NCBI GenBank assembly: GCA_020055645.1
Contig: CM034546.1
Coordinates: 76,880,001 to 76,944,000 of the forward strand
Direction of reading: 5' to 3'
Origin: Tomocerus qinae
Taxonomy: Eukaryota > Arthropoda > Collembola > Entomobryomorpha > Tomoceridae
DNA: 64,000 nucleotides
Shown one piece after another: positions 1 through 64,000 of the stretch. Numbering within the stretch: position 1 is the stretch's first letter; every line of letters begins with the position of its first letter. The notes under the pieces are model-generated. The model was given only the letters and a program-made list of their open reading frames with translations. It was not told where the DNA came from and searched no databases. The translations under genes were made by a program, and so were the position numbers.

Positions 1-252
1 ATTCCGCTAAAACCGCCACCTACAACGCAGACAGGTAACGTAGAACTTGTCCTTCGATTTCCATTTTGACGGGGTCTTCTGTTTACTATTAAAAATTATT
101 CGTAAAGAATTAAATATTGAAATCAAAATGATAAAAAATTTCGTCATTTTTTGACACTTACTTCTCCAATTAGACGATTCATCCTCGTCTGCATGCACTA
201 TTGACAAAATCAAGGAAAAAACGACAAATGTTGCAATGCTTGGATGGATCAT
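1..252 (-). CDS. Secreted FAD/NAD(P)-binding oxidoreductase, N-terminal exons (runs off window)
   Basis: Seen: exon 1 is 252..162, starting at an ATG and encoding a signal peptide (hydrophobic core ATFVVFSLILSIVHA) followed by an acidic DEDES stretch. It ends at a strong GTAAGT donor. The intron is 161..76 (86 bases). Exon 2 begins at 75 in phase 1 and runs off the left edge. In the spliced frame exon 2 encodes PVCVVGGGFSGI, the beta-strand plus GxGxxG fingerprint of a Rossmann dinucleotide-binding fold. Known: this motif close to a mature N-terminus is typical of flavin amine oxidases, L-amino-acid oxidases and FMO-like enzymes, which bind the ADP part of FAD here. Inferred: a secreted flavoenzyme oxidising an amine or related substrate. 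The subfamily cannot be told from about 55 residues. Unspliced read-through gives a stop, so the assignment depends on using the AG at 77..76 rather than the one three bases upstream. Confidence 0.6.
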
Positions 253-1109
253 CTTGAACAAATAGAGGATGTCAATCGAATAGTCAGGCAGCCAGGTTTA
301 TACATGCTTTATATATTATTAATATATCCTGTTATTATCAAGAAGTTACTGTCTAAAACTAATTATTAATTGGTTAATAACATTCATAATATATATGAGG
401 ATTCAGTTTTTTGTGGTTATTATTAGGTATTATAAAGTGGAAAGCCACAGGAATACAGGAAAAATAATTATTCCAGCAACTATGGCTTGCAGACTGATTA
501 AAACTACTTGGTGGTTATTGTACTACATAATTGCAAATACAGTATAATTCCATTTAAATTCCACACAGTGATTACCATTTTTAATGGTCAGGTAAAAAAT
601 ATAATAGACACTTTTGTAGTAATATACAGCTAAGGTAATTGTAATACCAATTAATAATGAACTTACATAAAAAACTAAAAAATATAGTGACCACTTTGGA
701 GTATAAATTTTTATCGCTTTTTAAACATACCTTTTTGACTTAAATTCGAAATAATATTGCTGCTTATTTTGTTGGATTTTAAAATTTATTCGGTCTCATT
801 CATAAATTAAAAATTAAACTCACTGGCTGGCTACTGTCTCTGAAGGCGTATAAAGTGTGTTATTAAGTTATATATGAGTTAATTTTGCCAAAGTTTATTT
901 TTGTCCCCTGAGGAAGTATAATATTTACATCTTCAGCTAAAAAAAACTCAGATATTAATTTTGGTTTATTGATTGAATTTAATGTTTCCACTCCATGCTT
1001 TTGAATACGTTCCTGATCCTGACATGATTAAGTAAATCGCATTACAAATAACACTATTAATAGTAAAGGAGAATTATGAATATTAACGAAAATTATGAAT
1101 GACAACAGT
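253..1109. other. Intergenic, nothing recognised
   Basis: AT-rich sequence upstream of the oxidoreductase gene and left of the retrotransposon. No coding exon, RNA gene or clear repeat was seen. It ends with CAGT at 1106..1109, the left target-site duplication of the LTR element. Confidence 0.5.
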
Positions 1110-1494
1110 TGTCGGGGTATAGTAAGATTAGTCATAGAGATATGTAAACCGCCGACAATTATGTAAACGCGGGGCTGCCGTGAGCCAGCCAATGGCTGCA
1201 CTAGTGAGTGAAGCCATTGGATGACTCTCAGCAGACTTGTGAAAAGAGTCGGGAGAACTAAGTTGGAAGCAGAGGAGAGAAGGTGCGAGTCTAGAGCCAA
1301 TAAAGAGGTTGTGGGACAGAGAAACGAGGTCTTGGCTTGGGTTGAGTTATTGGCATCTTGGTATTGGCATCTTCGGGACTTTGACCTGACACTGACCTGA
1401 CCGAAAGAAGGACATTCGGAGAATACCTCTCCTGGTTGACCCGTGGCTTTACCTAGCGAGCGCATCACCCAAGAGGAGTACCTTCCGTACGACA
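1110..1494 (+). repeat. 5' LTR (385 bp)
   Basis: Identical by eye to 11558..11942. Starts TGTCGGGGTA and ends CCGTACGACA. Contains an AATAAA at 1299..1304, probably the polyadenylation signal, and a short direct repeat TTGGCATCTT at about 1350-1380. An open frame on the minus strand across the LTR has no support as a gene. Confidence 0.95.
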
Positions 1495-3308
1495 AGCTGC
1501 AGGATCGAAGATTGGGACAAGGATATATTCGGATTTACTTTTTTCGGGTAAGTGAAGTGTCAACATTTCAAAAAACATCATTTTTATTATGGGGGCATAA
1601 GTAATTGATGTCAAATTTGGATGGGGAATACGAAAATTATTGTTTGTGAGGGATCTTGGAAATGTGCATAGTTATAGGTACATGTTGTATGTGTCGTTCT
1701 TCGCCATAAAAGTAAATTTTGTTTTTTGGGCTTAACTTAAATTTTTAATTAATGGGACTAATTTCCTGATATAAACTATTGTATGGGCTATTTGGGGAAA
1801 TTATTATCAAAATTATGGGAATAACACTTTTGGTATAATCGGCAAAAAATGATGACCGTCCGTCATCATAAAGGACGATTTTTGTTTTTGGAGTTAAAAT
1901 AATTTTGATTTTCTTGGGAATAATTTTCTGATGTTACCTATCTTATGGGCTATACAAACATATTTATATCATAATTATGCGGAAATTAGTTCTCGTTCTA
2001 TGGACAAAAAACTGAAGACAAAAAACGACCTACACACTTAAGCGCAGTGCACATTCCAATGCAGAATTTCGGGGAACGTAAAAATAATTTGGTGACTTCG
2101 TCATAATTATTATAGTAATATTTAAAGGGATTTGCGAATTTATGGGCATTGGTCATAAAAAAAAAATTTATTTTCCAAGGGGTGAAATTCATAATCAAAA
2201 TTTTGAAATGGTGAATTGTATTAGGGAGCTAGTGGAATTGCGTTCGGTATACAACATACGCTGCGCATAGCGAGTCAAAGCTGGATTTTCTTTAATTACA
2301 TTTTTGTTTGGAAAGTCAATCTCTGCAATTGACTAGGAATCTTTTTCATTTTTTTCTTTGGTTGAATAAATAGCTACACGGTCATTTTATGTACATGAAA
2401 ATTTTTGTCTTTTGGTACTGCACTGAGTCCTCGAGTGGCATGCAGTGAGTACATTCGATTTCGATCGATTTAATTGAGTTTCACCAAAACAATAATAGCA
2501 ATATGAACGTAAAATGTTTCCCTTTAATCCGTTATGTGTTCTAGATCACGCATTTAGAAATAATTGCTATATATACGTTTTACCTAACGAATTGCCGTGC
2601 AATTTTGAAACGTTTAAGATTTGCCGTGTCATTGAAACGCATTTTAACGGCCGTTATTGGGGAAACCATCAGACTATTCGTTTTCTAACTTTCTATATTC
2701 TGTCTGTACGAAACGGATTTAAATTTTTCTTGGTATCCGAGCAGACAGCTAAAGAAAATTCTGAGCATTTTTCAAAAGTCTTACGGGATTATTACTAATT
2801 ATGTTTTCAGTACTGTTGTGTGAATACAAAGTACATTTCTAAAACTAAGTGCTGCTCAAATTTTTCTTATTTTCTTGATTCGCCCCATGTGAGAATAAAA
2901 CATAGTAGACCTTTCAGTCTATTATATGGTGGTAGATACGGGACGTTGTCTTACTCTCATAAGCTAAGCGTTGCTTTATGTTAATTCGTGGCGACAGTTG
3001 GGCATTGAACTTATCTGCCATATCGCGCGTTTGACTTTGTTAAAAGTCGAGTAAAAAAGAGAGATGAATCCCTAATTAGCTAAAAAAGACGCCAATGAAT
3101 ATAAATTAAGTTGAATGACTGGGCATATGTTGATTTGATTGTAGTTGAGTGTAAAAAAGTCTAAGTTATGAATAGTTTGGGAACTTATCTAATAATTTAA
3201 ATAATTTGTAAAAAGAGAAGTGAACGGAGGACACTAAGGATAAGCATAAAACATTGTGAATGTGTATTAATCCTAATTTGTTTTCTCTGAGATAACCTTT
3301 GTTTGACA
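1495..3308 (+). other. Retrotransposon leader (5' UTR), about 1.8 kb
   Basis: Sequence between the 5' LTR and the gag ATG. It is unusually long. It holds a consensus splice donor at 1548..1553 and one 94-codon open frame (2514..2798, starting at a true ATG) with no recognisable domain. Several other upstream ATGs are present, so ribosome access to gag is not explained by simple scanning. The rest is AT-rich with no structure I can name. Confidence 0.6.
1545..1553 (+). promoter_or_regulatory. Candidate splice donor in retrotransposon leader
   Basis: CGG|GTAAGT, a full consensus 5' splice site, 53 bases after the 5' LTR. Joined to the acceptor ending at 10547 it would make a subgenomic RNA that skips gag and pol and places the ORF3 ATG one base after the junction. 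The pairing is inferred and no transcript was available. Confidence 0.45.
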
Positions 3309-4643
3309 ATGAGTGCCTTGGGCGACGGAGATAATGACGGAGAGTGGGATTATGATGCTGGCAATGCAAACCGTGGTGATGGCAATGAGCGGAGGAATGA
3401 GGAGCAAGCTCAAGGAATTGGAGGACAAGCTCATGACGCTCATAATGAAGGAGTGGAGGACGAAGTTACACTGTTGCGACGACAACTCGCAGAATTACAG
3501 GCTCGGTTTGATCTTCTTAATACTGGAAACGCAGGTACTGTACGTTCCAATGTTAACAATGCCAGATCCGATAGCCAGAATATGGTAGTAAATCCTAACC
3601 TTTTCGCGCATCATCAGGCCATTCAACAATTGCGGCACTATGAAGGAAAGTCTGATGCGGAGGAATTTCTTTTGAAATTTGAGACTGATTTGGAATTTAT
3701 TGGTTTGACAAAGCAATGGGCTATCCATAACTTTGATCGAGTTTTGGAGGGCGATGCTAAAAATTGGTGGACGGCAGAATATCCATCAATCGGAAACCAA
3801 GTAAAGGAGATTAATCCTGACTTTGAGGATATTTGGTTTGAAATTAAATTTAAATTCTTAAAGTTTTTCGATCACTCCTCGCAAAAGACTTACTATCGTA
3901 TACAAAATAAAGCGCTGGTATACAACATTGGAGATGATCCACAGAAGTATGTGGCTAGTAAGCTAGAAATATTGCGCAATATTGAGCCGACTATGTCGAT
4001 TCAAAGAAAAATCGAGCAGTTGACCAAGACTTTACCATTTGATATTCAGACTAACTTAATAGGTCAAGACTTTAAATCAACTGGTGAATTTCTTGATAAA
4101 TTGCGTAAAATTGCCGAAATATACGCAATGAATAAGACGAGTACTAGCACCCGGAGTTCAAATTCACGTAGTACATATGTACCAGGACCCGTGAATTCGA
4201 GCTTTAGAGAATCTGGTGGGCGGTCCCAACGCTTTAATAATGTTCGTGATGTTCGTTCAAGTTCAGTCCCTAATAGTAATAATAATTCGGGAAATAATCA
4301 AAATGAACAAACTGGGAGAAATCCCAATCAAGGCAATTATTATCGGGGAAGTGAACAAAGTGGGAGAAATCCCAATCAAGGAAATTATTATCGGGGAAAT
4401 AATAGAGGGAACTATTATAGACCACAAAATAATCGTGGAAATACGGGAGAAAGGCCTGTTACATGCTATCGTTGTGGAGAGACTGGTCACGTGTCATATT
4501 ATTGTCCTAATCCCTTGAATAATGGGACAGTAGGAAATAATTCCACACCAGCGCCACAAAATAATAATGCTGGAGGTCAGCAGAGCTCCAATCAAGTTCC
4601 TCCTCCCCAACCTTTAAACCAAAACTCTGTACAGCGTCAGTAA
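3309..4643 (+). CDS. gag: Gag polyprotein of the Ty3/gypsy element
   Basis: 444 residues from the ATG at 3309; two further upstream codons are open but lack an ATG. Role: structural protein that assembles the virus-like particle in the cytoplasm and packages element RNA. Seen: an acidic, coiled-coil-like N-terminus (around residues 25-70), then a retrotransposon Gag capsid region (residues about 100-270) with the usual AEEFLLKFETDLEFIG and GDAKNWW blocks, then an Asn/Gly/Arg-rich nucleocapsid region. That region contains two near-perfect NPNQGNYYRG repeats and one CCHC zinc knuckle, CYRCGETGHVSYYC (CX2CX4HX4C). The frame closes at TAA 4641, 22 bases after a slippery heptamer, so a fraction of ribosomes should continue into pol. 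Intact, with no stops. Confidence 0.9.
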   Translation: MSALGDGDNDGEWDYDAGNANRGDGNERRNEEQAQGIGGQAHDAHNEGVEDEVTLLRRQLAELQARFDLLNTGNAGTVRSNVNNARSDSQNMVVNPNLFAHHQAIQQLRHYEGKSDAEEFLLKFETDLEFIGLTKQWAIHNFDRVLEGDAKNWWTAEYPSIGNQVKEINPDFEDIWFEIKFKFLKFFDHSSQKTYYRIQNKALVYNIGDDPQKYVASKLEILRNIEPTMSIQRKIEQLTKTLPFDIQTNLIGQDFKSTGEFLDKLRKIAEIYAMNKTSTSTRSSNSRSTYVPGPVNSSFRESGGRSQRFNNVRDVRSSSVPNSNNNSGNNQNEQTGRNPNQGNYYRGSEQSGRNPNQGNYYRGNNRGNYYRPQNNRGNTGERPVTCYRCGETGHVSYYCPNPLNNGTVGNNSTPAPQNNNAGGQQSSNQVPPPQPLNQNSVQRQ

Positions 4644-4653
4644 AGAGTCTGAC
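4613..4653 (+). promoter_or_regulatory. Programmed -1 frameshift signal, gag to pol
   Basis: T TTA AAC at 4613..4619 lies exactly in the gag phase (CCT TTA AAC = Pro-Leu-Asn). After a -1 slip, pol is open without a stop from 4619 to 10516. Downstream, ACTCT (4624..4628) is complementary to AGAGT (4644..4648), and GTCAG (4636..4640) to CTGAC (4649..4653). These can form two alternative hairpins. As a pseudoknot they would have no loop between the 3' strands, which is sterically doubtful. Known: UUUAAAC is among the most efficient -1 heptamers in metazoan viruses. Confidence 0.8.
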
Positions 4654-7600
4654 AATTGTTGGTAATGGATCTGGTTTTGGTGAAACATTGAATAATAATA
4701 AAAATTTGGGAAATAATGTGGGAAAATATAATTCAGTTGTATGTGATAGTAATGTGCAATATTTAAGGGGGTTAAATGAGAGGAATATAATAAGTAATAA
4801 TGATAATAATGTTAATTTGGGAAATGGAAATGTTAGTAATGAGATGAATGAGTGCAATAATGTGAGTATGTGCGTTAATAGTGGGACTGTGGATGAGAAT
4901 GTGGCTATCCACAATAGAAATTTAATTTTTACTAATTCTAAGATGGATAGGAGTGATGTGCATATTTCAGGAAAGGGATCTTATGCATCGGTAGTGAAAG
5001 AGGGAGTTGTTGGTAGTCCATATGTACCATCGGGGGGACATGATGGAAAGGCTCAACATTATATTCGGAAAAATTTATTTAAAAATTGGCAGTTGAGAGA
5101 AAAGAATTTGGAATTGCATTCGGAGAGTAGATGTGGGAAAGCATTAAGTAAAATTATCGGGTTTGAAAGTAAGGAGCCTAGGATGGAGAGTGAAATTAGT
5201 TCTGACAGTGCGTATTTGAATCTTTTGACCTCCACTTCAGAAGGTCAATCAACGGAATCAAATACTAGCAATGTCAAGGATGTTGTTGATGAGAAAGTGA
5301 TGATTGGGAAGAAAGAAAAAGTTGCTAATGTGAGGAAAAAGAGTGGAAGTAAGGGAAGGAGATTGAATAGTAAAGTTGATTTTGATGTTAAGTTGAGGAA
5401 TAGATTCAGTGTGTTGAGTGATACTAGTCCGGATGCTAGTGATGAGAATGATAGTGAGTATGAGAGGAAATGGGAGGATTGTGAAGTCACGTTGAGTGAC
5501 ATTAATAAAAGTTTAAGGAGGAAGAAGAATTGTCGGAAAGTGGCTCATCCATACCATACTAGTGTAACCGAGGATAGTATTGACGAGACTTCAGAGACTA
5601 CGGTTTACACTGAAACTCCATATGGCATGTTTCCAGCTAGGCATCGCATGCAAAATGAAAGATGGAAGCGACAGCTTAACTTGAAAATTAATGGCAAGTT
5701 TACGGAGGTATTGGTGGATACGGGGGCTACTATTTCGGGAATTAGCTATAAATTCTATAGAGACATGATGGGAAATCCTAGCGGAGAACAATATGTACAC
5801 AGGGTTAGTGACATACAACCATTTACTATTGGACTATCGATAGAGGAAGCAGGAGAGTACGTAGTAAGACAGAAAATTGAAATGTTCTTGGAGATAGATG
5901 GATATAAGATATTATGGTGTTTCTATATTGTACCTGGTTTATCTAGTAATGTAGTTTTGGGAAGAGATTGGTTATTAGCATACGGCGTTAAACTGAATTA
6001 TTTTAAAGGTCCTAATTTGTTTACGTACGGTGTGGACATAGCTAACGAATCACGAAGATATTTGAATGGGATACCAATATCTGAGTTTACAGATTGGGCG
6101 ACAGTTCTACTACCTAATGTAAAAGCGTGTAAGGACGCAGTACCAGCAGAGAAGGGAGACCCTCGGGTTAAAAACGATGTTAATTCATCATGCCTGACGG
6201 AATCTTTTTGCCCAGTTGCCAAGGAAATAGGCGTAAAGCCTGAAGTCGGCAAAGGCAGTACTGAAAAAGAAGCCCGGCCACAATTGGGTATTAACGTACC
6301 ACGGCCGCGGGGCCAAACCAACGAAAGTCCTATCACGACTACTTCTGATACTGATGCCGCTTGGGCAAGTGGACCTACTACTTGTACTTCGTTGCCAGGG
6401 TTTACGACTTCTGAAAAGTCAGATGAACTGAAATCGCACCAATCACCAGACAATCAAATCAGACTGAATCGTAATGTTATCGTTCCACCGAATAACGCTA
6501 AGAAAGTACATTTTTTCATAGATGAAGATGTTGACGCCAGTATTATGATAACACCTCGAGTACAACTACAATACACGAAACACATACAAGTAGGCAATGC
6601 TATAGTCGACGTTAAGAGAGGGAAAGGTTGTACATTCATGATAAATCCAACTAACAGGCCTATATTATTACGAAAGCGAGTTCTTATTGGTTCGTATGAC
6701 TTTTTAACACCTAACATGATAGTGTGCAATGCAGATGAGGTTGAAACTACCATTAAGTCAGAAAAAGCAGAGTCTGTAAAAAAGTCTACTACTAATACTA
6801 AGGAACAGAAAGTACGTATGGAGCATTTAGGTGCCATGGACATAGATGCAGAAGATTTTTTGGGTAAAATATCTCTAGGTAAAGACTTGACTGATGAAGA
6901 ACGTGAACAAGTTAATGTTTTGTTGTATCGATATCGTGACGTATTTACGAAAAACGCATTAGACTTGGGTAGGTGTAATATGGTGACACATAACATAGAC
7001 GTACAAGGTGCAAAGCCGGTAGCACAGAAGCCCTATAGATGTTCGTTTGCTGAAAGGCAAGAGATTTCTAAACAGGTTTCTGAATTATTAGCTAAGGGGA
7101 TAATAGTACCTTCGGATTCACCATGGTCTTCTCCGGTCGTTTTAGTCAAAAAGTCTGACGGGACTTTACGCTTTTGCGTTGATTTTCGAGCTGTGAATGC
7201 GCTCACTAAAAAGAGTAGTTATCCTTTGCCTAGATTAGACGATGCACTTGATCGTTTTGCATTTTCCAAATACTTGAGCACTATGGATTGCGAGTCGGCA
7301 TACTATCAGGTACCAATGGATGAAGAGTCTAAAGACAAAACAGCTTTTGTTTGTCCAGACGGCCTATTCCAGTGGAATTTTATGCCTTTTGGTTTATGCA
7401 ATGCACCAGCTACTTTTCAGAGATTAATAGATGCAGTGCTGGGAGGTCTTAAATGGACCATCGCATTGGCATATCTTGATGATATTATCGTTTATAGTAA
7501 GGATTTTCACGCGCATCTTGAGCATTTAGAGACTATATTCGAATGTCTAAAGAAAGCCGGACTTAAGCTAAAACCAGCTAAGTGTAATTTTGCGGACAAT

Positions 7601-10516
7601 AAAATTAAGTTTTTAGGTCATATTATCTCTGCTGAGGGAATATCAGCCGATCCTAACAAATGTCGGGCTGTAAATGAATTTCCTAGACCTAAGACAGTAC
7701 GTGACATCTTATCCTTCGTTAATTTTTGTGGATATTATCGCAGATTTATTAAGGGCTTCTCAAACATAGCGAGACCATTAACTGCGCTTACGTGTAAAAA
7801 CGTACCTTTTATTTGGGGTGAGGAGCAAGAGCAAGCATTCATACAACTTAAGCAAGCCTTGGTTTCTCCACCAATAATGGCACATCCACAGGATGACGCT
7901 CCTACGAGAATCTGTACTGACGCTAGTTATACTGGCCTAGGTGCAACTCTTGAGCAACAGGAGATAAATCATTCCATAGAACAGCAGGGTAAAGATGGGC
8001 AATGGAAAGTGGTAGCATATATCTCAAGAACTTTGAAACCGCATGAAAAGAAGTATAGTGTGTCAGAAATTGAATGTCTGGGCATTTTGTATGCAGTGGA
8101 GGCATTCCGACCATATATTCATGGTAGACCGTTCACTATTGTGACAGATCATTGTTCGTTGTGCTATTTGTTAAAACTTAAAGACCCACAGGGAAGATTA
8201 GCAAGATGGGCTCTAAGGTTATCGCCTTATTATTTTGACATCCAATATGTGTCAGGGAAAAGTCACGGACATGTGGATGCATTATCCCGGTATCCACTCG
8301 CATTAAGTAATTGTACTTCAATTACAGATCCTTTGAATTTCGGGGATAATTTATGCGGCATGGATAAACGCTCTGAGTGGGAGTCTAGACAGAAAGCAGA
8401 TCCTATGTTGAAAGACATAATTAGCGATCTAATACATGCAAAGTGGCAAGAGGACTATGAAATTGATCCTAAACATGATAGCTATACTTCAATTGATGGA
8501 TTATTGTATAAGGCAGGTGATACGGAAGATGAAAATCTTTGGCGTTTGGTAGTTCCTCAGGGATTAAGGAAAGAAGTTCTTACGGAAGTGCATGAGAATA
8601 ACGCTATGCACTTAGGATTTTTCAAAACTTGGTGTTTAATCAAATCGCGTTATTATTGGCGAAAAATGTATTCGCATACACGTCAATTTGTATTGGGTTG
8701 TCAACTCTGTCAACAATACAACAGGAGGGTCGGAGCAGCCCCAGGGCCGGCTCAGCCTATTCCAACTCCTGACATGCCATATGATCGCGTAGGAATTGAT
8801 TTGATCGGTCCATTTCCAAGTACTCCTTTTCCTAGACGAAACCAATATGCGCTAGTAATTATGGATCACTTAACTCGGTTTGTCGATATTTTTCCAGTTA
8901 AAAGTACAGAAACTAAGCAAATCGTTAAAGTTCTGACGGAAGGAATGATATATTCATCTCATCATTCTTGTCCAAAAGAAATTTTGACCGATTGTGGTAC
9001 TAACTTCATGTCTAAAGACTTCCGGGAATTTTGTGACAAATATCACATCAATTTGATTCATTCTTCACCATACAATCCTCAGACTAACGGAATAGTCGAG
9101 CGTTCTAATGCGGTCATAAAAAACATCTTGGCTAAGCATGTGAACGAAACAATGAACGACTGGGATAAGTATTTGAATAGAGTCGCCTACGCAATGAATA
9201 ATACAGTCCATAGAGTAAATCAATATTCGCCATATTATTTACTTCACGGTAGAGAACCTAGATTGCCTTGTGATGCAATTACTCCTACTATTTCGGAGAG
9301 AGTAGGCGATGAAGAACCTAATATTATTATGACAAGAGCGCGTCGTGCTCAACAGGTCGCCAAGGACCGAACGGATAGGTTTCAGAACATAGAGAAACGA
9401 CGTTGGGACGCGAAACATAAACCGAGACATTATAATACCGGAGATTTTGTTTGGCTAGCTAATTTTGCGCGTATTCCAGGAAAAGTTTCCAAGTGGTTGG
9501 TACACTGGAAAGGTCCATACTGCGTTGTAAAACAGACGGGCCCTATCAGTTACTTAATTGCGGATGAACGCAAATTTGGTCATACTAGAGTGGAAAATGT
9601 CAGACATTTGAAGCCTTATTACGGGGAATTTACGTCGGACGAAGCTTCCGAATGCGACTTTTATGATGAAGTCGAACTTCCACCTGAACTTGTTTCAACT
9701 TTGTCTGATAAACCTTCTACTGACTGCAGTAATCCTATTTCTATTCAGGATGATGGTCTAGAGTTCAGTGAGCGTAATAACTCAAGAGACGATCCTGGTA
9801 ATGTCAGTGACGCTACGGTTTATACGGAAATTGCTCGTTTGCTAACTACGGAGGACTTAGAAGGTCCAGGAGAAATTTCTAACATAGCGCATGCATCGGG
9901 TAATAACGTAGAATCTGTTAATATAAGTGTAAATAGTAATATTGGCAATAGAACGACTGATAGTCATAGCCAAGTAGAGGAAAGAGTCAGTATTGACAGT
10001 AGAAATCGTATGAGTGGTGAAAATGTGAGTGTGAATGTGACTGGTAGTGTAGAAAGTATTTTTGGGTCGAGAGATGTCTCATTTATTGATTTTGGTACAG
10101 GGGGTAATGTTAATACTTCAGAGAGAAATTCTGATATTTTTGGGGAAAGTTCTAATGTTTCTAATAATGTTTCTTTAAATATTTCTGGGGAAAATTCAGT
10201 TTTGGGGAATAGTAGTAATGCTAGCAATTTTTTTGATCTAAGTACTGCTAATAGCGCTGAGAGTGTTGCGCAAAGTCCGGATTATTTTGGTACTCCAGCG
10301 GCGAGTCCAGGTGATAATCCACAGGAGACTGAAGGTACGGAGGAAACGGGGACGGTAGAGACGGAGGAGAGCTCTGTTCGACGTAGTGTTAGAACAACTA
10401 TTCCAATTGATCGTTTTGGGTGTCCAGTACCGTCTTCCATGATAAATAGCAGAGGTCAACTGAAAAGGCTGTGTAAAGTCGCCAGCGCGGTTCAAATGCT
10501 GTGTGGCATGTATTAA
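4619..10516 (+). CDS. pol: Pol polyprotein: protease, reverse transcriptase, RNase H, integrase
   Basis: About 1,965 codons, read by -1 frameshift from gag. No ATG is needed and none is well placed. Seen in order: an Asn/Ser-rich linker (to about 5500); aspartic protease with VDTGATIS (about 5717) and a second hydrophobic-G motif VVLGRDWLL; reverse transcriptase with LRFCVDFRAVNALTKK and the catalytic YLDD box at 7472; RNase H with CTDASYTG, SEIECLGILYA and IVTDH; integrase with an HHCC zinc finger (about 8590-8720) and a DDE core (GIDLIGPFP, TDCGTNF, NPQTNGIVERSN); then a WKGPY GPY/F-type module near 9505. A long acidic Ser/Asn-rich tail (from about 9630) follows and is larger than usual. 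All catalytic motifs are present and the frame is intact. The tail's role is unknown. The end overlaps the frame of ORF3 but not its first ATG. Confidence 0.92.
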   Translation, partial: PKLCTASVKSLTIVGNGSGFGETLNNNKNLGNNVGKYNSVVCDSNVQYLRGLNERNIISNNDNNVNLGNGNVSNEMNECNNVSMCVNSGTVDENVAIHNRNLIFTNSKMDRSDVHISGKGSYASVVKEGVVGSPYVPSGGHDGKAQHYIRKNLFKNWQLREKNLELHSESRCGKALSKIIGFESKEPRMESEISSDSAYLNLLTSTSEGQSTESNTSNVKDVVDEKVMIGKKEKVANVRKKSGSKGRRLNSKVDFDVKLRNRFSVLSDTSPDASDENDSEYERKWEDCEVTLSDINKSLRRKKNCRKVAHPYHTSVTEDSIDETSETTVYTETPYGMFPARHRMQNERWKRQLNLKINGKFTEVLVDTGATISGISYKFYRDMMGNPSGEQYVHRVSDIQPFTIGLSIEEAGEYVVRQKIEMFLEIDGYKILWCFYIVPGLSSNVVLGRDWLLAYGVKLNYFKGPNLFTYGVDIANESRRYLNGIPISEFTDWATVLLPNVKACKDAVPAEKGDPRVKNDVNSSCLTESFCPVAKEIGVKPEVGKGSTEKEARPQLGINVPRPRGQTNESPITTTSDTDAAWASGPTTCTSLPGFTTSEKSDELKSHQSPDNQIRLNRNVIVPPNNAKKVHFFIDEDVDASIMITPRVQLQYTKHIQVGNAIVDVKRGKGCTFMINPTNRPILLRKRVLIGSYDFLTPNMIVCNADEVETTIKSEKAESVKKSTTNTKEQKVRMEHLGAMDIDAEDFLGKISLGKDLTDEEREQVNVLLYRYRDVFTKNALDLGRCNMVTHNIDVQGAKPVAQKPYRCSFAERQEISKQVSELLAKGIIVPSDSPWSSPVVLVKKSDGTLRFCVDFRAVNALTKKSSYPLPRLDDALDRFAFSKYLSTMDCESAYYQVPMDEESKDKTAFVCPDGLFQWNFMPFGLCNAPATFQRLIDAVLGGLKWTIALAYLDDIIVYSKDFHAHLEHLETIFECLKKAGLKLKPAKCNFADNKIKFLGHIISAEGISADPNKCRAVNEFPRPKTVRDILSFVNFCGYYRRFIKGFSNIARPLTALTCKNVPFIWGEEQEQAFIQLKQALVSPPIMAHPQDDAPTRICTDASYTGLGATLEQQEINHSIEQQGKDGQWKVVAYISRTLKPHEKKYSVSEIECLGILYAVEAFRPYIHGRPFTIVTDHCSLCYLLKLKDPQGRLARWALRLSPYYFDIQYVSGKSHGHVDALSRYPLALSNCTSITDPLNFGDNLCGMDKRSEWESRQKADPMLKDIISDLIHAKWQEDYEIDPKHDSYTSIDGLLYKAGDTEDENLWRLVVPQGLRKEVLTEVHENNAMHLGFFKTWCLIKSRYYWRKMYSHTRQFVLGCQLCQQYNRRVGAAPGPAQPIPTPDMPYDRVGIDLIGPFPSTPFPRRNQYALVIMDHLTRFVDIFPVKSTETKQIVKVLTEGMIYSSHHSCPKEILTDCGTNFMSKDFREFCDKYHINLIHSSPYNPQTNGIVERSNAVIKNILAKHVNETMNDWDKYLNRVAYAMNNTVHRVNQYSPYYLLHGREPRLPCDAITPTISERVGDEEPNIIMTRARRAQQVAKDRTDRFQNIEKRRWDAKHKPRHYNTGDFVWLANFARIPGKVSKWLVHWKGPYCVVKQTGPISYLIADERKFGHTRVENVRHLKPYYGEFTSDEASECDFYDEVELPPELVSTLSDKPSTDCSNPISIQDDGLEFSERNNSRDDPGNVSDATVYTEIARLLTTEDLEGPGEISNIAHASGNNVESVNISVNSNIGNRTTDSHSQVEERVSIDSRNRMSGENVSVNVTGSVESIFGSRDVSFIDFGTGGNVNTSERNSDIFGESSNVSNNVSLNISGENSVLGNSSNASNFFDLSTANSAESVAQSPDYFGTPAASPGDNPQETEGTEETGTVETEESSVRRSVRTTIPIDRFGCPVPSSMINSRGQLKRLCKVASAVQMLCGMY

Positions 10517-10520
10517 TTTG

Positions 10521-10551
10521 TATATTTTTTCTGATTTTTGTGTACAGAATG
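10521..10551 (+). promoter_or_regulatory. Candidate splice acceptor before ORF3
   Basis: A pyrimidine-rich run (TATATTTTTTCTGATTTTTG) ending in TGTACAG at 10547, then A and ATGG. It begins just after the pol stop. Position and sequence fit a 3' splice site that delivers the ORF3 start codon, analogous to the env splice acceptor of errantiviruses. Confidence 0.5.
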
Positions 10552-11175
10552 GCAGGGAATAGCCAAAACGTTGAGTTGGTGCGACGGGATCCTCAGGAAG
10601 AGTCTTGGGTTGATGAGGAGGAGGCCAATCGCTTTAATTTCAGGAGTTTCGCCGTCAGTATTCCAACGGTCGGATATCTGGATGTAGAGGGAGATACGAG
10701 GACGTTTCAACCAGATACAAGTCGTAATTCGGTGTGGTCTCAGTGGCGAGATCCTGTTCGACAAGGCCCAAATGACGGGGGCAGTCGCAACGGCCCGCGG
10801 GGAGGCGCAACAGCTCCCGGGCGAAGAAGCAGCCAAGGGCAAGGACAACAAAGACGAAGTGATCGTCGTGGAGATTCAGCACGTCGCAACAACGGCCACG
10901 GCAATAGATTTGGAAGTGGCGAGAACCGAGAGCAACATCGGGATCGAGGTGTGTCGCGATCAATCTCGAAAATATACACGAACAAAGTGGGTACCAAGAT
11001 CTGTTACGCGTGTGGTTCTTGCTCTCATCTCTTTGCAAAATGTGAACGACTTCACGAGATACTTTTGGATCGTGAACAGAAAGCCCAAGCTATGTGTGTT
11101 CGGTGCGGCAGATATTTAGGATATCCGGGAAAAATCTGTCGACAATGTTTAGTGCACTATACACATTTATATTGA
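10549..11175 (+). CDS. Third ORF of the element: basic zinc-knuckle protein, not an envelope
   Basis: 208 residues from the ATG at 10549; the frame is open a further 16 codons upstream without an ATG. Seen: an N-terminal acidic region (about residues 1-55), a Gly/Arg/Gln-rich basic middle (about 60-140, with runs such as RRNNGHGNRFG), then CYACGSCSHLFAKC, which fits the CCHC knuckle spacing CX2CX4HX4C, and near the C-terminus a second CX2C...CX2C pair (CVRCG...CRQC). There is no signal peptide and no membrane segment, so it is not an Env. Inferred: a nucleic-acid-binding accessory or second nucleocapsid-like protein, probably made from a spliced RNA because a splice-acceptor-like sequence ends one base before its ATG. 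Family not recognised. Confidence 0.7.
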   Translation: MAGNSQNVELVRRDPQEESWVDEEEANRFNFRSFAVSIPTVGYLDVEGDTRTFQPDTSRNSVWSQWRDPVRQGPNDGGSRNGPRGGATAPGRRSSQGQGQQRRSDRRGDSARRNNGHGNRFGSGENREQHRDRGVSRSISKIYTNKVGTKICYACGSCSHLFAKCERLHEILLDREQKAQAMCVRCGRYLGYPGKICRQCLVHYTHLY

Positions 11176-11557
11176 CATTTTATTGCTATAATGTGTTGAC
11201 TATTAGTGCTACGAAATTGTTGATGTGAAGGCATATTTTTGGTTTTGGTGAATTAATTTTACGGAAATGAATTTATGAATTTATGCTATCATTTGATTAT
11301 ATTTTGTGTTCAATAATTTCTAAAGGTGTAATCATTATCTGTGGGACTTTATGTATTTCTTTGTAGTTAATTACCATTGTATTAATTAATTGGTATGGCT
11401 AATGTTTTTGCTATAATGTTAGTAATTGTTTTTTGTCTTGGTGTTTATGTATTAACTTAGAATGTAGTTATTATTGGTTCTTAACTCTGTAATTTTCGAG
11501 TATCTTTTCTACCCGGGGGAGTTTACGTCTGGGGACCAGCCGTCTTTGTTGGCGTGG
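11176..11557 (+). other. Retrotransposon 3' untranslated segment
   Basis: AT-rich stretch between ORF3 and the 3' LTR. A short CCCGGGGGAG run at about 11513 is the closest thing to a polypurine tract but is 35 bases from the LTR. No coding potential was seen on the plus strand. Confidence 0.6.
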
Positions 11558-11942
11558 TGTCGGGGTATAGTAAGATTAGTCATAGAGATATGTAAACCGC
11601 CGACAATTATGTAAACGCGGGGCTGCCGTGAGCCAGCCAATGGCTGCACTAGTGAGTGAAGCCATTGGATGACTCTCAGCAGACTTGTGAAAAGAGTCGG
11701 GAGAACTAAGTTGGAAGCAGAGGAGAGAAGGTGCGAGTCTAGAGCCAATAAAGAGGTTGTGGGACAGAGAAACGAGGTCTTGGCTTGGGTTGAGTTATTG
11801 GCATCTTGGTATTGGCATCTTCGGGACTTTGACCTGACACTGACCTGACCGAAAGAAGGACATTCGGAGAATACCTCTCCTGGTTGACCCGTGGCTTTAC
11901 CTAGCGAGCGCATCACCCAAGAGGAGTACCTTCCGTACGACA
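11558..11942 (+). repeat. 3' LTR (385 bp)
   Basis: Identical by eye to the 5' LTR over its whole length. Followed by CAGT (11943..11946), the right copy of the target-site duplication. Confidence 0.95.
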
Positions 11943-14023
11943 CAGTTTTAACTTGGATGGCATATTTAAATGAGCAAGATCAATATCATTCATATCGAAG
12001 ATGGCATATATTACTAAAAAAATTCAATATACAAATAAAGTAAGATACTTAATGATTCATAAAAATTCACAGATATTCTTTTCTAGGATAACCAAGACAC
12101 GAATTATATTAAGCTAATGTAATTACTAGAATTGCCACAAACATCCTATAATTATTAAACCATTTTTATATTCAATTCTCTGTCATGCTACTTAATGCTA
12201 CTCCAAACCCAATAAAATAAGGATTTGGCAGTACAATAACTATTAAGCATACCACAAATTATATATTGTACACTTATCCTTTTTTATCAACTTCCGTGCA
12301 CACAACCAATCTGTTTCACCAAACCAAACTGCTTAAGCAGCTTGTATTACTTCACCACAAACACTAGAGACTGCTAGGCATTTATAAGTATTTACATCGT
12401 ATTTAGTTTTTTCATGGTCAACCGCACTATAGTTACCAAATTGATTTATAGTATATTAAAACTAGGGAATTTATTAGCATACACTTTCATATGAAAATCT
12501 TCTGTCTTCGCGGGCGAAAATATTCCAATTTTGAAAAAAAAACGGGAGATACTATTGTGGGCTACACTAAAAGCATATTATTTGTATTGTCTCAATCATT
12601 GCAAATAGATTACCGTTAAAGCAAAATTAAATAATAAACCAAAGGGCATTGCAAATATTTGGTAGTTATACTATTAGTTGTGACTGTCGTTAAAACGAGG
12701 TTACAAAATTTACATGCCCTGACTTCCTACTTGTTCAATTGGTGTAAACGATGCTCGATGGACTTATGCTGTCCCATGAATAAAGTAGAAACTATGAATT
12801 TCTTTATTGATTTGGAATTACTCAGGGTTAATAATTCTCTATTATAAGACCAAAGCGGGCCCTCGAAACATTATTTCTTCTTATAGCATCTTGCAAACAG
12901 ACGGCATAATTGTTCGCTGTACCTACAGACGAATTAGATAATATTAGAGAAGTTACTTAGTAAAGCTGTAAAGTTAACCCATGAAAGGAATGAAGAATGA
13001 AGGTAGTTATTACATTTAAATTTTAATTGAAAAATTATATTTTTAATTGTTTAATTAAATATACTTTAAGTTTATTGTCTTATTATTATACTTTAACTGA
13101 GTTAAGGAGAGGGATGGAGAGGAACAAACATTAGTTAAATTCGACTAAATTATCTGGAATGAGTTTGAAACATTTCTTTGATTGCATTCTAATTTCGTAT
13201 TCATCTCCTCCAAATGTTTCAAACACTTTCCATAGGGTTGGTCATTCTTCTGTACTTAGAAATACACTTTTCTGATGAATCTCATTTTTCTGTGATCTGA
13301 GAAACTTTGTCAAAGTTAAAGTGGCTAAATTTTGTCATTATTTTCTAGATGGTATTTTAATTTACAACACGTAATTGCATCACTGGATATTTAGTAGTAT
13401 CAATAACTGCTTGGCAGCTAGTTGTTATCAAGTATATGTATCAGTAAATTATTATTTATTAAGTCTGATCCACTGGAAAATTTATCACTCTAAGGTCACG
13501 TTTAAACGTTGATAAATATATCAGGCAAACTAGTAGAAGATTTGTAGTTTGCTGTAATTGCCTTTGTATTTTTCTAGTAAATGTTTATGTTTCAATAGAT
13601 TTATCTGAAAGTAAATGAAATATTTGATAAAAGAAATGAATACACCACGTACTTATTATGCAAAGTTAGTTCAGTTCAAATTCAAATGTTTATCAAAATG
13701 AATGTTAAGTGCACTATTTATTTAGCAATTTCATGTTTCAAAGTAAATAGATTCCAAATGTTTCAAGACATGTTTCATTCCTCATTTCAATAACCTCATT
13801 TATTTCTAAAATTTATGTATTTGAGGTATATGCCTACTTAACATTCTGATAGTTGTGAGATCATTAAGATATTTTCATCTGATTGCATAATATCTATCTA
13901 CTATTTACTTTCTACCCTTGAAACTTGATATCTGATTCTCGTATTTTACTGATATCTCTGTTTAATAATAGATTACTCATTAAACAACTTTAAACACATT
14001 TTGTGTTGTGTATTAATTATTTC
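11943..14023. other. Intergenic, nothing recognised
   Basis: AT-rich, with many short open frames and none with codon pattern or domain. It ends at the TATA box of the next gene. No RNA gene, tandem repeat or transposon end was identified. Confidence 0.5.
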
Positions 14024-14032
14024 TATATAAAA
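14024..14032 (+). promoter_or_regulatory. TATA box of the 338-aa secreted protein gene
   Basis: TATATAAAA, 48 bases before the ATG at 14080, which places the likely transcription start near 14055. The neighbouring lectin genes have similar boxes, TATATAAAC at 16497 and TTATAAAAG at 18757. Confidence 0.6.
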
Positions 14033-14079
14033 GCGTGAAATAATTTTCGAGAGACATTAGTTGCTAATAATTTACCAAA

Positions 14080-15873
14080 ATGCTTTCAATTCAAACTGTA
14101 CTTACACTTGCTACTGTTTTAATCTTTTCTTTCAGTGTCATTGCGGACCCTAGAGGAAGGACTGATTTGAGAAGTATGGTTTTGAAAATTCAATCACATT
14201 TCGATTTTTTTAAAATAATTACATTGCTATAGGGAATAAATAGTTAGCAATAATATTATTTTTAATATTTGAACTTTATTTCAGTTACTGGGGGCCTTTG
14301 TCAAGAAGAGAAAGAGGATCGATGTTATGGAATGGGTACAAGAAACTATACGATTGACAATATGTATCAAAAGTTGGGGAGGACACAATATTCTTTACAG
14401 ACTTACAACTTCAGGCCTTTGAGTATTGATTGTACTAATGGGGGCCAATTCAATGGATACCAATGGGTAGATCCTGCAGAAACTATTTCCCACGCCGTTT
14501 TGTTAGACACAAATGGCATTGTTGCAGGATTCCAACTTTTGGTAATATTAAAATGTTTATTCTTCTAAAACTATAAGATAATATTATATTATAATATTAT
14601 ATTATGCTGATACATCTGTAGATGTCAGAATTTTGCCTCATATTAATAGTTTAGTATTAAAAAAGTAATTTTAGACTTTTTTATAATTACTCAACAGATG
14701 CCCTATAATGAAGTCGATTTGACACTTCAGCCCCATTACCGTTACGATTTGCAACCAGCATTTCAAAACCAAACAATTGATGGTGTGGAGTACTCTCGAA
14801 TTACTGTTTATTTCATGGATCCAGGTAAAATAAGATCACATTTTTGAATATTTATAGTAAATGGAGTAAATGTCATGTGTCTAGGCGCCGTACTAAATTG
14901 ACTGAAAATATATCTATGTTTTATTTAACAAAAATTGAAATACATTTAATGCTGAATGTTATCACAGGGTTGATCTGTACTCTTGGACGTGATGAAAACC
15001 AACTAGAAACAGAAGGAACGATTTCACGATTTTACATTCAAGTGGGTCCGTCGCCAATTTGGGCCAAGGAACTTTCCCTGAACAGCCCACCTAGAACAAT
15101 GTATGATCAACAATTACTAAGTATGTGGGATGTCAACAACTGCTACAGATATATGGGTAAGGCGTATTTCTTAAAAATGCGTAAAATATTTTCAGTTTTA
15201 TTTCTGGAAAATAATATTTGAAAAACTATAAAATTTGAGATTTTAAGAATTTTTGTTTTGTTTTTAAGAAAAATCCTTTATTCGGTTCCCACCTTTTTCC
15301 TGCCTGATTATTTTTAATTTTTCTGTTTCCCTTAATTTAATAGTCCGTAAATATATTTTATGCGTTTTACATAATTCCAAACAGGTTGGCATCGATTTTT
15401 TGATCAAGACTCGTGGGACGTGGACAACTGCGCAAATTTTCTTCCGTTTTTCCTCATGTACACCGATAAAAATGACGGCGGAGATTTAAACGGATTTGGA
15501 TTTGTCGTCCCTGGAAAAGCTTCTGCCGAAGCCTTTGAACGTCCCACATATAGCTTAACAAAGGTAATTTCACAGGGCATAATTTCATTTTGATCCATTA
15601 AATAGCACTGCAAATACGGAAATATGTATTTATTTTAAAAATTATAGACACACATTTTGATCGATTGTGACCTATAACTGTATATTTTGTATAATTTTTA
15701 AGTGGCAAGGTGGAACCAACAACAATACGGATAACGTGCCAAAATGTTTTGAAGAAGCTTATAATTTATATGGAATGTCCTCGTTCCATGTTTATTTGTC
15801 GGAAAAGCCCTATCGCTTCCTTTGTTCAAATGCACAAGATTCGTCTTATTATCAACAGCGAAAAGGTTGGTAA
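14080..15873 (+). CDS. Secreted Cys-containing protein of unknown function, 6 exons, 338 aa
   Basis: Exons 14080..14173, 14285..14541, 14698..14824, 14968..15156, 15385..15563 and 15703..15873. All introns are GT-AG and the phases (1,0,1,1,0) join into one frame ending TAA at 15871. Seen: an N-terminal signal peptide (TVLTLATVLIFSFSVIA), then an extracellular-type chain with eight Cys after the signal, enough for four disulfides. Recognisable blocks are GGQFNGYQWVDP, HAVLLDTNGIVAGFQ, WDVNNCYRYMGWHRFF and GGDLNGFGFVVPGK. I do not recognise the family. The regular Trp/Asp/Gly-rich blocks suggest a beta-rich secreted domain. There are no membrane segments, GPI tail or catalytic motif I can name. 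It lies upstream of two secreted lectins on the same strand and has its own TATA box. The structure is well supported, the function is not. Confidence 0.75.
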
Positions 15874-16496
15874 TCACTTTTAGGTAAACCTGAATTTACT
15901 GAAGGTTGTATATATATCTTATTATATATATTATATTATATATCTTATTGAATTATTGCTGAACAGTTTGTATAAATTCGGATAACAAATATCATTAAAA
16001 TAAATTCTGATGGACCTCAATTGTTTACAATTCTATATAATCAGTAAGAAATAGGTCAGCGGCAGTGTGTGTATACTTTGATGCGTCCTTCAGGCTTGGA
16101 CACTTTTCAGTTACTAAACGTTAATCTACCAGTCTTATCTCCTTCAGGCTGTATACTCATACATTACATTCACTTTTTAAACACATCTGCACTCGCTTGT
16201 ACCTAATGAAACTTACTTCGGAATGGGGAATAATTTCATATGGTTTTATAATTTATAATTGAAGGTAAGTAGGTAATTAAGCATTTATTTTCATACATGC
16301 AAGTCATTTAATGTCACTACTGTTTAAAATTCGAAGAACTGCCAATGATTAATATATAGGACACATATAATTTGCATCGTTGGCGTTCTAATTAGATTAT
16401 TATTACCTGGAATAACTGGAATTAGATACTGGGGTACTCCGAATAAATTCTGAAAAATTTGGTCTCCAATTTCCGTGAAATAGATTAATTAAATGG
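15874..16496. other. Intergenic between secreted-protein genes
   Basis: Holds a short TATATCTTATTATATA-type low-complexity stretch near 15908-15950 and otherwise nothing recognisable. Ends at a TATATAAAC box (16497..16505) for the lectin gene. Confidence 0.5.
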
Positions 16497-16605
16497 TATA
16501 TAAACGGAAAGCAATATTCATTAAACATGCAGAGAAATCCAAGTCTTTTATTGACTGAAAACCTAAAACTACAACAAAAGACATCGAAAGTTTAAAATTT
16601 TCAAA

Positions 16606-17456
16606 ATGGAAAAACTCTTTCTCGTTTTCCTTTGCCTAGCAACAAAATCGGCATTGTCGTATACTTTGGAGTCCAAACCAGTTGAAAAAGAAGGTATGAA
16701 ACAATTGTAGAAATTAATTTAAAAATAATTTGGTATCTAATACCACGAACACGAATTGAAAATTAATACTTAATTTGATACTTAGGTTTTACACAAAAAA
16801 ATAAAACACATTTATATCTTAACCTTTTCAGGTTTTACTTTTTTGGGCTACGTAAATGGATCATCTTCCAAATCTGATGAAATTTCTACCAAAGCTCTGT
16901 ACCTGAGCAACAGTCCAGTAAGTATACTTATTGATGTCATTAATTTTTTAGATACCCAACTTTTAAAATCAAATGTAAAGAATTGATGCGTTTTAATTAA
17001 TAAAATATTATTATGTATGTGTTAGCTGTCGTGGACGAATGCGTACTTGGCCTGTGAATCTGGAAAATTGGTTTCGTTAGAAAATGTAGCAAAAGATACA
17101 GAAGTAAATGAACATTTACAAAGAACAGGGTTGGGTGAGTTAAAGAAATTTATTGTTTTTAAATGCAAAACAAGAAACAAGTTTTTCTGCAGCCTTTTAT
17201 TTTATTGCCTTCATATCTAAAATCTATCTTTCCTACAGTAAACATTCCCATTTGGACATCTGGAAGATATGATTCCACCAAGGGAATTTATGTTTGGCAG
17301 AAGAAAAGTCCCATTCCAGTGACTTATACCAACTGGTTAGCTGGACATCCACTAAACAGAAATAGTTATTGCGTTTACGTTACCGGCGATTTGTTTAGCT
17401 ACGGTTGGGCAAGTGGCGGTTGTGCCAATAGTTATCGCTACATTTGCGAAGTTTAG
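16606..17456 (+). CDS. Secreted single-domain C-type lectin-like protein 1, 4 exons, 166 aa
   Basis: Exons 16606..16693, 16832..16917, 17026..17134 and 17239..17456, phases 1,0,1. Seen: a signal peptide (MEKLFLVFLCLATKSALS), then one C-type lectin-like domain. It has LSWTNAYLACESG in the first helix with C1, IWTSGR, WQKKSPIPVTYTNWLAGHP in the long loop, then YCVYV, GWASGGC and the terminal YICEV, giving the four conserved Cys. Known: such proteins act in the haemolymph or cuticle surface in recognition and immunity. The loop has PLN in place of EPN or QPD and the usual WND is WAS, so Ca-dependent sugar binding is doubtful. TATA box at 16497..16505. It is a tandem paralogue of the gene at 18880, with matching exon structure and exactly the same length. 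Confidence 0.85.
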
Positions 17457-18756
17457 TCTACTTGCCATCAATGTATCACAAATAATTGATTTCCATCTCA
17501 GATTTTGCTAAGGCTGTATTATGTTGTACTAATTTTATTGTATGTACGAGATGTTAACAGTTACACAGTTACAAACAAAATGTATTAAAGCTCTAAAAAT
17601 TCTGCAGATACAAACAAAAATTTCTAACCTCTTTTATTTTATAAAATGACAAAGGGGATCGAAGCACAGACTAAGCAAATGACATAAAAAACTATCTCCT
17701 TTACAAATACAAATGCATATTATAATGTATGCTTAAAGTAATAATGGCATCTGACATCATAAAATTTGTTTGCATTCTATTTTTGTAATACGGTGGGTAT
17801 CATTTACGACTCTGCATTATACAATTAGACGTTACAGATAAATTATTAATTTTTGCGGCATTGTATCATAAAGTATGGTTTTCGAATTAGAGATATTAGC
17901 GTTTATTGGTGAAAATTATCACTAATTATTAAATTATGCTAACAAAACTATTTTTAAAGAATTTGTCAGTTTAGATTAGAAAAACGTTTTTTGAACACCG
18001 ACTTTAACGGGTTGTAAATTTCATCAGAATGCATGAAATAAATATATATTACTTCTGTAACATTATTATAACTATTTCCCAGAAAGAGCATAAAATAGTT
18101 GAACATTGATTTTATGGTGACTCTGACCTCAAAACTATGTTGACCCAGTGGCATATAATATTATTTGATTTACGTGATTAACTGAGAGGAAAATTTGTTT
18201 AAAATGACTTGCTCTTTTTCCAATAATGGCAATAAAATAAATGATTGTTTGGTTACTGATTAGTCAGCATTTTTAAACATCATTTTTATAGATTCAGCTT
18301 CCAAATAATATTAACCTTTTGAATAACCATGCATGTACCCCCGAAAATCCAATAAAAAAGTAGTCTAATATTTTTAGGAAGGTTAAAAATGTAAAAAAAA
18401 TTTAGCCTTGCAAACTAATAGGCATTATTTCGGACCAAATGTAGCTAAATATATAAACAAAATTTAAGCTTTATGCAAAAATTACAGGAATGCATATATT
18501 TAAAAGTTTATTGTGACATGTGCCTTCTTGACCAAATATTTTCATACTTGCCTAATGAAAATTAAACAATATTTCACAGAGAGGCAACTGTGGTAATACG
18601 TTAATAGTTCACTATTATACACACTGTAATTTTATCATGTGGTGTATGTGAGCAATACTGAATGATAATGATAATGACTAACTAAACAATTACAGGTCAG
18701 CAAATCTCTAAACAAATGTATACTACAACTACAATAAAAAATAATTGGATTCATTG
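17457..18756. other. Intergenic between the two lectin genes
   Basis: 3' end of the first lectin gene (a weak ATTAAA at 17583) and AT-rich spacer. No exon or repeat was recognised. Ends at the TATA box TTATAAAAG (18757..18765) of the second lectin. Confidence 0.5.
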
Positions 18757-18879
18757 TTATAAAAGGCAGAGTTTTCAAATCTTGTCTGCATTCTGTCTGT
18801 TAAAAACGGAACAAGCTACCAAACTATACTGTTCCTTCAAAATTCTTTTTTATATTGCAAGCCATTGTAATTCAAAATA

Positions 18880-19943
18880 ATGAAATTAGTAACTACTACA
18901 TGTGTTTGGATATTCACAGTTTCTGTGATTACCCCCAGACAACTGTTGGCTAGTTCAAAAGTTTTCCCAGAAGAGAACAACGGTAATAGAGCAAAATTTC
19001 AATTACTAAATTTAACATTCATGTAAAAGTTCTTTTAAAATAATTTCAGATGCCTCCAGACAGATTCGGAGTTCTACCTTCTCAGGTTCCCTTTACCTGA
19101 GCAAATACCCGGTAGACAGTACACAGTTTTGTTACACAGTTAATATTTAATTACTTTGTCATCGTTTTCCTTGACATTCTAGACTTCTAGACTATCTTGA
19201 CTATATGAATACTATTTTAATTATTAGTGTAAATGTATACGTTCCGTTATTTCCCGCCCGATTTTCACGGCAACTGCGAAATGAACTGGAAAATTATATT
19301 GTAGTGTTTTGAAAATGGAGTCTATCTACTCCCGTGTCTCCAGTATTTCCCATCTCCTAATTTTCCATATCAATATTATTATAAGTCAATGGTATAATTA
19401 TGATCTTATTATATTAGATTATATTTTATACGCGACTTTGGGGGAAGAGCACTAAGAGCAGTCACTTTAATAAAGCTAAACGGGAACTTGAACATATTTT
19501 AATACTTTTAAGCTTTCGTGGTTCGATGCTTTCTTGGCCTGCAGAGGAGAATTGATGTCATTAGAAACAATAATCAAAGACGAAAAAATGAAAGAGCATC
19601 TGTTTCAAAATAAATGTATATACCAAACATTTGTAATACTTTTTTATTTGCAATCCTTCTAATTTTCTAGTTTCTAGTATTTGCTTGTATTATTTATAAA
19701 ATGTTTTTAGACAACTTTTCCATTTGGACTGCAGGAAGGTCTGACATTGAATCCTTAGGGAAAGAATACGTTTGGCAAAAATTTTCGTCTATCCCGATTA
19801 ATTTCTCTAATTGGTTTGAAGGACATCCTATTCAGAAACCAGATTACTGTGTATTTACCCAAGTGAAAGATGGCGACTTATTTAATTACGGATGGGGTAC
19901 AGCTAATTGTTCAAACAAGTATTTATACGCTTGCGAATTTTGA
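18880..19943 (+). CDS. Secreted single-domain C-type lectin-like protein 2, 4 exons, 166 aa
   Basis: Exons 18880..18982, 19050..19111, 19513..19615 and 19711..19943, phases 1,0,1 as in the neighbouring paralogue. Seen: a signal-peptide-like N-terminus (TTTCVWIFTVSVIT), then a C-type lectin-like domain with LSWFDAFLACRGE, SIWTAGRSD, YVWQKFSSIPINFSNWFEGHP, DYCVF, GWGTANC and the final YACEF, so all four structural Cys are kept. There is no EPN/QPD or WND, so Ca-dependent sugar binding is unlikely. Two splice sites are weaker than average: donor GTAGAC after 19111 and acceptor AAG before 19513. Alignment with the paralogue supports both. The gene probably arose by tandem duplication and has since diverged widely in sequence. 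It is likely active, since the frame is intact. Confidence 0.8.
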
Positions 19944-20009
19944 TACCTAATTGCGAATTTTATGTAAAAGTACTTATCTTCAACTTTTTTAAATCTGAAA
20001 ACTTTTCTA

Positions 20010-20625
20010 AACTTCCATTAAATCTCTCTTTTATGTCGGCATTCTCGGTATTTTTATACTTTATTATCAGTCTCATAGCTTAACCTCAGTTTACAGTGGG
20101 ATGCATTTACTACCGTGCCTTGCTCATCTCTTTATAATTATACGTTCGGGAAAGATAGATCCCTATCGGTGAGTGAGTACAGAAGGAGTTATTAATGTAG
20201 TTTTACATTATCTCTTATTGACGTCAGACTATGGCTACATATAAACAGATAATGATTCGTTGCATTTCTATTGACGTCATAAATTGGTTTCATGACAAGA
20301 ATATTGTCTTTAATTAAGTAGTAGAAGACAGCAAGAAGCTATCTTTCAAATGTAAACTACTATTAAACATTATGTGATTATGTGTATGCAAAGGAAACGT
20401 AATTAATTTTACTTGGGTAGATAACCTTTCGTCCATTCATAAGTATTTACTATGAAGTTCAAATGTTGTAATCAATGGAATTCCCAGGATAATATTTTCA
20501 TTCTAGATTTCTTGTGAATGGACAACGAGAAGTAAAAGATAATTACAGCTAGCTTTTGCGGGATGCCTTAATGTGGTTGTTATGTGTATACATGGGGCAA
20601 TACCATGAGTACTTCAGAATGACTA
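20010..20625 (+). repeat. Dispersed duplication, copy 1 (matches 43290-44025)
   Basis: Long collinear similarity to 43290..44025, for example TATTATCAGTCTCATA, CAGTTTACAGTGGGATGCA, GATAATTACAGCTA and CCATGAGTACTTCAG in the same order and orientation, with small indels and one extra segment of about 70 bases in the other copy. It begins just downstream of the second lectin. No coding sequence. It could be part of the same segmental duplication that spread the His-rich gene family, or an unknown non-autonomous repeat. Confidence 0.7.
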
Positions 20626-21269
20626 AATGTCAAAGTGGTAAAGTCCCGCGACTTCTTTATAAATTCTCAGTTAGTTGCAACGCTAGAAAACCAAAAACTC
20701 AGTTTTCAGCAATATAATATTCACTTTTTAGCCACCCGCCAACCATAAGTTAATAAAAAATATTTTTTGATAATCAGAATAGTAAGTCATAATTAAAAAC
20801 ACATATTGTGCTCCTGTCCATCGAATAACAGACCCTATAAGGTCTTATTTTACGAGTCCCGACGGCAAAACTGAAATGTAGCCGATGATTAAGGAACATC
20901 ATAATATAAAACTTATGCAATTGTAACTGTAACTCTGTTGACATCCGGACAACCAAGCGTGTCAACTGTAAAACACTTAGCGGGCGAAAGAAAAGCGGGT
21001 AAAAACCAATTTATTAAATTGGTTTCTAGTCTCAGTTAATTTTGAGTTGTTAGTACATAGATTTTTATGGTACTATGCGACTTTCATGTCTGATTGTCTG
21101 TCAAATCATTGCTAAACTAAAAAAATAATTGGGACAATTAGGATATAGAGGTTAATTAAAATAATGCAGTTAATTAAAGTATAATGGGGTAGACTAAAAC
21201 TAAATAATAAGGGTTAAAGTAGTGGGGTCAACTAAAATAACAGGGCTAATGAAAGTAATAACTTGGACT
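20626..21269. other. Intergenic, nothing recognised
   Basis: AT-rich spacer with no exon, RNA gene or repeat that I can support. Confidence 0.4.
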
Positions 21270-22172
21270 AAAACAAAAGTATGATTAAATGTGTGGGCTT
21301 AATTAAAACAACAAGATTGAACAAAAACCTGTCCATGATATTATTTTTGTGAAAACCGCTAACAGATGATGAAAAGACTTAAAACAGCAACTGTAGAAAA
21401 AGTTTCACTGTTCGATGAAATAATTGAATTTGATTGATTACTCTCCTTCCCAGAGCCTGAGACTAACCATGCAGTGGGTTTCACAACCGCCAAAGACTGA
21501 TGACTCTTTCGATTGCTTTCTTACTAAATTGGAAACTCCCAAATTCTATTTATGATATTCATTAATTTGTGCCTCAAGACCGTTTAAATGTTTAATTTTT
21601 TTTAATGTTCTCAAGATATAAATATTAATTCTCAGTATTTGTTAGTAGTTAACTACAAATTCTTCACCATATCATGTTACTATATTCACAAAGGGATTTT
21701 ATCAGTATAGCATTTAAAGGTTGCATGAGTAATTACTACTTAAGTGTTGTGATATAAATATCGTTTCCCGAATTTTCAGATATGAAGCTACTAATTACCA
21801 AGACTGGAGTTGTTTGCTTCGAGGGCGTATTCAGTAACAGTTTATCGTTAATACCTATGTTCGTTTTCGTTTAAATATGCATTACGGTGCATAATCAAAG
21901 TAATCATTATGTTTATGTTAACAAGGATCGGTATGTTGTAGTCATGTTTCAATTATACTATTTGATTGTAATCAACACTCTTCTGACGTCTTTTGTATGG
22001 AAATTGAGATGAATTTATAATCGCTTCTTACCCAAGAAATGAGTATTTAAACTCCGAACGACAGTAGCAATAATCATCATTCAACTGAATTAACCACTTC
22101 TGACAAGTTGTCATTTGATAGACTTACTGTTTGGGTCACCAAAACAAAATAAGTTTTCAAAGAAAATTCAAA
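21270..22172 (+). repeat. Duplicated 5' flank of His-rich gene A, including promoter
   Basis: Similar, in inverted orientation, to 39030..40140 (5' flank of copy B) and in part to 48075..48880 (copy C). Shared blocks include the AAGAAAGCAATCGAAAGAGT stretch near 39680 and GACGTCAGAAGAGTG-like sequence. It contains a TATA-like TATTTAAAC at 22044..22052, 121 bases before the ATG, set in GAGTATTTAAACTCC. Copies B and C have the same box (39150..39158; 48193..48201, the latter a perfect TATATAAAC on the minus strand). The whole gene with its promoter was therefore the duplicated unit. Confidence 0.75.
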
Positions 22173-24140
22173 ATGGAAAAACTTTTGGTAATTCATAAAC
22201 TTATACCCTTCATAAATAATTATTCAAAAGACACTCTTGACAGCTAAAATTATTAATATGATTAGCCTTTAATTACAATTATTATCCTTCTTTCAGGTGA
22301 ATTTGCTTCTGCTATCGGTTGCAGTTGTAGCGACAGCAAGTACAGTAAAACTAAATCCATTGTAGGAAAAAATGAATCTACAACCACGTCGGCTGTTCGA
22401 GAAAAAATGGGTAATTTTTCAGACGAAAATGAACAAAAACAGCGTGAAGTGAGATCTCCGAATAGACATCATAACGACAACCATCACAACAACGACAACC
22501 ACCACGACAACGACAATCGTCGCGATAACGACAACCATCACGACAACGACAATCACCACGATAATTGGCACAACCACCGCGAAGTAAGATCTCCGAATAG
22601 ACATCACAACGACAACGACAACCATCACGACAACGACAACCATCACGATAACGACAACCATCATGATAACGACAACCATCACGATAACGATAATCACCAC
22701 GATAATTGGCACAACCACCGTGAAGTAAGATCTCCGAATAGAAATCACAACGACAACGACAACCATCACGATAACGACAACCATCATGATAACGACAACC
22801 ATCACGATAACGACAATCACCACGATAATTGGCACAACCACCGTGAAGTAAGATCTCCGAATAGACATCAAAACGACAACGACAACCATCACGACAACGA
22901 CAACCATCACGATAACGACAATCACCACGATAATTGGCACAACCACCGTGAAGTAAGATCTCCGAATAGACATCACAACGACAACGACAACCATCACGAC
23001 AACGACAACCATCACGATAACGACAATCACCACGATAATTGGCACAACCACCGTGAAGTAAGATCTCCGAATAGAAATCACAACGACAACCATCACGACA
23101 ACGACAACCATCACGATAACGACAACCATCATGATAATTGGCACAACCACCGTGAAGTAAGATCTCCGAATAGAAATCACAACGACAACGACAACCATCA
23201 CGATAACGACAACCATCATGATAACGACAACCATCACGATAACGACAATCACCACGATAATTGGCACAACCACCGTGAAGTAAGATCTCCGAATAGACAT
23301 CACAACGACAACGACAACCATCACGACAACGACAACCATCACGACAACGACAACCATCACGATAACGACAATCACCACGATAATTGGCACAACCACCGTA
23401 AAATAAGATCTCCGAATAGAAATCACAACGACAACGACAACCATCACGACAACGACAACCATCACGATAACGACAACCATCATGATAATTGGCACAACCA
23501 CCGTGAAGTAAGATCTCCGAATAGAAATCACAACGACAACGACAACCATCACGATAACGACAACCATCACGACAACGACAATCACCACGATAATTGGCAC
23601 AACCACCGCGAAGTAAGATCTCCGAATAGACATCACAACGACAACGACAACCATCACGACAACGACAACCATCACGATAACGACAACCATCATGATAACG
23701 ACAACCATCACGATAACGATAATCACCACGATAATTGGCACGACCACCATGAATTAAGATCTCCGAATAGAAATCACAACGACAACGACAACCATCACGA
23801 TAACGACAACCATCATGATAACGACAACCATCACGATAACGACAATCACCACGATAATTGGCACAACCACCGTGAAGTAAGATCTCCGAATAGACATCAC
23901 AACGACAACGACAACCATCACGACAACGACAATCGTCACGATAACGACAACCATCATGATAACGACAACCATCACGATAACGACAATCACCACGATAATT
24001 GGCACAACCACCGCGAAGTAAGATCTCCGAATAGACATCACAACGACAACGACAACCATCACGACAACGACAACCATCACGACAACGACAACCATCGAGA
24101 CAACGACAACCACGACGGTAATAAGAATTGGAATTGGTAA
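22173..24140 (+). pseudogene. His/Asn/Asp-rich repeat protein, copy A, frameshifted after the signal peptide
   Basis: Exon 1 (22173..22187) encodes MEKLL. The intron is 22188..22296. Exon 2 starts at 22297 and encodes the rest of a signal peptide, but in that frame it meets TAG at 22363. Against copies B and C, this point has a net loss of 16 bases (between CTAAAT and GTAGGAAAA), which throws the signal peptide out of frame with the repeat region. The repeat frame is then open to TAA at 24138. It holds 14 linkers of the REVRSPNR type (variants RKIRSPNR, HELRSPNR), each followed by several DNDNHH hexapeptides and ended by NWHNH. The C-terminus is also shortened: a C-to-T change gives NWNW-stop where B continues HNRK. 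An internal ATG at 22407 would give a leaderless 577-aa protein. Either a pseudogene, a leaderless form, or an assembly error at one point. Confidence 0.6.
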
Positions 24141-26662
24141 AACCACCGGAAATAGAACTTCTAAAGCCAAAATGATAATTTTTTAGCACCTCAATTTTGC
24201 ATTAAATTGTTTTTAGTCTAAAATTTATTCTCGTTTGAACCCTGAAATAAAATATTTAATCACTGTATCCAAGAATGAAAGTGTCTGAAATTATAATTTA
24301 ATTAACCCTGGAATGCCCGCAGTGCTCCATCCATGGATTTTAGGTCTTTGCTCTATCTTAGCTTCGAGTAGATATGCCTTACAACTTCAAGGTTTTTTTT
24401 ATTTGTCATGAATGCGTTTCTCTCTTTATGTAGAAAATTTCATTAAAATCAGTTGTTATTTAAGGCTAAATAACATTAAAAAACTGAAAATTGGGACCAC
24501 TTTTCTACGCTAATGCCCAAGCTGGTCCATCCATGGACAGTGCTGCTGGTGAGACATATTATTTATAGTGAACCCAGCTAAGGAGCAAATCTGGCACTCA
24601 AGAGAAATTCAGCAAGCCACCCATTACAGTAATAAAAACAATTTCGAAAACATCCCATTAGGTTATTATGTTAACTTTTAACTACAAAGTGTATTTAAAT
24701 TAATATACTTTTATTTCCTACAGTTTTTGGGAAAATTAGCTGCAGCTCCAAATTCCTGATAAAAAGTAATTTCCTACACCAAAATAATAACTGTTAGATT
24801 GTAGCATCAAATACAGAGAACAATGAAAGACTCTATTTTCGAAAAAACTCCCACAAAGTTACCAAAAAGCTCCCTTGAAAATCAAAAAAAAATTTTTTAG
24901 ATGCCTTTGTTCCCAGGAAAAGGTTGAACTTTTGCTATGGCATTCGCTAAGGAGCTGTATTATAATTGGAATTGAGGTTTCAACATTCCCCTTTTCATAT
25001 GACAAAATAATATACCATTTTCCGAAACATTTATCACATGAACATAGAAATTGGAATTTATCTCTATAGATTTTATATTTAACCTAAAAAGCATCTATTT
25101 GCTAATTTTGATTGGCAGAAAGGCCTTATTTCGAGGAATTTTGACGCAGAACCCTAGCAACCCCTTTAGCTCCGCCCACAACAGATTCCCGTTCATTAAA
25201 CAAAAGATTCAATGTTAAAGAGAAAGAGTTTATGTACATATTATAATTTGTTGGTGGTGTGGTTAAATGCGGTACCAAGGCTGAAATGTACAGTTCCGCC
25301 ATATGAATTTTGGTTACTTTTTGGACAGAGTCTACATAACCAAATTTATAACAGTAATATGAGTAAAAAGAGCCTAAAATTTGAGATCCTAAGTACAGTA
25401 TTGAATTGAAACGAATCATTATTATTTTAATTAATCAATATAGTCTGGTATTCAATTTTTCAGGGCCGCGTAATCAGAAAACAATATAATGTGTTATAAT
25501 ATGTAAACTAGTAGACTCTATAAAACAACATTATTTTAGAGTTTACCGTAATAATCGATATAATTCCCCGTATCGAAATAATTCCCCGGAAGGGAAACTA
25601 CTATAAAAATATTAATAACCGAGACTGATTACGACTTTAGCGCCAAATTGAGGGGTTACTTTTACGAGTTGTGTACTTCATATTACACATAGCATATTTT
25701 AGTCGTGCTGCATTCGGTATGCAAGTTTGTGTTTACCTTAGGTTATATGAATGCAAGATGTACAGCAAAGGCGGAGCTATTATCATATGGGAGTCTCGCT
25801 TTTTAATACTTTTATAGTACACTAGTTGAATCCCAGCACATAAAATGTGCTAGAAAAATGTTGAAATCTGTAAATTTCTAGCGATTGCGCATTGACCCGA
25901 ATTTCATAAACCGTTGATTTTTTACACCAATTTTTGATGCCTAAGTGTTGAAATATAGAACAAACACAGTAGTGATAGTCTGGTCCTTACTCATACTCAT
26001 TAATTACAAAATATTACGGACATAGATACAAACATTTATTCAAGAATAGTGAAAGAATCCCATGCGCATGCCCCACTTTATGTTTATGTAGAGTAAAGAT
26101 TGATTTTCCCCCGCAAATAACAGCCTTTGGAACTATAATTTCCCGTATTGCAATAATTCCCCGGTCAAATCTAAGGGCATTTGGTACGTGCGCACTTACA
26201 GTAAGTTTGTACATGTCTACATGTGTTGACATGTGTACTAAAAGAGAAAGGAAGCAAGAACATTGGCATTGAAAGGTAGAAATTGTTGCAGTCCACAATA
26301 ACTCTGAAAGGGCAGAAGGAAGAGAACAACGCTACGGTTTTATTAGACTCCAAAAAGACCCAGTGCATATGTATTTTGAAATTTAACTTTTAAACTGAAA
26401 GCTTTCAAACTAAGTGAACACATCTCCATTTCCAGCGCCAGTAAACAGTTACAAATTGACCGAAAAAGCCTAACGGAATAGAATAGAAACGGAAAAAATT
26501 TGATTATGAAAGACCATTTGATCACTGCCTTTAAACCAGGCAAAGATTGCAGTGAAGGGTTGGAAAGGTTAAAGCATTTTTACATTTTGCTGCCATCGAA
26601 CGATGATGATATGGATGTACGTATCATGGAACCTATGGGACAGCATTACTTTCCTCTGACGG
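24141..26662. other. 3' flank of copy A and repeat-rich intergenic DNA
   Basis: 24150-24300 matches the 3' flanks of copy B and its fragments (AGCCAAAATGATAATTTTTT, then TTTTTAGTCTAA and an AATAAA at 24246). 24303-24550 has two CTCCATCCATGGA / GTCCATCCATGGACAG blocks. 25562..25589 and 26137..26164 carry the motif AATTCCCCGTATCGAAATAATTCCCC, seen again at 28072. No genuine exon was found. Confidence 0.5.
25340..25473 (+). repeat. Fragment of the His-rich gene 3' duplication
   Basis: Nearly the same as 29681..29800 (and its inverted and tandem copies near 35830-35950 and 37470-37590): AATATGAGTAAAAA, GAATCATTATTATTTTAATT, TATAGTCTGGTATTCAAT, TTTTTCAGGGCCGCG. It sits downstream of copy A as its counterpart sits downstream of copy B, so it is collinear within the segmental duplication. 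Confidence 0.7.
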
Positions 26663-26933
26663 TGTTCGGACACATGTGCCAAAAATAAAAGTGTCAATTG
26701 GCACTTATATCCTACCTCAAAAAACGTATGTGCCATTTCCATAAGTGCCAAAGCATAAAGTGCCATTATTCATAATGTATTGTATAGTGTATTAGGCTAT
26801 CAATTTCACAAAATATAATATGTAGTGTGCATTTAACATTTATGAAGTAGTTTATAAGTAAGGAAGACTGCCTAGAGAATGTAAGAAAAGTAATGACAAC
26901 GGTCATTTTACATAATTATTCGTAGACGCTGAT

Positions 26934-27137
26934 ATGCAGATGAGATTTTTGAGGTTTTGTAGCAATCTCGGAAATAATAATCCTCGTTCTTTCAGCCACT
27001 GCCTACCATTCAGCATGGCACAAGTAGTTGAGAAAAAGCATGTATCTGGATATTCGAACATCAAAAAATGTGTTGTGAGAAACACAAAGTGTTGGAGGTG
27101 CTATGACAGAGCCAAATATAAATGTTGTCGTAGTTAG
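26934..27137 (+). pseudogene. FLYWCH-like zinc-finger remnant
   Basis: 67-codon open stretch ending in GYSNIKKCVVRNTKCWRC then YDRAKYKCC. The spacing of WRC and the following Cys is like the end of a FLYWCH finger (YWRC...C.A), which lets transposases bind DNA. Only part of the domain is left and the frame stops soon after. Interpretation rests mainly on its position just upstream of a transposase fragment. Confidence 0.4.
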
Positions 27138-27300
27138 ATTGAAAATTTGACATCTGGCGAATTTAAATCCGGGAGACAGGAGCCCACCCATCCTCCGTAT
27201 TAACGGATGTCTCTTTCATCTCGGTCAAAATATTTTTCGGCAAATTCAAAAGTCTCCGGAAATACTACAGAAGTACACAACGGATCCAAAATTCTGCTAA

Positions 27301-27801
27301 GCAGCCAGATATTTTCAGGCAATAGCATTTGTCCCACCACAGCATGCTTTACTTTCATTAGATGTTTATCGTCGACAATTTCTAAAATATTATCCTCTGC
27401 TCAATCCATTAGCAGAATATTTTGAAAAGACTTACGTCGGTCGTTACCAAGAACCTCTCTTTCCTCCCGAAGTGTGGTCAGTTTATAAACGCGTACAAGA
27501 AGTAGTTCCAAGGACAACAAATGCTTTAGAAGGGTGGCACAGTGGCTTCAATTACCGGGTGGACAAACCTCATCCTTCAATTTGGATTTTACTTTCTCAT
27601 CGTCAAAATGAGCAATTCCATTGTTCTCTTATGATCCTTTACTTCAATAATGCAATGGCACCATCTCAGAAGAAAGAATATCGGGAACTCGATTCGAAAA
27701 TCACTTTCCAAGTTGCACAATACTTTACAAAACCAAACATTGATTATATCAAAGCTTTTACATATTTCGTAGGCTGGCACAACCAAAAATCCAAACCCTA
27801 A
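27301..27801 (+). pseudogene. MULE transposase C-terminal fragment
   Basis: Open frame from just after a TAA (27298) to the TAA at 27799; about 166 codons with no usable start. Seen: ARYFQAIAFVPPQHALLSLD, YPLLNPLAEYFEKTYVGRYQ and VVPRTTNALEGWHSGFN. Known: the R-T/S-N-N-x-V/L-E-G-W-H motif followed by P..W.. is the conserved tail of animal MULE transposases that cut and join transposon ends. The catalytic DDE part is absent upstream, where frames are broken. The sequence outside the fragment keeps the inverted ends, consistent with one decayed element. Confidence 0.6.
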
Positions 27802-28486
27802 AATGACATAACTATTCCTATTCATAAGGAAAAACTGATGTATATAACTAAACCATGACTAATTAAAATATTATTGGCATTATTCGTATTGGCACTTATA
27901 AAAGCCCCTTGGCACAAAGGGTCATAAAACACTTGGCATTATTGACCTTTGGCACATAGGTCCGGGAATCCCTCGAAACGACGACGAAAATTAATTACAT
28001 TTCAATAAAACTTTTTCAATTTTTTTAAATAATGCATTAATAATCTAAAAAATATTGACTTTGAAACTATAAATTCCCCGTATCGAAATAATTCTCCATC
28101 CGGGGAACTGCATAGATTTTTCTTGGCCAAAAAATGGCCATGAAACTATAATTCCCCCGAGGTATTAATTCGATTATTAGTACGATAGTTCAAAGGAATG
28201 GATATTTTATTTAATGGAGGTAAACAATATCGTAAAAAATGACAATGCTTACATTAAATATTTTTGATTGGAATGCAAACAATCATGAATACAAAATACA
28301 AATAGATCTTAATGATTTACTGCATGGTTCATTATTCATTATAATAATATTATTGTATTGCATAGCTATTAAACGAATAAAAAAATTCCGTTTGAATTTT
28401 TGAAGACCGAAATTTTATATAAAAGGACATAATATTCTATTAATGCTGTCTCAGTGCAAGGCACACACATCATAGTATAGCGGAAC

Positions 28487-28648
28487 CAGGGTTGTGGGTC
28501 GGGTTTTTTATGGGTTGGGGTTTTTTGGGTTTTTTGGCAAAAAACCCACCCCGCTTTACTTAAAAAACCCCGGGTTTATTGGGTTTTTTGGGTTTTTTAA
28601 AAAACATACAAGAATGTGCACTACAGCTCCATCTAGATACGCAATACA
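28487..28648 (+). mobile_element. Truncated left end of the hAT MITE fused to His-rich repeats
   Basis: Identical to the first 160 or so bases of the MITE at 30123 (CAGGGTTGTGGGTCGGG and the GGGTTTTTT runs) and preceded by the same AGCGGAAC (28479..28486). It breaks off at GATACGCAATAC and continues directly into the His-rich repeat. A TATA box copy lies upstream near 28432. Confidence 0.8.
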
Positions 28649-29059
28649 GACAACCATCACGATAACGACAACCATCACGACAACGACAATCACCGCGATA
28701 ATTGGCACAACCACCGCGAAGTAAGATCTCCAAATAGACATCATTGCGACAACGACAACCATCACGATAACGACAACCATCACGATAACGACAACCATCA
28801 CGACAACGACAATCACCGCGATAATTGGCACAACCACCGTGAAGTAAGATCTCCAAATAAACATCATAGCGACAACGACAACCATTACGACAACGACAAC
28901 CAACACGATAACGACAATCACCACGATAATTGGCACAACCACCGTGAAATAAGATCTCCAAATAAACATCATAACGACAACCATCACGACAACGACAATC
29001 ACCACGACAACGATAACCACAACGGTAATAAGAATTGGAATTGGCACAACCGGAAATAG
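28649..29059 (+). pseudogene. 5'-truncated His-rich repeat fragment (left arm)
   Basis: 137 codons in the DNDNHH frame with three linkers (two REVRSPN, one REIRSPNK), ending NWNWHNRK-stop like copy B. It has no signal peptide, no exon 1 and no ATG: the frame is closed by TAG at 28634 in the fused MITE end. It is the 3' part of copy B or its ancestor. Transcription from the duplicated Kunitz promoter upstream is possible but the repeat frame could not be translated from an ATG. Confidence 0.8.
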
Positions 29060-30051
29060 GACTTCTAAAGCCAAAATGATAATTTTTTAGCATGCCAATT
29101 TGGCATTAAATTGTTTTTAGTCTAATATCATGTATTCTCGTTTGAAATCCTGAAACAAAATATCTAATCACTGTATCCAAGATTGAAATTGTCTAAAATA
29201 TAATATTTATTTAATTAATTCTATAATTAGTTAATTAATTATGATATAAAACTGAAATGCAACCATTTGCGCGCATTACTTTGGTTTCCAAAATGGCCTT
29301 CTCAAAGCATTTTTTGTTCTGTGCAGGAAATAACCTTGATGGATTTTTTGTTTTGTGCACGAAATACTAGTGTTAATGCGTCAATCAAAAAGTGCAGAAA
29401 TGTTTCGTGCACAAAAGAAAAAATTCATTCACGCTATTTCGTACACCAAACAAAAAGTGCATTGAAGCTAAATCGATATAAATAAGAAAGAGTAAATTAA
29501 TAAAAAAGGTAAAAACATTTATAAAAAACTCATCAGGAGACTATGAAATCTAGAAAACAAGAAAAATTAAACCTATGCACAATCAGAATAGAGCGTAATT
29601 AAAAAAACGTACATCGTCTGCTTAATATTAATATTACAACGTAACAAGCCATTTTATCATGGCTGCTACAAAGTAACACACAGTAATATGAGTAAAAAAA
29701 GCCTAAAATTTAAAAAGTACAGTACTGTATTGAATTAAAACGAATCATTATTATTTTAATTATTCAATATAGTCTGGTATTCAATTTTTCAGGGCCGCGT
29801 TGAATGCAAAATCTATAACATTTAGTTCAAAGAATATATATTTTATTTAATTGAGGTAAACAATATCGTAAAAAATGACAATGCTTACATTAAATATTTT
29901 TGATTGGAATGCAAACAATCATGAATACAAAATACAAATAGATCTTAATGATTTACTGCATGGTTCATTATTCATTATAATAATATTATTGTATTGCATA
30001 GCTATTAAACGAATAAAAAAATTCCGTTTGAATTTTTGAAGACCGAAATTT
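29060..30051 (+). repeat. 3' flank of the His-rich fragment, part of the left inverted-repeat arm
   Basis: No gene. Matches 35583-36574 inverted and 37218-38209 inverted. Contains an 80-base block at 29608..29680 (CGTCTGCTTAATATTA, AACGTAACAAGCCATTTTAT) that also forms the ends of the foldback element at 55199-55509. A 72-codon open frame at 29267 is present in all copies but has no recognisable features. Confidence 0.6.
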
Positions 30052-30060
30052 TATATAAAA
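30052..30060 (+). promoter_or_regulatory. TATA box of the Kunitz gene, left copy
   Basis: TATATAAAA. The expected transcription start is near 30085-30090, so the hAT MITE that begins at 30123 lies in the 5' leader, between start site and ATG (30984). The same box recurs at about 28432 (plus), 35574 (minus) and 37208 (minus) because of the duplications. Confidence 0.55.
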
Positions 30061-30122
30061 GGACATAATATTCTATTAATGCTGTCTCAGTGCAAGGCAC
30101 ACACATCATAGTATAGCGGAAC

Positions 30123-30896
30123 CAGGGTTGTGGGTCGGGTTTTTTATGGGTTGGGGTTTTTTGGGTTTTTTGGCAAAAAACCCACCCCGCTATACTTAAA
30201 AACCCCGGGTTTATTGGGTTTTTTGGGTTTTTTACAAAACATACAAGAATGTGCACTACAGCTCCATCTAGATACGCAATACATACTAATTTCTATTCAA
30301 AAATGTAAACAAATGCATAATCAGGTGGAAACAAATACAGCTTCTACACTTCTACGCGTAATTAATGTATCGTAATGTGAGGACTATAATAATATTAGTT
30401 TTATGTATACTTTAGTCATTGCATTGTGAAGATTATGTTTATAATATTGTTGTACACATATGCTCAATTTCATTTTATCAATTACATATTCATTGCTGTA
30501 ATGCTTTGCAATTAAAGCTTCAAATTAACGAAGGAATAATTTCATAAAGTCAATATAATCAGTAACATATTATAATGCTTAATATTTCACTAGTTGTCAT
30601 CAAACAGTAATAATAATATAGGTGTTCACAAAAATACTGCATTTGCTACGTTACAACATAATAAAATTAAACTTTTATGCTTTAATTTTCTTTTCATTGA
30701 CATAAGTAATAGTAGCTGACACGGTTGTTGTTGTTGTCAGCTGTAGTTTTCATATATGGTATAGTATAGGCTTGTATTTATACCTATAGTTATATAAAAA
30801 ACCCTTAAACCCAAAAAACCCAAAAAACCCTAAAAAACCCAAAAAACCCGGGGTCGAGGGTTTTTTCCTAAAAAACCCGGGTTTTTCGATACCTTG
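30123..30896 (+). mobile_element. hAT-type MITE in the Kunitz gene leader (left arm)
   Basis: 774 bp, flanked by a perfect 8-bp duplication AGCGGAAC (30115..30122, 30897..30904), the hallmark of hAT transposition. Ends CAGGGTTG... and ...ACCTTG. Both ends are built of GGGTTTTTT / AAAAAACCC runs in inverted orientation. No transposase. The G-runs could form G-quadruplexes on one strand. The mirror copy is 34738..35512. Confidence 0.85.
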
Positions 30897-30983
30897 AGCG
30901 GAACTAATAAATAGGTAGAAAGCAAAGTTCATTAGCAAAAATTAACTTTCTTATTTTTTGTGAGAGACAAACATCCAAACAAG

Positions 30984-31792
30984 ATGAAATACGTTATTTT
31001 ATTGGTCCTTCTGTACATCATTTGTGATGATGTCACAAGAACAAACGCTGATGATGTTGAGACCTGTACTCCCAGTCAGTGCAATATTATTTTATAAATT
31101 GTGAATATTGTATGCATTTAATTTATAACAGTATGAATTAAAGTAAATCAATGCATTTTTTCAGCATGTTTTATAAAGGCAGTGATGACGGACGCAGCAT
31201 TGTGCGAAAAAAAGGAAAAAAATAAAAGATCGTTATCGTTTTATTATGAAACCAAGACAGGCAAATGCGTTTCTTCTTATTTCCTAAAGGATTATGGACA
31301 GTATTTTGAAACTGAAAAGGAGTGCAGCGAAAAATGTCAAAGTTGTCAAAAACTTTTGAAAAATATAACGCTGATGGTAAGTGGAAGATTAGATTGACCA
31401 CATCACAAGGCTCTTATACAAAAATATACCTATATACAAAATTTTACAAACCCTACTTTTCCTAAATGTAAAATTTAATAGTTGAAATATTTTTTACATA
31501 TGTTTGACGAATGAACTTTTATTTGATATTTTATATATGCTTCCTATATTATTATCATTTGATTTATTGTTATACAGACGAGTGTCTCAAAACCCTCGGA
31601 ATGCAAGGCACTTTAAAGAAGACAGAAGAGGTGGTTAGCCCGTCAAATGTTTGGACCTTTGACACTAATTCTGGAAAATGCAAGAGTATCATTAGTAACT
31701 TCCATAAATTTGAAAAAGGTTGGTCCATAGCTACTGGGATTGCATTACCTACTGAAGAGGAATGTAATAAACGTTGCCCAACAATTCAATGA
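30984..31792 (+). pseudogene. Two-domain Kunitz-type protein, left copy, broken
   Basis: Exons 30984..31074, 31165..31376 and 31578..31792, same structure as the minus-strand copy at 33840-34650. Exon 1 encodes a signal peptide (YVILLVLLYIICDDVTR). Two defects are visible. A five-A run at about 31359 has lost one A relative to the other copy, so exon 2 joins exon 3 out of frame. And the fourth Cys of Kunitz domain 1 is Phe (SSYFLKDYG against SSYCLKDYG), which would remove one of the three disulfides. It is therefore probably a pseudogene, though the single-base loss could be a sequencing error. The 5' leader carries a 774-bp hAT MITE. Confidence 0.75.
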
Positions 31793-31959
31793 TAATGACA
31801 GATGCCTAATGACGACAGATGACAAATAAACCCTTACTGCCAAGATTTAACCTTATACAGCAAAAATAGCCACTGATTAAAATATAATATAAATTTTTAT
31901 CAGGACGCGATTATATTTTATTGTTAATATTAATTAACTGCTATATTTACATGATTTTG

Positions 31960-32346
31960 TATTCGGCTTTCCCAGTAAGTCCAACATTAAAGAATTGTAT
32001 CGAAACAATCCTCGTAACCTCGGCTACAAATTCTTGCATTCAGTTCAGCAATGTCTTGAGGTCTGGTTTCGTAAATGAGTGACTTGAGATGGCCCCAAAT
32101 GAAAACTATCAAAATTGTCATCTTTATCCAGCCATTGAAAATTAACATTTTCAATGAATGGATTTCCATTGCTGAACTGAATGCGAGAATTTGTATCCGG
32201 GGTTACGAGGATTGTTTCGATACAATTCTTTAATGTTGGACTTACTGGCAAAGCCGAATAGAGGAGGTAGTAACATAGAGAAGTTATAAAATTTATGAAA
32301 TTAAAATACATGAAAAATCCCATACTGTCTTAACTGACTAACCCTG
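31960..32346 (+). mobile_element. Foldback/MITE-like element at the inner edge of the inverted repeat
   Basis: Arms 31960..32053 and 32167..32260 are inverted copies (GTCCAACATTAAAGAATTGT against its complement) with a loop of about 113 bases. Beyond the right arm the sequence continues to ACCCTG at 32346. A relative lies at 42974..43230, in opposite orientation, starting CAGGGTTAGTCA. The large inverted repeat's left arm stops exactly where this element begins (ATTCG at 31961-31965). Confidence 0.6.
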
Positions 32347-33666
32347 TATATAATTATAAAATTAATATTACCCCTAATACTAATGCTAAATTTCAAAAGG
32401 ATTTGGTATATTAACAATGTTTAATTTTCGAAATAAAGGAATGTTCACTCATATTGGACTTCTTTGTTTTAAGCAATATGCATTGTGTCAGGGCCGCAAG
32501 CAGAGAAAAATTGAGGGGAGCCGACAAAAGTTAAAACATAAATTTTTGTTTAACGAAAAAATTCCTTGCTTTTCTTCGATTGCGGGGGAGGAGGGTTGTT
32601 AGGGTCCTGTCCGCGGCTCTGCATTGTATTCACACATGTGCATTGCAGCAAAAAGCCGCATCATCCCATGGCATAGATAGGTAGATGCGACATAGTAAGA
32701 AACAATTTTATATTATAAAATTATTATTGCTTTATCCAAGACGATCGTTATTATATAGAGATAAGCTTCTGTTAATGCTATATAATTTGTTGATCTACGC
32801 ATTCATGTAACAATATTTTTGCAAGATGAGCTATTTATAGCAGTCTGGACGAGCAAATAAAACCCTATACGTATATAATTTGACGTAGTCATTGTGCCAT
32901 GATAATTTATCGATTGTATTTGTAATAAATTATTATATTTAAAAGAATATCATTAGCGTTTAATTTATAGCCACAGTATAGTTGTAAAAATTGATGTTAA
33001 TAAAATGTTGCTGTCTTGGTATGTTGATGTTTCTTCAATTCTAAAAATGGAATTAAAAGGAACATCGATACTTGAATTCAATTCAAGGTTCACCACTTTC
33101 TTAATCAATTTCCTTGCAATTTGGAGAAACGCCATTAAAGTTGTGCCTACATCTGCAATAGGAATATTTTACGCAAATTTACAACGAACAAACTTGTATT
33201 CGGTGAAGATAAAAATTCAGTTTGGACAGATGCAATAATTATTGCAAAATAAAAAATGGCCAAAATTATTTTCATTTTCCAAAAATTGTTGTTTGGTATA
33301 AGAGCGAGAGAGCACTACAGGTAGATTTTGAGTGATTATTGAAATGTAAATCGAAGCCGGAATGATTTTTACCATGATATGAATCAAAATCAACTCTCTA
33401 TATATACATTTAAAATTTAGAGAGACAGACATAACACTTGACTATAAAACATTAAAAGTCATTAAACCTTAGTAAAAAACTAAACCATATCATCTTGTAT
33501 CTATAATAGTTTATTTGACTTTCTGTTAATTTTTACAGACTAAATTTATTAGTTTTGATTTTCTGTTAATTTTTAAAGACTAAGCTAATTAGTTTTTTAA
33601 AAAAAATTTTTGCAGACAAAATTAATCAGTTTTGATTTTCTGTTGATTAAACTGAAAATACAAATA
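32347..33666. other. Spacer between inverted-repeat arms, nothing recognised
   Basis: Single-copy-looking AT-rich DNA. A short repeated TAGTTTTGATTTTCTGTTAATTT motif (three imperfect units) lies at about 33508-33650, next to the start of the right arm. No gene was seen. Confidence 0.45.
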
Positions 33667-33839
33667 CGAATACAAAATCATGTAAATATAGCAGTTAATT
33701 AATATTAACAATAAAATATAATCGCGTCCTGATAAAAATTTATATTATATTTTAATCAGTGGCTATTTTTGCTGTATAAGGTTAAATCTTGGCAGTAAGG
33801 GTTTATTTGTCATCTGTCGTCATTAGGCATCTGTCATTA

Positions 33840-34650
33840 TCATTGAATTGTTGGGCAACGTTTATTACATTCCTCTTCAGTAGGTAATGCAATCCCAGTA
33901 GCTATGGACCAACCTTTTTCAAATTTATGGAAGTTACTAATGATACTCTTGCATTTTCCAGAATTAGTGTCAAAGGTCCAAACATTTGACGGGCTAACCA
34001 CCTCTTCTGTCTTCTTTAAAGTGCCTTGCATTCCGAGGGTTTTGAGACACTCGTCTGTATAACAATAAATCAAATGATAATAATATAGGAAGCATATATA
34101 AAATATCAAATAAAAGTTCATTCGTCAAACATATGTAAAAAATATTTCAACTATTAAATTTTACATTTAGGAAAAGTAGGGTTTGTAAAATTTTGTATAT
34201 AGGTATATTTTTGTATAAGAGCCTTGTGATGTGGTCAATCTAATCTTCCACTTACCATCAGCGTTATATTTTTTCAAAAGTTTTTGACAACTTTGACATT
34301 TTTCGCTGCACTCCTTTTCAGTTTCAAAATACTGTCCATAATCCTTTAGGCAATAAGAAGAAACGCATTTGCCTGTCTTGGTTTCATAATAAAACGATAA
34401 CGATCTTTTATTTTTTTCCTTTTTTTCGCACAATGCTGCGTCCGTCATCACTGCCTTTATAAAACATGCTGAAAAAAATGCATTGATTTACTTTAATTCA
34501 TACTGTTATAAATTAAATGCATACAATATTCACAATTTATAAAATAATATTGCACTGACTGGGAGTACAGGTCTCAACATCATCAGCGTTTGTTCTTGTG
34601 ACATCATCACAAATGATGTACAGAAGGACCAATAAAATAACGTATTTCAT
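33840..34650 (-). CDS. Secreted two-domain Kunitz-type protein, intact copy, 3 exons, 172 aa
   Basis: Exons 34650..34560, 34468..34256 and 34054..33840, all GT-AG, phases 1 and 1, one frame to the stop. Seen: a signal peptide of about 20 residues. Domain 1 (exon 2) has six Cys in Kunitz order, with SFYYETKTGKC, SSYCLKDYGQYFET and KECSEKC. Domain 2 (exon 3) has WTFDTNSGKC and TEEECNKRC but lacks the second and fourth Cys, so it keeps two disulfides at most. Known: Kunitz domains inhibit serine proteases through a loop after the second Cys. Here the spacing from Cys1 to Cys2 (11) and Cys2 to Cys3 (20) is longer than usual, so inhibitor activity is uncertain. Secreted; the 5' leader contains a hAT MITE (34738..35512). 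The broken twin is at 30984. Confidence 0.8.
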
Positions 34651-34737
34651 CTTGTTTGGATGTTTGTCTCTCACAAAAAATAAGAAAGTTAATTTTTGCT
34701 AATGAACTTTGCTTTCTACCTATTTATTAGTTCCGCT

Positions 34738-35512
34738 CAAGGTATCGAAAAACCCGGGTTTTTTAGGAAAAAACCCTCGACCCCGGGTTTTTTGGGTTTT
34801 TTAGGGTTTTTTGGGTTTTTTGGGTTTAAGGGTTTTTTATATAACTATAGGTATAAATACAAGCCTATACTATACCATATATGAAAACTACAGCTGACAA
34901 CAACAACAACCGTGTCAGCTACTATTACTTATGTCAATGAAAAGAAAATTAAAGCATAAAAGTTTAATTTTATTATGTTGTAACGTAGCAAATGCAGTAT
35001 TTTTGTGAACACCTATATTATTATTACTGTTTGATGACAACTAGTGAAATATTAAGCATTATAATATGTTACTGATTATATTGACTTTATGAAATTATTC
35101 CTTCGTTAATTTGAAGCTTTAATTGCAAAGCATTACAGCAATGAATATGTAATTGATAAAATGAAATTGAGCATATGTGTACAACAATATTATAAACATA
35201 ATCTTCACAATGCAATGACTAAAGTATACATAAAACTAATATTATTATAGTCCTCACATTACGATACATTAATTACGCGTAGAAGTGTAGAAGCTGTATT
35301 TGTTTCCACCTGATTATGCATTTGTTTACATTTTTGAATAGAAATTAGTATGTATTGCGTATCTAGATGGAGCTGTAGTGCACATTCTTGTATGTTTTGT
35401 AAAAAACCCAAAAAACCCAATAAACCCGGGGTTTTTTAAGTAAAGCGGGGTGGGTTTTTTGCCAAAAAACCCAAAAAACCCCAACCCATAAAAAACCCGA
35501 CCCACAACCCTG
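34738..35512 (-). mobile_element. hAT-type MITE in the Kunitz gene leader (right arm)
   Basis: Mirror copy of 30123..30896, flanked by GTTCCGCT (34730..34737 and 35513..35520), the complement of the 8-bp duplication. Near its outer end it reads like the truncated copy at 28487 (TTTTTTAAGTAAAGCGGGG) rather than the full left copy, a sign of sequence exchange between copies. Confidence 0.85.
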
Positions 35513-36574
35513 GTTCCGCTATACTATGATGTGTGTGCCTTGCACTGAGACAGCATTAATAGAATATTATGTCCTTTTATATAAAATTTCGGTCTTCAAA
35601 AATTCAAACGGAATTTTTTTATTCGTTTAATAGCTATGCAATACAATAATATTATTATAATGAATAATGAACCATGCAGTAAATCATTAAGATCTATTTG
35701 TATTTTGTATTCATGATTGTTTGCATTCCAATCAAAAATATTTAATGTAAGCATTGTCATTTTTTACGATATTGTTTACCTCAATTAAATAAAATATATA
35801 TTCTTTGAACTAAATGTTATAGATTTTGCATTCAACGCGGCCCTGAAAAATTGAATACCAGACTATATTGAATAATTAAAATAATAATGATTCGTTTTAA
35901 TTCAATACAGTACTGTACTTTTAAATTTTAGGCTTTTTTACTCATATTACTGTGTGTTACTTTGTAGCAGCCATGATAAAATGGCTTGTTACGTTGTAAT
36001 ATTAATATTAAGCAGACGATGTACGTTTTTTTAATTACGCTCTATTCTGATTGTGCATAGGTTTAATTTTTTCTTGTTTTCTAGATTTCATAGTCTCCTG
36101 ATGAGTTTTTTATAAATGTTTTTACCTTTTTTATTAATTTACTCTTTCTTATTTATATCGATTTAGCTTCAATGCACTTTTTGTTTGGTGTACGAAATAG
36201 CGTGAATGAATTTTTTCTTTTGTGCACGAAACATTTCTGCACTTTTTGATTGACGCATTAACACTAGTATTTCGTGCACAAAACAAAAAATCCATCAAGG
36301 TTATTTCCTGCACAGAACAAAAAATGCTTTGAGAAGGCCATTTTGGAAACCAAAGTAATGCGCGCAAATGGTTGCATTTCAGTTTTATATCATAATTAAT
36401 TAACTAATTATAGAATTAATTAAATAAATATTATATTTTAGACAATTTCAATCTTGGATACAGTGATTAGATATTTTGTTTCAGGATTTCAAACGAGAAT
36501 ACATGATATTAGACTAAAAACAATTTAATGCCAAATTGGCATGCTAAAAAATTATCATTTTGGCTTTAGAAGTC

Positions 36575-36985
36575 CTATTTCCGGTTGTGCCAATTCCAAT
36601 TCTTATTACCGTTGTGGTTATCGTTGTCGTGGTGATTGTCGTTGTCGTGATGGTTGTCGTTATGATGTTTATTTGGAGATCTTATTTCACGGTGGTTGTG
36701 CCAATTATCGTGGTGATTGTCGTTATCGTGTTGGTTGTCGTTGTCGTAATGGTTGTCGTTGTCGCTATGATGTTTATTTGGAGATCTTACTTCACGGTGG
36801 TTGTGCCAATTATCGCGGTGATTGTCGTTGTCGTGATGGTTGTCGTTATCGTGATGGTTGTCGTTATCGTGATGGTTGTCGTTGTCGCAATGATGTCTAT
36901 TTGGAGATCTTACTTCGCGGTGGTTGTGCCAATTATCGCGGTGATTGTCGTTGTCGTGATGGTTGTCGTTATCGTGATGGTTGTC
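36575..36985 (-). pseudogene. 5'-truncated His-rich repeat fragment (right arm)
   Basis: Mirror of 28649..29059 and identical by eye. It contains the last three linkers of the gene and the intact C-terminus but no start, intron or signal peptide. Created by the tandem duplication whose joint is immediately outside. Confidence 0.8.
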
Positions 36986-37147
36986 TGTATTGCGTATCTA
37001 GATGGAGCTGTAGTGCACATTCTTGTATGTTTTTTAAAAAACCCAAAAAACCCAATAAACCCGGGGTTTTTTAAGTAAAGCGGGGTGGGTTTTTTGCCAA
37101 AAAACCCAAAAAACCCCAACCCATAAAAAACCCGACCCACAACCCTG
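36986..37147 (-). mobile_element. Truncated hAT MITE end (right arm)
   Basis: Mirror of 28487..28648; ends at ...AACCCTG followed by GTTCCGCT. Joined at 36986 to the His-rich fragment. Confidence 0.75.
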
Positions 37148-38209
37148 GTTCCGCTATACTATGATGTGTGTGCCTTGCACTGAGACAGCATTAATAGAAT
37201 ATTATGTCCTTTTATATAAAATTTCGGTCTTCAAAAATTCAAACGGAATTTTTTTATTCGTTTAATAGCTATGCAATACAATAATATTATTATAATGAAT
37301 AATGAACCATGCAGTAAATCATTAAGATCTATTTGTATTTTGTATTCATGATTGTTTGCATTCCAATCAAAAATATTTAATGTAAGCATTGTCATTTTTT
37401 ACGATATTGTTTACCTCAATTAAATAAAATATATATTCTTTGAACTAAATGTTATAGATTTTGCATTCAACGCGGCCCTGAAAAATTGAATACCAGACTA
37501 TATTGAATAATTAAAATAATAATGATTCGTTTTAATTCAATACAGTACTGTACTTTTAAATTTTAGGCTTTTTTTACTCATATTACTGTGTGTTACTTTG
37601 TAGCAGCCATGATAAAATGGCTTGTTACGTTGTAATATTAATATTAAGCAGACGATGTACGTTTTTTTAATTACGCTCTATTCTGATTGTGCATAGGTTT
37701 AATTTTTCTTGTTTTCTAGATTTCATAGTCTCCTGATGAGTTTTTTATAAATGTTTTTACCTTTTTTATTAATTTACTCTTTCTTATTTATATCGATTTA
37801 GCTTCAATGCACTTTTTGTTTGGTGTACGAAATAGCGTGAATGAATTTTTTCTTTTGTGCACGAAACATTTCTGCACTTTTTGATTGACGCATTAACACT
37901 AGTATTTCGTGCACAAAACAAAAAATCCATCAAGGTTATTTCCTGCACAGAACAAAAAATGCTTTGAGAAGGCCATTTTGGAAACCAAAGTAATGCGCGC
38001 AAATGGTTGCATTTCAGTTTTATATCATAATTAATTAACTAATTATAGAATTAATTAAATAAATATTATATTTTAGACAATTTCAATCTTGGATACAGTG
38101 ATTAGATATTTTGTTTCAGGATTTCAAACGAGAATACATGATATTAGACTAAAAACAATTTAATGCCAAATTGGCATGCTAAAAAATTATCATTTTGGCT
38201 TTAGAAGTC

Positions 38210-39029
38210 CTATTTCCGGTTGTGCCAATTCCAATTCTTATTACCGTTGTGGTTATCGTTGTCGTGGTGATTGTCGTTGTCGTGATGGTTGTCGTTATGA
38301 TGTTTATTTGGAGATCTTATTTCACGGTGGTTGTGCCAATTATCGTGGTGATTGTCGTTATCGTGTTGGTTGTCGTTGTCGCTATGATGTTTATTTGGAG
38401 ATCTTACTTCACGGTGGTTGTGCCAATTATCGCGGTGATTGTCGTTGTCGTGATGGTTGTCGTTATCGTAATGGTTGTCGTTATCGTGATGGTTGTCGTT
38501 GTCGCAATGATGTCTATTTGGAGATCTTACTTCGCGGTGGTTGTGCCAATTATCGCGGTGATTGTCGTTGTCGTGATGGTTGTCGTTATCGTGATGGTTG
38601 TCGTTGTCGGTATGATGTCTATTTGGAGATCTTACTTCACGGTGGTTGTGCCAATTATCGTGGTGATTTTCTTTGTCGTGATGGTTGTCGTTATCGTGAT
38701 GGTTGTCATTGTCGTTATGATGTCTATTCGGAGATCTCACTTCACGGTGTTTTTGTTCATTTTCTTGAGTAAAATTTCCCATTTTTTCTCCAATAGCCGA
38801 CGTGGTTGTTGATTCATTTTTTCCTACGGCGGACGCCACATCGAGAATATTTAGTTTTAATGTACTTGCTGTCGCTACAACTGCAACCGATAGCAGAAGC
38901 AAATTGACCTTAAAGAAGGATAATAATTGTAATTAAAGGCCAATCGTATTAATAATTTGATCTGTCAAGAGTGTCTTGTGAATTATTTATGAAAGTTATA
39001 ATTTTATGAATTACCAAAAGTTTTTCCAT
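38210..39029 (-). CDS. Secreted His/Asn/Asp-rich repeat protein, copy B, 2 exons, 237 aa
   Basis: Exon 1 39029..39015 encodes MEKLL. The intron is 39014..38909. Exon 2 38908..38210 is in frame to the stop. Seen: a signal peptide (MEKLLVNLLLLSVAVVATAS), then a Ser/Thr/Asn-rich propeptide-like stretch of about 45 residues. Five blocks follow, each opening with REVRSPNR or REIRSPNK, followed by HH(N/T/C/S)DNDNHHDN-type hexapeptides and closed by NWHNH; the end is NKNWNWHNRK. R-E-V-R-S fits the minimal furin site RxxR. Two His per six residues, beside Asp and Asn, suggests binding of Zn, Cu or Ni ions. Function not known; family not recognised. C/T variation between units falls at third codon positions and is silent in this frame. 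TATA box at 39150..39158. Confidence 0.75.
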
Positions 39030-40140
39030 TTTGAATTTTCTTTGAAAACTTATTTTGTTTTGGTGACCCAAACAGTAAGTCTATCAAATGACAACTTGTC
39101 AGAAGTGGTTAATTCAGTTGAATGATGATTATTGCTACTGTCGTTCGGAGTTTAAATACTCATTTCTTGGGTAAGAAGCGATTATAAATTCATCTAAAAT
39201 TCCATACAAAAGACGTCAGAAGAGTGTTGATTACAATCAAATAGTATAATTGAAACATGACTACAACATACCGATCCTTGTTAACATAAAGCTAATGATT
39301 ACTTTGATTATGCACCGTAATGCATATTTAAACGACAACGAACGAGTATTAAGGATAAACTGTTCTTGAATACGCCCTCGAAGGAAACAACTCCAGTCTC
39401 GGTAATTAGTAGCTTTCATACTTGGAATTCGGGAAAAGATATTTATATCACAACATTTATGTAGTAATTACTCATGCAACCGCTAAATACTATAACGGTT
39501 TTATGCCTTTGTGAATATAGTAACATGATATGGTGAAGAATTTGTAGTTAACTACTAACAAATACTGAGAATTAATATTTATATCTTGAGAACATTAGAA
39601 AAAATTAAACATTTAAACGGTCTTGAGGCACAAATTAATGAATATCATAAATAGAATTTGGGAGTTTCCAATTTAGTAAGAAAGCAATCGAAAGAGTCAT
39701 CAGTCTTTGGCGGTTGTGAAATCCACTACATGGTTAGTCTAAGGCTCTGGGAAGGAGAGTAATCAATCAAATTTAATTATTTAACCGAACAGTGAAAGCT
39801 TTTCTACAGTTGCTGTTTTAAGTCCTTCCATCATCTGTTGCTGGTTTTCATAAAAACATCATTGACAAAATGTTACATTTTTTATAAAATGACTATTTAA
39901 AAAATTTTTTATTACAAATAATCATCAACTTAATCTTTGTATATTATTATATGAAAATTGTTGAGTGGCAAAACTCAGATATTTCCTAGTTTGTCTTCAT
40001 AAAAATATTTTTATCTGGAACATGAGAAAACTTTTACCATTTGAACGGTCTTGAAGCATAAATTAATGAATATCATAAACAGGTTTTTGTTCTACCTTGT
40101 TGTTTTAATTAAGCCCACACATTTAATCATACTTATGTTC
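39030..40140 (-). repeat. Duplicated 5' flank and promoter of copy B
   Basis: Inverted similarity to 21270..22172 and, for the inner 750 bases, direct similarity to 48075..48880. It includes the TATA-like box in GGAGTTTAAATACTC and, at 39590-39660 and 40040-40090, two copies of an ACGGTCTTGA...AATTAATGAATATCATAAA block, so part of it was duplicated locally. No other gene. Confidence 0.7.
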
Positions 40141-40187
40141 ATTTCTCAACGTCTAAACGAAGCACTCTAACTATAGTCTGCGACAAC

Positions 40188-40990
40188 CAAGGACATATTT
40201 AGGGGGGGTCCTAGGGTGCTTAAGCACCCCCTAAATATTTTGAAAACACACTAGATATTATCGCGTTTTCACCCCTTGTGTAATATTCAAGTATTTAATT
40301 CCAAATTGGAGGAAACATATATTTTCTTTTTCATATGACACAATAACATATATTTTATTTTCGAATATGTTTGAACATTTTCGAATCCTTTTTTCCCTGT
40401 AATGAACCTTAGGATCTGAGATTACTTTATGTTATATTGTTACAAAATGGAAATGTGCTTATATAGCAATTGACCACTTCTGAAATGAGGTTTTTTGTTT
40501 AAAACATCTAAAACTAAATCGGCCGAACTGGGTGGGTGATGATAGATAAATCACATATTTAGAAGGCTCCCAGCCCCTTAATCTTGATATAAAGTGGATT
40601 TTTTTGACAAAGATTAAAAATCATAAATTTTTTCGCGCTTTGCGCGTATATTTCTTCTTTTTTACTAATATAATTATGTAAGGACGTATTGAGGGATGGG
40701 CTTTACCAAAATCAACAAAAAGAGGCATTTTTTCTCTCAATCGCAAAAAATTTTGCGCTCCGCGCGATTATTTTCTTTTTTAGGCCTTTTTTGACTCATT
40801 TCCGTCAAAAAAATCTAAAAATTTTCGCGCTACGCGCAAATAAATATTATTTACACATATATGGGATTAGCCCCTTCCGAAACTCAGTTCTGTATACGTG
40901 CTTGTAATGACGGTTCTAATTGCTTGATTTATGTAATACTCATTTTTAGAAATTAGCACCCCCTAGATCCAATTTCTAGATACGCCCTTG
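40188..40990 (+). mobile_element. hAT-type non-autonomous transposon, 803 bp
   Basis: Perfect 8-bp duplication GCGACAAC on both sides (40180..40187, 40991..40998). Ends CAAGGACATATTTAGG and (reverse complement of the right end) CAAGGGCGTATCTAGA are inverted repeats. Next to the ends are GTGCTTAAGCACCCCC-type palindromes. The interior has three short hairpins of the form CGCGCTxxGCGCG inside T-rich tracts (about 40635, 40755, 40832). No transposase frame. Confidence 0.85.
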
Positions 40991-41035
40991 GCGACAACCA
41001 TATATGCGAATAATTAGCACTCTGTTCTCGGGATA

Positions 41036-41398
41036 CCACTAAGTTCCAATACACGTTTGTCGTCTAATAACTCAAAAACCTACACCTTTAATAATAGCGT
41101 GATATGGGGGTAAGATGGTTGAAAATCGCTTTATCGAAATTCCCGGTAGTTTTTACACATTAAATACTCTTTACAACTTACAAAAGTTTATTAATGTCTG
41201 GTATGTTTTCCCTATGGTTTCCCATGTATAAATTAAATTTTAGTTCATCATTATTTTTTGACTTTACTTTCAAATAATTATTTGTTATATACCAATCTTT
41301 AAGTTAATTCAGCCTCTTTCCAATGGTAGTACACCTATTTTTCTATCTGCTCTAGTTTTTGAGTTATTAGCCGACAAACATGTATTGGAACTTAGTGG
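41036..41398 (+). mobile_element. Tc1/mariner-type MITE, 363 bp
   Basis: Inverted ends of about 45 bases (CCACTAAGTTCCAATACACG ... matching complement ending CTTAGTGG), flanked by TA dinucleotides (41034..41035, 41399..41400), as expected for Tc1/mariner insertion. Non-coding interior. Confidence 0.75.
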
Positions 41399-42973
41399 TA
41401 ACTCTGTACATGCAGAATTTTCAAATAATTTTCAGAATCAAAAAATAGGAAATCGAAGCCAGAGGGGATGAAAGTTTAGGTCATTAGCAGCGTTTATAAT
41501 GATCGGTGGAAAATTGTAGGAGGAGATAGTGAACATAATTTCCAAAACTCCCCAACTCTTTGCATGTGAAAATCTGACTTTCAAAAAATCATAAAAAAAT
41601 TTCTATGAAATTAAACGTTATGAAAATGATAATTTAGGGTTCTGACTATGAAATGCACATCCAGTAATAATTTCAAAGCTTATTATTTACTTTAGAGTAT
41701 TTAAAAAAAACTGGTTTCTATTCGAATTATTTGTGAATATCGGCTAGCACCTGTGATACTTACTGAGTTTTTAATCAGGCACTTTTGGATCCTCAATCAG
41801 TGCGTGGGAAAAACTGAACCTGAAGTACAAATTAAGAAACAATTTTGACAATTTACCACTAATGAAAATAATGAATTAGGTGCCAATGAGAACTAACTTA
41901 CCTATATAAAAGTCATTGAGGCTATTGAGAAATTTGAGAAGAATCTACAATATTTAGAATGAGCCTCGTGTCAAAATATAATAATATACGTAAAATACGT
42001 AAACGATTTAGGGAAATTTATTCAATTACTTATCCGTCCATTACAATGAATTATCTCCAGCCAAAAAATGTCAATCTAAATTTCAATGGACATCAACTAT
42101 GTTTAAGTATTTTCCAGAATGTAGACAATTATATTTATTCCAGTGCTTTGCTTAAAATAAAAGCAAATCCCTTGCGATAGCTTATTACAGCGAGATTTCC
42201 AACTTTCTATGAAGGTATCGGAGTTTTCGAAAAGCAAACGGATATTTACAGAAAAGCTATTTCTGCGTCTCCCATTATGAAGTGCAGGCATGAGAATGTA
42301 AAATGGCACTTTGATCACAATATACAGTAAAGCCTCAATGATGCAAAATTAGTGACAATCACAAGTGCGTGATGTGAATATTCCTAAGATAAGATAAGAC
42401 CGGCAGGAACAGAAAATGTATTGAAATAACTTGTTATGTTAATACACATTTGTTTTCTATAAAAAATTCTAGCTTTAAATTCAAAACGACGAAATTGAAT
42501 TTTTGATGCAACAATTTTGTCACGGTAAGCAAGGATTTTGAGCCAGGCCAATGTTCCACTCAAATAGAAAACAAAAATATAAACACAATGTAAAAGGTGA
42601 AGGGAAATGTGTAAAGCTAGGAACGGTGCAAAGAATAAGCAATACAATCGGTATTTTATTTTAATCGGCTTCTTTACATTTTAGCCAGCCGGTCGGTCAT
42701 TTTATCCGGTTAAATTGGCTGATGGCTAAAATGTCTATATCTCAATTTACATTGGTTTTAATTTTATTGTAATGATGTAGAAAATACCAAATTATAAATT
42801 GCTTGCATTTTGCATATAGGATTCAGCTCCAAGCAAACATTCAGCAAGATACCCAATAAAAAACTGTTCCCATTAATGTCGGACTTAGTGCCTTTAGCAC
42901 AACCACTATATCATTTTTTTATTCCATGGTCGTCAATTTTCTGGCTCTCTGTAAATGAAAAAATACAATAGTA
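41399..42973. other. Intergenic, nothing recognised
   Basis: A 73-codon open frame from an ATG at 41959 has no signal peptide or known motif and is not supported as a gene. The rest is AT-rich with no repeat structure. Confidence 0.45.
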
Positions 42974-43230
42974 CAGGGTTAGTCATTTAGGACACTATGG
43001 GATTTTTACACGTACTTTAATTACATAAATAATACAAATGCTCTAATCCTACTGCTCTGCTATGAAAGACGAACGTTAAAGAGTAGCATGGTAACATCAG
43101 GGTAATTCTCGCGGCGACAATTCTTGCCTTCAGTTCACCAATGTTTTGGGGTCTGGTTTCCTAAATGAATTCAGATGACCTCAAAGGAAAAATGCCACTT
43201 GCCAAAAATTGTTATCCTTTACCATCATCA
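42974..43230 (+). repeat. Relative of the foldback element at 31960-32346
   Basis: Begins CAGGGTTAGTCATTTAGGAC and shares blocks TTCTTGC.TTCAGTTCA.CAATG and GGTCTGGTTTC.TAAATGA with the element at 31960-32346 (there inverted at the CAGGGTTAGTCA end). No target duplication resolved. Confidence 0.55.
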
Positions 43231-43289
43231 GGTCTGTTGTATAGCTATACTTTCTAAATCAGAACACTTTGATTAAAAACGCAATGCTC

Positions 43290-44025
43290 CCATTATAAAT
43301 TCCTCTTTTATGTAGGCAATAATCATTCTCGGTATTTTTATATTTTATTATCAGTCTCATACTCATAACTTAACCTCAGTTTACAGTGGGATGCATTATG
43401 CATTGGACATTTGCTACCGTGCCTTGCTCATCTCTATATACTTAATAATACGTTCGGGATAGATAGATCGCTATCTGTGAGTGAGTACAGAAAGAGTTAA
43501 TGTGGTTTTACATTATCTCTTACTGACGTCAGAGAATGGCTTCATATAAACAGATAATCACTCGTTGCATTTCTATTGACGTCATAAATAGATTTCACGA
43601 CAAGACTATTTATTGTCTTTAATTACGTATAGTAGAAGACAAGGAAGAAGCTATTTTCCGAAAGTAAACTACTATTAAACATTATGTGATTATGTGTATG
43701 CAAAGGAAATGTAATTAATTTTACTTGGGCAGATAACCGGTCGTCCATTCATAAGTATTTTCTATGAAGTTCAAATATTGTAATCAATGGAATTCCCAAG
43801 ATAATATTTTCATTCTAGATTTCTTGTGAATGGACAACAAGGAGTAAAAGATAATTACAGCTAAGCTGTTACGGGATGCATTAATGTGGTTATTAGTAAT
43901 TGTGTATACATGAGGACAAAATATTTTATTTTTTATAGTACAGTATATTACTCTTTATATACCTATACTATTTACATATCATAGTCTATTAGTAACCATG
44001 AGTACTTCAGTTCAGTATGAATTTT
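43290..44025 (+). repeat. Dispersed duplication, copy 2 (matches 20010-20625)
   Basis: Same orientation and order as 20010..20625, with an additional stretch of about 70 bases near 43915-43995. Non-coding. Confidence 0.7.
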
Positions 44026-45801
44026 CAGAACTATACAAACTATTAACAAAGAATTTTATTAATGTGCATCCAATGTTAATGTTAAGTGAAAGCGTTTTAT
44101 TCGGATAGGTTTGTATAACTATTAATAATTTTAATAGGATTTTTAAGCATACCTTTATTAATAATTCAGAGGAGCTTTGAAGGAGTCTTAGTTGACCAAG
44201 TGAATGTCAACGTATCTCAGACGAATCTACTCTACGTCTACACTGCCTACGCTACGGCATTCAAAATTCTACCTTACGGATTCCACTTTCAAAATTCAAC
44301 AAATTGTTGCAAATTGTATAGGGTACTGGAAACGATTGCACTATAGTTATCATTTTTATTTGTCACTTTTGCTTTTCTTTTTACAAAGTGAAAAGTAAAA
44401 TCATTGCACCAAAATTTTGGCTTCACTAATTGCATTCTGCCATCAAAATGTAAAAAAGTCACACTTGTTAATTGTGCCTTGTTTCTTAGTCACACTTTAC
44501 TTGACTTCGAAGTTCATTCCATTGACTTTAACATATTTAATCTTCTGATTCCGTAGCTAACTCAATAAAAACCGCACCTTTAAAACATCCCATATTGTTC
44601 AATGTTCCTGTACTATTATCATACTTGACAAGCCTCTAGACACATGCGATAAGAATGCAAAATTGTTCAACCAATTCAACCTGTTCTTTTCTAATTTTTT
44701 CCATTCTATTCTGATTATGTTTATGAAAATGTTGCCCCATGTTTACAAAGTTGCATTTCTCACATTATCTAACAAAGGTTTATGAAAGTGTTAGTGAGAG
44801 TTTGCGATAATCTTCGTGCGGTTTACGAAAATGTCGTTAATGAATTCTCCGAAAGCCGAAAAAAATGCTGGGCATCTCAGCAATTGTGTTTTGGAAATAC
44901 AAACTGGACTAAGCTAAAGAAAAGCTAATCTAATCACAATAGGAAATTATAGTTATTAAGGCTTCTATATCAGGAAATATCCAAAATAGATGCACACCAC
45001 GGAGCTCTTGAATCGTGCATAATCAGAAAAATGATTCCAGGATTTTGATAAGTCGTAAAAATATAACCAAACTTCCATAAAAAAGACAAAAGAAAATGAG
45101 GGCGACCATGAGGCGCCTTTTTGAATTTGTGTCGGCAAACGTTAACAAAAATTCAAGATAATATATTTCTTACATGTATTTCTCTACTCCAAATCTAAAT
45201 TTTCAAATAGAATTTTCGATGACTTAAACATGGTATTTGATAATTGGGCTTTAATTCTCGTCTTTAGAATCTTTGTAGATTCTGAAACTGGAAACCACAT
45301 TACATTACGTTCAGCCAATTTCTCTTTAGCAATATTCGATGCAAGTCGCCACACCTCCTTAACACCTACAGCATTTATTATTGGTATCGTTTAATAAATT
45401 CATGAATAATGATAGCTGCATTATCCAAAATTCCATTATACAGCCTAATAACAATTTGGTTTTGATAACATTTAATAAGTATAAGAGTGCGCGATAACAT
45501 GGTATCTCAAATTGACCTCAAATAACGACTAAAATAATAAAATATTTACTGTAGAAAACACATTGGTTATCAATACTACCACTGTGGTTTCAAAATTTCA
45601 GTTTACAGATATCTGGTTCTTGTACATGTGCACGGGGGCTCCATTATAGACAAAACCACAAACCCATTCTTCAATCTTAGATAGTGCAATTACTTATTTT
45701 ATTTCAGGATTTTTAAATAGCATACACGATTAGATACCTAAAAACAATTTAATGAAAAGTTGACAAACAAAATATATATTATTGTTTTGGCTTTGGGAAT
45801 C
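44026..45801. other. Intergenic; 3' flank of His-rich gene C at the right end
   Basis: Nothing recognised over most of it. 45700-45800 resembles the 3' flank of copies A and B (GGATTTTTAAATAG, TAAAAACAATTTAATG), consistent with C being a full gene duplicate. Confidence 0.5.
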
Positions 45802-48074
45802 CTATTTACGGTGGTTGTGCCAATTCCAATTATCGTGGTGGTTGTCGTTATCGTGGTGGTTGTCGTTGTCGTGATGATTGTCGTTGTCGTTGTAGTGTCT
45901 ATTGGGAGACCTTACTTCACGGTGGTTGTGCCAATTATAATTATCGTGGTGGTTGTCGTTGTCGTGATGGTTGTCGTTATCGTGGTGGTTGTCATTGTCG
46001 TGATGATTGTCGTTGTCGTGTCTATTGGGAGACCTTACTTCATGGTGGTTGTGCCAATTATAATTATCGTGGTGGTTGTCGTTGTCGTGGTGGTTGTCGT
46101 TGTCGTGATGATTGTCGTTGTCGTGTCTATTGGGAGACCTTACTTCACGGTGGTTGTGCCAATTATAATTATCGTGGTGGTTGTCGTTGTCGTGATGATT
46201 GTCGTTGTCGTGTCTATTGGGAGACCTTACTTCACGGTGGTTGTGCCAATTCCAATTATCGTGGTGGTTATCGTTATCGTGATGGTTGTCGTTATCGTGG
46301 TGGTTGTCGTTGTCGTTGTCGTGATGATTGTCGTTGTCGTGTCTATTGGGAGACCTTACTTCACGGTGGTTATGCCAATTCCAATTATCGTGGTGGTTGT
46401 CGTTGTCGTGATGGTTGTCGTTATCGTGGTGGTTTTCGTTGTCGTGATGATTGTCGTTGTCGTGTCTATTGGGAGACCTTACTTCACGGTGGTTATGCCA
46501 ATTCCAATTATCGTGGTGGTTGTCGTTGTCGTGATGGTTGTCGTTATCGTGGTGGTTGTCGTTGTCGTGATGATTGTCGTTGTCGTGTCTATTGGGAGAC
46601 CTTACTTCACGGTGGTTGTGCCAATTCCAATTATCGTGGTGGTTGTCGTTGTCGTGATGGTTGTCGTTATCGTGGTGGTTGTCGTTGTCGTGATGATTGT
46701 CGTTGTCGTGTCTATTGGGAGACCTTACTTCACGGTGGTTGTGCCAATTCCAATTATCGTGGTGGTTGTCGTTGTCGTGATGGTTGTCGTTGTCGTGATG
46801 ATTGTCGTTGTCGTGTCTATTGGGAGACCTTACTTCACGGTGGTTGTGCCAATTATAATTATCGTGGTGGTTGTCGTTGTCGTGATGGTTGTCGTTATCG
46901 TGGTGGTTGTCGTTGTCGTGATGATTGTCGTTGTCGTGTCTATTGGGAGACCTTACTTCACGGTGGTTGTGCCAATTATAATTATCGTGGTGGTTGTCGT
47001 TGTCGTGATGGTTGTCGTTATCGTGGTGGTTGTCGTTGTCGTGATGATTGTCGTTGTCGTGTCTATTGGGAGACCTTACTTCACGGTGGTTGTGCCAATT
47101 CCAATTATCGTGGTGGTTGTCGTTGTCGTGATGGTTGTCGTTATCGTGGTGGTTGTCGTTGTCGTGATGATTGTCGTTGTCGTGTTTATTGGGAGACCTT
47201 ACTTCACGGTGGTTGTGCCAATTCCAATTATCGTGGTGGTTGTCGTTGCCGTGATGGTTGTCGTTGTCGTGATGATTGTCGTTGTCGTGTCTATTGGGAG
47301 ACCTTACTTCACGGTGGTTGTGCCAATTCCAATTATCGTGGTGGTTGTCGTTGTCGTGATGGTTGTCGTTGTCGTGATGATTGTCGTTGTCGTGTCTATT
47401 GGGAGACCTTACTTCACGGTGGTTGTGCCAATTATAATTATCGTGGTGGTTGTCGTTGTCGTGATGGTTGTCGTTATCGTGGTGGTTGTCGTTGTCGTGA
47501 TGATTGTCGTTGTCGTGTCTATTGGGAGACCTTGCTTCACGGTGGTTGTGCCAATTATAATTATCGTGGTGGTTGTCGTTGTCGTGATGGTTGTCGTTAT
47601 CGTGGTGGTTGTCGTTGTCGTGATGATTGTCGTTGTCGTGTCTATTGGGAGACCTTACTTCACGGTGGTTGTGCCAATTATAATTATCGTGGTGGTTGTC
47701 GTTGTCGTTATGGTTGTTGTTATCGTGGTGGTTGTCGTTGTCGTGATGGTTGTCGTTGTCGTGATAGTTGTCGTTATGGTGTCTATTGGGAGACCTTACC
47801 TCTCTGTGTTCAATTTCCTGAGTAAAAATTCCAATTTTTTCTCCATCAACCAACGTGTTTGTTGATTCAATTTTTTCTTCCGCGGACGCCAGATCGAACG
47901 TAGTATTTAGTTTTGATGTATTTGCTGTTGCTAAAACTGTAATAACTAGCAAAAGCAAATTTACCTGGAAGAAATATAATAATTGTAATGTAAATCCCAA
48001 TCGTGTTAATAATTTTAATTGTCGTAATTGTAATCATATTGTATAGTATTATGAATTACCAAAAGTTTTTCCAT
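45802..48074 (-). CDS. Secreted His/Asn/Asp-rich repeat protein, copy C, 2 exons, 725 aa
   Basis: Exon 1 48074..48060 (MEKLL), intron 48059..47965 (95 bases), exon 2 47964..45802; one uninterrupted frame. Seen: a signal peptide (MEKLLVNLLLLVITVLATAN), a propeptide-like region of about 45 residues with KIESTNTLVDGEKIG, then 17 blocks. Each block starts REVRSPNRH (variants REARSPNRH, HEVRSPNRH, REVRSPNKH), runs through two to five DNDNHH hexapeptides and ends WNWHNH or YNWHNH. The end is WNWHNHRK. It is the longest and most regular copy, and the added aromatic W/Y-N-W before each linker sets it apart from A and B. Inferred role: precursor cut at RxxR into about 17 His-rich peptides, or a metal- or surface-binding matrix protein. 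TATATAAAC box at 48193..48201. Other long open frames over the same DNA, on both strands, are by-products of the 18-base repeat. Confidence 0.8.
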
Positions 48075-48880
48075 TTTGAATTTTGGTTGAAAACTTATTT
48101 TGCTCCGGTGACTCAAATAGTATGTCTATCAAATACAACTTGTTAAAAGTAGTAATTCAGTTGAATGATGTTTATTGCAACTGTCGTTCGGAGTTTATAT
48201 ACTCCCTTGAGTAAGAAGCGATTATACATTCATCCCAAATTGCATTCAAAAGACGTCAGAAGAATATTAATCACAATCAAATAGTATAATAGAAACATGA
48301 CTATAACATACCGATCCATGTTAACATAAACATAATGATTACTTTGGTTATGCACCGTAATGGATATTTAAACGAAAACGAACATAGGTAATAAGGAAAA
48401 ACTGATACTAAATACGCCCTCGAAGCAAATAACTCCAATCTTGGTAATTAGTAGCTTTCATACCTGGAATTCGGGAAAAGATATTTATATCGTTCACAAC
48501 ACTTATGTAGTAATTACTCATGCAACCGTTAAATACTAAATATTGAAAGAATCCCTTTGTGAATACAGTAACCGGATATGGATAAAATTTGTAAACTACT
48601 AAGAAATACTGAGAATTAATATTTATATTTTGCACATGGGAAAAAATTAAACATTTAAACGGTCTTGAGGCACAAATTAATGAATAAAGAGATTTTGGGA
48701 ATTTCCAATTTAGTAAGAAAGCAATCGAAAGAGTTATCAATCTTTGGGAGTTGTGAAATCCACTATGCTTAGAAACCATATGCAGCATTAGTAGTCTGAG
48801 GCTCTGAGAAGGAGAGTAATCAACCCAATTTTATCATTATTTAGCCCAACAGTGAAACTTTTTCTACACTTATACTCTTT
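48075..48880 (-). repeat. Duplicated 5' flank and promoter of copy C
   Basis: Similar to 39030..39790 in the same orientation and to the copy A flank inverted. Includes the TATA box GGAGTTTATATACTCC (TATATAAAC on the coding strand). A 126-codon minus-strand open frame here is not conserved in the other flanks and is not supported. Confidence 0.7.
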
Positions 48881-49081
48881 TAAACATTCGTCACAAAATT
48901 TTCATAATAACATTATTAACAAAATGTTACTTTTCCTATACAACGATTACCTAAAACGGTATTAATAATTTTTTATTAAGGATCAATTTTATATTAATAA
49001 TGAAAAATGTCTGCCTGCCAAATTTTAAATATTTCACATTTTGTCCTCTATATAAAAACCGTTATTCAGAGTAGGGCTTAG

Positions 49082-49320
49082 ACAGGCAGTATCAATGCAT
49101 AAGGAAAATTCGACCTCTGCCAATTGAAACTGCATGTTGGACCCGATCGCTGTAAGACTAAAGACCGCCAACCTATTAATGCACTACCAATGTTACTCGA
49201 AAGTGAACACTACCGACAGCTGACTATATGTTCACAGTTAATAGTCTTACGGCGATCGGGTCCAACATGCAGTTTCAATTGGCAGAGGTCGAATTTTCCT
49301 TATGCATTGATACTGCCTGT
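49082..49320. repeat. Near-perfect 78-bp inverted repeat (long hairpin)
   Basis: Arms 49082..49159 and 49243..49320 match at 77 of 78 positions by eye (the only mismatch is T/C within GATCGC[T/C]GTAAG). The loop is 83 bases. A transcript from either strand would fold into a long double-stranded hairpin. No TA, TTAA or 8-bp duplication was seen, so it may be a foldback element or a hairpin-RNA locus. Confidence 0.8.
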
Positions 49321-49784
49321 GCCGTTATTGATCCAGATCGGACGCATGCATTTACTTTTGCGTGTTTCATGTCACAGGAAACAAAAATGTACTCCTTTAC
49401 AAAAAAGCAAAAAAGTACCAACTATTTTTAAAAGCAGTTTTTTTCCTTTTATTACATGTAAATTAATGTAAATGGGGCAAAGTGGTACATCAAAAAGGTA
49501 AAACGGCAATGGTGGACTGCTTTACGAAAACATTATTTCTATCTTTTTCATAAAAAAGACAAAAAAGGTCCTTTTTTGTTTACTGCATGCCATGAAATTT
49601 GTAATGGTTGAGTTTCCTATTATAAATCTTCTATTGGATTTGGTCCTCTTCTCACTAAAGTGAGCATAAGGTAGTATGTGCTCAACAGATATTGCAATAA
49701 AGTATATTATGTCAATGTAAATAATTTTTTTCAGGGCAGTGGTGCACTATCAAGTGAGCTGTTAGTATTGCTATGGTCCATATA
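49321..49784. other. Intergenic, nothing recognised
   Basis: Short AT-rich spacer between the hairpin and the next transposon. No supported feature. Confidence 0.4.
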
Positions 49785-50518
49785 CAAGGACGTATTTAGG
49801 AGGAGGGTGCTTAAGCACCTCTTAAATATTTTAAAAATACACTAGATATTATATATAGTTATGGTTGAACATTTATTTAATATTTAATTATTTAATTCTA
49901 AATTGGCTTGGGAGAAGCATATTTTCGTTTTTATATGACTCAATTGCATGTATCTTATTTTCGAGAGCATTCGAATCTGTTTGAGAATTTTCGAAAATGT
50001 TTGAGCGTTAACCTAACCTTACCTAACCTAAATTAATCTGTTCTAGAATTTTCAAATACTTTTTCCCTATATTGAACCTTAGGAAATGTATGTAGCAATT
50101 GGCCACTTGTATCTGAAATGAGGTTTTATGTTTAAAACACCTAAAATTAAATCCGCCAAACTGACTGGGTGATGACAGATAAATCACGTATTTAGAGGGA
50201 TTTAAATGGGATATTTTTGTCAAAGAAAATAAAAAGTCATAATTTTTTCTTTATCAATATTTTGTGGCGTTCTAATTTCTTTGATGTATGCAGTACTCAT
50301 TTATAGAGATCAATTGCGTATCCAGAAAACGAATTTAAGGGGTGCTTAAACATATCAGCAGATTTTTTTAAAGTGTAAAACTACTTTTTACTAATTTTTG
50401 AGAAATATATAGTGTGTTTTTAGGAAATTTAGGGGGTGATTGAGCACCCTAGCACCCCCCTAAATACGTCCTTGATAGAGATTAGCACCCACTAGATCCA
50501 ATTTCTAGATACGCCCTT
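49785..50518 (+). mobile_element. Composite relative of the hAT element at 40188
   Basis: Starts CAAGGACGTATTTAGG and follows 40188..40990 for several hundred bases. It ends ATTTCTAGATACGCCCTT like the other copy. Inside is another end, CCTAAATACGTCCTTG (50459..50474), the exact inverse of the start. A related copy therefore appears to be nested or fused. No 8-bp duplication was found for either pair of ends. Confidence 0.65.
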
Positions 50519-51858
50519 TTTATGTTGTTAAAAATCATCGCGCATGTCGTGCATGGTCTCTGTCGATGAATATCAGGAATGCGCAATCGCTAGAAATCTA
50601 ATATCAAGAAATTAGGCAGACTACGTACATAGTCAAGACTCTTTGCTTATGAACTCGATGCGTCTTACGGTTGGTTAGTTTTCTGAGTACTATATTCATT
50701 ATCACCATGACTATATACAGTTCAAATGCTTGTGTTGGCGATTGGCGAATGCACATACGAACTATTAACGGACCAAAAACGACATTTAACTAAAAGTCGA
50801 ACTTATGTGATATCACACTTTTAATTATGAAATGAATAGCAGATGCTTGGAGCATTTAAGTGCGAATTATTGAGTCATTTGAACCAGTTGTTCTATGTAA
50901 TAGGCACTGAAATCGCGGCCAAAATTTTGTCTCCCATTTAAAATACATGGGAAATTTTGACTTGACTTTTAAAAAAACCGAAAGCTGCCTAAAACCCAAA
51001 ATTATTTTTAAGAAGTAGGCCTAAGATGCGGTGATATGCATGCTTAAAACAAAAGTGACAAACCTTGCCTCAGAGAAATCGTAAGTCAAAAATTAAAGCT
51101 AAAATGAGCAATTTTCCGAAATTCACCTAAAATGTGCACGACAACGTGTCATAAAGTTAAGTTTACTAAGTTATCATTCCAGAGCAGTAGCAGGTCAAGC
51201 GTCAATGATGACTATTAGTATTAAAAAATACAAAAACAAAAATATCTGAAATCAAATTTTATTTACCTTTGGCGGTAATTTATAGGTTTAATAATATTAA
51301 GTTATGTCAATATGATGTTAAAAATTGTTTAAATTTGTAACTTCTACAGTTAAAACGCAATTTGAGAGCTTATAGTGCGGTTTTATTATAATTTGTCGGA
51401 TGAGTTACAAGGTGCCTTTCGGGTAAAGTGTCGATAAGTGGTATTTATTAAATTGTTTCATATCGTCTGCTTAACATTACAATGTAACACGCCATTTTAT
51501 CCTGGCTTGTTGCTTTGTAGCAGCCATAATATAATGTCGGCCGGCAAAAACGATGCCTATATAGACCACTGACGATCCCTATTGATTTTGGGACAAATCG
51601 GTCCATTGGTTGCTGAGATACCGCGCACTCAATTTGTTTCATTTTGATAGTCAAAGTAGAAAATGGATATTAAAAAGGTCAATTGCGGTTAACTATAAAT
51701 TGTTTGCGGCAAATATTTCACTCCGCTTCTATCAAATTTAAGATTTATTTTGATAGTCAAATATAACTTATTTTACTTATTTTAAAACTTTTTGATTTTG
51801 ATAGTGTATTATGATCAATATTGATCTAATTTGAATTACTGTAGAATTTAGTAATCAA
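50519..51858. other. Intergenic; one foldback-end fragment
   Basis: 51463..51530 carries the TCGTCTGCTTAACATTACAA ... CGCCATTTTATC block related to the foldback ends at 55199 and to the His-rich gene 3' flank. GTAATCAA at 51851..51858 is the left duplication of the next MITE. Nothing else recognised. Confidence 0.5.
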
Positions 51859-52050
51859 CAGATACGTATCTAGAAATTTGGTCAAGGGGGGGGGGGCTCA
51901 ACCAAAACTGATGTTAAAAATAATAAGATAAGATATTTGCACGAAGCGCGAAATTTTTTTTTCAATTTTTGGTCTTTTTTGGAAAAAATCCTTTTTTTCT
52001 CAGATTTAGGGGGCGCTGCGCCTTCCCACTCCCTACTGGATACGTGCTTG
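51859..52050 (+). mobile_element. Short hAT-type MITE, 192 bp
   Basis: 8-bp duplication GTAATCAA at 51851..51858 and 52051..52058. Ends CAGATACGTATCTAG and (reverse complement) CAAGCACGTATCCAG, the same terminal family as the 803-bp element at 40188. Contains a run of ten G and one GAAGCGCG half-hairpin like those in the larger element. Confidence 0.8.
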
Positions 52051-52171
52051 GTAATCAAAATATACATATTTCTACTATCATTCTACCAAAAATGTGCACA
52101 TGGTCGCCTTTACTCAGGCGAGCTTCTGTTACGGCTTGCTGTAGGTTTTGTTCTCTACTCCTCAGAGTATA

Positions 52172-52616
52172 AAGTCGGCATGCCGTAAATTATTTTCAGA
52201 TGCCGCATGCCGTAAATGCCGTAAATGCCGTAAAAGCTGTAAAAGCCGTAAATGCCGTAAAATACATAATACACGGCATTAGCAGTTTAATAGTAATATT
52301 CAACTACTGAAAGAACAAAAAATATAATTTTGATCATCTTATAATAAATGACAACTGTCATAAGTTATAAAATGAGTTTTCACTTTTCAAAGCTTTACAG
52401 CCAGAAGGAGTGGCATAAAATGATGTTAATACATAATATTGATGTATAAAATCACTTTTAGCGTGTTTTTACTCACTTAATACATCAATGTATGTATAAA
52501 AACAGCTAAAAACGGAAAAAATAATTTACGGCATTTACGGCATGCCGCCAAATACCAAATGCCGTAAATTCTATTTACGGCATTTACGGCATGCGGCATT
52601 TACGGCACACTCGACA
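52172..52616. mobile_element. MITE-like element with subterminal TGCCGTAAA arrays
   Basis: The left 90 bases contain about eight ATGCCGTAAA-type units and the right 110 bases contain the inverse TTTACGGCAT units. The interior is AT-rich. Subterminal repeat clusters are typical binding sites for transposases of cut-and-paste elements. Ends and target duplication are uncertain. Confidence 0.6.
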
Positions 52617-53304
52617 CCTTGCTACTCCTGTACTCGAAAAGAGTAAAATTTGAACGTGAGTGAGTGCTTGGACGTGTCCAGTGGGGTAGGGGGTGCAGCG
52701 CCCCTTTCAAAGTAACGTTACCTTGTACCCCAGGTTAAAAATGAGACCCTAGTAGTGGGTGGCCAGAATATGTTACCGATCGCCAATATGCTATTTTAAT
52801 ACAAACATATTGACTCAGGCATCGAAAATCTATTGCAAACTGCATGGTTGCTGTGGAAATCGGCCCTCACCCCGCCCCCAAAGTAGGAGGAGCTTACGTG
52901 TTCTCAGCCAATAGAATGTCACGCTCCCTTTGGGGTCGTGGCTAATTGGCGGAGCTAAAGTGTGGAAATTAGCCAGTGAGCGGGGCTTGTTACACTGGAA
53001 ATTTTTTCGATGCCTATTGACCCTATAGGTAGTAGTAAGATGAAATTTTACAATATTTTTTGACTATTGAAGTAACTCATTGAGCATACTATTATACCAT
53101 ATACCGTATATTTTATACATTGTGATATTCAGGATTCCAAAAATGTACCACACAAGAAAATCGGGTAAGAACTTTAAACAGAATTCCAAGAGTTGTAAAG
53201 CAATTTTTACATGTATTTTGATGATCATCAGAGATTTCCGGGAGCTTAAAGTCCTGGTGCATACAAACGTAAATGATCTCTTGACTATAATATTCCTCAT
53301 TAAC
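52617..53304. other. Intergenic, nothing recognised
   Basis: Includes a short GGGTAGGGGGTGCAGCGCCCC patch (about 52683-52703) that resembles the internal ends of the hAT family, and a GC-richer block at 52850-53000. No exon was supported. Confidence 0.4.
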
Positions 53305-53634
53305 TTTTTTTTGGGAAAGTGCTAAAAGATCCGAGATTTCTGATCCTACACCCATAAAGTAAATTCAATAAAGATTCATCGGAACTTATTCTAGAGGTTG
53401 TATTTTGAAAATTTCACAATTTTGTCTTTGATTGGAAGATACACGGATCACAAAATTCAAATACAGGATTATGTATCGATTTCAAGTTTCAAACGATGAT
53501 ATCTTCAAGCCAGAGACAAAAATGTGAAGTTTTCAAAGTATAACCTCTGGAATAAGTTTTGAAGAATCTTTTTACACCTACTACGTGGGTGTAGGACCAG
53601 TAATCTCAGATCCTTTAGGACTTTCCCAAAAAAG
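53305..53634. repeat. Imperfect foldback element, about 330 bp
   Basis: Outer arms are inverted copies: TTTTGGGAAAGTGCTAAAAG and GATCCTACACCC on the left, GGGTGTAGGACC and CTTTAGGACTTTCCCAAAA on the right. Pairing continues inward past TATTCTAGAGGTTGTA / TATAACCTCTGGAATA to a short centre near 53465. Divergence is about one base in seven by eye. Non-coding. Confidence 0.7.
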
Positions 53635-54193
53635 TACGAATTTTCGCGATTCCCACTTACCCTCTATGATAATTTTTGCTGGTTACCTAGCAGCGTCCCG
53701 ATTTGTGGCAAAAACAATCTTTTGAAATCTGCATCACTGCTTTAAACGGTGCAAAATTTGCTTTACAGAATCGAAAACTAGTTCACTTTTTTGGGAATCT
53801 AACTTTTATTGAACCAATTCAAAATTCCAAACATCAATGTAAATGGCCAAATTGAATTTTCCCGCACATGAAGTAATAGAAACCTTGAGCGCACTGAAAG
53901 CTGGAAAAATTTTCATACAGAATGCATGCATTTTGCATTTTTCCTGTTATGAAATTTTGTTTGTGCCTTGTGAGTCGTAGGAGACTATAGACCGCGCAGT
54001 GCATAATTGCGTACTGCCGCCAAATTGTTCTGCTTTGGACGTGTTGGAATTTGCCTCATTATGTACGTTATTATGTGCTTGGCTGCGTTTTAGAATTACG
54101 GCAAATCAAGACACGGAAGTACAAACAAACCTATGGAATTAGACTTTAGTTGTTTATTTATAAGGATAAGGACGAGTCCCGACTGTAGTTATA
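53635..54193. other. Intergenic, nothing recognised
   Basis: AT-rich spacer between two foldback elements. No gene or RNA was seen. Confidence 0.4.
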
Positions 54194-55188
54194 ATGAACG
54201 CCACTTTACTTTTCTGAATAGACCTCACAAACAATAAGATTAAAAGATAAGAAGACAATGGAAGCCCTCGCTCGACTCGGCTCACCGAGGTATATGCGTA
54301 CCTATTGAAAGAGTGCACAGTGGGTCTAATTCATAAGAAAAGTGGACATAACTGCGCAGTGTAATGAGTAGGGAGTAGGGACTAGGAGATGGTTGAAGAG
54401 CATGAATTAAACATTGCAAAGTGGCACACGAATAAATAAAGCACAAAACACTCAAAAATTAAACAATTAAAATTTATTTTTAAATCAATATTTTTAAAAA
54501 TTATAGAACGAATTGTTTCTAAAAACGAACTCGGCTAACTCGTGCAAAAAAATTAAATTCGTATTTTTGCGAAAATGTTTTTAGTGCGAATTAGTGTAAA
54601 CAATTCGCATTCATACGAAAACTTCGTTTTTATTGCGAATTGGTCTAAACAATTCGCAATTTTACGAAATTTACGTTTTTTGTACGAGTTTACCGAAACA
54701 TTTCGTGTTTTTGCAAAATCTTCATTTTTTGTTCGAGTTTACTAAAACTTCGTTTTATGTGTGAACTGGTCTAAACATCTCACATTTAAACGAAATCGTC
54801 AATTTTTGTACGAGTTTGTCGAAATATTTGGCTTTTATGGGAAAATGTTTTTTGTGAGTTTTCGTTTTTAGAAACAATTCGCTTTATAATTTTTAAAAAT
54901 ATTGATTTAAAAATAAATTTTAATTGTTTAATTTTATGTGCTTTATTTATTTGTGTGCCACTTTGCAATGTGTAATTCATGCTCTTCAACCATCTCCTAG
55001 TCCCTACTCCTTACTCATTGCACTGCGCAGTTATGTCCACTTTTCTTATGAATTAGACCCACTGTGCACTCTTTCAATGGGTACGCATATACCTCGGTGA
55101 GCCGAGTCGAGCGAGGGCTTCCATTGTCTTCTTATCTTTTAATCCTATTGTTTGCGAGGTCTATTCAGAAAAGTAAAGTGGCGTTCAT
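54194..55188. mobile_element. Large foldback element with internal minisatellite, about 1 kb
   Basis: Arms of about 330 bases, 54194..54520 and 54860..55188, are highly similar inverted copies (for example CGCCACTTTACTTTTCTGAA, GCTCACCGAGGTATATGCGT). The centre (54530-54855) is built of about six degraded units of roughly 50 bases with the theme CGAA..TTCGTTTTTTGTGCGAGTTT. Long arms around a tandem core are the layout of Foldback (FB) elements. No coding sequence. Confidence 0.75.
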
Positions 55189-55198
55189 GTACAGATAG

Positions 55199-55509
55199 CG
55201 TCTGCCTAATATTACAACGTAACAAGCCATTTCATCATGACTGCTACAAAGTAACAAACCATTTTATCATGGCTGAGACAAAGCTAAGTAACAAACCATT
55301 TTATCATGGCTGAGACAAAGCTAAGTAACAAACCATTTTATCATGGCTGCGACAATGTAACAAACCTAACTCCTGATACTTTGGTTTGTTACATTGTCGC
55401 GGTCATGATAAAATGGTTTGTTACTTTGTCTCAGCCATGATAAAATGGTTTGTTACTTTGTAGCAGTCATGATGAAAAGGCCTTGTTACGTTGTAATATT
55501 AGACAGACG
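55199..55509. mobile_element. Second foldback element, 311 bp, with 4-bp target duplication
   Basis: Ends CGTCTGCC and (inverse) CAGACG, flanked by ATAG at 55195..55198 and 55510..55513. Made of repeated AGTAACAAACCATTTTATCA units, three on the left and three inverted on the right. The terminal 80 bases also occur at 29608, about 35945 and 37580 (inverted) and 51463. It abuts the previous foldback by 10 bases. Confidence 0.7.
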
Positions 55510-55793
55510 ATAGAGAGTCTACAGCGAAGCGGGCCCATTCAAATTTTCTTCGGCGAGCGTCGGGAGGAGTACGAGTCCGTGGTAAGAAAAAAAAATGCGA
55601 CACGTGTACGATAAGTCATCTAGTCACACACGTGAATGTGGACGACCATTGAATTGATTGAAAGTCCTAATAATAGTATAATAATAAGGGGTTATCTTGT
55701 TATCCAAAATCCACACCAACCACGACAAACACTGGAACTATAATAGTTCAATCAAGGCAATTTCTTATTTCCTTTTTCTTCAGAAATTCCACG

Positions 55794-56672
55794 ATGCCGA
55801 ATCCAAAATCGTCAATGCCACAACCACAACTTAAGTCGTCAAGATCAGTATTGAATCCCAAAAGAATTAGAAGGTAAGTTTCACGTCAGCAGGAAGTCAG
55901 CACAGCAGTTCTTATTTTTTTTAAATTTTGAATTCTTCAAATGGCGTTTATCTTACAAGTGCTAACTAACATTTGATATTCGGACCTGAAATATTTTTCT
56001 ATTTTCAATTGTATAGCAAGCGAAATACTGGATTAATTTTTGAAGATTTTACCTTGGATTACATGAATGTTTTGGGGCTGCTTTTTAGCATTGTTGGAAT
56101 ACTGATGCAGGTAAAGTTTTCTATTATTTTAAAATTTATTTTACGATGTTCATTAAAATCTGGATTTTCAGTGCTATTTTTTCAACGGTAAATTAATGTC
56201 ATTCATCATTATAAAATTTCATTGTAAGTTGTTTGCTGCCAGGCATTGCATTATTAAAGTAAAAAATGGCATTCTTCAATAACAGTACGGAAAAATAATA
56301 ATAATCCATCCAATTTCTATTGTACAAAAGATTACATTAGTAGTCTATGTTCTGTTCTATCCAACTTTAAAGTATTATATTCCGATTTTTAACAAAACTT
56401 AAATGTGTATAGATAAAATTGTGTGGATGGCTTGCGATTTGGTGTTCCTGCATTGGATTTGGGTCCGCAAAATCTAATGATGATTACAAACAAATTTTAA
56501 GCGGACTACTGTGAGTGTATTTTAGCACTCTGATTGTTTTATTTATTGTCAGTGTAATCCTATTCCCATATTTAATTTTTAATATTTTATTTTCTAAAGG
56601 TTGAGCATTTCCTCCGTGGTTACGACGTACTATCATGATTCGTCACCAATGACACTGCCGTTCATAAATTAA
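55794..56672 (+). CDS. WDR83OS: PAT complex subunit Asterix (WDR83OS homologue), 4 exons, 114 aa
   Basis: Exons 55794..55873, 56017..56110, 56413..56510 and 56600..56672, GT-AG, one frame to TAA. Seen: a basic, Pro/Ser-rich N-terminus, then DFTLDYMNVLGLLFSIVGIL, then a second hydrophobic segment around CGWLAIWCSCIGFGSAKS, a DDYKQI turn and a third segment ending SSVVTTYYHDSSPMTLPF. These match the conserved layout of Asterix (vertebrate protein 106 aa), including D-Y-M-N-x-L-G and the final P-M-T. Known: with CCDC47 it forms the PAT complex of the ER membrane, which shelters polar transmembrane helices during multipass protein insertion. A donor near 55581 and the CTTCAG just before the ATG suggest a 5' UTR intron. 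Single-copy housekeeping gene; tail to tail with the F-box gene. Confidence 0.9.
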
Positions 56673-57229
56673 GCCGTCACCAATTAACCAATACATAAAC
56701 AGCTTTTGTTTCGTACTTTTCATTTACATGTGATAAATTTAATTTGGAAATAAGCTTTGGATCTGAAGGTATAGTATAAAAACACCTGTATGATATGAAA
56801 CGAGAATAAAATTAAGATTCCCCCAGAGCAAGTTACAACGTGGACAATGTTATTAATTAATAAAAATGCAATATTTTAATATAAACAATTCAATTTTGAC
56901 GAATACCAGATAGGATAAATTAATGCAATGTTAATTTTGGCAATTAAGATCAGTACCAATGAAGTTTCATAGTTATAATTTATGATATGACTTTAATTTT
57001 GAATGTACAATTTTGCCACGGTCGATTTGGTCGATACCGTTTCATTAAATACAAAGTCGTAAGAAATGAATATACACTAGCAAATTTTAAAAGTGGTTAT
57101 TATAACTAATTAGCTTTTCTACCAATGAATTTTCAATGGTTTTAAAGAAGTAGGTTTTGGAACTAGAATTTGGAATTTGGCATCACATTGGGTAATATGG
57201 TTTGTATTATAACACTGTGGTAGTTTCAT
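56673..57229. other. Intergenic between convergent genes
   Basis: 3' ends of Asterix (AATAAA near 56806) and of the F-box gene on the other strand. No other feature. Confidence 0.5.
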
Positions 57230-58916
57230 TTACAGTTCTGTCATGAGGTCAAATTCAGATTCTAAAATCGGTGTTCCCATTCCATCCTTGAATAAATAAT
57301 ACCGGGCGTTATTACTCACTAGTTTTTTGAGAGCCTCGCTTCCGAACATGAGTCCGTAGGGCTTAACGATAGGTCCGATGGCAAGAGACTTATTTTTACA
57401 GCGTTGCAAAGTCAATAGGAAGTCTTGTTCGTCTTTAGCAATATCCGCAATGGATGCATCATATTCCAATAACATTATGACAGTACTTTCTGGTTGCAAA
57501 TACGCCAAAAGTTGGTGGGCATCTTCGAAGAAATTGTCAGACAGAATCAGTTTGTCCAACTTTTTGACTCCTTGTCCCCTTAATTTAACTTGATCGTGAA
57601 TTCGAAGTTTTGTCACAGTTTTTGGGATCCAATTGACATCAATTTCCACTTCCGGCACAGCATATCTGATGAACATGGTGGACAGACTGGGGCAATTTTG
57701 GAAATACCTCGCTGCATTCGAAGAAATGTCCAAATGTTTCAACTCGGGAAGACATAGCGAAGAATAGTTAACAATTCTTCCAAAATGGGATTCCCTAATA
57801 TCAAGATATTGGATTCTTTCAGGAATGGCCAGTAGACAATCAAGCAACACCAAGTAATTTACGTCCATAACTGCAGTGACTGAAACTGGAGCCAAATTTC
57901 GAATGTAAGCGCAGCCGAAATTGGAAACTTTCCAATTTGAACTGTTCCAATTGAAAACTTGAATTCCCACTCCTTCTAAGTCGACGGCATCCATAACGAA
58001 ATTTCCAGACAGGTCCATGTTTATAGAGTTGCTTGGGTCAAAGTGCATGATTGAAAGTCGCTTCGTACTTGCAAAATTGATGAAATCGTTGATTGTTCGT
58101 CCCTTATTAGGAGGAAATACGATATGACATGCCCTCAGTATACACTCCTCCGGGGATACAATTTCATTTCCAGTAAACGACGAAAATTTCAGGCCGCAAT
58201 TCACAAGCTTTAGAAATTTGATCTGAGGAAAGTATTCAATCATAACTTGCAACTCCTGAGATTCACAATTGATATTAAGCTTCCGCAAAGGCATCTGCTT
58301 CAACTTATGCCCTAGATTGTAATATTCAGTGTACTCATTTTTGAATTTAATAAAATCAATTCGCAAGTCGGTAATTTGCCTTCCCATAGTTTCAACAAGT
58401 TCCAACAATACCGATTCTGGCCAAGGTGCGCTCTTTGGACCGAATTTCGGATCTCTAATCAATACTGCTCGAAATGGAATGTCACTCAGAGACAACTGAA
58501 AATCAGCATTGAAGTGTAACAGAGACTTTGGATTAGTCGGTGGGTGCAATACAAAACCAATCCTTGCTTGTTTTCGAAGAAATAATTCTCCAGCGTATCT
58601 CCAGTCTTCACAGACTTGACGAGCTATTTTTATATCTCGAACTTTCAGGAACCCAAAAATGCAATCTGTTACCTGCATAAAATAAGAGATAATAATATTA
58701 AGATATAACATGAATTATTCTAAAGCAGATCTGTCAACAGTTTTATATGAAAGTAAACATTGATAAATTATTAGATGTTAGAAATTCGTTAATTACTTCG
58801 TCGATTAGCAATGGATGATTCATTACTAAATACTCTGACTTATGATCTTCCATCGATTTGTCTTTGGTCATTAAACTCTGTGCGAATCCGTCATTTGCTT
58901 CCACTGAATGCTCCAT
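57230..58916 (-). CDS. F-box protein with degenerate leucine-rich repeats, 2 exons, 520 aa
   Basis: Exon 1 58916..58797 starts at an ATG that follows an in-frame TGA. The intron is 58796..58673, and exon 2 is 58672..57230, joined in phase 0. Seen: an F-box split by the intron at about residues 33-75 (NHPLLIDE then VTDCIFGFLKVRDIKIARQV and CEDWRYAGELFLR), with the usual L..D.....VC..W pattern. About 400 residues with leucine-rich-repeat-like strands follow (LRKLNINC, IKFLKLVNCG, IQYLDIRESHF, LKHLDISSN, VTKLRIHDQ, LDKLILSDNF). Known: the F-box binds Skp1 in an SCF ubiquitin ligase and the LRR part selects substrates. The target is unknown. No TM segments, frame intact. Confidence 0.8.
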
Positions 58917-60782
58917 TATCTGCTTCAGTTGTCAGTTTAGTATTCTGTAAAAATAATTATCCAAATTCCAATAATGAATTTTATATTCCTTTGCGAGTTG
59001 TTTGTTGCGATTGGAATAATCAATTATAGTAAAATTAAATGTGAAATTCAGAGAAACGCTTTCAAAGACAAAAAATTACACTACAACTGACAACAGTCAA
59101 CCATTGACCAATTGACCATACATACCTTAATGTTTCACTTTGAATGAGTGATAATGAAAACACGAACCACAACAATTAAAAACTGAAAACGTCAGTTAAG
59201 CTAACATTCAAAATTTCCCTCTGTTTCCTTGTACTTTTTCTCACTAACCCACATAAAGGAGAAGGTCGTAATATGGGCATTATGAGATAATCAATTCATA
59301 TCAATGCATGCACGTACTAAAAAAGTTTTTTAGCATTATATTGTGGGCTTCTTTTTGACATTTATAAATAAAAAGTTGGGCCATTTTCTGCAAAGATTAA
59401 TACATCCAAAAGAGCCTGTGAGACAGATACATTAAATCTGTAGTCGTTAGTTTTTGACAGATTTTATTTGATATAGGTAATTGGTTTTCCCGATGGCTTC
59501 CAAAATGCCAATTTCTTCTCTCTACATGTGAGAAATGGGAATAGGAACAAACAACTTTCAGGGAAAAAATCATTTTGGACCCTGTCAGTAGTTATATGAA
59601 AAAGACCTCTTAAAAGGGAAAGGACCCCTGGCTTTGATGAAAGTTGGTATGGACCCCCCCCCCCTATAAGTATATCTCCAGAGGTTTTTTGAAAGAGCTC
59701 TAACGTTCTAGTTTTTTGATTTCAAATGGCCCGGCAAAGTTAAAAAAAGTGGGTTTTATCGGGTTTTTACCTAAATGAAAATATTTTTTCAAAAGTCTGT
59801 TCGGTTAAAGGTTAAATTAAAGAGAATATAAAACTGCAGTTTGTTGGCATATATCAAGTATTTAACTTTCAGTGACCCCTGCCCAGTGTCAAAGGTTAAA
59901 ACTAGTTATTGTGTAGAATATCACCGTCTGATGTATCAATCAAAAGCTCATAAGCGCCCTGATGTCGCTTAAGGATTATTTTGGCTAACAAAGACCTCTA
60001 AATCAGTTTAAGTTTCATATAATGCAATAATACTGTAACGTTAATGTATATAAACAATGACAAAATTGCGAAATAATTCCGAAAAAACATGTATCTTCTT
60101 AAAACCCTTTAATGTGACCCCGAAAGGTCAAATTATGATTTTGAAAATTTTAACTCCGCACCAAAACTATAAAGAAATACAGCTGAGGGAATGGATGGAT
60201 TATTTTTTGTGTTTTATAGAAATGTTTTTAGATATGCGTGCATAGTATGGTATTAATAAAGCTGACTGTGGCTATGCAAGTAGATTATGCCAAGGTTATT
60301 ATTTCACATTTCTGCCTTGTCCTCCTCTCCTCCCCATAACAATATTACATTATCTTTTAAAAATTATTATTATTATTTTCCAAAACCATTTAATTTCGTG
60401 TACATTGTTGTATGACAATGAAGTAAATATCATAGACTAAGTATTCATAGCAGAAAAAAGCTTTTTCTGCTATAAGACACACAAAGTCCATTTACCAATC
60501 TGAAGGCAAAATTGGCGCCTGTTCTCTAACTCCAATCCACCAGAGGTGGTCATAATTTAGTCATTGTCATTGGTTGTCAACTAGCCAATAGTAATGATTA
60601 AATTATGAGAGATGGCATCAAATATAAAAAAGACTCTGGGCATATTAAGCTGTTTCAGGCTTAATCTTAGTATATTATGAGTAAATATTAATTGATAATC
60701 TAACAATGCCTGTATACTAACTATACATATCAGCCGATAAAGAGTTTTGTACTATTTTCCCATTCGAAAATATTATAAGGTT
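58917..60782. other. Intergenic, nothing firmly recognised
   Basis: 59570-59760 has low-complexity runs (a C10 tract at 59647) and GGACCCCTGGC / GGACCC phrases that look like repeat remnants. A 62-codon open frame at 60057 has no support. No exon or RNA was seen. Confidence 0.4.
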
Positions 60783-62270
60783 TTAAGCCAAGGGGAATGT
60801 GACAAGTAGAGTGACAGTAAAGGAGAGAATTGCTTCGTATGTATCGAATAGATGCTTCTGTTTGACAGTTTTCAAGATTCCGTAACGAATTCCATAGGGT
60901 CTTATGGCTTTTAATTTTAATCGATCAATTTTTCCGTTGCTAGATGTTGACCGCATATGTTCGAACACTTGGAATGACTTTTCCCAGCATATTGCTGAAC
61001 CCATCAGTAGCATGGTCATGTAAATAAAACCAGCCCAACCACTTACATTTACAACGAAGATCTCTAATACCTTTCCTTTGAAAATTCTCAAAGTAATAAA
61101 CACGGTTGTCGTTACAATCAGTGAGCACACAAATGTCAAAGTTGGCAATATTGCAGACAAGCAACTCTCGTTGTACAGTATGTTCAGGATCCTCAGTTTT
61201 TGAAAAAGTGAAATCTTGATTTTCATATTTTTTTCCAAGCTACAAAATTTATCATTTCAAAATTGTTAGTACAGAAATTTCACAAGTTGAATTATTTGCA
61301 AGGATCTATTTTTACCTCAATTTTTGCAACATCGAGAAATTTCTAGAGTTGTAAACTGATAAGTAGAGGAAAAAGAAAACAAATGCCAGGCCACAGATAG
61401 TTGCCAAAATATCTTCAATTAGGAAAAGCGCTACAATTAGAAAAACGTTTCCAATTCTGCCAGGAAAAATGAAATCGGCAATGAAATGATTTCCGGGGCA
61501 CAAGAAATTAGTGATGGGGAAAAATATTGTCGCCACGATCCAAAATGAAGGGATCGACCACTTCCAAAAAAATATTTCCAGCTTTAAGGTGTCCTCGCTT
61601 CTCCGTCCTTCCCCTATCTCTCTTCCTATGAACAAAAAATTAAATTTATTCCTGCAAATCTTGCCTTCTTTATTAATAAAGAGTTTAGGATGAGGGCCGT
61701 TGGCTTTTGTAACGGATGGTGTCCAAGATCAAGAATGATAATAATATAAGGATGGAAATTGGAACTAAATAATAAAATTATGTTTAGCTGTTTTCTCACC
61801 GTTGAGTATGCTTTTGTAATCCATTTGATTCAAAACTCGCACGATGCGCTCTCCATTTGCTGTAACATTGGCCATTATCATAGACAACATCACGCACCCA
61901 GTGAAAAACATACAAAGGAATGCCAATTGAATGGCATTGGGATGGGGACTTTTTAATTCTGCTATTAGCTGAACGAATAGATAAAATGTCAACAAGTAGA
62001 TACTTTTTGAAATAACATAGCTGACAAAAATATCTTTCTTTGATGTAGTGATCAGAAATTTTTCTTTCGTGGTACTCCAAGCAAATGGAATAGCTCCACA
62101 ACTGGCTAAAATATCTAGCCATAATTTTGGTCCCACTTCTAATTTTTTAATCTGTGTTAGTTTAGATTTCAATTATGCATTGTACTTCAAAATTTTTGTA
62201 CTCATTTTAAGACCTGTTGTTCCAAAAAAGTTCTTTTGGGTAATGCATGCATATAATACAATGAATACAT
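60783..62270 (-). CDS. Gustatory-receptor-like seven-transmembrane protein, about 391 aa
   Basis: Exons 62270..62214 (tentative), 62151..61800, 61625..61316 and 61239..60783, all GT-AG, phases 0,1,2, ending TAA. Seen: seven hydrophobic segments spread over the chain (for example ISKSIYLLTFYLFVQLI, LAFLCMFFTGCVMLSMIM, VFLIVALFLIEDILATICGL, LPTLTFVCSLIVTTTVFI, FIYMTMLLMGSAICW, FTVTLLVTFPL), long polar loops, and a C-terminal TYEAILSF close to the TYhhhhhQF signature of arthropod gustatory receptors with Q replaced by S. Known: these are ligand-gated cation channels with an intracellular N-terminus in chemosensory neurons. Only exon 1 is weak (donor GTCTTA); without it the gene lacks an ATG. The ligand cannot be inferred. 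Confidence 0.65.
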
Positions 62271-64000
62271 AAGTACTGTTCTACTGGATCAATGCTAAAT
62301 CTAGTTGTGGTTGTGTATAGTTTGTTTTGATGAATCGGTGTACTCCTTTTTAATTACGAAGGTATTTAACGGATGACAGACAGTGTCTACTTTCGATATT
62401 GTTATTTGCGTTATTTTATCGCCAAAATTACTTTATATAATTAAATTTACAGATAACGCACATTAAATTGTTTATTTTCAACCTCAAATACAGTTTTCTC
62501 TTTATTGACATAAGGCGAGATTTCCCTATGTTTAAAAAATGTTTCTGTAAAGCTAAAGAGCCAAAGCCAACTCTTCAATTTTGTCCACGTCTTTCTGTTT
62601 TTTTACCTTTTTATTTACACTCTGCAAATTGCTAGTAAATAATAGCTGTTAAGACAACTTTCGGCACTGCTTCTAGTACCTCTTATAATATGTTCCTTGT
62701 TCCCTCTTATATGTTAGTCTTCATATTACAAAGAAATGCGTACATATTCATTACAAAGTTTACTAACTATTAAAAGAAATAAATTGAATTTGCTATCAGA
62801 ATCACCAATGAACGGCGAAAAAAGAGATTTGAATTGGAGATGGGGAAATTTAGCAATAAATCTTTATCTGGATTTTTACGTTAAAAGGTTTTCTAAAACT
62901 CATTGTTTCATAATATTATTCCGCTTAGTCCAATCTCCAATCATCTGAATAAGGGAATCTATTATTGTGACGTAAATTTGAAGTTTTACAGAATACCAGT
63001 AAATCACACAACAAAACAACTTAATTGATAATTTAGATATATTTTTATAATTACTGCTAGTAAATAGAACTATTTTGCCATAGGTTCCCATATTCAATAA
63101 CTTTGGCATTTAAAAGCGTAATTTTAGAATACTACTGTATCATTTAATCAAACAGTACCAGAACTTTTTCACTGTCTGTGACTCAGTGACGGTGTACGCC
63201 GATTTAGGCCAATCAAATTAGGCCAAAGGGCAAAACCCATTTAGGCCAAACCAGAAACTCTGAAAACCCACTTAGGCCAAAAAAGTGACCACTTAGATCA
63301 AAACTTTCTTTGCGCAGGAGTTAGCCACATATCGTAAATAATGAACGAAAATATGTGAGTTATTCAAGATTTTGCAATGCAGTGAAGGTAATAAATGGAA
63401 ATTACGCCGTGCCGTAATCATATTGCAAATAAGGAAATCCGAATAAACCAATACATTTTCATTATTTTGTACCATGAATATACATTTTTGAAATAAATTG
63501 GCAAAAATTATCTTAATTATTGTTTACTATGATAAAATTGATTCAAAAAATAATTACATTCTTAAACACATAATAATATCTATATAGTTGTTGATTTTAG
63601 ACAGATGCAATAAAATGAAGAAATTACTGCCGGTTTTTAAGCGGCTTAGCATATCATAATCAACTTTAAACACGACAATTTATCCAGGATTACAATACTA
63701 AATATTCTGTTAGTGTCATTATTGCATTATTGATATTTAAATTTAGATGGAAATATGGGGAAAATATTGAAAAAAATGGAACGATTGCCAGTAGGTAATT
63801 AAAAGTCATTATGTCATTAAATTAATTAGCATCCTTTTTATTTTCAAAATTATCATATATAGGTACTTAAAATGAGATAATTATGGCTGGCAAATTAATC
63901 AGACTTTAAAATAAGAAACCATGCCTTTAACTTTATTAATTATGGTAAATTCCACGACTAAATAAATCCAAAAATCCAGACATGAAAAATAGACAAATAA
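62271..64000. other. Intergenic to window end
   Basis: AT-rich, no supported gene. The only visible structure is a short irregular TTTAGGCCAA repeat at 63203-63280. Confidence 0.45.
63203..63280 (+). repeat. Four irregular TTAGGCCAA units
   Basis: TTAGGCCAA occurs four times within 78 bases with uneven spacing (TTTAGGCCAATC, ATTAGGCCAAAG, TTTAGGCCAAAC, CTTAGGCCAAAA). Probably a remnant of a larger repeat. Confidence 0.6.

Follow-up and report, generated by a model that had tools for sequence, protein, structure and literature searches.

A candidate single-locus orphan family of secreted His/Asp-rich repeat proteins in the springtail Tomocerus qinae

Three gene copies (here A, B and C) within a 64,000-nucleotide stretch of Tomocerus qinae DNA (the window) are best explained as a single-locus orphan family encoding secreted, disordered His/Asp-rich repeat proteins, which may act as multivalent metal binders and may be processed at the linker separating their repeats. 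We assign this reading, taken as a whole, a probability of roughly 40%. If it is true, selection in this orphan family acts on the low-complexity His/Asp/Asn repeat itself, and the short units could easily be synthesised to test whether they bind metal, switch with pH and are cut by convertases.

Gene layout and extent of the family

The exon encoding MEKLL (ATGGAAAAACTTTTG), followed by GTAA, occurs at 22173 (+), 39029 (−) and 48074 (−) and at no other site in the window. All three copies share a layout consisting of this 15-nt exon 1, an intron of 95–109 nt (using the ancestral acceptors) and an exon 2 carrying the repeats, with exon 1 and the donor identical across A, B and C. The predicted spliced products of B (39029–38210, −) and C (48074–45802, −) are 237 and 725 amino acids long and follow the same order: a signal-like peptide ending in ATA, a leader of ~40 residues, and units running from RSPN to HNHREV. 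By a crude hydrophobicity and cleavage rule both B and C pass as having a signal peptide; A passes only with an alternative acceptor. The original prediction of three genes with one layout and a signal peptide therefore stands for the common layout and for the secreted-type leaders of B and C, but needs amending for A, which requires a different, A-specific acceptor. A multi-copy family with one gene layout is supported.

Table 1. Positions in the window of the gene copies, fragments and duplication arms
Feature	Position	Strand	Basis
Copy A possible TATA box TATTTAAA (TATATAAA in C)	22044..22051	+	alignment of A, B and C
Copy A exon 1 (MEKLL)	22173..22187	+	identical in A, B and C; donor GTAATT
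Copy A intron with splicing at the A-specific acceptor ATTAG, which restores the repeat frame	22188..22265	+	splice scan; B and C have GG there
Copy A intron with splicing at the ancestral acceptor TTTCAG, where the product stops after 27 residues	22188..22296	+	splicing, splice scan
Copy A open frame, 14 RSPN linkers, 624 aa stop-to-stop	22266..24140	+	ORF list, translation
Inverted duplication arm 1	28186..31965	+	5 mismatches and 7 gaps versus arm 2 over 3780 bases
5'-truncated fragment without exon 1, 3 RSPN, in arm 1	28637..29059	+	ORF list, repeat search
Inverted duplication arm 2	33667..37447	−	repeat search, arm alignment
5'-truncated fragment without exon 1, translation same as arm-1 fragment, in arm 2	36575..36997	−	ORF list, repeat search
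Copy B exon 2, from the remaining signal-like peptide through the leader and 5 RSPN units to the stop	38210..38908	−	translation
Copy B intron, acceptor TTTAAG	38909..39014	−	splice scan and copy alignment
Copy B exon 1 (MEKLL)	39015..39029	−	exon match, splicing
Copy C exon 2, from the remaining signal-like peptide through the leader and 17 RSPN units to the stop	45802..47964	−	translation
Copy C intron, acceptor TTCCAG	47965..48059	−	splice scan and copy alignment
Copy C exon 1 (MEKLL)	48060..48074	−	exon match, splicing

RSPN linkers number 14 in A, 5 in B and 17 in C, and the hexapeptide DNDNHH occurs 48, 8 and 58 times, respectively. RSPN was the search anchor, which makes the P1 Arg invariant by construction; the P4 Arg is present in 13, 5 and 16 linkers, so that 34 of the 36 fit RxxR, the two lacking it being HHELR in A and HHEVR in C. 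These linker counts, the near-universal RxxR and the exceptions HELR and HEVR had all been predicted and are confirmed here, and the coordinates hold as well. In 2000 residue shuffles, the 16 RxxR motifs of C compare with a mean of 3.67 and a maximum of 11, and the 5 of B with a mean of 1.31 and a maximum of 6, so that B alone does not beat every shuffle. Internal units are mostly 29, 35, 41 or 47 residues long (33, 43 and 45 occur once each), and inspection of the units of the translated copies revealed no further degenerate linker hidden inside them.

Upstream of the ATG, the proximal 150 nt are the same in A and B and differ by 11% between A and C; since the A–C difference over 700 nt is equally 11%, this proximal stretch is not marked as extra conserved. 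All three copies carry TATTTAAA or TATATAAA followed ~30 nt further on by TCATTC, a possible TATA box and a possible initiator, respectively. An alternative initiator, CAGT, was dropped because it lies too near the TATA box.

We searched the 334 Mb assembly (115 contigs) for further members, with match counts that are lower bounds. The B protein matched at least 18 places and a C unit at least 42, all within the cluster (E up to 10), and 247 nt around the C start gave three genome matches, namely A, B and C. That the searches matched only this cluster points to a single-locus family in the assembly. Within the cluster lie two truncated fragments that were absent from the earlier three-gene account, one in each arm of an inverted duplication (Table 1) that may be either a recent event or an assembly fault.

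Several other elements were observed in the window. A direct repeat of ~1.6 kb (36986–38602 versus 35351–36985, 98.7% identical) adjoins the inverted arms, and each arm holds a small Cys-rich gene of secreted type (31145–31465; 33830–34660) that is Kunitz-like by eye and whose sole Pfam match, to TCR, is below threshold; the arm-1 copy is frame-shifted by 1-nt indels relative to arm 2. A probable LTR retrotransposon (1110–11942) is bounded by identical 385-bp repeats (1110–1494 and 11558–11942) and contains ORFs at 3291–4643 and 4568–10516 that are gag- and pol-like by eye. Upstream of A are C-type lectin exons, of which 17163–17456 is above the Pfam cutoff and 19671–19943 below it. Towards the far end of the window are an ORF (57230–58714) that matches LRR and F-box-like families below threshold, ORFs resembling a chemosensory receptor at 61765–62172 (7tm_7, sub-threshold, E 0.002), and inverted repeats (54194–54529 versus 54861–55188, 94.6%; 55199–55509 versus itself, 81.7%) that are perhaps small transposons.

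Composition of the units and possible cutting at the linker

His accounts for 19.0% of B and 24.3% of C, and each unit contains Trp/Tyr and His. The mature-chain pI is 5.84 for C and 6.17 for B (5.62–6.82 for single units), the sign of the charge flips between pH 5.5 and 6.5, and at pH 7.4 all 22 tested units of B and C are net negative, unlike classical cationic defence peptides. Taken together, the His and Asp density, the pI and the charge flip suggest metal binding and pH switching on the basis of composition and computed charge. The DNDNHH repeat would crowd His and Asp side chains into an array that binds divalent metals; strongly negative at neutral pH, this array would become positive once the pH falls below about 6. 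The proteins are apparently unfolded: an AlphaFold model of the single B sequence without its signal part has a mean pLDDT of 48.1 and 0 residues at or above 70, although such a model is a poor test of disorder.

The original prediction described REVR as a furin-like site. The RxxR pattern holds in all but two linkers, but the motif is a weak one: the variants REVR, REIR, REAR and RKIR fit only RxxR, not RX(K/R)R, and have V, I or A at P2. For mammalian furin, RxxR is rated tenfold lower than RX(K/R)R in the accessible text of one paper (PMC6223083). No strong RX(K/R)R or dibasic site was found between repeats, and B and C each have a single dibasic pair, the C-terminal RK. In addition, the SPN that would follow the cut varies no more than REVR does, so cleavage alone does not explain the conservation of the linker.

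Two features nonetheless make cutting at REVR plausible. First, the motif marks the leader junction. In the N-terminal part of exon 2 (the remaining signal peptide and the leader) B and C differ with pS 0.230 and pN 0.182, which indicates that constraint starts around the first REVRSPN, and RxxR stands exactly at the junction of this fast-changing leader and the first repeat. Second, the P4 Arg is kept in 34/36 linkers, once with a different codon family, as the first C linker uses AGA versus CGT or CGC in nearly all others. The REVR–SPN linker would then be the boundary at which processing takes off the leader. Cutting between units would probably also occur, perhaps incompletely, to give peptides mostly of 29–47 residues starting with SPN[R/K], but we put forward the release of peptides only tentatively, with the balance leaning somewhat against it. 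The likely use would be to sequester metal, for defence or storage, in a secretion or body fluid.

Alternatively, the product could be an uncut structural or matrix protein whose whole chain condenses by metal or pH in a secretion, cuticle, egg coat or gut lining, with the linker as a spacer or interaction motif. The weakness of RxxR as a furin motif (in the available text of PMC6223083) and the equal invariance of the downstream RSPN are in keeping with this, as are the Trp/Tyr and His in each unit, the strong charge reversal around pH 6 and the wide range of unit numbers (5 to 17), a trait shared with structural repeat proteins. We nevertheless consider it unlikely, though a serious alternative, since RxxR lies where the leader, which changes almost freely, meets the first unit, and a processing site would be expected at such a junction. 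We think it distinctly improbable that the protein is secreted whole into gut or haemolymph for metal storage or detoxification, to serve its owner's metal balance and not defence or structure. The His and Asp density would suit such a role and a multi-unit chain would give high capacity, but among the ORFs examined in a partial annotation no transporter or metal gene was identified alongside, and the proposal draws on composition.

Constraint on the repeat and the state of copy A

The repeats behave as protein, in that neighbouring units differ mainly at silent sites, and they look preserved by selection. When each codon was compared with the codon 18 nt further on in locally similar stretches, pN/pS in the annotated frame was 0.080 for A and 0.071 for C, as against 1.2–8.0 in the two other same-strand frames of A and C and 1.6 to 2.5 in those reverse frames that contain at most one stop. 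The third reverse frame is also low (0.20 in A and 0.12 in C) but contains 65 and 57 stops. Because these counts are of pairs within homogenised arrays, not independent events, consensus linkers were compared separately over 12 codons, with the first linker of every copy excluded. The consensuses differ by silent and replacement changes of 2/0 (A–C), 1/0 (A–B) and 2/0 (B–C). Between A and C the intron differs by 24.5% and the 3' flank by 26.6%, and the 700 nt upstream by only 11%; the absence of replacements in 29 linker sites has P = 0.0003 with the intron as neutral rate and P ~0.03 with the upstream region. With P depending in this way on the neutral rate, protein-level constraint on the linker appears well supported, but not overwhelmingly so. 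The linker Pro codon is CCG in 13/13 internal linkers of A, CCA in 4/4 of B and CCC in 16/16 of C, and such a copy-specific codon for a constant residue indicates that the arrays were homogenised separately.

That the frames are a by-product of repeat expansion, kept open by in-frame slippage and serving no protein function under selection, would fit hexad codons that are seldom one step from a stop, several other open array frames, the frameshifting deletion and early stop in A and the lack of any relatives found, but we judge it very improbable in the face of the frame-specific silent bias in A and C, the 0 replacements between linker consensuses and the identity of exon 1 and donor in three copies.

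Copy A differs from B by a net 16-nt deletion directly after the signal-peptide part, as a result of which splicing at the acceptor position of B and C would give MEKLLVNLLLLSVAVVATASTVKLNPL, with a stop after 27 residues. We set aside the view that A is plainly frame-broken, as the A-specific acceptor at 22265 would restore the repeat frame. A scan of the first 270 nt for introns of at least 40 nt found three GT–AG pairs that reach the A repeats. The AG ending at 22265, 31 nt upstream of the ancestral acceptor, gives a product beginning MEKLLPLITIIILLSGEFASAIGC, which is again signal-like, and it is specific to A because B and C carry GG at the same place. The pyrimidine tract of this new AG is weak. 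Of 20000 trials with random sequence, 2.9% gave an open and signal-like outcome, equal to 13% of those that were open, under a signal rule that is crude, placing the A cut after ...ILLS versus the ASA preferred by eye. The terminus of A, NWNW, falls 4–5 residues short of the B and C ends. Copy A may have been rescued by the new acceptor or may be a pseudogene. If rescued, its signal peptide would have been rebuilt after a frameshift through the single-base gain of a splice acceptor.

A bolder form of the reading that we prefer would have a lineage-restricted precursor release up to 17 near-identical acidic metallopeptides, charge-reversing near pH 6, and would have A survive its frameshift via a new acceptor that rebuilt the signal peptide out of what had been intron, together with frame-shifted exon. 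This combination strikes us as improbable.

Relatives and comparison with known systems

Searches with the B protein (928 candidates) and the C protein (3384 candidates) returned 0 matches at E ≤ 0.001 and E ≤ 10, respectively. A profile built from B and part of C gave one match, P0001 (E 5.3e-4), among 7992 candidates scored; it carries a precomputed Pfam assignment to PF01927 and an Asn/Arg/Tyr-rich stretch, and its likeness was taken as compositional. Absence from the protein collection is weak evidence of novelty because its arthropod share is uncertain. No Pfam family was found for B and no convincing relative in the PDB, and 0 of 16 pattern stretches in viral contigs and 0 of 74 in prokaryote contigs were confirmed. 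The sole paper returned by a full-text search for the motifs has them inside an IUPAC DNA pattern, and a search of titles and visible abstracts gave no description of the DNDNHH/linker repeat. A mosquito saliva catalogue (PMC1790711, in its accessible text) lists His-rich candidate antimicrobial peptides with an HHH motif, not a DNDNHH repeat. The expectation that no described family has this sequence is supported across protein, Pfam, PDB, contig and full-text searches, none of which gave a convincing relative, and an orphan family is the best reading of these sequences.

Plasmodium HRP2 and other His-rich repeat proteins have, as here, short tandem His-rich repeats of secreted type. The HRP2 repeats are Ala/His-based, in contrast to DNDNHH with Trp and an Arg-containing linker.

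Collembolan antimicrobial peptides are likewise short, secreted defence peptides, and five families (diapausin, Alo, diptericin, defensin and cecropin) are listed in the visible text of PMC10051947; these are Cys-rich, helical or Gly-rich, and none is described there as His/Asp/Asn-rich.

Closer in layout are two other systems. Baramicin A, a furin-cut precursor of Drosophila, is, as summarised in the accessible part of PMC9246212, secreted and built of tandem peptide repeats split by putative convertase sites, with duplicated and truncated paralogues, as in the cluster. According to the same text it has IM24, IM10-like (RPXR motif) and IM22 domains, in contrast to the one low-complexity His/Asp/Asn unit here; RPXR is absent from the B and C proteins, and IM24 and IM22 are set apart by description. 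The sea urchin SpTransformer (Sp185/333) genes, as far as the available text of PMC5491942 describes them, are small two-exon genes in a tight cluster, with the leader in exon 1 and the repeats in exon 2, and encode a disordered protein with a His-rich region, again as here. Their His-rich part is preceded by a Gly-rich region and an RGD motif, both absent from B and C by inspection, in a comparison based on description. The checkable defining features of Baramicin and SpTransformer differ from those of the cluster, which resembles both in layout.
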